DNA from: a virus
Direction: 5' to 3' (one strand)
Virus record (IMG/VR): IMGVR_UViG_3300025913_000081
Span: 1-33,954 of that record
Length of the DNA: 33,954 nucleotides
Part shown: piece after piece, positions 1 to 33,954 of the stretch
Layout: each line of letters begins with the position of its first letter
Numbering within the stretch: the first letter of the stretch is position 1
Position numbers and translations under genes: made by a program
The notes under the pieces: model-generated
What the model saw: the letters and a program-made list of their open reading frames with translations, nothing else
What the model was told of the DNA's origin: nothing
The model's database searches: none

Positions 1-333
1 CACCAACGCCGCGTAGGCCTGCAGCTTCGACTTCAGCTTCTTGGCCAGCTCCCGGTCGTCCGGGTTCTTCGACTGGTAGCACTTGCGGATCAGGTCGTAG
101 ACCGGGTCCGGCTTGCCGAACTGCGACGGGCACAGGAATCGAGAGTTGCTGCCCAGGTAGTAGAAGCGGCGCTCGATGAAGGGCATCCCCTCGACCACCT
201 GCGAGGGCTTCCACGGGACGATGCGTGCCTTGTACTCGCCCGGGCCCGGCTTCCACAGCTGGACCGACGAGACCCTCCGCTGCCCGGACATCTCCTGCAC
301 GCGCTTCCTGATTGCGTCCAAATTCACGGCCAT
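1..333 (-). CDS. Single-stranded DNA-binding protein, T4 gp32-like (partial, C-terminus beyond left edge)
   Basis: The reading frame opens with ATG at 333 and runs off the left edge after 111 codons. The protein would coat single-stranded DNA during replication, recombination and repair, as T4 gp32 does. Residues 25-70 carry the gp32 core pattern: VQLWKPGPGEYKARIVPWK, then PFIERRFYYL, then FLCPSQFG. In T4 gp32 the equivalent zinc site uses a later Cys-Pro-Ile-Cys; here the matching stretch reads DPVY (residues 76-79), so the zinc site appears lost while the fold signature remains. GAGG lies 8 nt before the ATG. The gene is the last in view of the unit that begins at the promoter near 1251-1279 and follows the homing endonuclease gene. 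The identification rests on motif recognition by eye; the missing C-terminus prevents checking the acidic tail typical of the family. Confidence 0.8.
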   Translation of the reverse strand, partial: MAVNLDAIRKRVQEMSGQRRVSSVQLWKPGPGEYKARIVPWKPSQVVEGMPFIERRFYYLGSNSRFLCPSQFGKPDPVYDLIRKCYQSKNPDDRELAKKLKSKLQAYAALV

Positions 334-386
334 TCCTGTACCCTCTTTCCTTGTTCCTCAGTTCGATCTAACGTCACTGCGAACGT

Positions 387-977
387 TCAGATCGTACCTT
401 CAATCTGCTCTTTGTTCAACCTTCGACGCTTGTGAGTTTCACTGATCTTTTGTCGAGTCTCTGCACTGACGACTCGACCCACGTTCTTCCCTTTCCCGTT
501 TTCCGACATCCTCTGTCGCACGTCAGGCTGAAGCAATGCCTCACTCGTGCATTTTCGCGCCTCAGGGTCCCTGTATCGTCGTTTGGCTGCTTCGCTGATC
601 CTCTGACGATGCTCAGGCGTCAGTTTCGTGCCCAGTTTAGCCAGGCGCATTTTCTTCCTTGACTCTTCAGACATCTTCATGCCGAAGACACCGTCGCCGC
701 CCAGCGTCATGTTATAGCCACACTCGGCGTGGTTCGACGCCAGCAGCCAGATCCAGCGACGCTCTGCAGCCTTCATCTCGTCGATCGAGGCACACTCCTC
801 GAGGACAGCGCCTTCAAACTGAACGTCACCGTGCTTCCTGATCGCCCGGTGGAAGTGGTACTCGGAACCATTGTGGGCCGCAGCCACGTGCTTGCACCAA
901 CGCGCGGCGAGCTCCTGCTCCGTGATGCCCACGTATAGCTTACCGTTCGCCACGTTCGTGAAGCAGTAGACGATCAC
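387..977 (-). CDS. GIY-YIG homing endonuclease with NUMOD3-type repeats
   Basis: This is a free-standing homing endonuclease of 196 residues. The N-terminal nuclease domain shows VYCFTN (3-8) and YVGIT (15-19), standing in for GIY and YIG, then Arg27, the catalytic-type Glu72 in AERRWI, and GYNMTLGG (87-94). The C-terminal half holds repeated basic modules of the NUMOD3 DNA-binding type: SEESRKKMRLAKLG, TPEHRQRISEAAKRR, PDVRQRMSENGKGK and SAETRQKISETHKRR. The start is GTG at 977 and overlaps the stop of the preceding small gene in the sequence TAGTG. The 3' part is visibly poorer in GC than its neighbours, as expected of a mobile gene. It lies directly upstream of the gp32-like gene, so that conserved gene, or an allele of it in related phages, is a plausible target; this is inference. 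Confidence 0.92.
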   Translation of the reverse strand: MIVYCFTNVANGKLYVGITEQELAARWCKHVAAAHNGSEYHFHRAIRKHGDVQFEGAVLEECASIDEMKAAERRWIWLLASNHAECGYNMTLGGDGVFGMKMSEESRKKMRLAKLGTKLTPEHRQRISEAAKRRYRDPEARKCTSEALLQPDVRQRMSENGKGKNVGRVVSAETRQKISETHKRRRLNKEQIEGTI

Positions 978-1183
978 TACGCACGCTCGAGAGACGTCTC
1001 TTGAAACACCTCGTCCTGAGGGATTCCGCGCTCATCGAACCAGGTGATCAATACCCTACCTGTTCGTGACTTCTCACCTGCAATGGTGACGTACTCGAGC
1101 TCTTCGACGGCTCGACGCGTTTTCTTCGGATCGGCAATATGGTACACCAAGTCGCCTGGTTCGAACTTCGCCTCAGTCGCCAT
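977..1183 (-). CDS. Small hypothetical protein, first gene of the left transcription unit
   Basis: The product has 68 residues. It begins with MATEAKFEPGDLVYHIADPKK, and the stretch FEPGDLVYHI followed by a later RVLITWFDE resembles small beta-barrel (SH3- or KOW-like) proteins, but no family can be named. The ATG at 1183 is preceded by AGAGGAAC, a purine-rich ribosome site that lies very close to the start. It is the first gene after the TTGAAC/TAGGAT promoter at 1251-1279, and its stop codon overlaps the GTG of the GIY-YIG gene. Coding potential is supported by the promoter, the position and the tight coupling; function is unknown. Confidence 0.7.
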   Translation of the reverse strand: MATEAKFEPGDLVYHIADPKKTRRAVEELEYVTIAGEKSRTGRVLITWFDERGIPQDEVFQETSLERA

Positions 1184-1250
1184 GTTCCTCTGTCCTCTTT
1201 CCCACTCGGAGTCAGAATCGTCCTCACCGCAGGATTGCGACTTGGCTCAG

Positions 1251-1279
1251 ATCCTATCTCCAGAACTTCCGAAGTTCAA
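1251..1279 (-). promoter_or_regulatory. Host sigma-70-type promoter for the left unit
   Basis: On the minus strand TTGAAC (1279-1274) is followed after exactly 17 nt by TAGGAT (1256-1251). This is close to the usual vegetative promoter pattern, and TAGGAT is common in high-GC bacteria. It points toward the gene starting at 1183 and lies just past the terminator at 1291-1323, as expected for a new transcription unit. Confidence 0.65.
1263..1277. promoter_or_regulatory. Palindrome inside the promoter, possible operator
   Basis: GAACTT and AAGTTC form a perfect 6-bp inverted repeat around CCG. The site overlaps the -35 element and fills most of the spacer of the promoter at 1251-1279, which is a position where a bound repressor would block RNA polymerase. 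The spacing (GAAC-N7-GTTC) does not match the Gram-positive LexA box, so the binding protein is unknown. Confidence 0.45.
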
Positions 1280-1290
1280 TCGCTGCAGAC

Positions 1291-1323
1291 AAAAAGGCGC
1301 AGCCGCGTACTGCCTGCTGCGCC
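1291..1323 (-). terminator. Intrinsic terminator ending the long late region
   Basis: Seven nucleotides past the stop of the 1330-1539 gene, the minus strand holds GGCGCAGC (1323-1316), a 12-nt loop, the perfect 8-bp partner GCTGCGCC (1303-1296) and then five T residues (1295-1291). This is a textbook Rho-independent terminator and separates the structural genes from the promoter at 1251-1279. Confidence 0.9.
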
Positions 1324-1329
1324 CTTCTG

Positions 1330-1539
1330 CTACTTCCGTTCTTGCTTCCGCTGCCCGCCCAAGGGTTCCGAGTATCCCATCAGTCCACCGCCTCCGATGC
1401 CGCTGAACTCGTTGACGCCCTCTTCGGACTCGCCGTCTGCCTCTTCGCCGCCGTCCGCCGGCAGGAGCTGGTTGGGAACCCGCGCCTGCGACTCTCGCAC
1501 CGCTAGCCTCAAGTACTGCACGAGCAACTGCTCGCTCAT
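1330..1539 (-). CDS. Small protein with N-terminal helix motif and GGGG..GY..PLG tail
   Basis: The product has 69 residues. The N-terminus, MSEQLLVQYLRLAVRES, resembles the LRxxIxE-type amphipathic helix found at the start of several other proteins in this window (17024, 18128, 18850, 20015, 20448). The C-terminal part reads VNEFSGIGGGGLMGYSEPLGG, here split as an EFSG step, a glycine run and a GYSEPLG end; similar endings occur in small proteins of environmental T4-like phages. I chose the ATG at 1539 because the motif ATACTTA (1551-1545) ends 5 nt before it. There is no Shine-Dalgarno sequence, so the mRNA may be leaderless. It is the last gene before the terminator at 1291-1323. The biochemical role is unknown; a virion or head-associated role is inference from the shared helix. 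Confidence 0.7.
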   Translation of the reverse strand: MSEQLLVQYLRLAVRESQARVPNQLLPADGGEEADGESEEGVNEFSGIGGGGLMGYSEPLGGQRKQERK

Positions 1540-1544
1540 GGCAG

Positions 1545-1551
1545 TAAGTAT
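1545..1551 (-). promoter_or_regulatory. Late-promoter-like motif ATACTTA before the 1539 start
   Basis: ATACTTA is followed by 5 nt and then ATG. The motif, the GC base in front of it and the spacing are the same as before the gene at 15432. By analogy with T4 late promoters, whose single element ends about 6 nt before the start of transcription, the mRNA would begin at the A of the ATG. Confidence 0.5.
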
Positions 1552-1586
1552 GCCGCAGCGCGGCCCAGGTGAGGAAAAGTGACGCT

Positions 1587-1916
1587 TCAGCGCAGCCCGA
1601 GGGCCTCGCGCTCGTCTGCCGAGAGCTTGGCGAGCCCCTGCTTCTTCAGCAGCTCCCGCTGCCCGAGCCGGGCCTCCTCCAGGGTGGAGACCAGCCGGAT
1701 GGGCTCGTCGTCGACGAGCAGGTACGCCTTGCCTCGTGCCAGGATCGCCCACCTCTGTTCGGTCGGAGCGTCACCGCCCCAGTTGCCGCTGCGGTGAGCG
1801 ATCTGCTGCGCCAGCGCCGACGTGGTGCAGATCTCGGTGGGCGACCCGCTGGCCCGGTCGTCGTTGTTGCGGTGCACCGTCCACACCGGAAAGATGTCGC
1901 CTTCTGCGAAGTTCAT
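1587..1916 (-). CDS. Hypothetical protein of 109 residues
   Basis: The product begins MNFAEGDIFPVWTVHRNND and contains RWAILARGKAYLLVDDEP followed by a charged helical C-terminus rich in Glu, Leu and Lys. I do not recognise the family. The ATG at 1916 shares its A with the TGA stop of the HD-domain gene (TGATG), so the two are translationally coupled and a functional link to that enzyme is possible. A longer in-frame extension to 2072 would overlap the HD gene by more than 150 nt and is not credible. Confidence 0.75.
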   Translation of the reverse strand: MNFAEGDIFPVWTVHRNNDDRASGSPTEICTTSALAQQIAHRSGNWGGDAPTEQRWAILARGKAYLLVDDEPIRLVSTLEEARLGQRELLKKQGLAKLSADEREALGLR

Positions 1917-2536
1917 CACGTCTTCTCCACAGGCCACACGTTGGAGCTCTTCTCGTCCATGGTGGCCACGTAGTCGGCCGTCATCAGGCCGTAGACGAGT
2001 GGGCTGACCTTGAGGCAGTAGGCCTTGTTGGGCTCCCAGACGAAGCCGTCGTTGCAGCGGATGGCCAGCCACTCGTCGGCCGTCAGCTTGACGCCGTAGT
2101 GCTGCATGATGAAGACGCTGCGGTCAGGGGTGGTCAGGTACTGCAGGTCGTTGTTGTAGGCGTAGACCTCGCCCCGCTTGCGCTTCCAGTCGTCGGGCTG
2201 CTCCACGTAGAAGTCGTGGGAGCGCTCCTTGCCAGGCAGGCCCACCTTGCCCACGTCGTGGAACAGGGCCGACAGGATCATGCTCTGCTTGGGCAGGCCC
2301 CAGCCGAATGCTCCATTGAGGGCGACCAGGCGATTGAGCACCCGCAGGCTGTGGTCGACCAGGCCGCCCGGGAAGGCCCCGTGGTAGTCGGTCTTGGCCG
2401 AGGCCGGGCACGTGGCCAGGCGCTCGTCCATCTCTGACAGCATCTTCTCGACCGCCGGCGTCCGGTCGCCCAGCTTACCGCACAGTCCCAGGAACTTGAT
2501 CCAGTTCTTCTCGATCTCTTCCGGCGTCAGCGACAC
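1916..2536 (-). CDS. HD-domain metal-dependent phosphohydrolase
   Basis: The product has 206 residues. The HD signature is visible: His62 in GGLVDHSLRVLNRL, the His93-Asp94 pair in ALFHDVGKVG, and a late Asp188 in LMTADYVATMD, which together would bind the catalytic metal. Such enzymes hydrolyse nucleotides or related phosphoesters; the substrate cannot be read from the sequence. The start is GTG at 2536, preceded by GGAGAAGAAGCC, and overlaps the end of the previous small gene by 10 nt. It sits with the DNA polymerase gene, so a role in nucleotide metabolism or in control of nucleotide signals during infection is reasonable inference. HD-domain proteins are frequent in phages of this type. 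Confidence 0.85.
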   Translation of the reverse strand: MSLTPEEIEKNWIKFLGLCGKLGDRTPAVEKMLSEMDERLATCPASAKTDYHGAFPGGLVDHSLRVLNRLVALNGAFGWGLPKQSMILSALFHDVGKVGLPGKERSHDFYVEQPDDWKRKRGEVYAYNNDLQYLTTPDRSVFIMQHYGVKLTADEWLAIRCNDGFVWEPNKAYCLKVSPLVYGLMTADYVATMDEKSSNVWPVEKT

Positions 2537-2706
2537 GGCTTCTTCTCCACGTAGCTCTCGCAGAGCTCCTTGAGTTCGACCTCGGTCGGATGGTGATCGA
2601 AGTCGCCAACGTAGCCTTCTTCCGGGTACTCCACCTCGAAGACGCGGTACCTGTCCCCGGCCGGTCCACAGTTTGCTAGCACTGTGACCTCAACAGTCTC
2701 ATCCAT
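2527..2706 (-). CDS. Small acidic hypothetical protein
   Basis: The product has 59 residues, begins MDETVEVTVLANCGPAGD and is rich in Glu and Asp. A section reading RVFEVEYPEEGYVGDFD suggests a beta-rich fold, but no family is recognised. The ATG at 2706 is the natural start, because it lies 6 nt after GTACTGT (2719-2713), a weak version of the late-promoter motif, and there is no Shine-Dalgarno sequence close by. The 3' end overlaps the HD-domain gene by 10 nt, which supports that both are translated. Confidence 0.7.
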   Translation of the reverse strand: MDETVEVTVLANCGPAGDRYRVFEVEYPEEGYVGDFDHHPTEVELKELCESYVEKKPCR

Positions 2707-2712
2707 GCCAGG

Positions 2713-2719
2713 ACAGTAC
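2713..2719 (-). promoter_or_regulatory. Degenerate late-promoter-like motif GTACTGT before 2706
   Basis: GTACTGT shares TACT with ATACTTA and stands 6 nt before the ATG of a gene without a Shine-Dalgarno sequence. The match is poor and the call depends on the better copies elsewhere. Confidence 0.25.
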
Positions 2720-2738
2720 CCTTGCCCCGGGCCGCTGT

Positions 2739-3953
2739 TCAACCGCCCATCCTCTCCAGGCGGAGGTTGAACTTCTGCACGTAGCCGGGAACCTTGACGT
2801 GGGTGATCGCCTCCACCGTGGGCAGGTCCTCGTCCAAGACGTCCAGCAGGATCGCATCGTGCAGCAGGAAGATGGGCCGGACCCGAGGAGCCTCTGCGGC
2901 CAGCCGGTCGACCACCTGCCGGAAGCCCAGCATCGTCACGTCGACGCCGGTGGACTGCCCGTAGTAGGCGATGAAGATGTGGTCGAGGGGCTCGTCCACT
3001 TCGACCGGGCGACCGTACCGGTTGGTGATCCTGCCGGTCGCCACGAACTGGGCCTTCACGCGGGCCAGCAGCTCGTCGGTGCTGAAGTAGGCCCCCACCT
3101 TCTTGACAAAGGCATCGAGCTCGGCCCCCGAGATCCCGAGCCGGGCGCCCAGGGCCCACTTGCTGCTGCCGTACAGGGTGCTGAGGACTGCGGCCTTGAC
3201 TGAGTTCCGATCGTGGCCCATCTCTCGGGCGATCGTCCCGTAGAGGTCGGCCTCCTCACACCGCCTCCCGTGCTCGTACAGCAGGATGCGGGCCTCCAGG
3301 GCCGCGAAGTCGAGAGCGACCACCCGGCCCCGGTCGCCGTGCACTGACCGCAGGATGCTGCGGTGCTTCTTCTTCAGGGTCAGGATCTGCGGGCCACTCC
3401 TGACGGTCAGCCGCCCGGTCAGGGTCCGGAACCTGTCGTACTCCACCTCGCGGGCTAGCCCCTCTTCGTCGGGCTGGAAGGATCGGGTCGCCGCCACGTT
3501 GCCCTCCGCGGCCTCGACGAGCCGCTGCCAGGCCTCTGCGTCCACCCGGCACCTGTGCAGTGACCGGAAGATGCCGTTTCCGGGCACCCAGACGGCCCTA
3601 TAATAATCGAGCGGGGCGGCTGCCATGGCTACAGCCACCTCACCTGCCAGCCTTTTTGTGAAGGCCAGGTGGGCCCCGCGCGGCATCACCCGCTGCCACG
3701 GGACTGGCTGCGTCCCCAGCGAGCTCGACAGCAGAGACATCTGCCTGACGAAGGCCGCAGGCGGCTGCAGGTCGATCGCCTGCCCGCTCAGCCTCAAGGC
3801 TGTGTCGAGGCACCAGTCGCTGTCTTCTTTGGCCTGGCCTGACAGGTGCCAGAAGCCCTCAGGGACCCGTGCCGCCCACCGGTACGAGCCCTCGTCGCAG
3901 GCCAGGTGTTCCTTGGTGCCGAGCAGCCGGCGATCGAGGCAGAATCTGGGCAC
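2739..3953 (-). CDS. Family A (Pol I-like) DNA polymerase domain protein, no exonuclease domain
   Basis: The product has 404 residues and carries the polymerase domain only. Visible landmarks are the template-binding region TLTGRLTVRSGPQILTLKKK (177-196), motif A DFAALEAR with catalytic Asp215, motif B with Arg249, Lys253 and Tyr261-Gly262, a conserved Gln333, and motif C His365-Asp366-Ala367. The usual motif C is His-Asp-Glu, so the Glu is replaced by Ala, while both metal-binding Asp residues are kept. No 3'-5' exonuclease motifs are visible and the first 165 residues are unlike Pol I. The start is GTG at 3953 because no in-frame upstream start exists. T4 itself uses a family B polymerase, so this is a different solution or an additional enzyme. 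It lies just downstream of baseplate genes. Confidence 0.85.
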   Translation of the reverse strand: MPRFCLDRRLLGTKEHLACDEGSYRWAARVPEGFWHLSGQAKEDSDWCLDTALRLSGQAIDLQPPAAFVRQMSLLSSSLGTQPVPWQRVMPRGAHLAFTKRLAGEVAVAMAAAPLDYYRAVWVPGNGIFRSLHRCRVDAEAWQRLVEAAEGNVAATRSFQPDEEGLAREVEYDRFRTLTGRLTVRSGPQILTLKKKHRSILRSVHGDRGRVVALDFAALEARILLYEHGRRCEEADLYGTIAREMGHDRNSVKAAVLSTLYGSSKWALGARLGISGAELDAFVKKVGAYFSTDELLARVKAQFVATGRITNRYGRPVEVDEPLDHIFIAYYGQSTGVDVTMLGFRQVVDRLAAEAPRVRPIFLLHDAILLDVLDEDLPTVEAITHVKVPGYVQKFNLRLERMGG

Positions 3954-3989
3954 GGTCCATCGTAAGGCCCGACGGGCGGGTTCTACACC

Positions 3990-6875
3990 TCAGGTGGTCG
4001 CGGCCATGTTGGCCGACAGCTGGCTCAGCTGGTCGACCACGTTGGGCGCGCCCTCGAAGACGCCGTAGCCGTCTGAGTAGGCGAAGGTCCACTGGGTCTC
4101 GAACTTGCCCGGGCTGAAGTTGTGGGACAGGTGCGTCAGGATGTAGAGGTTGTCGAGGGTGGTCCCGGTCTGAAAGTCGATGAAGTACTGCTGGGCCATG
4201 GTGGCCAACGGGCAGCCCTTCGTCGTCATGGTCAGCTGGGCTGGGATGACGCGCAGCGGGATGCCAAGGTCACCCGACCCGTTGGGATGTGCAGTGTTGC
4301 GCTTGGCCTGCGAGTTCAGCAGGTTACGGGTGCCCACCAGCGGGTTAGCCTTGGAGGTGACGTTGACCGAGGTGATGGTGGAACCGTTGGCCCCGAAGCG
4401 GATGGTGGGCACCGTCTTGCCGACCACGTCCTTGATCTGCTGGTTGCTGCCGAAGGGCGTCAGCTGCGTCACCTTGATGCGGCCTGACTTGACGTCCTCG
4501 TCAAACTGGGCCTTGGTCGCCGCCGTGATGGCCTGCAGGCTCGCTCCCGCAGGAGCGTGGTAGGTCTGCGCGTAGGCGTCGACGTTCTGGTTGAGCATGA
4601 TGAGGCCATCGTTGTCCTCACTGCGCAGCAGGGCGGTGGCAGTCCGGTAGGGCGACGTCTGCTTGTCGTAGACGTGGAACCGCATGATCTTGCGGGTCGC
4701 CTTACCCTGCGCCGTGCGAATGGGCTGTGAGGCGGCGTCGACTGCCGAGTAGCTCATCAGCTGCAGGATGTCATTGTCGCCATCGTCGCCCACCTTCTCG
4801 TGCGACATCTCGATGTACATCTCGATCTGCGGCTGGCGGAAGGGCCCGTACTTCTTGACGTACTCAGCGTGCCGGCTCTCGAACTGCGACTCCACGTCCT
4901 GGCCCTTCTTCAGCTGCGGGTCGTCGCCTTTCTTCCAAGGCTGGTACAGGTCGCTGAAGCCGTAGCCGATGGCCCGTGGGTCGGTGAACTGGGCGTCGAC
5001 GACCAGGGCCATGAAGTCCTCCAGCTTGACGCGGTCGCTGCCGCGTTCCTTGACCATGTCGGTGAACTGCGAGACGAAGTCGTCCAGCCTAATGGGGAAC
5101 TCGGCCACGCAGTGGTTGGAGACGGGCCCTGCCTGCTCGTTGAGGTTGTAGAAGAAGACCTGGACTTCGTCGAAGGCAGTGTGCAGCGAGCTCATCCCGC
5201 GGAGGGCGAAGACGCTGAACAGCTTGCCGAAGGAGACCACCTTCTTCTGCTTGCTGCCCTTGTTGGCCGAGTCGCAGACCTGCGTGATCTCCTCGCCCAG
5301 GCCCTTGCCGGCAGCGGGCAGGAACGGGTCGGGCCCGCTGCGGACCTCTTCGAACATCTCGCCGACGGTCTTGGTCACCGTCTTGTCGTAGCGCTCCTTG
5401 TAGACGAACTTGGTCTTGTCACCGTCGGCCTTGTAGAGCTGCTGCAGCGAGGTGATGAGCCCGCTGAGGGCGTCCTTGTCGACGTCCTTCTTGGAGGCCA
5501 GGCCCTTCTTCAGGGCGGCGATGTTCTTCTGGATGTCGTCGGGCTTCAGGTTGGGGAACTCACCCACTTCGGCCGCGTCCAGGATCTGGTAGGCCCGGAT
5601 CTCCTTGTTGAGGCCCGTCGGAGTGTCGAGCCGCAGCTGCCGGCGGTACCTCGAGATCTGCTCGATCAGCTGCTTGACCTCTCCCGTCACGAAGCCCATG
5701 TCGCCGTACTGGTCGGTGATCTTCAGGTCCCGAACCTCGCTGACGCCCTTGGTGAACAGCTCCAGGTTGATGGTGACGGTGCCGTTCTGGTCGAAGGTGA
5801 AGCTGGAGTTCTTGATGAAGTAGGGCTCCCGCATCAGCAGGTTGTTGTTGACGTAGTCGAAGTACAGGTTCTGGCCCGCCCTGACCGGGGCCCGCCACCC
5901 GTAGGTCAGCCACAGGGTGACGCCCTGGTAGACGTTGACGCGGATCAGGTCAGAGATCTCAGCGAGCCTTGACCTGTCGTGCAGCTTCAGCGACATGTTG
6001 GCCTGTTTGTAGCAGAAGAAGCCCGCGCCCGAGGGCTTCGAGGTGATGGTGACGTGGTCCAGCGACAGGAAGGGCCGGAACGGGTCCAGCACGTCGGTGT
6101 ACCTGACCCCGTTGGACCCCACGTCCCTGTTGGGTTGTGGGTTGACCAGCGTCTGGGGCGAGGTGAACAGTTCCATGCCGGCGTGGTCCAGCTCAGTGGG
6201 CGAGGCGGCGGCCAGGTCGACGAACTGGTTGCCCTCCACCTGCGCAGTGGTGCTGGCGCCCATAGCAGACAATTTGGTGCCTCCCAGCAGGAAGCGCAGC
6301 AGCGAGGGGGACTGCAGCGCGTCGGCCGCGCTGCGCTTGAAGTCGAACTCCACCTGCATCAGCGGCACCAGCTGGCTCAGCACCGTGTTGGGCATGGAGT
6401 TGAGGAAGACCTCGGCCCGCTTGGTGTTCCGGGTCGTCGGGCTGAAGAAGGGCGACCGGCTCAGGACGACGGAGACCTTGGGCGGCTGTGCAGCCCCCGA
6501 TGGGAACTGGAAGTCCTTGCCCAGGACCTCCTTGAGGCTGTTGACCGGGTCGGGCTGGCCTGAGGCGATCTTGGCCTTGGCCGTGCCCGGGCCCAGGTCG
6601 GGGACGCCAGTGTCGGTCCAGATCGTCAGGTACTTCGACAGGTCGACGCCTCCCAGGTCGGCCGACTTGGCCTTCAGGTCGTTGACCTTGGAGACCAGGG
6701 TGTCGATCGCCAGCACGCCGCGGCCGTTGTTCTCCAGCAGGCGCAGCAGCTGGGCGAAGGCATTGTCGACCTTCGTCAGCGGTCCGCCCAGCTGGGGCTG
6801 GACGGTGCCGACCAGGTCGGCCGGCTGGAACATCTCGAAGAGGTACTCGATCTTGCTGAAGTCTGCCTGCGCCAC
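3990..6875 (-). CDS. Large baseplate hub-like virion protein
   Basis: The product has 961 residues. It starts with GTG at 6875, six bases after the stop of the gp53-like gene. The central part (about 275-370) is beta-rich with an aromatic pattern, including SLDHVTITSK, NMSLKLHD and VNVYQGVTLWLTYGW. The C-terminal part (about 860-945) has IPLRVIPAQLTMTTKG, NLYILTHLSHNFSPGKFET and WTFAYSDGYGVF, a pattern I associate with hub proteins of contractile tails. A middle region rich in charged residues (about 420-560) looks helical. Its place among gp53-like and other baseplate genes supports a hub or tube-initiating role. Which T4 gene it replaces (gp27, gp48 or gp54) is not resolved. No peptidoglycan-cleaving motif is recognised. 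Confidence 0.7.
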   Translation of the reverse strand: MAQADFSKIEYLFEMFQPADLVGTVQPQLGGPLTKVDNAFAQLLRLLENNGRGVLAIDTLVSKVNDLKAKSADLGGVDLSKYLTIWTDTGVPDLGPGTAKAKIASGQPDPVNSLKEVLGKDFQFPSGAAQPPKVSVVLSRSPFFSPTTRNTKRAEVFLNSMPNTVLSQLVPLMQVEFDFKRSAADALQSPSLLRFLLGGTKLSAMGASTTAQVEGNQFVDLAAASPTELDHAGMELFTSPQTLVNPQPNRDVGSNGVRYTDVLDPFRPFLSLDHVTITSKPSGAGFFCYKQANMSLKLHDRSRLAEISDLIRVNVYQGVTLWLTYGWRAPVRAGQNLYFDYVNNNLLMREPYFIKNSSFTFDQNGTVTINLELFTKGVSEVRDLKITDQYGDMGFVTGEVKQLIEQISRYRRQLRLDTPTGLNKEIRAYQILDAAEVGEFPNLKPDDIQKNIAALKKGLASKKDVDKDALSGLITSLQQLYKADGDKTKFVYKERYDKTVTKTVGEMFEEVRSGPDPFLPAAGKGLGEEITQVCDSANKGSKQKKVVSFGKLFSVFALRGMSSLHTAFDEVQVFFYNLNEQAGPVSNHCVAEFPIRLDDFVSQFTDMVKERGSDRVKLEDFMALVVDAQFTDPRAIGYGFSDLYQPWKKGDDPQLKKGQDVESQFESRHAEYVKKYGPFRQPQIEMYIEMSHEKVGDDGDNDILQLMSYSAVDAASQPIRTAQGKATRKIMRFHVYDKQTSPYRTATALLRSEDNDGLIMLNQNVDAYAQTYHAPAGASLQAITAATKAQFDEDVKSGRIKVTQLTPFGSNQQIKDVVGKTVPTIRFGANGSTITSVNVTSKANPLVGTRNLLNSQAKRNTAHPNGSGDLGIPLRVIPAQLTMTTKGCPLATMAQQYFIDFQTGTTLDNLYILTHLSHNFSPGKFETQWTFAYSDGYGVFEGAPNVVDQLSQLSANMAATT

Positions 6876-6881
6876 GAGCCC

Positions 6882-7175
6882 TCACCCCACCAGGGCCGCC
6901 ACGGCGGCCAGGTCGACGACGTTGATGACGGTGCCAGGAGGCACCTGCAGGCCCCAGCCCACGTTGCTGGCAGCGGCCAGCACCCACCAGTAGCGGCCGT
7001 CGCCGTATAGCACGCCGGCCATGGTGTCGAGCCGCTCGCGGCCCCTGACGACGATGGGCTTGACGAGCAGCTGACCGTTCTTGACAGCCAGCTGGATCGC
7101 TTCCCGGGCCCGGCTGGTGCCGAACTGGCTGCCGAAGGCCAGGATGGGGGAGCGAGAGTACCTTGAGAAGGCCAT
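6882..7175 (-). CDS. LysM-like baseplate wedge protein, T4 gp53-like
   Basis: The product has 97 residues. The core reads RGRERLDTMAGVLYGDGRYWWVLAAAS, followed by PPGTVINV. The pattern RxDxLAxxxYGDxxxWW(V/I)(I/L)A is typical of LysM-like small baseplate proteins, the group that includes T4 gp53 and tail protein X. It would help lock the hub to the wedges. The ATG at 7175 shares its A with the stop of the 1077-residue gene (TGATG). T4 gp53 is about twice as long, so only the conserved core is present. Confidence 0.8.
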   Translation of the reverse strand: MAFSRYSRSPILAFGSQFGTSRAREAIQLAVKNGQLLVKPIVVRGRERLDTMAGVLYGDGRYWWVLAAASNVGWGLQVPPGTVINVVDLAAVAALVG

Positions 7176-10100
7176 CAGGTGGTCCCTCCGGCGCCCGTGG
7201 TCGAGGCATCATACTGCTGGCCCAGCAGGCCCACAGGGTAGACGGGTGCCCTATTGAAGCCGTTGTGATCCAGGCCCGGGGTGATGTCGTGGACCGGGCT
7301 GAAGGAGATGGTGACCTTGCACATCTTGGGAGCCGTCCGGCCAAGCGTCGTCTCCCAGGTGACCCGGTCGTACCAGTCGAAGTTCATCGTCTCGATGAAG
7401 CCCGCCAGGCCCTTGCCTCCGGTGTCCTTGAACGACTTGGCCAGGGCGTTGGCGTTGCTGCCGTCGACCAGCAGAAAGTTGCCGACCTCAGTGGCGAAGC
7501 TCGAGCCGCCGCTGGTGTTGGTGACGTTCTGCAGGACGTCGTTCTTGGTCTTGGGAGTCGGCGTCAGCGAAGCGATCGGGATCGAGTAGGTGCCACCGAT
7601 GACGTTCTGCAGCGGCTTGCTGGGATCGCCAAACTGGAACGTCGCGGCCGCCGTCATCCCGGAGTAGGCCGCAGCGAAGGCTGGGTCGTCGTTGAGCTGG
7701 ACCTCGCACACCAGCTGCGTGGTGCCTGCCTTGATCGCGGCCGAGTCGGACGGGGAGTTGGGGTCAACGCTCTTGGCCTTCACTGTCAACAGTCCCGCGG
7801 GGGCGGCCTGAGGCGAGAACTGCGGGGCGAACTTGGGCCCGGACGAGCTGCCCAAGGCAGGCACCGGCGGGCCCGGGAAGGGCTTGCCTTGGTCGTCGAT
7901 GTACGGATAGACCCCGGGAGCCACGATGTACGTCTCACCGTTGGGACTGCCGAAGGCCTGCTGCAGGCCCTGAGTGTACTTCTGCATGTCATCGTCGCTC
8001 AGGACGGGGGTGTCGTCCGTCTGGCCGTTGACCGCGAAGCCGTCGTTGCCCAGGCCGAACAGGCGGGCCAGGCCGAAGCGCGAGTAGTTGGTCTTCAGCA
8101 GGTCGCCCAACCGCAGGCGGATCAGCGGCGAGGCTCCGATCAGCTGGCTGAAGGGCTGGGTGAACTTGTAGCTGGTCCCGTCGGCCGAGGCCAGGGTGAT
8201 GCCCTGCGTGAACTGCGGGTAGAGCAGGGTGACCAGCTTGTTGATCTTGACCCACATCTCGTCGAAGTCCTGCATCGACGTGGCGACCACGTAGAACGAC
8301 ATGCCGATCCTTCGCTCGGTGCCGCGGTACGTCCTGACGGGCTCCACCCGGCCGTAGCCGTCAGTCTTCTCGTAGGAGGCCGCAAAGTCGTCCGTCAGTG
8401 AGGCCAGGAAGGCGTGGAAGGCGACCATCTCGTTGGTCCGGAGGTCATGGAAGTAGAAGGGCACGTACTCAGAGTCCAGCTGCGCCTCGAAGGCCGCCGC
8501 CGTGTCGGCGTCGAGGCGCGGTGTCGACTGGACGACCTTCGACCTGACGTTCGACAGCGGGTCGCTCTGGGAGCCCAGCATGGGGTCGAACTGTCCCAGA
8601 CCAGTCGCCACCAGGGCCGGGCCCAGGATGTTGCTGGGCAGCAGCAGCTGCGCCGGCGACCGGTTGGAGGCCCAGGCCAGCTTCAGGCTGCCCTTCAGCC
8701 GGCTCTTGTTGACGCCGTCTGACAAGGCATTGTCGATATTGTCCTGCTGCGACACCTTGACGCCGCCCAAGGCGTCCGGATCGACCCAGTCCTTGGGCAG
8801 CACCAGGATGGCGTCGCCCAGCATGGCGAAGACATTGAAGGCGGCGATCACCTTCGACTCCCGGATGGTGTCCATCAAGGCCAGGATCTGGTTGATGGCG
8901 TTCATCGGGTTGCCGCCGATCTTCTTGGCCTGGTCGACGATGGCAATGCCGCCCCTCAGGATGCAGCGGATGACGACGACGTTGAAGCCCGGGCTGTCGA
9001 TGCTGGAGGCCAGGACGCCCAGCAGCTGGCCGCCGATGCCAGCGTCCTGTGGCAGGCCGAAGAAGGCATTGGCCCCCACCGACAGGCACTGGCTGAACGG
9101 GTAGTTGGTGGGCTGGATGCCCAGCAGGGCCCCGAAGTTGAGGGCGCCTCCCTGGAAGGCGGCGATGGCACCGCCGATGCCGCCTGCCGCAGCCTTGTGG
9201 GCCTGCTTCTCCCCGGAGTAGTACTCGCCCAGGCTGTACCTGCCTTGTGGGTCGTGGTTGGGCTTCTTTGACTGCGAGGTGATGAGTCCCAGCAGGGCGC
9301 TGAGCCCGTCGACCAGCAGCTCGAGGGCCCCCACCAGTGCGATCGACAGGATCGACATGCCCAGGGCGTCCAGGCCCGAGAACGGATCGTTGGCATTGTT
9401 GAGGGCGCCCCACGAGTCGGTGCCCGGGCTAATGACGAACGAGCCGTTCAGCGTGTCGTCCGTCAGCCCGCCCGCCAGGACGTCAGAGGCGTACATCGAG
9501 GCCGGATCGACGGTGGTGACGCCCAGCTGGGCCACGCCGGGCAGCAGGCCGGCCGCGGCCTGTTCTAGGCCCGAGTTGGGATCCGTCTTCGGGCTGGAGG
9601 CGCCCAGCTCCCTGCCCGCCCGCAGGGTCAGCAGCGGGCCGATGGTGGCCAGCTGCTCGAAGTTGACGCCCTTGGCCCGAGGATCGTAGGAGCCCAGCTT
9701 GGTCTGCTGGGGCAGGGTTGGGTTGAACCCAGAGTTTCCTGAGGGGGCCCCCGTCGCCGGCAAGAACGCGCTGGCAGCGTCAGTGAACCGGTTGCGCGTC
9801 ATGACGGCCGACACGTAGGGCGAGACGACCTTCGAGGTGTCTGGGTGGCCGACGACCGGCCGCGGCCTCGTCGACGGCCCTGATCCGACCAGGCTGCCGT
9901 CGTGCGCCGAGAGGTCGACCGTGCCTGGCACGCCCGGCAGCAGGTCGTTGCCGTCTGTCTTGCCTTGGTCGCCCTTGCCCTTCCGGAAGCCCGCCAGCTT
10001 GGAAAAGCTGTCGCTCAGGGCACTGAGGTACTGCTCGTCGGTGACGAAGGCCTTGCTGTTGTCGACTCCCGCGGCTCCCGGGGTCTGCAGGGCCGGGTTG

Positions 10101-10408
10101 CCCGTTTTGGTCGTGGTCGACTCTGCCTTGTAGCCGGCGTCGACCGGGTACGCGTTGGCGACGGGAGTGTTGGTCCCCTTGCCCTGCGTCAACCCGCTGA
10201 GGTACTGAGCAAGTGTCGTCTTCGTCTTGGTCGTCAGGTCCTTGGGCTGCCCGCTGCCGTCGACGTAGCCCGCCGAGACGTCGACTCCCTCCTTGTAGGG
10301 ACCCTGGGCGCCGCCCTCTGCTTCCGGCACCCCGACGTCGTAAGTGTACGTCTGGCCGCCTACGTCGAACCCGCCCGGACCTGTGTCGATCGGCTGTCCC
10401 GCTCCCAT
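7175..10408 (-). CDS. Very large baseplate/tail structural protein
   Basis: The product has 1077 residues. The first ~250 residues are low in complexity (Gly, Thr, Pro, Asp) and probably extended. Residues about 347-376 form a long hydrophobic stretch (GMSILSIALVGALELLVDGL and onward), and a second Gly/Ala-rich hydrophobic part follows at about 405-480. Residues about 648-735 contain YVPFYFHDLRTNEMVAFHAF, then a basic strand and EMWVKINKLVTLLYPQF. The C-terminus (about 1005-1065) has FIETMNFDWYDRVTWETTLG and a strand-rich end. The last two parts resemble conserved regions of large baseplate proteins of environmental T4-like phages. The ATG at 10408 is 4 nt after the stop of the preceding gene, with GGGGTGACGA upstream. 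The role is structural; the hydrophobic segment raises the question of membrane contact during injection. Confidence 0.7.
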   Translation of the reverse strand: MGAGQPIDTGPGGFDVGGQTYTYDVGVPEAEGGAQGPYKEGVDVSAGYVDGSGQPKDLTTKTKTTLAQYLSGLTQGKGTNTPVANAYPVDAGYKAESTTTKTGNPALQTPGAAGVDNSKAFVTDEQYLSALSDSFSKLAGFRKGKGDQGKTDGNDLLPGVPGTVDLSAHDGSLVGSGPSTRPRPVVGHPDTSKVVSPYVSAVMTRNRFTDAASAFLPATGAPSGNSGFNPTLPQQTKLGSYDPRAKGVNFEQLATIGPLLTLRAGRELGASSPKTDPNSGLEQAAAGLLPGVAQLGVTTVDPASMYASDVLAGGLTDDTLNGSFVISPGTDSWGALNNANDPFSGLDALGMSILSIALVGALELLVDGLSALLGLITSQSKKPNHDPQGRYSLGEYYSGEKQAHKAAAGGIGGAIAAFQGGALNFGALLGIQPTNYPFSQCLSVGANAFFGLPQDAGIGGQLLGVLASSIDSPGFNVVVIRCILRGGIAIVDQAKKIGGNPMNAINQILALMDTIRESKVIAAFNVFAMLGDAILVLPKDWVDPDALGGVKVSQQDNIDNALSDGVNKSRLKGSLKLAWASNRSPAQLLLPSNILGPALVATGLGQFDPMLGSQSDPLSNVRSKVVQSTPRLDADTAAAFEAQLDSEYVPFYFHDLRTNEMVAFHAFLASLTDDFAASYEKTDGYGRVEPVRTYRGTERRIGMSFYVVATSMQDFDEMWVKINKLVTLLYPQFTQGITLASADGTSYKFTQPFSQLIGASPLIRLRLGDLLKTNYSRFGLARLFGLGNDGFAVNGQTDDTPVLSDDDMQKYTQGLQQAFGSPNGETYIVAPGVYPYIDDQGKPFPGPPVPALGSSSGPKFAPQFSPQAAPAGLLTVKAKSVDPNSPSDSAAIKAGTTQLVCEVQLNDDPAFAAAYSGMTAAATFQFGDPSKPLQNVIGGTYSIPIASLTPTPKTKNDVLQNVTNTSGGSSFATEVGNFLLVDGSNANALAKSFKDTGGKGLAGFIETMNFDWYDRVTWETTLGRTAPKMCKVTISFSPVHDITPGLDHNGFNRAPVYPVGLLGQQYDASTTGAGGTT

Positions 10409-10411
10409 TCG

Positions 10412-10699
10412 TCACCCCAGCGAGCCCGACGACGCGGGCTCGCTGCCGGTAACTACCCCGCGCCGCTCATTGACGGCCCGGCCCAGGCGTTCCCGGAAGG
10501 CAGGATCCTTCTGGGCCTGGTCGATGATGGGGGCCAGGATGTCGGCCCAGCTGCTGACGAACTCGGTGACGGTAGCAGCGATCATGCGTCGCTCCTCCGG
10601 CGTTCGAGCCTTGGCCAAGGCCTGCTTGTACTTGTCGTTCTCGTAGAGCTGTCGCAGGAAGTCCTTGCGGCTGTGAGGGACTGATGTTACCTTCGCCAT
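10412..10699 (-). CDS. Small hypothetical protein between tape measure and baseplate genes
   Basis: The product has 95 residues, is charged and predicted mostly helical (DFLRQLYENDKYKQALAKA, then RTPEERRMIAATVTEFVSS). The family is not recognised. It starts with ATG at 10699, 15 nt after the stop of the tape measure gene, and its stop is 3 nt before the next start, so it belongs to the tail operon. A tail assembly or tape-measure partner role is plausible from position only. No clear Shine-Dalgarno sequence is seen; TAGAGT lies 7 nt before the ATG but is too unlike the late motif to call. Confidence 0.75.
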   Translation of the reverse strand: MAKVTSVPHSRKDFLRQLYENDKYKQALAKARTPEERRMIAATVTEFVSSWADILAPIIDQAQKDPAFRERLGRAVNERRGVVTGSEPASSGSLG

Positions 10700-10714
10700 G
10701 CGGAAGACTCTACC

Positions 10715-13700
10715 TCACTTGCCGCGTTCCTGCAGCGGGAACATCGGCTCAACATCGCGAGAGATGATGTCGGAGCCCGGCGGGTTGGTGCGCTGGGTGG
10801 CGAAGTTGAGGCGGTCGGTGATGATGGAGTTCTTGTTGAAGATGATGGCCTTCTCCACCTCGCCTGCGCTCATCACCACCTGCATGTTGACGGTGATGAC
10901 GACGTTCTTGCCGGTGTCGACGGTGTAGGTGGCCTTGCCTCCCAGGCCCACCGACTTGGCGACCCGCTCCAGGCGGGCCTTGACGTCGATCTTGTTGAGG
11001 TTGCCGTCTGACAGGGCCTTGTCGAGCTCGTTGGCCTGCTTGACCATGTCACTGACGGCCTGCAGGGCGCCCACGATGCCGCTCTTGCCCTGCTCGTCGC
11101 CCCGGATGACGCTGCTGAGGTCAGTCATGTTGCGGCCGAAGGCCTTCAAGGAGGCCGCACTGATGCCCTCGCCGATCTGCTTCTGCAGGCCAACGACCGC
11201 GTCGAAGGCCCCGGGCAGGACTGACGTCAGCCGCTCGATGGACCCGGCATTGACGGTCACCGCCTGTTCGCCGCCTTTGAACGACTCAGAGATCAGCCGT
11301 CCTGCGTCGACGGCCGTCTTCAGCACCTCGGCGGCGACCTTCAGGCGCTCCAGCTGGTCGGGCGACAGGTCCTTGGTCTGTGCCAGGACGCTGGACAGGA
11401 CGCCAGTCGTCAGGACAGGCAGCAGCTTGCCCAGCTGCTCGCCCATTGCGTCGAACGCCTTGCCCAGCTGGTCGGCGTCGATCGACGACACGCTGGTGGC
11501 GCCCAGCTTCAGCGGCCCAACGGCGAGCAGGGCGCCCTGGGCCGTCGTCTGGAAGGCCTTCAGGGTGTCGCCCGACGGGGTGATGGCCCGCATCACGTTG
11601 CTGATGGCGCCCAATAGGCCGGCCACCGACTCTGCGGCCTTGGTGTCGGGCAGCTTGATGGCGCCCAGCTTCTGGATGATGTCGATGATGCCGCCGCGGC
11701 CCTGCTTGTCGCCCAGGATCATGGTCAGCATGCCGTCGCGCATCTGCGTCATGTAGTAGGCGACGTCGGTGGCCAGGTCAGTGAAGGGCTTGCCGCCGCC
11801 CAACTGCACCAAGAAGCTGCTGCCTGCCTCGTAGAAGGCGGGCGGCGGGGTCATGGCCGTCAGCACGCCCGCGACCGCCTGCATGATGCCCGAGAAGACG
11901 CCCGCCTTCTCGGCCAGGTCGCGGCCGATGTTGAGCTGCTTCAGGGCATCGAGGACGACCTCGACCAGGCCGATCAGGCCGCGGCCGCCGCCTCGAGCGC
12001 CCACCATCTCGGCGACAAGGTTCTTGGCCGCGTTGATCTTGTCGGAGAACTTCTCAGCCTTGCCGCTCAGCAGCTCCGTGAACGAGGGCTGCATCATGCC
12101 GATGACCCTGACCAGGGTGTCAGCGAAGGCCTGGATCGCCTTCATGATGCTGAGGAAGGCGTCGATCTTGCGCTGGAAGTCCGCATCGATCTTCAGGGCC
12201 GCCAGGGCCTTGACGATGCCCACCGACACGGCTCCGATCTCGGCGACGGCCAGGCCGATGACGCCGATGCCGACAGCCGCCAGCAGCAGGACCGCGGCCT
12301 GTGGGCCCGTGGCCAGGGCGCCGATGGCGATGGACGCCGCGATCAGCGGAATCATTGCCAGGAAGACGCCCGACATCTTGGCCATCAGGGTGCCGGCGGC
12401 GCCCAGCTCGGACGGGCTGCCCACCTTCTTCAGCATGGAGGCGATCCCGGCCCCCACCGTGCCCACGATGGCGACCGCGGCGGTGATGATCAGGCCGCCC
12501 AGCAGGACGTCCTTGATGCTGCCCACCTGGGAGGCAATGCGCAGGGCGAGCGACAGGGGCACCGCGGCCAGGACCATGGCGCCCAGGACGGCCATCGACG
12601 GGACCACGTCCTTGGCGTCCTTGATGCCGCCCGCGTCGAGGATCTTCTTCATGGCCACGAAGGCCAGCGACATCTCGATGCCGCCCACCGACAGGGCCGT
12701 GGCGATGGCGACCAGCTTCAGGCCCAAGGCGACCGCGTCCTTGACGCCCCACCCGCGGCCCTGGTCGACCGCCTTGCCCGCGGCCTTGTTGACCTCGCCC
12801 ACCTTGTTGAGGTCCTCAGCGCCTCCTGCCGGCACCTTGCGGGCGGCCTCGGCTGCCTCGCCTGCCTTGCTGACGAGGTCGCCGTACGCCTTCTTGCCTG
12901 ACCCGCCCGACAGGGCCGAGATGGCGCCCTTGGCGATGCTGGTCGTCAGGGCGGCCACGATCGACCTGGTGAAGGCGGGCCCGAACAGCACGGCCGCCAG
13001 CCCGCCCAGGGCCGGCTTCAGCCGGCTGACGACAGCGTCGCTCTTCAGGAGCTCCACCAGCTTGTCGAGCAAGGTCGACACCAGCTGCTTCAGCGGGTCC
13101 TTGAGGACGGTCCACGCGTGCTTCAAGGCCTCCCCCAGGGGCTGCACGATCTTCAGCAGGAAGCCCAGGGCGCCCTTGCCGCCGGCAGCGGCCCCCGACA
13201 GGTCGAGCTTCTGCTTGCCGGTCAGCAGGTCGACCATGTAGCTGACGCCTTCGGCCAGGCGGTCAGACATCCACTTGATGGACTCGGCCACCGTCTTCGA
13301 CATCATGCCGAAGAACTCCTTGAAGCCCTCCAGGATCTTCTTGCCCGCGGTCCCCTCGCGGGTGAACATGTCGACGACGGCCTTCTTCAGGCCCTCGAAC
13401 AGCTTGGGCACGCTGCCCTTGTCAGCGCTCTTCGGGTCAAAGTACCGCCGGATGGTGTCGGAGATGTTCTGGAACATCTTGCCGAAGCTGGCAGGCTTGA
13501 AGAAGTCGCGCAGCCCGCCCAGCAGCTCGCTAAAGCCGGGAACGATCTTGACGAGGTCACGCCCCAGCTTGATGCCGATCATGTACGTCTGCCGGAGCGC
13601 CATCTGGATGTTGCGCATCAGGCCCAGGAACTCTCCCGACGACTGGATGCCGGCCTGGATTCCGGCGAACCACTGGTCCCAGAACCCGCCCCGCTGGCCC

Positions 13701-15124
13701 ATGCCTGACATGACGATGCGTTCGATGGCGTCGGCGAGCTTCGACATCGCCTCTTCCTGCGTCATCGTCTTCTTGGCGGCCTTGTCGCCCGCCTTCTGGA
13801 CCTGATCCAGGCTCAGGCCCTGCTTCTTCAGGGAGAAGGCGGCCTGGATGGCAGCGTCCGACAGGCCGGTGTTGGAGGCGATCAGCTTGCGGTCGACGGC
13901 CGTGAACTGGGTCGCGTCGACCCCGGCGTCCTTGAACGACTTCCGCAGGATCTCGACGGACTTGGCCACGTCGCCCTCGGCCGAGGCCTTCATCAGGGCG
14001 AAGCTGTCGATGTTGGCCCCGAAGGCCTGCGACAGGTTGGCCGCGCCCTCCGCCGCGTCGTCGAACGACAGGTACTTGTCGAGGACGCCGGCGATGTCCT
14101 TCAGCTCCAGGCCGAAGCGGTGCGCATAGGTGACGCTCTCTGTCAGGCTCTTGACGGTCGTGGTGCCGAAGTGGCCCATGTCCTTCATGGCCTCGCCCAC
14201 CTCGCGCGAGATGACCTTGGCGTCCAGGCCGAAGGCGTCGGCCAGGCCGTACGACAGCTTGGTCATGTCCTTCAGCGTCTTGGTCGACTTGACGCCCATC
14301 ATGTCAGAGCGCTGCGAGACGGCCTTCATCTGCTCGGCCGTCAGGCCCAGGCCCTTGCGGTAGGCCAGCACCGCTCCGCCGTTGTCCTCGAACTCCTTGC
14401 GCAGGAGGTTGAAGGCGGCGCCCATCTCGGTCGCCATCTCCCGCATGTAGTTGAGGCGCATGGCCATGTTGCCGAAGACGCGGAAGGCAGACAGGCCGGT
14501 GGCCTCGAAGCCCTTCAACGACTTGGAGGTGCCGATGATGGCCTTGTTGGTGGGCGCGTAGAAGGCGCCGAACTGCTTGCGTAGGTCCTCCAGGGCCTGC
14601 ATCAGTTCAGTGCTGCCGTGGGCGGCCCTCGCGGCCATGTCGACCAGGCCCTGGAAGATCTTCAGCGGGATGGCGATGATGCTGGCCGTGATGTTGGCCA
14701 GGCCGTCGACCACGCCGCCGGCGAAGCCGGCGAAGCCCTTGCCCAGGGCAACCACGTTGGAGACGCCCTGCCGCAGGCCGGTCAGGGCCGCCGTCGCGAT
14801 CGCCACCGATTTCGGGAACTTGGTGGCGAAGGCCTTGCCCGACTCCTCCAGCTTCTTGTTGAGGCTGCGGAACGTCGACTCGGAGATCCTCCCGGTCTCC
14901 TGCATCTGGCTGGCAGTGTCCTTCAGCGTCTTGTTGAGGACCTCAATGCCCTGGACGGCCCCCTGCGCGTTGATGGCATTGAAGGCCTCTGCCAGCTTCT
15001 GGACGGCAGCGATCTGCCCGTCGTAGCTGTCAGACAGGCGCTCGGCCGCGGCCGCCATCCGCTCCTGGGCCGCCGCGAGCTTGGCAGTCAGGCTAAGCTG
15101 TTCAGAGAGGTCCTGCGTCGCCAT
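10715..15124 (-). CDS. Tail tape measure protein
   Basis: The product has 1469 residues, is Ala/Lys/Leu-rich and dominated by long helical stretches (for example 1-60 and 370-480). A block of hydrophobic helices lies at about 790-980 (VALGLKLVAIATALSVGGIE, LGAMVLAAVPLSLALRI, LLGGLIITAAVAIVGTVGA). This layout, long coiled coil plus a hydrophobic centre, is characteristic of tape measure proteins, which set tail length and pass through the tube during DNA ejection. Using the general rule of roughly 0.15 nm per residue, a tail of a little over 200 nm is expected. AGGAG precedes the ATG at 15124 by 8 nt, and ATACGTC lies 18 nt upstream as a weak late-motif candidate. No lysozyme or peptidase motif was noticed. 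Confidence 0.9.
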   Translation of the reverse strand: MATQDLSEQLSLTAKLAAAQERMAAAAERLSDSYDGQIAAVQKLAEAFNAINAQGAVQGIEVLNKTLKDTASQMQETGRISESTFRSLNKKLEESGKAFATKFPKSVAIATAALTGLRQGVSNVVALGKGFAGFAGGVVDGLANITASIIAIPLKIFQGLVDMAARAAHGSTELMQALEDLRKQFGAFYAPTNKAIIGTSKSLKGFEATGLSAFRVFGNMAMRLNYMREMATEMGAAFNLLRKEFEDNGGAVLAYRKGLGLTAEQMKAVSQRSDMMGVKSTKTLKDMTKLSYGLADAFGLDAKVISREVGEAMKDMGHFGTTTVKSLTESVTYAHRFGLELKDIAGVLDKYLSFDDAAEGAANLSQAFGANIDSFALMKASAEGDVAKSVEILRKSFKDAGVDATQFTAVDRKLIASNTGLSDAAIQAAFSLKKQGLSLDQVQKAGDKAAKKTMTQEEAMSKLADAIERIVMSGMGQRGGFWDQWFAGIQAGIQSSGEFLGLMRNIQMALRQTYMIGIKLGRDLVKIVPGFSELLGGLRDFFKPASFGKMFQNISDTIRRYFDPKSADKGSVPKLFEGLKKAVVDMFTREGTAGKKILEGFKEFFGMMSKTVAESIKWMSDRLAEGVSYMVDLLTGKQKLDLSGAAAGGKGALGFLLKIVQPLGEALKHAWTVLKDPLKQLVSTLLDKLVELLKSDAVVSRLKPALGGLAAVLFGPAFTRSIVAALTTSIAKGAISALSGGSGKKAYGDLVSKAGEAAEAARKVPAGGAEDLNKVGEVNKAAGKAVDQGRGWGVKDAVALGLKLVAIATALSVGGIEMSLAFVAMKKILDAGGIKDAKDVVPSMAVLGAMVLAAVPLSLALRIASQVGSIKDVLLGGLIITAAVAIVGTVGAGIASMLKKVGSPSELGAAGTLMAKMSGVFLAMIPLIAASIAIGALATGPQAAVLLLAAVGIGVIGLAVAEIGAVSVGIVKALAALKIDADFQRKIDAFLSIMKAIQAFADTLVRVIGMMQPSFTELLSGKAEKFSDKINAAKNLVAEMVGARGGGRGLIGLVEVVLDALKQLNIGRDLAEKAGVFSGIMQAVAGVLTAMTPPPAFYEAGSSFLVQLGGGKPFTDLATDVAYYMTQMRDGMLTMILGDKQGRGGIIDIIQKLGAIKLPDTKAAESVAGLLGAISNVMRAITPSGDTLKAFQTTAQGALLAVGPLKLGATSVSSIDADQLGKAFDAMGEQLGKLLPVLTTGVLSSVLAQTKDLSPDQLERLKVAAEVLKTAVDAGRLISESFKGGEQAVTVNAGSIERLTSVLPGAFDAVVGLQKQIGEGISAASLKAFGRNMTDLSSVIRGDEQGKSGIVGALQAVSDMVKQANELDKALSDGNLNKIDVKARLERVAKSVGLGGKATYTVDTGKNVVITVNMQVVMSAGEVEKAIIFNKNSIITDRLNFATQRTNPPGSDIISRDVEPMFPLQERGK

Positions 15125-15150
15125 TCACCGGTCTCCTGGGGAGACGTATC

Positions 15151-15432
15151 TCAGAGCGGCCAGGGGACGCCCAAGATCCGCTCGAACTCGCGGGCCGAGG
15201 CGTGCTTCAGACCCAGGTGCTGCATCACCGACTCGACGGTGGCGCCCGGCCGTGACAACTCCTCGTGGAACCGGCGCGAGGCCATCATGGCGTTGGCGAC
15301 GGCGTCGACCTCCTCCTGTGAACCGCGGATCTTCAGGTTGGTGGACTTGCCCACCAGCCAGGCCCCACAGGCCGCGAAGAAGATCTTGCCCAGGAGGTTG
15401 AGCTTCAGCTCGTTGATGGGACCGGTGACCAT
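15151..15432 (-). CDS. Conserved small protein just before the tape measure gene
   Basis: The product has 93 residues. Distinct parts are KIFFAACGAWLVGKSTNLKI, GSQEEVDAVANAMMASRRF, PGATVESVMQHLGLKHASA and REFERILGVPWPL. It occupies the position where tail assembly chaperones are usually encoded, immediately upstream of the tape measure gene, so such a role is possible; I see no programmed frameshift site. The ATG at 15432 follows ATACTTA (15444-15438) by 5 nt and has no Shine-Dalgarno sequence, the same arrangement as the gene at 1539. Confidence 0.75.
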   Translation of the reverse strand: MVTGPINELKLNLLGKIFFAACGAWLVGKSTNLKIRGSQEEVDAVANAMMASRRFHEELSRPGATVESVMQHLGLKHASAREFERILGVPWPL

Positions 15433-15437
15433 GCCGG

Positions 15438-15444
15438 TAAGTAT
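15438..15444 (-). promoter_or_regulatory. Late-promoter-like motif ATACTTA before 15432
   Basis: ATACTTA is followed by 5 nt and the ATG, and the surrounding bases nearly repeat the site at 1545-1551 (GCATACTTACxGxC then ATG). If it is a promoter, the transcript starts at or next to the start codon. Confidence 0.5.
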
Positions 15445-15448
15445 GCTG

Positions 15449-15667
15449 CTACGTGAACCGGCGGAGTCGAGCCGGCGTCTGGGCCCGGGCCATGCCCTGC
15501 ATCTGGCGCACCTCGGGGGAATTGGCGTGCAGGGCCCGGTTGGCAGAGGCCTGGTTCGGGTCGTCCTTGCCCTTGTTGAGCTCCTTGACCAGGCGGTCGA
15601 TGAACCACCGCTTGTAAGGCACGGGCAGGGAGTACGTCTCCCGGTACGTGAAACCGGCGTAGTACAT
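15449..15667 (-). CDS. Small baseplate/tail-associated protein; true start probably farther upstream
   Basis: From the ATG at 15667 the product has 72 residues: MYYAGFTYRETYSLPVPYKR, then a basic helix WFIDRLVKELNKGK. The block with LMYYAGFTY, SLPV and RWFI resembles a small protein encoded beside gp26-like genes in T4-like phages. The same frame stays open upstream and reads DKEQLILEPAFLLM before this ATG, with no ATG, GTG or TTG. AAGGAG lies right after the stop of the gp26-like gene and 9 nt before an in-frame CTG, whereas no ribosome site serves the ATG. A CTG start near 15688, or a frameshift from the gp26-like gene, would give a more complete N-terminus. Confidence 0.7.
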   Translation of the reverse strand: MYYAGFTYRETYSLPVPYKRWFIDRLVKELNKGKDDPNQASANRALHANSPEVRQMQGMARAQTPARLRRFT

Positions 15668-15704
15668 CAGGAGGAAGGCCGGCTCCAGGATCAGCTGCTC
15701 CTTG

Positions 15705-16571
15705 TCAGCCGGCTGAAGGCCAAAGAAACGAGACGCCGATCGGCATCGACACCTCCTCCGCGTGGCCGCAGTGAGGACACGACACCTCCTGCCTCATCAC
15801 CATGCCCGGCTCGTTGCTGCGCATGTACTCCCGCAGGGCCTTGGCGTCCATCGCCGGCATCATCCTGACGAAGTTGGCCAGCTTGCCGCGGTCCCCGACG
15901 CCGTCGACGGAGACGATGCTGTACAGCAGGTTGGTCGTCACGTTGGTCTCGCCCTGCATCAGGCCCAGCTTCTTCTGCCGGTCGGCGGCAGCCAGGATCT
16001 CCTCCTCGTCGCGGCCCGTCAGGAACCGGAACCGGACCACCTTCTTGGTCCGGGGCAGGACGAACTCGAAGAGGTTGCTGCCTTCCTCGACGGGAGAGAT
16101 CTCCAGGCGCTTGATGGGCAGCTGGCCCAGGTTGAAGGTACGGTTGGCCTTCGTCTGGCACTCGTTGCACTCGAGCTCGACGTCGTAGTCCTCGCCGTAG
16201 CCGGTGATCCGGATGGCGACCATCAGGGCATTGCGGTCGCCTGTCAGCAGGTCGACCGGGTTGACCGTCTTGTCGGTCAGGCACGACCTGATCAGCTCAG
16301 TGATGACGGTGCCCTTCTTCAGCAAGGCCCGGCTCGTCAGGATGTCCTCCTCCCGCGCCGTCATCGACCGGATCTCGACGGTCTCGCGGCCGTGGAGCGA
16401 CTCCATCGTCTTGGGGTAGACCCGGCCCGCGGAAGGCAGGGGCACCGTCTCGACCGGGATCTCCAGGCCGAAGTCGCCCTTGGCCTGGGCCGCCGCCGTC
16501 GTCGTCTGGATGCCGGCCGGGGAAGGCACGCTGCCGAAGACCTGGTTTCGCTGCTCGCGCTCGTCTGCCAT
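15705..16571 (-). CDS. Baseplate protein, T4 gp26-like (T4_baseplate family), with two CxxC pairs
   Basis: The product has 288 residues. Family features in order are VPLPSAGRVYP (43-53), VEIRSMTAREEDIL (65-78), a segment with LLTGDRNALMVAIRITGYG (108-126), then Cys135-x2-Cys138 in the ECNEC block and Cys265-x2-Cys268 in SCPHCGH. The proline-glycine start, the EE pair and the two CxxC knuckles match the T4 baseplate hub assembly family (gp26-like), and the cysteines probably hold one zinc ion. I chose the ATG at 16571, preceded by AGAGAAG, over an upstream in-frame start that would add 26 unconserved residues. The stop TGA is followed at once by AAGGAG for the next gene. Confidence 0.8.
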   Translation of the reverse strand: MADEREQRNQVFGSVPSPAGIQTTTAAAQAKGDFGLEIPVETVPLPSAGRVYPKTMESLHGRETVEIRSMTAREEDILTSRALLKKGTVITELIRSCLTDKTVNPVDLLTGDRNALMVAIRITGYGEDYDVELECNECQTKANRTFNLGQLPIKRLEISPVEEGSNLFEFVLPRTKKVVRFRFLTGRDEEEILAAADRQKKLGLMQGETNVTTNLLYSIVSVDGVGDRGKLANFVRMMPAMDAKALREYMRSNEPGMVMRQEVSCPHCGHAEEVSMPIGVSFLWPSAG

Positions 16572-16603
16572 GTGTTCTTCTCTCGGAGCAAAAGGTACTG
16601 GGT

Positions 16604-16615
16604 CGCTCCGGAGCG
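16604..16615. repeat. 12-bp perfect palindrome upstream of the gp26-like gene
   Basis: CGCTCCGGAGCG is a perfect palindrome lying 33 nt upstream of the ATG at 16571, in the 87-nt gap after the 16659-17024 gene. It could be a protein-binding site or a small hairpin. Nothing else in the gap, including the GC-rich part at 16620-16645, is clearly a promoter or terminator. Confidence 0.4.
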
Positions 16616-16658
16616 TAAATGTCGGCGGACCGCGCGGCGCGCCCCACATTCGAGCAGC

Positions 16659-17024
16659 CTACTGCCTGGGCATGTCTACGTAGGCCCGGAACCTGAAGTC
16701 CTTCCACACGTCTTCGTCGGGCCAGTACGTTGCGAAGAAATTGTTGTCGACCATGTCAAAGCCGATGATGAGGCCAGTGGCGTCGTCCACGTAGAACAGC
16801 CTCTCATCCCGATCGTAAGCGTAGGGTGTGTTCTCCTGCCACTCCTCGAACCTCTCCTCAACTTCGAAGGGGAAATCGCGGAGGCGAAATGGCGGGCGGC
16901 CGCGGCAGACAGCGTTGCAGCGATCTTCGACGCTCTGGCACTCCGGCTCCTCCCCTGCTTCCTCGCCCGGTTCTTCGAACTCTGATTCGATGATGCGCCG
17001 CAGCCGGCCAAGCGTCGTCCTCAT
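16659..17024 (-). CDS. Helix-motif protein E, acidic
   Basis: The product has 121 residues. It opens with the amphipathic helix MRTTLGRLRRIIESEF, a close relative of the N-termini at 18128 and 18850. The rest is acidic and aromatic: three Cys residues lie at about 29-40, and the C-terminal half contains ERLFYVDDATGLIIGFDMVD followed by a tryptophan- and phenylalanine-rich end. The fold is not recognised. The ATG at 17024 lies 6 nt after ATAGTTA (17037-17031) with no Shine-Dalgarno sequence. The gene is separated by 120 nt from the next one upstream, so it appears to be transcribed from its own site. Confidence 0.75.
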   Translation of the reverse strand: MRTTLGRLRRIIESEFEEPGEEAGEEPECQSVEDRCNAVCRGRPPFRLRDFPFEVEERFEEWQENTPYAYDRDERLFYVDDATGLIIGFDMVDNNFFATYWPDEDVWKDFRFRAYVDMPRQ

Positions 17025-17030
17025 GTGAGA

Positions 17031-17037
17031 TAACTAT
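17031..17037 (-). promoter_or_regulatory. Late-promoter-like motif ATAGTTA before 17024
   Basis: This is an exact ATAGTTA, 6 nt before the ATG, with no ribosome site between. Upstream in the same 120-nt gap are GC-rich inverted repeats around 17045-17130 (for example GGGCC and GGCCC arms) that might slow transcription from the preceding gene, but they lack a T run. Confidence 0.6.
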
Positions 17038-17144
17038 GGCTGCCCACGTGAGGCAGTTAATGGCAGGTGGGCCAGGTTAGCCCCACCGTCCCAGGGCCCG
17101 CGATTATTCCGTGGGCCTCCTGTGAGGGCCCAACCAGGCCCAAG

Positions 17145-18128
17145 CTACCGCGTCTCGGCATCAGCGGCTCGAGCGGGTTCCTCGCCCAAGCGAGCCAGCG
17201 CGCGCTGTGCCATGCCGCGTCCCTTGTCGGTCAAGTCGTAGAGGATCGCCCCTCGTGGTCCCTTGCCGGCCTTGACGATGACGTCATCGACGATGCCGGG
17301 CTTGCCGTAGGGGCCCGGGTTCTGACCTGTGAAGTAGGAGCCGTTCGAGTTCCGCATGTAGGGCTTGTCCTCCAGACGAGCGACGATCCTGAGGATGTCG
17401 TCCTTACCCAACTGGCCTAGCACCGCGATGACGTACGCGATCAGGTCGGCCTTCTTCAGGCCTTTGACGTCGGCCAGCTTCTCGCGACGAGCGCCCCGAG
17501 AGACGAACTCAATGAAGCGAAAGCTGTCGATCCTGTCCTGGACGTCTGCCAGGAGCACCTCGTCGTTCAGGGCCCTGTCGATGCGGACAATGGCACGCTT
17601 GCGACTGGAAAGCAAGGCTTCCACGTCAGGCGATCCTTCGTAGTCGTAGTAGCCCTCTGCTTCAGAGTTCTTGACATGTCGAACATCGTCGAGCGCTGAC
17701 CGGCGGCACGCGGCCAGGTACTCGGTGGGCTCTGCGGTGCCATACCACTCTCCGGGTACGTGAAAGTATCGCTCTGACCTGGAGTGCTTGCCCTTGCCGA
17801 AGTCGCTCCACTTGACGTCGTACTGCGGAAGCACGATCGGTTTCTTGAAGCTGATAGCCCCGTTCTTGACCCCCTCCACCTCGCCTGAGACCGCCGGCGG
17901 GAAGTCATCGAGAGCGGCCGCGAACGCAGAACCGATGCTGACGATCGGAGAGAACGAGATGACATCGCCTGCCCTGATGTCGCCCCATAGGGCACCGTAA
18001 TCTTCCTCCACCCGGGCATTCATGGCCTGGGCGTCGAGGTCCGCATCAGGGTCCTCGTACCACGATTCCTCGGGCCAGGCCTCGCGGATGAAGGAGCGGA
18101 GGCGGCGCATCGTCAACCTGACCGTCAT
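17145..18128 (-). CDS. Helix-motif protein D, 327 residues
   Basis: The N-terminus MTVRLTMRRLRSFIREAW repeats the amphipathic helix seen at 18850 almost residue for residue. An acidic stretch follows (EESWYEDPDADLD). The middle is mixed alpha/beta. Near residues 230-300 a helical region (KKADLIAYVIAVLGQLGKDD, then ILRIVARLEDKPYMRNSNG) and an end reading GAILYDLTDKGRGMAQRALA look like a winged-helix type unit, which is only a suggestion. The ATG at 18128 lies 6 nt after CTAGTTA with no Shine-Dalgarno sequence. No enzyme motif is recognised. It sits between tail tube and baseplate genes, in the middle of the late region. Confidence 0.8.
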   Translation of the reverse strand: MTVRLTMRRLRSFIREAWPEESWYEDPDADLDAQAMNARVEEDYGALWGDIRAGDVISFSPIVSIGSAFAAALDDFPPAVSGEVEGVKNGAISFKKPIVLPQYDVKWSDFGKGKHSRSERYFHVPGEWYGTAEPTEYLAACRRSALDDVRHVKNSEAEGYYDYEGSPDVEALLSSRKRAIVRIDRALNDEVLLADVQDRIDSFRFIEFVSRGARREKLADVKGLKKADLIAYVIAVLGQLGKDDILRIVARLEDKPYMRNSNGSYFTGQNPGPYGKPGIVDDVIVKAGKGPRGAILYDLTDKGRGMAQRALARLGEEPARAADAETR

Positions 18129-18134
18129 GCGGGG

Positions 18135-18141
18135 TAACTAG
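18135..18141 (-). promoter_or_regulatory. Late-promoter-like motif CTAGTTA before 18128
   Basis: CTAGTTA differs from ATAGTTA in the first base only and stands 6 nt before the ATG. It lies just past the stop codon of the gene ending at 18155. Confidence 0.5.
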
Positions 18142-18154
18142 CCCCGGAACCAGC

Positions 18155-18850
18155 TCAGAACACGTAGTTGGCCCACTCTTGGTCGGCCTCCACCCACATG
18201 TTTCCACTCTCGTCATCGACAGCGTCGCCGTAGAAGAGGACGACGTCCTGGCCCCCGCGACTGACGACGAGCTTTTCCCAGTCTCTCTTCAGCCAGGGCC
18301 GGAGCTCGGCCTCGTTGGTGTCGTTCGGGCTGGAGACGGTCCAGAAGACCTTCTCCTCGGGATCGCACTCGTCTTCGCTGCATCCCTTCTCCAGCGCGTT
18401 CCAGGCCGCAGGAGAGATCGCGGCCAGCGTGGCAGCGTCGATTTCGACTGGCGCGTCTCCCGGGCTGTCATCGACAAACTGGAGTTCTAGCCCGAAGTCA
18501 TCGCTCGAGCCGTGGGCAGGATCACGAAAGGTCTCGATGACGAGGTTGACTCGGCGGTACAGGCCGTCTACGCCGTCGTACGTGTAGCCGAGCTCATCGA
18601 CGAGGACATAGCTGACCTCGTCCTCCAGCTCCTGCCTGGCGCCCGGGCCCGTCATCGACACCTTGACAGAGTTGACGCTTTGCTGCTCGACGCTCACCTC
18701 GGGCCCAAGCATCGACATGAACTCATCGAGCGCATCCTCCACGTCCATGGACTGCGGGTCGTGGCGCAGCTCGCGGCGGCGGGCCTGGTCGTCGCTCATC
18801 GCCTCGGCGAGCATGCGCCGCAGCCGCCCGAACGTCAGCCTGATGGTCAT
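18155..18850 (-). CDS. Helix-motif protein C, acidic, 231 residues
   Basis: The product starts MTIRLTFGRLRRMLAEAM, which aligns with the start of the 327-residue neighbour (MTVRLTMRRLRSFIREAW). The rest is strongly acidic (for example CSEDECDPEEKVFW and GDAVDDESGNMWVEAD) with predicted strands such as VNLVIETFRD and VVLFYGD. No family is recognised. The two neighbours share only the first ~20 residues, so the helix behaves like a detachable signal and not like part of a duplicated gene. The ATG at 18850 lies 6 nt after ATAGTTA; the GGGAG between them is too close to the ATG to act as an ordinary ribosome site. Confidence 0.8.
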   Translation of the reverse strand: MTIRLTFGRLRRMLAEAMSDDQARRRELRHDPQSMDVEDALDEFMSMLGPEVSVEQQSVNSVKVSMTGPGARQELEDEVSYVLVDELGYTYDGVDGLYRRVNLVIETFRDPAHGSSDDFGLELQFVDDSPGDAPVEIDAATLAAISPAAWNALEKGCSEDECDPEEKVFWTVSSPNDTNEAELRPWLKRDWEKLVVSRGGQDVVLFYGDAVDDESGNMWVEADQEWANYVF

Positions 18851-18856
18851 GCTCCC

Positions 18857-18863
18857 TAACTAT
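18857..18863 (-). promoter_or_regulatory. Late-promoter-like motif ATAGTTA before 18850
   Basis: This exact ATAGTTA is 6 nt before the ATG. Its TAG is also the stop codon of the preceding 79-residue gene, so coding sequence and motif overlap. Confidence 0.55.
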
Positions 18864-19099
18864 GCGTCGAAGATCTCTCGCATGGCCCGCAGGGCCCGAC
18901 CCGCGCCCTTGCCGCTCCAGGTCAGGGCCATGCCGTCGACCACGTTGACAGGGGTCTCGCTCTTGGCCAGGAAGGCCGCCAGCTCCTTGCCGCTGGCCTC
19001 CACCTGGATCAGGCGCCCCTCGACCTTTGGGAACTGCTGCCCGACGGAGTACGTCAGGGTGACGTCCTGCTTGTTGACGTTGACGTAAATCTTGAGCAT
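18860..19099 (-). CDS. Small hypothetical protein of 79 residues
   Basis: The product begins MLKIYVNVNKQDVTLTYSVG and ends with a basic helix GRALRAMREIFDA. Alternating strands in the first half suggest a small beta-sheet protein. The family is unknown. The ATG at 19099 has neither a clear Shine-Dalgarno sequence nor a late motif nearby. It lies downstream of the tail tube gene and of the hairpin at 19156-19171, and its stop overlaps the motif of the next gene. Confidence 0.65.
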   Translation of the reverse strand: MLKIYVNVNKQDVTLTYSVGQQFPKVEGRLIQVEASGKELAAFLAKSETPVNVVDGMALTWSGKGAGRALRAMREIFDA

Positions 19100-19155
19100 G
19101 CAGGCCCATGGTAGGCCACGCAGAGGCCGGCGTTCACAGGCCCGAAATGCCCGAA

Positions 19156-19171
19156 GGCCCCGGCGGGGGCC
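19156..19171 (-). terminator. Hairpin after the tail tube gene, possible terminator or attenuator
   Basis: GGCCCC and GGGGCC form a perfect 6-bp stem with a 4-nt loop, about 30 nt past the stop of the tail tube gene on the minus strand. It is followed by TTCGGGCATTT, a short T-rich tail. Placed after a gene for a very abundant protein, it could lower read-through. The 19100-19202 gap holds nothing else recognisable. Confidence 0.4.
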
Positions 19172-19202
19172 CTCGACGCACCGGTGGGGTGAGCGACTGC
19201 GA

Positions 19203-19691
19203 TCAGAACTGCAGGACCGCGTTGTCGAAGCGCAGGGTCAGCGAGATCTCGGCGGCGCCGCCGTCCTCGTAGGTCAGCTCGCCGAAGTTCGCCTCAGTGA
19301 TGAAGGCGCCCTTGATGTCCCATAGCTCGACGACGGTGCCGACAGGGTCCAGCAGCTTCAGCTGGACGTCGCGCTTGTAGAAGTCCGCGTAGCCCGAGCG
19401 GCCCGAGACCGACTCGAAGTGGAGCCGGATCCACTCCATGATCTGCTGGGCGCCCGAGGGGGCGATCGGGTCGTGCAGGGTGACGGCGATGGTGTTGAAC
19501 TTCGTCAGGCCGGCCAGGTAGCGGCGGCTGTTGATGAAGGGCACCTCGACCTCCTCGGTCGTCACGGTCGGGCGCGCCGTCGTCTTGATGATGTAGGCGT
19601 CGATGCCCTCGATCATGAGGATCCATCGGTTCTTGCGCTTGGGCTCGAACTTGTTGGGCAGCATCGACGTGACGTCAAGTGTCTCAGCCAT
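19203..19691 (-). CDS. Tail tube protein, T4 gp19-like
   Basis: The product has 162 residues, almost the length of T4 gp19 (163). It begins with SMLPNKFEPKRKNRWILMIE and a strand reading GIDAYIIKTTARPTVT, then EVEVPFINSRRYLAG, TIAVTLHDPIAPS and a C-terminal VELWDIKGAFITEANFGEL strand pair. This is the typical order of the gp19 tube family: a lipid-like start, the IKTTARP strand, and a helix with MEWIRLHFE. Stacked hexamers of it form the inner tube that guides DNA. The ATG at 19691 is preceded by AGGAGA with 5 nt spacing. A late-type motif, ATACCTA, lies 26 nt upstream. Confidence 0.95.
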   Translation of the reverse strand: MAETLDVTSMLPNKFEPKRKNRWILMIEGIDAYIIKTTARPTVTTEEVEVPFINSRRYLAGLTKFNTIAVTLHDPIAPSGAQQIMEWIRLHFESVSGRSGYADFYKRDVQLKLLDPVGTVVELWDIKGAFITEANFGELTYEDGGAAEISLTLRFDNAVLQF

Positions 19692-19717
19692 CTGTGTCTC
19701 CTGTCACCGAATGTCTT

Positions 19718-19724
19718 TAGGTAT
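19718..19724 (-). promoter_or_regulatory. Late-promoter-like motif ATACCTA upstream of the tail tube gene
   Basis: ATACCTA, followed by AAGAC, lies right after the stop of the preceding gene and 26 nt before the tube ATG. A transcript from it would have a ~20-nt leader containing the AGGAGA ribosome site. This suits a gene needing very high expression. Confidence 0.4.
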
Positions 19725-19727
19725 TCG

Positions 19728-20015
19728 TCAGGCTCCCGCCCTGCCACCACCGGCAGCAATGCGGTTGATGACTGCCAGCAGCTGCTCGACGGTGCGGGCA
19801 GAGCGCTGCGCGATCTGCGGGAGCTCTGCCTGGCTCGGACCGTGGGGACCAGCTGCGACGGCCCCTTGCAGGCCCTGGACTGAACGCTTGACGGCGGCCA
19901 GGGCATCGTCGAGCCGGTGCCAGTCATCGTCCGGCGGCGCGCCCATCATCTCGCTGATGACGGCCCGCAGTTGGGCCTCGTTCAACCTGACGACTCGTTT
20001 CCTCATGGTGCGCAC
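19728..20015 (-). CDS. Helix-motif protein B, 95 residues
   Basis: The start is GTG at 20015, one base past the stop of the previous gene, with AGGAG 6 nt upstream; this is better than an upstream TTG at 20036 or the ATG at 20006. The product begins MRTMRKRVVRLNEAQLRAVI, carrying the helix motif LNEAQLRAVISEMM. The rest is helical with heptad-like leucines (DALAAVKRSVQGLQGAV, then TVEQLLAVINRIAAGGG). Together with the 143-residue neighbour it forms a pair between the second sheath gene and the tube gene. No function is known; a role in tail or virion assembly is inference from position. Confidence 0.75.
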   Translation of the reverse strand: MRTMRKRVVRLNEAQLRAVISEMMGAPPDDDWHRLDDALAAVKRSVQGLQGAVAAGPHGPSQAELPQIAQRSARTVEQLLAVINRIAAGGGRAGA

Positions 20016-20016
20016 T

Positions 20017-20448
20017 TCAGGCTCCTGACCCGCCAAAGAGGTCGCGCCAGCCGCCCTTCTTCTTGGTCTTCGCGGGTTGAGAGGGCGGGGGCGGCGGCGT
20101 CGACTTGCTGGCCGCCAGCTCCGGCATGCTGTCCAGGGCGCCGATCATGCGGTTAAGCCCCTGCAGCAGGGTCTGCGCCTGGTCCGACGCCTTCGAGCTC
20201 GTCGAGGCCTGGTACAGCTCGCTGACGGCGTCCTTGGCCCCGGCGAGGTGGTCCCGCAGCTTCTTGATGGCTGCAGCCCCTCGCAGGCCCTGGGCTCCGG
20301 GCTGGCCGATGCTGGCCTGCGACAGCTCTTCCTCGACCAGCAGGCGCAGCTGCGCCTCGGTCATCCTGGTCACCTTGCCCTCCTGCCGGAGGCGGTGGAC
20401 CATTTCGTCCTTGATCAGCTCAGTGAGCTGAGACCTCGTGATCTTCAC
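20017..20448 (-). CDS. Helix-motif protein A, with two copies of the motif
   Basis: The product has 143 residues. It starts MKITRSQLTELIKDEM, the clearest form of the helix motif, and repeats it at about 26-42 as VTRMTEAQLRLLVEEEL. A helical middle (about 58-108) is followed by a proline run and a basic tail with KTKKKGGWRDLFGG. The start is GTG at 20448 with GGGAAG 4 nt upstream. Proteins beginning MKITxxQLxxxIKxE are frequent in environmental T4-like phages. The proline hinge and basic end would suit a protein packed with DNA or bound to another virion part, which is speculation. Confidence 0.8.
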   Translation of the reverse strand: MKITRSQLTELIKDEMVHRLRQEGKVTRMTEAQLRLLVEEELSQASIGQPGAQGLRGAAAIKKLRDHLAGAKDAVSELYQASTSSKASDQAQTLLQGLNRMIGALDSMPELAASKSTPPPPPSQPAKTKKKGGWRDLFGGSGA

Positions 20449-20474
20449 TGTTCTTCCCTCGCCCGCTCAGCTCA

Positions 20475-23400
20475 TCACGGGATGGCCTGGTTGATGTTGT
20501 TCGTCACCACGAAGTCGAGGGAGACGAACTCGATCGACTTGGTCGGCTGGACGAAGATCTTGCCGCGGATGGTGTTGTTCTCGATGTCCTGCTGTGTCGT
20601 GGTCGACGAGTCGATGACGACCTTGAAGCGTTCCAGGCCTGCCTGGGCCTGGATCCTCTGCAGGCGCGGGGTGACGGCGGCCGAGAACTTGGCCAGCGTC
20701 GCCTCGCGGTTGGGCTCGAACATGATGTTGAGGGCGATGTCGCGGACCTGCCGGCGGATCTCGATCAGAAGGCGCCGGACGTTGACCCTGTCCAAGGCGC
20801 TGGCAGCCTGCTGCAGCGTCTTCTGGCCCCAGACCACCACGCCGCCCTTCGGGTTGGTGCCGCCCGAGGCGTTGCCCGGGAAGGCTACCAGCGGGTTGAT
20901 GTCGACGTCGTAGAGGACGTCCATGTTGGGCTTCGACAGCTGGACGGTCGCCTCGAGGGTCGTCTGCAGTGCGCCGCGGGTGAAGCCGGCGGGGGCGAAC
21001 CACGGGTGGCCCACCTTGTCGTTGAGGGCCATCGCCCCCAGGACCGGGACGGAGGGAGGCACCACCACGTTGGTGGCCGTCGTCGGGTCGGGCATCACCA
21101 CGTCTGGGAAGTACGCTGCGCCGAAGCTGCTGTCGACGGCCCTCTCCGCGAAGTTCTGAGCCGTGAAGGTGACGGACGGCGTCTGCGAGGGGTCCGTCAC
21201 CAGCTCGTCGTTGGTGTCGTACTGCTCGATGTCCATCAGGTACAGGGCATCGAACCGGTTCTCGACGGCGGCCAGGGCCGCGTCGGTGACGACCGGGTGC
21301 CTGATGCCGGGGATGGCCAGCAGCTGCAGGTCGGTGTTCGTCAGCTCGCCCATGATCTGCAGGGCCTTGTTGTAGGCTGACACCGTGGCGCCGTTGTTGG
21401 AGCCGCGGTTCGGGTCCGTCATGTCGCCCTCGACGGCAGCGTTGTCGAGGCGCGCCTCGTCCTGGTCGAAGACGTTGGTCCCGTCGAAACCGCCCTGCAT
21501 GAAGAAGGTCCACTTCAGGAAGCGGCGGTTGGCCTGGATGAAGTCGTCCGGATCCAGGGCGCGCGTCTTGTTGGCATCGTTGGCCGCGATGTTGCCCCCG
21601 CGGAAGTAGGCCGCGTTGACCCACTGGTTGGGGTCAGCCAGGCCCGACGAGCCTGTCACCACCTGGACGTTCATCAGGGAGAACGCGTTGGTGTTGAAGA
21701 GGTCGTTGTCGATGACGCCGTTGGCCGACGTCGACGGAGTCCCGGCGTTGTCGGGGGTGGCGAAGTCCTGGACGTCGATCCGGTGCATCGGGAAGAACTG
21801 GGCGAAGGCGTCCAGCGACTCGTTGTGCAGGGTCGACAGGTTGGGGATCGCCAGGCTGGTGACGTGCTCGAACTGGTAGCCCCAGTAGAGCAGCGGGTTG
21901 ACCTGGATCTTCGCGCCGGAGCCCTGCGTGATGTTCTGCCGCATCGGCACCGGGGGCTGCTTGACCCGGGTCCAGCAGGAGCCGTCGATGACGCCGGCCG
22001 TCCCGGCCGGGCGCGCCAGCGGGTCGGTGCCCGCCGTCATCAGGTGCGACGGCCCGCGCAGGCCGACAGGCATGGCCGTCGGGTCGACCTCCTGGCTGTC
22101 CACGCTCGGGTCCATCTCGATCCTGATGTAGTTCGAGGCGTTGGCGTAGTTGCCGTCCACCGCGAGCTTCTGGGCGGTCGGGCCGCGGTCGAAGTCGAAG
22201 TAGGCGTGCTGGTCGCCGATGACCTTGGCGATGTACTGGTCGTCGCTCGGGTTGAGGCTCAGGCCCCTCCACTGCTCCAGGTAGACGGGGGCAGCGTCGT
22301 TGTCGGACCACTGTCGGACCGTCAGGTCGAAGGCCGGGTACTGGTTGGCCGGGTCCGTCGACGGGGCGATGTTCTCGATCGACAGCTTGTACAGCGTCGA
22401 CACGCCAGCGCCGGCGTCCAGGGCGTGGACCTTGAACAGGTTGTGGGGCTTGCCGCCGAAGGGCTGCGACACCACCCACGGGCTGGCGGCCTCGCTGAAC
22501 CTGTCGCGGAAGTCCTCGAAGTCAGGGGCCGTCGCCGAGCCGAGGTCGCGGGCCGTGGAGCCCGTCAGCAGGAAGGCAGCGGGCTCTGCTCCCGCGGGGG
22601 AGGCCGTCGAGGCACCCGAGCCGCTGACGGCCGCGATGATGCCCGAGCCGGTGACGACGGCCGTCGCCGGGTAGATGTCCCAGGAAGCGTAGACCACGTG
22701 GCCGGCCTGCTGCAGCTTGGTCGGGTCCGCGTTGAGGACGTTGGCGAAGTAGTTGGGAGAGGTGACGTCGAACGAGGCCGTCACCACGTTGGGGTACAGC
22801 GGATCGAGCCCCTGGTGGCCGTTCAGCAGCAGGACGAAGTCCTGCTTGGCGATGCCTCCCTGCAGCAGGTTGACGGCGCCCAAGGAGGCGCCGTTGCCGT
22901 CAGAGGCCACAGCGTTGGTCCCGGGCTTGAGGCTGGTCGCTGTCGAGGACGACAGGGTCAGCACCACGCCGCTGGCCGCCATCAGCACGCCCCTGAGGAT
23001 GGGCTGCGCGGATGAGCCGCTCTGCAGGCCGGCCGAAGAGAAGACGGTGGAACCCGCCGACTCTGACATGAAGCAGCCCAGGAAGTACGTCCGCCCCGCC
23101 GCGCCGCCGGAGTTGGCGAACGGGTTGGGGCTCAGGATGCCCGAGTTGTTGGCACTGGGCTCCTTCTCGCCGACCGTGAAGCCGGCGTGGTTGACGTCGC
23201 CCGTCTGGGTGTTGCGCTGGTTGCCGTCACCGATGCCCAGGACCCTGAGGTACGTCAGGGCCTGGGCGTTGCGCAGCCACTCTGAGGCTGCCAGCGGGCC
23301 GAACTTGATGCCGTCGGTCGGGCCGAACTTGGCGGTGAAGTCAGAGAAGAGGCCGACCGTCACCGGGACGTAGGCCGGCCCCTTCACCGCGGTGCCGATG

Positions 23401-23498
23401 ATGCCGGCCGGGACGCCGACCGGCTGCTGGGCCACGGGACCGGAGAGGTCGATCTCCGTCGCTGAAACCCCTGCTGCGCCGAACTTGAGCTGTGGCAT
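20475..23498 (-). CDS. Tail sheath protein, second copy (T4 gp18-like)
   Basis: The product has 1007 residues, well over the 659 of T4 gp18. The N-terminus has EIDLSGP and GVPAGIIGTAVKGPAYVPVT (28-47), then KFGP and ALTYLRVLG. The C-terminal third holds HPWFAPAGFTRGAL, VVVWGQKTLQ, RVNVRRLLIEIRRQV and KSIEFVSLDFVVTNN, the conserved polymer-forming part of contractile sheaths. The central ~600 residues are variable, Ser/Ala/Gly-rich in part, and probably form outer domains. The ATG at 23498 has GAGGA 5 nt after-spaced upstream, and ATAGTTA stands 15 nt upstream. It lies right after a divergent paralogue, so both may be incorporated in one sheath or used separately. Confidence 0.96.
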   Translation of the reverse strand: MPQLKFGAAGVSATEIDLSGPVAQQPVGVPAGIIGTAVKGPAYVPVTVGLFSDFTAKFGPTDGIKFGPLAASEWLRNAQALTYLRVLGIGDGNQRNTQTGDVNHAGFTVGEKEPSANNSGILSPNPFANSGGAAGRTYFLGCFMSESAGSTVFSSAGLQSGSSAQPILRGVLMAASGVVLTLSSSTATSLKPGTNAVASDGNGASLGAVNLLQGGIAKQDFVLLLNGHQGLDPLYPNVVTASFDVTSPNYFANVLNADPTKLQQAGHVVYASWDIYPATAVVTGSGIIAAVSGSGASTASPAGAEPAAFLLTGSTARDLGSATAPDFEDFRDRFSEAASPWVVSQPFGGKPHNLFKVHALDAGAGVSTLYKLSIENIAPSTDPANQYPAFDLTVRQWSDNDAAPVYLEQWRGLSLNPSDDQYIAKVIGDQHAYFDFDRGPTAQKLAVDGNYANASNYIRIEMDPSVDSQEVDPTAMPVGLRGPSHLMTAGTDPLARPAGTAGVIDGSCWTRVKQPPVPMRQNITQGSGAKIQVNPLLYWGYQFEHVTSLAIPNLSTLHNESLDAFAQFFPMHRIDVQDFATPDNAGTPSTSANGVIDNDLFNTNAFSLMNVQVVTGSSGLADPNQWVNAAYFRGGNIAANDANKTRALDPDDFIQANRRFLKWTFFMQGGFDGTNVFDQDEARLDNAAVEGDMTDPNRGSNNGATVSAYNKALQIMGELTNTDLQLLAIPGIRHPVVTDAALAAVENRFDALYLMDIEQYDTNDELVTDPSQTPSVTFTAQNFAERAVDSSFGAAYFPDVVMPDPTTATNVVVPPSVPVLGAMALNDKVGHPWFAPAGFTRGALQTTLEATVQLSKPNMDVLYDVDINPLVAFPGNASGGTNPKGGVVVWGQKTLQQAASALDRVNVRRLLIEIRRQVRDIALNIMFEPNREATLAKFSAAVTPRLQRIQAQAGLERFKVVIDSSTTTQQDIENNTIRGKIFVQPTKSIEFVSLDFVVTNNINQAIP

Positions 23499-23513
23499 GC
23501 CTGTCCTCGTGTC

Positions 23514-23520
23514 TAACTAT
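23514..23520 (-). promoter_or_regulatory. Late-promoter-like motif ATAGTTA upstream of the second sheath gene
   Basis: This exact ATAGTTA lies 15 nt before the ATG, with a GAGGA ribosome site between. It sits in the 54-nt gap between the two sheath genes, so the second sheath gene could be transcribed independently. Confidence 0.6.
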
Positions 23521-23552
23521 CGCGCCCCGTCGTCTTTCGCAGGGAGAGGCCC

Positions 23553-26500
23553 TCAGACGAACTGCACGCCGCTGTTGGTGATGATGAAGTCGACGGCGAT
23601 GAACTCGATCGCGCGGGTCGGGACCACCACGATCCTGCCGTTCAGCTTGTTCTGGTCGACGTCGGCCTGCGTGTTGTTCGTCTCGTTCATCACGACCTGG
23701 AAGGCCTCGATGCCCTGCTGCGACTGGATGAGGCCCAGCTGCAGCGAGGCCTGGGCGGTGAAGGTCGCCCAGACCGCGGGAGTGTTCTGCTCGAACTCCA
23801 GCTGCAGGGCGATGTTCTTGATGATGCGCTTGACCTCGACCAGCATTCGGCGGACGTTGACGCGGTTGAGGGCCGAGTTCTTGACCTGCAGCGTCTTCTG
23901 GCCCCAGACCACGAAGCCCTGGCGCGGGAAGGTGGCGATGGGGTTGATCCTCGAGTCGTACAGGGTGTCCCTGTCGGACGAGGTCAGCCGCACCTCCACG
24001 TTGGTGACGAAGTCGAGGGCCGCGCGGTTGAAGCCGGCGGGGGCGAACCACGGGTAGCCCACCCGGTCGTTGAAGCCCAGGGCGCCCAGGGCGGCGACCG
24101 AGGCCGGCACCTTGACGCGGCGTCGGTTGGTCTTGTCGTCGATGAAGATGTCCGGGAAGTAGGTCCCCGCGTAGTTGTTGTCGAGGGCCCGGCTGTCGAA
24201 CTGCCTGGACGTCTGGTTGACGTCTGGCTTGGTCGTCGAGTCGTCGAACAGGCGGTTGATCGACTCGTCGTACTTCTCGACGTCCATCACGTAGTAGGCC
24301 AGGCCGTAGTCCCGGACCTTCTGCCCGGTGTAGTCGGTGATGAAGGGCTCACGGATGCCTGGGATGGCCAGCAGGTTGTGATTGGCCCTCATCGGGTCGG
24401 TCATGATGTTGACACCGGCCACGTAGGAGGCGACCGTCGCGTTGGACTGCCCCGTGCCTGTCTGGTTCTGCGAGAAGCCGGCGGGCACGAAGCCGGGGGC
24501 AGCATCGGCGTCGAAGCTCGAGGCCCTGTCGTTCATCCGGCGCGAGTCAGAGTCCAGGAAGTTGACGCCGTCGAAGCCGCCGGCGACGAAGGTGCTGAAC
24601 TTCAGGTACGGGTTGAAGCGGTTGAAGGTCGAGGCCGGAGCCTTGCCCAGCAGGGTGGCGAAGGTGATGCGGTTGCCCAGCACCCCGTCGTTGACAGTGT
24701 ACTGGGTCGTGTCGACCACGCCGTTGCGGACGTAGGCCGCCTCGCGCATGTGCGCGTCGACGGAGGCCGTCAGGTCGTTGATCGAGGTGTTGGAGAAGGC
24801 GACCTTGGCCAGCGTGAACTTGTTGTCGTTGAGGCGATCAGCTCCCGCCCCGGTGACCACCGTGTCGAGGAGCGACAGCCCCTGGAACTGGGTCAAGGCG
24901 CTCAGCAGGCCGTTGGGCGCCGTCTCCAGGTTCGGGTCCAGCGGGATGTCGTTTCGCTCGAACTTGACGCCCCAGTAGTACAGCGGGATCGCCAGCTCGG
25001 TGATGCCGGGCTCGCCGAACCAGGCCGCGGTCGTCGGGCGCTGCCCCTTCGTCACCTTCGACCGGAAGGGAACCGGTGGGACGATGGCACCCGACAGGGC
25101 CTGCGCCGAGCCGGTCACCACGCCGGAGATGCGGACCACGCTGCCGACCTGGGCGGCGTCGGTCAGCGAGTCGTTGGTCTTCAGGACCGCAGGGCCGCGG
25201 AAGCCGAAAGGCAGGCACTGTGCCGGGACCTGTCCCCGGTTGACCTGCTCGTTCATCACCACCCGGACGTAGGCCGACTGGTTGGCGTACTTGCCGCTGG
25301 CGACGACGCGCCGTTCGTTGGGATCCGTGGCGTCGAAGTTGTAGTACAGCTTGCGATCGCCGATGACCTGCGCCACGTAGTTGGGCTTGGTCGGGTCGAG
25401 GGTGCAGTTGTTGAACTGCTCCAGTACGTTCGGGCTGGTGTCGTTGTCGTCCCAGGCCCTGATCTGGACCGCGAAGGTGCCGTACTTGTTGGCGGCATCG
25501 AGAGAGGCCTTCAGGTTGACGATCGACACCTTGAACAGGTTGTTGGCGTACGCGCCGTCGTCCAGGGCCTCGATCCTGAAGAGGTCGTACTCTGTCGCGC
25601 CGAAGGGCTGGCTGATGAAGAAGCTGGTGGTCGGCGTCTTGTAGCGGGTGTTGAACGCGCCGAAGGCCTTGCGGTAGACCAGGGTGTTGTCGCCCGAGGT
25701 GGTGCTGACGTTGTTGGTGCCCGAGACCACGGCCACATAGTTGTTGGCGGCCGTTGCGATCTCATCGTCCACCGCGAAGTCGGAGTACAGCAGGTGGAGG
25801 GCCGAGTCGAACTTGTCAGGGTCGGTGTTGAGGACCTTGCCGAAGTAGTCCTTGGCGCTCGGGTTGAGGGAGGCCGTCACGATGTGGACGCCCGGGTTGC
25901 CGTCCTGGTTGTAGTAGGAGTTGCCCAGGGTCGAAGAGAAGATCAGCTTGAAGTTGCCGGCAGCGTCTGCCAGGCCCGCATCGCTCAGCGAGTTGACGGC
26001 GCCGCCCGTCAGGCTGCGGTTGTAGTCAGCCACCATCATCTTGGTGCCCGAGGCTAGCAGCACCACGCCGCGGACCAGGTTGACGGTCGCGTTGTGGAAG
26101 GAGTCGTTGTCGGTGAAGTCGGCCTGGCCGAAGGCCTCGGCCGCCTGCTTGGTGTGCTGGGCGACCAGGAACTGGACGCAGTGGTCGTAGCGACCGTAGG
26201 GGTCGCCGCCGGAGACCACCTTGCCGCCTCCTGAGGCCGAAAGGACGGTCGTCGAGTCGCCGTCCAGGTGGAAGCCGGCGCTGACGACCTCGCCCGTCTC
26301 CTGTGTCCGCGCGACGTCGGTGGCAGTCGCGTTGGCGCCCGCGCCCAGGACACGCAGGAAGGTCAGGGCCTGGCGGTTGGCGAGGTAGGCGTTGGCCGCG
26401 TAGGGCCCGAAGCGCTTGGGGTCGAGGTCGCCGAACTGGGCGACGAACTGATCCCAGTTGCCCACCGTGACCGGGATGAAGGCGGGGCCGCGGTTGGCGG

Positions 26501-26606
26501 TGCCGATGATGCCTGCAGGGACGCCGGCCGGCCCAACGGGGGCGGGCGCAGACAGATCGATCTCTCGATCGAAGAAGTTCGGCGACCTGAAAGTCTGCTG
26601 GGCCAT
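23553..26606 (-). CDS. Tail sheath protein, first copy (T4 gp18-like)
   Basis: The product has 1017 residues. It shares with the second copy the N-terminal EIDLSAP and GVPAGIIGTANRGPAFIPVT (28-47), ALTFLRVLG, and the C-terminal YPWFAPAGFNRAAL, FVVWGQKTLQ, RVNVRRMLVEVKRII and RAIEFIAVDFIITNS. The middle part differs clearly between the copies. Sheath subunits assemble around the tube in an extended state and contract to drive the tube through the host envelope. The ATG at 26606 is preceded by AGAGGAG with 9 nt spacing, and an exact ATAGTTA lies 31 nt upstream. It follows the gp15-like gene, matching the T4 order of neck and sheath genes. Confidence 0.97.
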   Translation of the reverse strand: MAQQTFRSPNFFDREIDLSAPAPVGPAGVPAGIIGTANRGPAFIPVTVGNWDQFVAQFGDLDPKRFGPYAANAYLANRQALTFLRVLGAGANATATDVARTQETGEVVSAGFHLDGDSTTVLSASGGGKVVSGGDPYGRYDHCVQFLVAQHTKQAAEAFGQADFTDNDSFHNATVNLVRGVVLLASGTKMMVADYNRSLTGGAVNSLSDAGLADAAGNFKLIFSSTLGNSYYNQDGNPGVHIVTASLNPSAKDYFGKVLNTDPDKFDSALHLLYSDFAVDDEIATAANNYVAVVSGTNNVSTTSGDNTLVYRKAFGAFNTRYKTPTTSFFISQPFGATEYDLFRIEALDDGAYANNLFKVSIVNLKASLDAANKYGTFAVQIRAWDDNDTSPNVLEQFNNCTLDPTKPNYVAQVIGDRKLYYNFDATDPNERRVVASGKYANQSAYVRVVMNEQVNRGQVPAQCLPFGFRGPAVLKTNDSLTDAAQVGSVVRISGVVTGSAQALSGAIVPPVPFRSKVTKGQRPTTAAWFGEPGITELAIPLYYWGVKFERNDIPLDPNLETAPNGLLSALTQFQGLSLLDTVVTGAGADRLNDNKFTLAKVAFSNTSINDLTASVDAHMREAAYVRNGVVDTTQYTVNDGVLGNRITFATLLGKAPASTFNRFNPYLKFSTFVAGGFDGVNFLDSDSRRMNDRASSFDADAAPGFVPAGFSQNQTGTGQSNATVASYVAGVNIMTDPMRANHNLLAIPGIREPFITDYTGQKVRDYGLAYYVMDVEKYDESINRLFDDSTTKPDVNQTSRQFDSRALDNNYAGTYFPDIFIDDKTNRRRVKVPASVAALGALGFNDRVGYPWFAPAGFNRAALDFVTNVEVRLTSSDRDTLYDSRINPIATFPRQGFVVWGQKTLQVKNSALNRVNVRRMLVEVKRIIKNIALQLEFEQNTPAVWATFTAQASLQLGLIQSQQGIEAFQVVMNETNNTQADVDQNKLNGRIVVVPTRAIEFIAVDFIITNSGVQFV

Positions 26607-26637
26607 TAGGGTGCTCCTCTAGCGTGTATCGCTGGCA

Positions 26638-26644
26638 TAACTAT
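26638..26644 (-). promoter_or_regulatory. Late-promoter-like motif ATAGTTA upstream of the first sheath gene
   Basis: This exact ATAGTTA lies 31 nt before the ATG; the leader between contains AGAGGAG. Immediately upstream, an imperfect GC-rich hairpin (GCGGGTC and GGACCGC arms, about 26651-26668) separates it from the gp15-like gene. Confidence 0.6.
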
Positions 26645-26675
26645 CCAGGTGCGGTCCCAAAGACCCGCGTGACCC

Positions 26676-27974
26676 TCAGTCTTCAGCGAGGACGATAGTT
26701 AGGCCGCCGAGGTCAGCGCCCGCCAGCACCGTCTCACCCGTGAAGCGGTTGCGGCCCACGACGCGCACCAGCCTGGTGACGGTTCCTCCGTTCCTGTCAA
26801 TGCCTGTCACCTTTTGAAACGTTGTCAGCTGTGAACCACGGCGGACGTTCTTCAAGGCAGGATCCTGCGGGACCACATCGTCAGGGTGCGGGTAGAGCCG
26901 GGTGCCATTGACCCGCCGCTGGTCTGCCCTGCGAGAGGGCCCATCGCTGCCGTCGGCCAGGGGCAGTGTCGGGTCGTCCGCCCCCAGGAAGGGCTCCACC
27001 ACCTCGCCGGAGCCAACCAGCTGGATGTCACCCTGGATGCCGGCCTGGAAGGAGATGGTCGGCGAGCTGACGTATCGCTTGATGGGAATGGGCGCTCCTG
27101 GGACGGCAGGCGCGAAGGCGTAGCCGGGGACCTTGACCGTGAAGCGGTACTTGATGTTCCTCTCTGCCTGAGAGTAGTCGTCAGCGTTGAGGTCAGCGCT
27201 GTACTGGTTGCTGTCGACGGTGGCCATGAACCAGTAGCCCTTGTCGGTGTCCAGGCGCCAGGCGTTGCCCTGCGGCAGGAAGGACCCCAGCAGGGCCTCC
27301 AGCATCTGGTTCATGTGCGCGGTGTACTGTGCCCACAGGACCACGTCGTAGGTGGCTGTGAAGAACTGCGGGGCCGGCACCACGATGGTCTCAAAGACGT
27401 TGTCGAGCCGGTTGCCGGCCAGCAGGCCGCCCTGCTGGACGACTGGGTCTGACTCCAGCTCGCCCACCTCCCGCAGGGTCGTCAGCTGGTTGGGGTCGGC
27501 GGCCCCTGGGGGCACCCCCAGGTTCGACTGGTGCCTCAGGAAAAGTCGATTGATGAGGTTCTGGTACCCGCGGTCCGATTTGTCTAGCCGGCGGTGGATG
27601 ACGATCTCGCCCGTCTGCTGGTTGATCCCACGCCCAGTCACGTCGAGGGTCGGGTCCTGGACCACGCTGGTCCGGACTGCCGTCACCAGCGGCAGGATCA
27701 GCGAGCCGTTCCTGTCGTGCAGGGCCCGCAGCTTCTTGTTGAGCGACCACTTCTCGCCTGCGTAGAAGACGACAGGCACCTTCTTTGACTCTGTCCCGTC
27801 CCCGCCGACGACCATGTTGATGCCCGAGTCGAACAGGGTGAACAGTGCCCTGTCGACGTCGCTGATGCCGACAGACGGGATCGTGATGTCAGGCGCCGAC
27901 TTGCCCTGGTATCCCGACGGCAGGCCGGGGACCCCGAACCTGGAGCGCGCTCGTGCCGTGTAGCGAGTCGTCAT
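26676..27974 (-). CDS. Tail completion and sheath stabiliser protein, T4 gp15-like
   Basis: The product has 432 residues. The gp15 pattern is visible: DRALFTLFDSGINMVV, KVPVVFYAGEKWSL, GSLILPLVTAVRTSV, then FFTATYDVVLWAQYTAHMNQ, MLEALLGSFLPQG, and IKYRFTVKVPGYAFAP. In T4, gp15 forms the hexameric ring that ends the tail and joins it to the neck. The protein is longer than T4 gp15 (about 270 residues) and has an added C-terminal region containing GSQLTTFQKVTGID. The ATG at 27974 comes 6 nt after the stop of the gp14-like gene, with GAGGGACC upstream, so the two are cotranscribed. Confidence 0.8.
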   Translation of the reverse strand: MTTRYTARARSRFGVPGLPSGYQGKSAPDITIPSVGISDVDRALFTLFDSGINMVVGGDGTESKKVPVVFYAGEKWSLNKKLRALHDRNGSLILPLVTAVRTSVVQDPTLDVTGRGINQQTGEIVIHRRLDKSDRGYQNLINRLFLRHQSNLGVPPGAADPNQLTTLREVGELESDPVVQQGGLLAGNRLDNVFETIVVPAPQFFTATYDVVLWAQYTAHMNQMLEALLGSFLPQGNAWRLDTDKGYWFMATVDSNQYSADLNADDYSQAERNIKYRFTVKVPGYAFAPAVPGAPIPIKRYVSSPTISFQAGIQGDIQLVGSGEVVEPFLGADDPTLPLADGSDGPSRRADQRRVNGTRLYPHPDDVVPQDPALKNVRRGSQLTTFQKVTGIDRNGGTVTRLVRVVGRNRFTGETVLAGADLGGLTIVLAED

Positions 27975-27980
27975 GGTCCC

Positions 27981-28652
27981 TCAGTCCTCATCAAAGAACG
28001 CAGAAGTACTGGACCCGTCCTTGTCGCCTCGCGGCGACACCTCCTTGGCACCGGTGATGGGCGGGCCCACCACGGCGGGGCTCTGCAGGGCCCGGACGTC
28101 TCCCGTCGGGCCCTCCGCGTTGACGGCCTGGCCGCGTTGCTGGTGGAAGGTCGACTGCACCGCGTCGGGATCGGGCCGGCTGATGTCGGTCGGTCCCAGG
28201 GTGGGCGCCTTGAACTGTCCCTCGCGAGCCTTGGTTCCGATCAGCTTAATGCCGTCCTTGTGCTCGGCCAGGCCGTAGATGTTGCGCATGAAGACGCGCT
28301 CGGTGACCTCGTAGAAGACGTCGCTGAAGGAGAAGAAGTCGCCGATCGACAGGGCGATCCCCTTCTCGACCAGGTCGCGGTGCTGCAGGAAGACCTCGAT
28401 CTTGAACTGGGCGTCGATGCCGAACTGGTCGATCTTGGTGTCGGACTGGAAGTGGGTGTCGACCAGGGCGTCCAGCGCGATGGGCTGGTCGAAGACCTTG
28501 ACAGGAGCCTCGTTGAAGACGTCGTCGGCCTTGGTCTTGGCCTCGTTGATCGGGTAGTAGTAGACCTTCTGGCCCACCACGTCCTTGATCACTTCCTTGG
28601 TGATGTCGCTGATGAAGTTCAGCTCTCTCGTCGTCAGGAAAAGCCTGGCCAT
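27981..28652 (-). CDS. Neck protein, T4 gp14-like
   Basis: The product has 223 residues. The conserved pieces are LNFISDITKEVIKDVVGQKV, YYYPINEAKTKADDVFNEAP, then IDQFGIDAQFKIEVFLQ and ISIGDFFSFSDVFYEVT-like strands near 125-145. The order (YYPI..., D.F.EA, FGI, then G.FF......F.V) follows the gp14 neck family, which with gp13 joins the filled head to the tail. The last ~75 residues are low in complexity and may be flexible. The ATG at 28652 is preceded by GAGGGC, 8 nt after the gp13-like stop. Confidence 0.75.
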   Translation of the reverse strand: MARLFLTTRELNFISDITKEVIKDVVGQKVYYYPINEAKTKADDVFNEAPVKVFDQPIALDALVDTHFQSDTKIDQFGIDAQFKIEVFLQHRDLVEKGIALSIGDFFSFSDVFYEVTERVFMRNIYGLAEHKDGIKLIGTKAREGQFKAPTLGPTDISRPDPDAVQSTFHQQRGQAVNAEGPTGDVRALQSPAVVGPPITGAKEVSPRGDKDGSSTSAFFDED

Positions 28653-28661
28653 GCGCCCTCC

Positions 28662-29852
28662 TCAGCCCAGCACGATCGACTTGCCCAGCGGCATGGGGGT
28701 CAGCTGCAGCATCTTCTGCATGTACTCGGCGATGGCGGCCTGGCTCTTCAGGAGCTCCTCGTTGGTCAACCGGTTGAGGAACTCCTTCAGGTTGGTCACC
28801 AACCTGTCCTGGTCGTCCCGACCCTGGCTCACCAGCTCCTCGCCGTTGAGCTGCAGGTCAGCGTTCGGGATCGGGATCGTCTTGATCTTGGACCTGGTCA
28901 GGCCCAGCAGCTCCCGAGCCAAGGCCAGCGTGTACTGGCGGATCCACTGGCGACCAGGGACGGTGATGGTCCCGTAAGGCAGGATGCTGAAGGGCACGTT
29001 CTCCGGGCCCGAGATGCCGTAGATGGAGTCGTCCTGAAAAGACGGGTCGAAGACGCCCGCGGGCGGGGCCACCTTGACGTAGAGCCTCCCGCCGTTTGGT
29101 CCGATGTCGATGTCGGTGATGGGCATCGGGAAGATGCGGAGGTTGCTGCCGATGATCTGGTAGCTGTAGTTGGAGCGCCGGACCCGGTACGCCTCCTTCA
29201 GCATCCCGCGGCGCAGGACGTCCTCGAAGACAGGCAGCACGTAGAAGACGGTGCTGTTGACGTAGCTCTCGTAGTTGAAGTTGGTGGCCAGGAAGTTGGT
29301 GATGTTGCTGGCGTTCAGCAGGAACGTCTGGGCCGCCAGCGGCTCGAAGTGGAAGACCTCGACGACCCTCATCTTGCCGACCGACCCCGTCGCCAGCGTG
29401 TCGACGACCAGCTTGGTGGTGTCGACGGACGAGGTCAGCATGGTGTAGATGTTGTAGTCCTGTTGCCCGGGCTTCAGGTCGAAGTAGCCCAACTGCGCAT
29501 CGTAGTTGCCGCCCACGCTGGCCTGGTAGGCGTAGGCGTCTGCCAAGCGGATCAGGAAGTCGAGGGTGTTCTGCGGGTACTTGTTGGTCAGGTCGGTGGA
29601 GCCGGTGGGCTGGCCCAGGACGTTGGCCAGCTCGCTGACGATCTTCATCTCCTGGACGTACCGTGCGTACTCCAGGGTCGCCTCCTCCAGGCACGCCCAG
29701 ATCTCCTTCTGGGTCAGCTCCACGCTGAGGACGTCGTCGCCCATCTTGCGCTTGACGAAGGTGACCATCCCGTCGGCCTCCTGTTGGAAGGCCGGGTCGG
29801 AGTCGAAGAACCCGAAGGGAGTGGGGCGCAGGGTCTGGGCGAAGGTCGGCAC
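28662..29852 (-). CDS. Neck/head completion protein, T4 gp13-like
   Basis: The product has 396 residues. The N-terminal part has TFVKRKMGDDVLSVELTQKE followed by IWACLEEATLEYARYV, a helix pattern that I recognise from gp13-like neck proteins of marine T4-type phages. Further pieces are QQDYNIYTML, VVEVFHFEP and a C-terminal helical part with WIRQYTLALARELLGLTRSK and NGEELVSQGRDDQ. The order gp13-gp14-gp15-sheath agrees with T4. The start is GTG at 29852, 5 nt after ATAGTTA (29864-29858), with no Shine-Dalgarno sequence, so it is one of the clearest candidates for a leaderless late mRNA. Confidence 0.75.
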   Translation of the reverse strand: MPTFAQTLRPTPFGFFDSDPAFQQEADGMVTFVKRKMGDDVLSVELTQKEIWACLEEATLEYARYVQEMKIVSELANVLGQPTGSTDLTNKYPQNTLDFLIRLADAYAYQASVGGNYDAQLGYFDLKPGQQDYNIYTMLTSSVDTTKLVVDTLATGSVGKMRVVEVFHFEPLAAQTFLLNASNITNFLATNFNYESYVNSTVFYVLPVFEDVLRRGMLKEAYRVRRSNYSYQIIGSNLRIFPMPITDIDIGPNGGRLYVKVAPPAGVFDPSFQDDSIYGISGPENVPFSILPYGTITVPGRQWIRQYTLALARELLGLTRSKIKTIPIPNADLQLNGEELVSQGRDDQDRLVTNLKEFLNRLTNEELLKSQAAIAEYMQKMLQLTPMPLGKSIVLG

Positions 29853-29857
29853 GTCCG

Positions 29858-29864
29858 TAACTAT
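29858..29864 (-). promoter_or_regulatory. Late-promoter-like motif ATAGTTA before 29852
   Basis: This exact ATAGTTA is followed by CGGAC and then GTG. It heads the gp13-gp14-gp15 operon. Confidence 0.6.
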
Positions 29865-29879
29865 GGACGCGCCGTGGCC

Positions 29880-30419
29880 TCAGCCCGTCACCCTGACGAT
29901 GATGAAGTTGCCGTTGCCCAACTGGAAGTTGGCGCCGCCGTTGTTGGACGACACTCGGATGTCGAGCTGGTCACCGGCACTGTAGTAGTTGAGGTCGACC
30001 ATGGCCATGCCCGTCGGGTACGACTGACCGTTGCTGATAGTGGCCTGGCGCTGGCAGTTGGCATGCTTGATGCCGTTGACGAAGAGCGAGGCGGTGTAGA
30101 CGCCGGCAGAACCGGAGAACGACAGGGTCGTGCTGGTGTAGTACCAGCCCTGCTGGTTGACCCCCAACGTGGTCCCTGACACTGGGGTGACGCCGGCGCT
30201 GATGGCAGAGCCCGTCTGCCACTGCACCAGGCTGAACGTGCCGGGAGATCCCAGGTTGATGCCGCCCGAAAACGCAGCGGCAGTGGACATGATGCCAAAG
30301 CTGCCTGCCGACGAGGTGATGGCACCGGCCACGTTGAGGTTGGTCAGGGTCGTCGACCCGACCACGTTGAGGTTCGGGCTGCCGTCGTCTACGAGGCCCC
30401 TGCTGTCGATGATCGCCAT
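29880..30419 (-). CDS. Fibre or decoration protein with C1q-like C-terminal domain
   Basis: The product has 179 residues. The N-terminal ~75 residues are Ser/Thr/Gly/Asn-rich and repeat-like (NLNVVGSTTLTNLNVAGAIT), typical of a fibre shaft or trimerising region. From about residue 90 a jelly-roll pattern follows: GWYYTSTTLSFSGSAGVYTA, SLFVNGIKHANCQRQ, then SAGDQLDIRVSSNNGG and a final FIIVRV strand. This alternation (WY, strand, LFVNG, QRQ, AGD, ends in V-V) is that of C1q/TNF-like heads of phage fibres and capsid spikes, which bind host surfaces. GGGGGAG lies 3 nt before the ATG at 30419. No host receptor can be inferred. Confidence 0.75.
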   Translation of the reverse strand: MAIIDSRGLVDDGSPNLNVVGSTTLTNLNVAGAITSSAGSFGIMSTAAAFSGGINLGSPGTFSLVQWQTGSAISAGVTPVSGTTLGVNQQGWYYTSTTLSFSGSAGVYTASLFVNGIKHANCQRQATISNGQSYPTGMAMVDLNYYSAGDQLDIRVSSNNGGANFQLGNGNFIIVRVTG

Positions 30420-30458
30420 GTCTCCCCCTTAGCCGCCGTGGGCGTGGATCGCCCGCTC

Positions 30459-30812
30459 CTACCGCTTGACGTCGGCCTTGGAACCGGAGCCCAGCTTGCG
30501 GCGCTTGCCGCCCTTCTTGTGTTTCGTGTACAGCGCGTACTTGCCGCCTGTCTTCCGGATGACCTCGGCGATGGTCTTCCGCAGGTCGCCCAGGCGAACA
30601 CGCACGGTGCCCTCCCGCGGGTAGTAGGGCGCCCCCACCGCGTCGTTGCCGCGGTACTCGTCGGGCTCGCCGTCGCAGTCGGAAAGCAGCTCCTCGCCAG
30701 GCTCGACGTCGTCGTCGGAGGCCCCGGCGACCTTCATCATGCCCCCGCGGGCGGCCGGAGGCGTGCCAAAGGCGTCCTCCTCGACGGGTTCGAAGTTTTT
30801 TCGTGCGGCCAT
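30459..30812 (-). CDS. Small protein with an internal copy of the helix motif and a basic end
   Basis: The product has 117 residues. The first 60 are acidic (DDDVEPGEELLSDCDGEPDE). Residues about 69-87 read TVRVRLGDLRKTIAEVIR, which matches the N-terminal helix of the proteins at 18850 and 18128 but lies inside the chain. The end, GGKYALYTKHKKGGKRRKLG, resembles the start of a short conserved unit (K-Y-x-L-Y-S/T-K...K-x-L-G) seen at the ends of many phage proteins, but is cut short here. The ATG at 30812 follows CTAGTTA by 8 nt. Its role is unknown. Confidence 0.7.
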   Translation of the reverse strand: MAARKNFEPVEEDAFGTPPAARGGMMKVAGASDDDVEPGEELLSDCDGEPDEYRGNDAVGAPYYPREGTVRVRLGDLRKTIAEVIRKTGGKYALYTKHKKGGKRRKLGSGSKADVKR

Positions 30813-30820
30813 TCCGGCCT

Positions 30821-30827
30821 TAACTAG
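30821..30827 (-). promoter_or_regulatory. Late-promoter-like motif CTAGTTA before 30812
   Basis: CTAGTTA lies 8 nt before the ATG; the bases between (AGGCCGGA) include a weak AAGG ribosome site. The GCCGG and CCGGC on its two sides form an inverted repeat around the motif. Confidence 0.5.
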
Positions 30828-30842
30828 GCCGGCTCAGGAGGG

Positions 30843-31304
30843 TCAGGCGGCCTCAGCGCGGCCCAGGTCATCGACCAGGCACGCCTGCGACAGGCCCGCG
30901 AGCTGGGCAAAGGGGGCGGAGGGCTCCTGCGTCGACTTCGACAGGGCGCTCAGAGCCTCAGCGTACTCGCCTTGGGCAACCCGCAGGTTGAGGAAGGCGT
31001 TGACCACGCGCTTCAGCTCGGGCGGCAGGGAGTTGATGTTGACCTGGACGGGCTCCGGCTTGCCGACCTGGTCCAGGATGGCCTGGGTGATCTGCTTGGA
31101 GACCTCGATGTCCTCGCGCAGCTCGTGGTCCTGGATGACCTTCTGCGCCTTGGCGCGCTCCCGCGCCTCCTCGGCCAGCGTGGCCTTCGCTGGGTCGGAC
31201 GTGGCCCTGACGGCCTCGTCGATCAGCTCCTTGCGGATCGTGATGCCCGGCAGGACCTCCACCTCCGGGCCCTTCTTATCGAACTTCTTCTTGACCACGT
31301 TCAC
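30843..31304 (-). CDS. Hypothetical helical protein of 153 residues
   Basis: The product begins MNVVKKKFDKKGPEVEVLPG, followed by long charged helices (AKATLAEEARERAKAQKVI and ELREDIEVSKQITQAILDQV) and VNINSLPPELKRVVNAFLN. The family is not recognised. I chose GTG at 31304, which overlaps the TGA of the preceding gene (GTGA) as at 32029; GTG at 31298, behind GAGGAG with 5 nt spacing, is an equally possible start. A much longer in-frame reading to 31502 would overlap the SGNH gene by 200 nt and is rejected. It ends 15 nt before the motif of the next gene. Confidence 0.75.
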   Translation of the reverse strand: MNVVKKKFDKKGPEVEVLPGITIRKELIDEAVRATSDPAKATLAEEARERAKAQKVIQDHELREDIEVSKQITQAILDQVGKPEPVQVNINSLPPELKRVVNAFLNLRVAQGEYAEALSALSKSTQEPSAPFAQLAGLSQACLVDDLGRAEAA

Positions 31305-32029
31305 TCCTCTTCCTTCTGCGGGATCGACCGCCACACGTCCTTCAGCCACCTCTGGGCCGCGGCCGGCCCCGGGTGGATCCCGTCGGCCAGCGCCACGCCC
31401 GCCGCCTCGGTGTCGAAGTAGGCACACGTCGGTTCGACGGCCTCCTTCAGCAGGCCGTTGATGGCCCAGTGCTTGCCCCTGACGGCAGTGTTGCCGACCC
31501 ACAGACAGCGGGTCTCTCGGGCGAGCAGCAGCTGCAGGATGGGCTCCACGTCAGGAGCCTTCTGGGCGCCCCAATGGTTGGTGCCCAGGAAGACGACGAC
31601 CGCGTCTGGGTCGAAGTCGTCCATTGCCCGTTCCAGCCTCCCGTCTGCCCAGTACTCGACAGTGGTCGACGCCTTGCAGGCCACCCTGACCTGGTCGTCA
31701 GGCCGGCCCAGGCCGGCCTCCGCGCGCCAGGCCGGGTCTGCGGCGTAGTTGCCCACGGCGCAGGCCTCAGAGTCCCCCACCACCAGCACCCGTTCCCCCG
31801 GCGGGGCCAGGCCTGCGTCCAGCAGGGCGTCCATCTCCTCGTCGGCCGGATCGCCGAACTGGTCGTAGAACCCGTCAGTGCCCGCCTCCGGATCCTCAGC
31901 TTGGGCCGCAGCCGGTAGGATCTCCCCGTGCAGAGGGACCTCGGGCTGGTTGCAGACGGCACAGGTGGCCACAGCAATGAATGCCAAGGTGGGCAGGGCA
32001 GCGGCGTGCATCAACAGTCTCTTCTTCAT
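31301..32029 (-). CDS. Secreted SGNH/GDSL-type hydrolase
   Basis: The product has 242 residues. The N-terminus MKKRLLMHAAALPTLAFIAV is a signal peptide: two Lys and an Arg, then a hydrophobic core ending near Cys23-Cys26. The enzyme core follows with all four SGNH blocks: GDSEAC (nucleophile Ser87), a GlyAsn pair, GTNH (Asn151), and DGIHPG (Asp216 and His219). Such enzymes remove acyl groups from esters, often from surface polysaccharides. The ATG at 32029 overlaps the TGA of the methyltransferase gene (ATGA). A signal peptide is unusual for a structural region and suggests action on the host envelope or export for exclusion of other phages, which is inference. An in-frame upstream extension is not credible because it runs through the methyltransferase gene. 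Confidence 0.85.
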   Translation of the reverse strand: MKKRLLMHAAALPTLAFIAVATCAVCNQPEVPLHGEILPAAAQAEDPEAGTDGFYDQFGDPADEEMDALLDAGLAPPGERVLVVGDSEACAVGNYAADPAWRAEAGLGRPDDQVRVACKASTTVEYWADGRLERAMDDFDPDAVVVFLGTNHWGAQKAPDVEPILQLLLARETRCLWVGNTAVRGKHWAINGLLKEAVEPTCAYFDTEAAGVALADGIHPGPAAAQRWLKDVWRSIPQKEEE

Positions 32030-32625
32030 GTCGTCGGCTTCCTCAGCAGCACCGGCTCGCCCGGCACCGGCTTTGACTTTTCCCACTTGGGATGCGTGGC
32101 CAGCCACTCGTCGACGGCGGCCTTGACGCCGTGCTTCTCTGTCTCCACTCTCGCGGTCGCCGCGGCCACGCCCTGATAGCCATCGCGCTCAGCGTACCAC
32201 ATGTCGCGTTCTGACCACTTACCGTCGTAATCATCGCAGACCAGCCAACCACCGGGAGAGACCAGTCCCTCCAGCAGCTCGAGCTCCCTCAAGACGGTGT
32301 GGTAGTTGTGGTCGCCGTCCAGCAGGACCACGTCGAACTTCAGGTCCTGTCGGACCATGCGCGGCAGGACGCTCAAGCTGTTTCCTTCGATGCAGAAGGC
32401 GACCTGGTTCCAGGCATAGTCCAGGTTGTTCAGCGTCAGGACGACCTGCTCCTGCACCTTGACGTCGACACCGACAGCCGTGAAAGCGTGCGGCAGGCGC
32501 ACCAGAAAGGCCGCCAGCGAGATCAGGGTCACGCCCCTGTCGACGCCCACCTCCAACAAGGAGACGCTTCGGTTCAGGTCGGCGATGCGGGCCTTGACGA
32601 GAGGAATGTAGCCGTGGTAGCTCAC
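32026..32625 (-). CDS. Class I SAM-dependent methyltransferase (Methyltransf_24-like)
   Basis: The product has 199 residues. Motif I is LLEVGVDRGVT (23-33), the acidic end of strand 2 is VGVD (51-54), the strand 4 motif is VVLLDGDHNYHT (99-110), and strand 5 is GGWLVCDDYDG (125-135). The DGDH and DDYDG pieces are typical of the Methyltransf_24 group, which often acts on sugars or small molecules in surface glycan pathways. The start is GTG at 32625, 6 nt after GTAGGTT, with no Shine-Dalgarno sequence. It is coupled to the SGNH hydrolase gene by ATGA, so the pair may modify a surface glycan together. The substrate is unknown. Confidence 0.85.
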   Translation of the reverse strand: MSYHGYIPLVKARIADLNRSVSLLEVGVDRGVTLISLAAFLVRLPHAFTAVGVDVKVQEQVVLTLNNLDYAWNQVAFCIEGNSLSVLPRMVRQDLKFDVVLLDGDHNYHTVLRELELLEGLVSPGGWLVCDDYDGKWSERDMWYAERDGYQGVAAATARVETEKHGVKAAVDEWLATHPKWEKSKPVPGEPVLLRKPTT

Positions 32626-32631
32626 TGCAGG

Positions 32632-32638
32632 AACCTAC
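32632..32638 (-). promoter_or_regulatory. Degenerate late-promoter-like motif GTAGGTT before 32625
   Basis: GTAGGTT is 6 nt before the GTG start. It resembles the 33220-33227 copy (ATAGGTTA) more than the common form. Confidence 0.3.
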
Positions 32639-32657
32639 ACCCGCGGTGCAGCGGTGT

Positions 32658-32882
32658 TCAGACCGCCGTGACGAGGGCCTGGACCGCGAGCTCTACGCGG
32701 CGGCGCAGCTCCTCGGGCAGGGCAGACAGCAGGACGTACTGCTCTGGGCGGTAGCCGCCCATCGGGACGCCCTCGCTGATCGACTGCGTGTTCGGGACTC
32801 CGACCCTGATGACTAGGGGCGGGCGACGGCCGTCGGCCGCGGCGATCGGTTGGTAGAGGTCAACTCGCTGTGCTTGCGCCAT
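32658..32882 (-). CDS. Hypothetical protein of 74 residues
   Basis: The product begins MAQAQRVDLYQPIAAADG and has a strand LVIRVGVPN, a loop MGGYRPEQYVLL and a C-terminal helix ELRRRVELAVQALVTAV. I do not recognise the family. The ATG at 32882 is preceded by GGAGAAGAGAG and overlaps the end of the 52-residue gene by about 20 nt. It ends 32 nt before the methyltransferase gene. Confidence 0.7.
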   Translation of the reverse strand: MAQAQRVDLYQPIAAADGRRPPLVIRVGVPNTQSISEGVPMGGYRPEQYVLLSALPEELRRRVELAVQALVTAV

Positions 32883-33018
32883 CTCTCTTCTCCGGCGGCG
32901 CCTGGGCCGCCAACCGCCGGAGCTGCTCCTGGAGGGGCTTGGGATCCATGCCGGCCACTTGGGCCGCGGCGATCCGCTCCATGAGGTCAGCGACCCGGCG
33001 CTCCCAGTCGGTCAGCAC
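32860..33018 (-). CDS. Small helical protein of 52 residues
   Basis: The product starts with GTG at 33018 and begins MLTDWERRVADLMERIAAAQ, continuing helical with PLQEQLRRLAAQA and a charged end. GAAGGG lies 7 nt before the GTG, and the start comes 2 nt after the stop of the 62-residue gene, so the two are coupled. The pair of tiny helical proteins may interact. Longer readings in this frame, to 33390, overlap the neighbouring coupled gene and were rejected. Function is unknown. Confidence 0.6.
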   Translation of the reverse strand: MLTDWERRVADLMERIAAAQVAGMDPKPLQEQLRRLAAQAPPEKRDGASTAS

Positions 33019-33020
33019 GG

Positions 33021-33209
33021 TCAACCCTTCAGGACCTGCTTGCCCTCGGTGAGGGCATCGTTGGCGCTGGACAATGCCCGGCGCAGGCGCCTCAGGTCGA
33101 CCTCGCACTGGGCCACGGTCGTAGCCGCGCCTGGATCGCCCTTGGCGATCGCCAGGGTCTCTTCTGTCTGCTTGATCTGCTCGAGGAGCCGCTCCGTGGA
33201 TGCTGACAT
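33021..33209 (-). CDS. Small coiled-coil protein of 62 residues
   Basis: The product begins MSASTERLLEQIKQTEETLA and has two long charged helices separated by GDPGAATT (ERLLEQIKQTEETLA, then QCEVDLRRLRRALSSANDAL), so it is probably a helical hairpin. The ATG at 33209 is preceded by AGGATGGGC and by ATAGGTTA (33227-33220) 10 nt upstream. It heads the group of small genes downstream. No family is recognised. Confidence 0.7.
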   Translation of the reverse strand: MSASTERLLEQIKQTEETLAIAKGDPGAATTVAQCEVDLRRLRRALSSANDALTEGKQVLKG

Positions 33210-33219
33210 GTGCCCATCC

Positions 33220-33227
33220 TAACCTAT
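33220..33227 (-). promoter_or_regulatory. Late-promoter-like motif ATAGGTTA before 33209
   Basis: ATAGGTTA (ATAGTTA with one extra G) lies 10 nt before the ATG; AGGA just after it can serve as the ribosome site. It heads the small-gene group that ends before 32625. Confidence 0.45.
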
Positions 33228-33257
33228 CCGAGCGCCCGTGTACGACGCTCCTGCAGG

Positions 33258-33431
33258 CTAGGTAGGCTGCTTGGCCCAGCTCCTCCGGACGATCCCGAGA
33301 GCGACGTCGACGAAGACGGGCTGGTCGCCCCTGCCTGACCAGGCTGGTCGGTGCGGCACCCCGTCGAGTTTGTTGACGATGAGCCTGCAACCGGCCGCCC
33401 GTACGACGACAAAGGCCTCGGCCAGCATCAT
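33258..33431 (-). CDS. Small hypothetical protein of 57 residues, resembling I78-type inhibitors
   Basis: The start is the first of two ATG codons at 33431, with AGGAGAG 9 nt upstream; an ATG at 33521 abuts the tmRNA and has no ribosome site. The product begins MMLAEAFVVVRAAGCRLIVN and continues with GVPHRPAWSGRG and PVFVDVALGIVRRSW. The order of a basic strand, a turn with an arginine and a V-x-V-x-x-G-I-V strand recalls the small peptidase inhibitor I78 group, but the likeness is weak. It lies 93 nt past the 3' end of the tmRNA; I see nothing clear in that gap. Confidence 0.45.
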   Translation of the reverse strand: MMLAEAFVVVRAAGCRLIVNKLDGVPHRPAWSGRGDQPVFVDVALGIVRRSWAKQPT

Positions 33432-33523
33432 GCCCGTGATCTCTCCTGCGATCCTGCCTGCAAGGCCTGGTCGTCCCACCTGTGGTCTTGTCGCCCGCCT
33501 GGGACCTGTCTGCGTTTTCATGA

Positions 33524-33891
<368 letters not shown>

Positions 33892-33914
33892 ATGTGGGGT
33901 CTTGCAGCTCAGGA

Positions 33915-33946
33915 TGTCAAGGAGCGGGCGGCCTCAGCGGCCGCCC
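33915..33946 (-). promoter_or_regulatory. Hairpin and TTGACA box upstream of the tmRNA
   Basis: A perfect 8-bp inverted repeat (GGGCGGCC and GGCCGCCC, 5-nt loop, 33925-33946) lies at the right edge of the window and may terminate a gene beyond it. It is followed on the minus strand by TTGACA (33920-33915), 23 nt before the tmRNA 5' end. A good -10 box is missing at the usual distance (CCACAT is the 17-nt match), so the promoter call is weak. No ATAGTTA-type motif is present here. Confidence 0.35.
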
Positions 33947-33954
33947 ATGTTGTA

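Follow-up and report, generated by a model that had tools for sequence, protein, structure and literature searches.

The window, by which we mean the whole 33,954-base stretch of the virus record analysed here (65% GC), covers the tail module of a T4-superfamily phage. Every called gene lies on the minus strand, and the tail genes include two tail sheaths, a tube, a baseplate hub and a head-tail adaptor. The two sheath paralogues are adjacent and each has its own copy of the candidate promoter motif described below; the sheath pair is also found in close relatives. These genes and three further features of the record are listed here.

20475-23498, minus strand: sheath paralogue, 1007 aa
23553-26606, minus strand: sheath paralogue, 1017 aa
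387-977, minus strand: gene for a homing endonuclease of the GIY-YIG type, close to the end of the record
2739-3953, minus strand: DNA polymerase I-like protein of 404 aa within the tail module, matching the polymerase part of phrog_17 only
33522-33891, minus strand: tmRNA gene (Rfam RF00023)

The tag that ARAGORN assigns to the tmRNA, AGEPGVNWNAPKHWA, looks misread, and an earlier frame gives ANGIASAPALAA followed by a stop. tmRNA genes are also present in the tail regions of two related genomes used below, G001 (locus L120, tag ANDNGALPLRLAA) and G002 (locus L097, tag ANDNGVAPLALAA).

Copies of a heptameric motif in the window

The pattern MTASTTA, that is [AC]TA[CG]TTA, matches the window 10 times against 0.63 expected, with nine of the 10 matches on the gene strand, and the maximum reached in 100 shuffles of the window was 4. 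When the pattern was broadened to [ACG]TA[CGT]TTA, 10 of 11 copies fell within 60 nt of a called start, and de novo EM on the upstream regions of the window recovered the same motif. A preliminary description of this DNA had listed exact copies on the minus strand and one at 26695 on the plus strand; all of these were confirmed, and the gaps of 5-6 nt that it gave before the starts at 1539, 15432, 17024, 18128, 18850 and 29852 are correct. The gene-proximal copies, including one that the preliminary description overlooked (10450-10456), are as follows.

1545-1551, minus strand: ATACTTA, gap of 5 nt to the ATG of the 1330-1539 gene (69 aa)
15438-15444, minus strand: ATACTTA, gap of 5 nt to the ATG of the 15151-15432 gene (93 aa)
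17031-17037, minus strand: ATAGTTA, gap of 6 nt to the ATG of the 16659-17024 gene (121 aa, tagged N-terminus)
18135-18141, minus strand: CTAGTTA, gap of 6 nt to the ATG at 18128 (327 aa, tagged N-terminus)
18857-18863, minus strand: ATAGTTA, gap of 6 nt to the ATG of the 18155-18850 gene
29858-29864, minus strand: ATAGTTA, gap of 5 nt to the GTG of the 28662-29852 gene (head-tail adaptor)
30821-30827, minus strand: CTAGTTA, gap of 8 nt to the ATG of the 30459-30812 gene, which would be near-leaderless
23514-23520, minus strand: ATAGTTA, gap of 15 nt to the sheath paralogue 20475-23498, leaving a short leader
26638-26644, minus strand: ATAGTTA, gap of 31 nt to the sheath gene 23553-26606, with a leader that contains the Shine-Dalgarno sequence AGAGGAG
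19718-19724, minus strand: ATACCTA, candidate degenerate promoter of the tail tube gene 19203-19691, backed by orthologues
10450-10456, minus strand: GTAGTTA, gap of 41 nt to the 7175-10408 gene

For the gene starting at 18128, our home-made gene caller picked position 18110 instead. The sole plus-strand ATAGTTA (26695-26701) falls within the 3' end of the 26676-27974 gene, and chance predicts about 0.3 copies per strand.

Looser matches had also been put forward, namely ATACCTA at 19718, ATAGGTTA at 33220, TACTGT at 2713 and TAGGTT at 32632. All four strings are present, but the weak variants stand at background: versions of the core with one mismatch showed no excess at any gap, which leaves the proposed sites before 2706 and 32625 unsupported. 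The ATACCTA site before the tube gene held up, given that the exact motif precedes most tube orthologues at a nearly equal distance (gaps of 22-27 nt).

The motif among related phages

De novo EM on the upstream regions of G001 and G002 returned other GC-rich patterns and not the motif, so the relatives were tested with the fixed motif, a profile trained on the window and permutations of the pattern. A search with the sheath protein gave 80 related loci, some of them in contigs of 298-340 kb. The motif precedes the sheath start in nearly all of the approximately 60 relatives checked, where it takes the forms ATACTTA, ATAGTTA, ATATTTA and ATAATTA, its core mostly begins 36-64 nt upstream of the start, and the interval holds a Shine-Dalgarno sequence. 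The motif is family-wide over genomes of about 35 to 66% GC, and its middle base tends to track genome composition, with ATA[CG]TTA in the GC-rich members and ATA[CT]TTAT in the AT-rich ones. Conservation extends to individual sites in the window: the motif at 23514 is kept before orthologues of the sheath paralogue 20475-23498 at gaps of 18-36 nt, and genes similar in size to 7175-10408 in G001 and G002 are preceded by GTAGTTA at a gap of 37 nt.

Whole-genome counts were made in G001 (340 kb), G002 (309 kb), G003 (298 kb) and G009 (369 kb), using gene calls that were blind to the motif. The home-made caller that produced them awards a bonus for a Shine-Dalgarno sequence and is thus biased against leaderless starts. 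Together with the window, these genomes hold 201 copies of [ACG]TA[CGT]TTA within 60 nt of a called start, several-fold over expectation (29, 54, 58 and 50 copies in G001, G002, G003 and G009 against 1.9, 3.9, 8.0 and 4.2 expected), so that the motif neither occurs at chance frequency nor lacks a preference for starts. Three rearranged control patterns, counted in the same genomes and over the same distance, stayed near expectation, and when all permutations of the pattern were tested only those that keep the core approached the real count. When the window-trained profile was run on G002, the top-scoring of 200 permuted-column controls equalled the real fraction, probably because most of the core survived in it. 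Upstream of the motif, as far as -45, nothing stands out as a -35 element, and there is no extended -10 signal either.

The genes preceded by the motif in G002 that have PHROG matches include those for the sheath, tube, hub, head-tail adaptor and endolysin. A random sample of genes lacking the motif contained more metabolism and replication genes, along with portal and terminase, which presumably lie downstream in operons. The promoter-like element without a -35 box proposed from the window is therefore a family-wide feature, enriched before virion and lysis genes and similar to the T4 late box. In T4, that box starts at -13 and ends at -6, roughly one helical turn ahead of the transcription start and with no conserved -35 element (PMC2988020). 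Like the motif of this clade, the T4 late promoter (TATAAATA; gp55/gp33/gp45) is one box without a -35 element before virion genes. Aligned with TATAAATA, the motif agrees at T-11, A-10, T-7 and A-6, whereas positions -9 and -8 are [CGT]T here and AA in T4. The late consensus of Aeromonas phage Aeh1 has a C at -12 and is otherwise T4-like (PMC2988020), and this C matches the CTAGTTA copies seen here. In Microcystis phage Mel-JY01, the closest isolate by sheath, ATA[CGT]TTAT occurs near starts 22 times against 3.9 expected.

A gp55-family protein in the related genomes

The preliminary description had linked its T4-type promoter to a gp55-like sigma factor, and a search for such a gene found a gp55-family protein (phrog_234) of about 270 residues in G001, G002 and G003, with E-values of 3e-5 to 6e-8, as well as in many related contigs, including L134. 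The T4 gp55 query that led to this PHROG family is identical to T4 records over 184 residues. Another late-sigma family, phrog_12791, gave no match, and a sequence search with the sigma alignment against solved structures returned chance kinase matches only. Mel-JY01 also encodes a gp55-like protein, which is 28% identical.

The window is a fragment, and no sigma factor gene was identified in it. L134 (64% GC) shares its metagenome of origin with L009, a contig with 99.9% identity to the window over 8.6 kb, and L134 may therefore belong to the window phage itself. An AlphaFold2 model of the L134 protein has a mean pLDDT of 70, with the sigma-2 region mostly at 84-92. The model aligns almost solely with sigma factors, the T4 gp55 open complex (7d7c_F) ranking third with a Z of 10.4 over 124 residues; the Foldseek E-values for this model were weak. 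Given the co-occurrence of protein and motif and the precedent of T4, the motif would most likely be read by this gp55-family phage sigma factor on the host RNA polymerase, acting as a single -10-type element without a -35 box.

As in T4, then, a gp55-family sigma factor accompanies the motif in three large relatives; unlike in T4, no T4-type or beta clamp was found, since searches of G001-G003 for a sliding clamp (phrog_223, PF02767) gave no match, and a divergent clamp could escape such searches. The gp55-like proteins (L123:1381-2193, L134:6767-7582 and relatives) carry an extra conserved C-terminal domain, for which a fold search gave nothing clear, and many members end in a hydrophobic KF[KR]LF. 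This domain or its hydrophobic end could possibly provide a clamp or flap contact.

Distance to the start codon and proposed leaderless translation

Pooling the 201 gene-proximal copies revealed a sharp peak in the gap between motif and start codon, with 43 copies at 5 nt and 17 at 6 nt; 8 copies lie at 4 nt and a single one at 7 nt, and no other distance exceeds 11. A gap of exactly 5-6 nt accounts for 60 of the 201 copies and a gap of up to 8 nt for 82 genes, about four in ten, while about half of the copies lie 12-60 nt upstream. In a coarser count over 159 further loci, the 5-6 nt peak was present in three GC classes and weakest in the AT-rich class. If the last A of the motif is taken as -6, following T4 spacing, the start codon falls at +1 when the gap is 5 nt and at +2 when it is 6 nt. 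Gap statistics in the relatives thus agree with the earlier proposal for the window, in that the element is placed where, assuming T4 spacing, transcription would begin at the start codon.

The short gap is kept at some genes and not at others. The 1539 gene has a gap of 5 nt in the window, G001 and G002 despite only 46% protein identity. For the 15432 gene the gap is 5 nt in the window and 6 nt in L013, against 19-36 nt in other relatives, which have a Shine-Dalgarno-like sequence and often a GTG start. For the head-tail adaptor gene (29852) it is 5 nt in the window and 4 nt in L086, against 15-31 nt in the other motif-bearing relatives.

We consider it likely that a clade of T4-superfamily jumbo phages uses the motif as its late promoter, that a gp55-like sigma factor recognizes it and that the mRNAs of the short-gap genes are leaderless. 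Under this joint reading, transcription would start about 6 nt past the last A of the motif. Copies 12-60 nt upstream would yield ordinary mRNAs with a Shine-Dalgarno sequence, whereas copies at most 8 nt from the start would yield mRNAs whose 5' end coincides with the start codon or precedes it by 1-3 nt and that would be translated as leaderless mRNAs. The clade would thus probably possess a new variant of the T4-type late promoter, one that is leaderless by design.

We think it unlikely that the promoter is real but the short-gap genes are translated mainly from mRNAs reading through from upstream, with the adjacency of motif and start codon mostly a product of compact packing. The dense one-strand arrangement of the genes is compatible with such read-through, as is the motif before 18850 (18857-18863), which includes the stop codon of the preceding gene. 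Packing, however, predicts a broad range of short gaps rather than the peak at 5-6 nt, and it does not readily explain the retention of the short gap at the 1539 gene across so diverged a protein. T4 and Mel-JY01 are compact too, yet show no such peak: in the 50 kb of T4 examined, boxes up to 35 nt from an annotated start have gaps of 14-35 nt and none under 14, and the gaps in Mel-JY01 are mostly 13-60 nt.

It is more doubtful still that the motif serves as a -10 box for the housekeeping sigma factor of the host, in the manner of leaderless TANNNT promoters. Such promoters are common in actinobacteria. They are common in Deinococcus-Thermus as well, where, as in the clade, the promoter element adjoins the open reading frame, but where TANNNT is read by the host housekeeping sigma factor and is not a phage late promoter (PMC12340547). 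A -10 box near the start is a known leaderless layout in hosts of this kind, and NATA[CG]T followed by 7 nt would suit the usual spacing. Neither register fits the copies well, however: in one, 29-31% of copies have C in place of the essential A-11 and hardly any have T-12, and in the other, T-7 is always A. The lack of a -35 or extended -10 signal, the spread of the motif over genomes of such different GC content and its enrichment before virion genes likewise speak against the housekeeping factor. Finally, a translation or RNA-processing signal near start codons, which the position of the motif directly upstream of many of them might suggest, is very improbable, as about half of the gene-proximal copies have a normal Shine-Dalgarno sequence between motif and start, and the sequence, gene set and absence of a -35 box resemble the T4 late promoter.

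Two further signals were weighed in connection with the proposed leaderless late promoter and set aside. The preliminary description had correlated short gaps with the lack of a Shine-Dalgarno sequence and longer gaps with its presence. The correlation exists, with median Shine-Dalgarno energies of -2.2 kcal/mol for short-gap and -6.6 kcal/mol for leadered genes, but on the leaderless side it follows mechanically: when the motif is grafted 5-6 nt upstream of unrelated genes, the median is likewise -2.2 kcal/mol, because the motif fills the slot of the Shine-Dalgarno sequence. The other side of the correlation is informative, as leadered motif genes have stronger Shine-Dalgarno sequences than motif-less genes (p 1.8e-4). 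A purine at +7, considered as a start-site signal, is strong in the pooled set but weak once overlap with the Shine-Dalgarno sequence is avoided.

T4-type late transcription is a textbook system, and the T4 boxes in the region checked all leave room for a leader. A clade with its late box repeatedly 5-6 nt from the start would be the first T4-type late system with built-in leaderless mRNAs that we could find, and a search of the literature library used here gave no paper on leaderless T4-type late mRNAs. Leaderless translation would become readable from the genomes of uncultured phages, with better annotation of start sites, and a predicted sigma factor and its promoters can now be named for in vitro work.

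An N-terminal tag resembling LxxLRxxIRE is present in 18 of the 82 short-gap genes, compared with 61 of 1754 motif-less genes (p 2e-9); among leadered motif genes it was found in 8 of 104. In the window, the LxxLRxxIREA-type tag occurs in 16659-17024, 17145-18128 and 18155-18850 (all minus strand), and many genes of G001, G002, G003 and G009 carry it. In sequence, the tag resembles the capsid-targeting signals that internal proteins of T4 carry (PMC9026906). We tentatively speculate that the clade fuses late promoter, start codon and head-targeting tag, such that leaderless late mRNAs might favour capsid-packaged, injected proteins through a non-Shine-Dalgarno initiation route separate from that of the main structural genes.

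G002 also has two adjacent tRNA genes with a CTA anticodon (L100:8801-8949, plus strand). These are possible amber suppressors, and TAG is still the stop codon in 50 of the 417 called genes.
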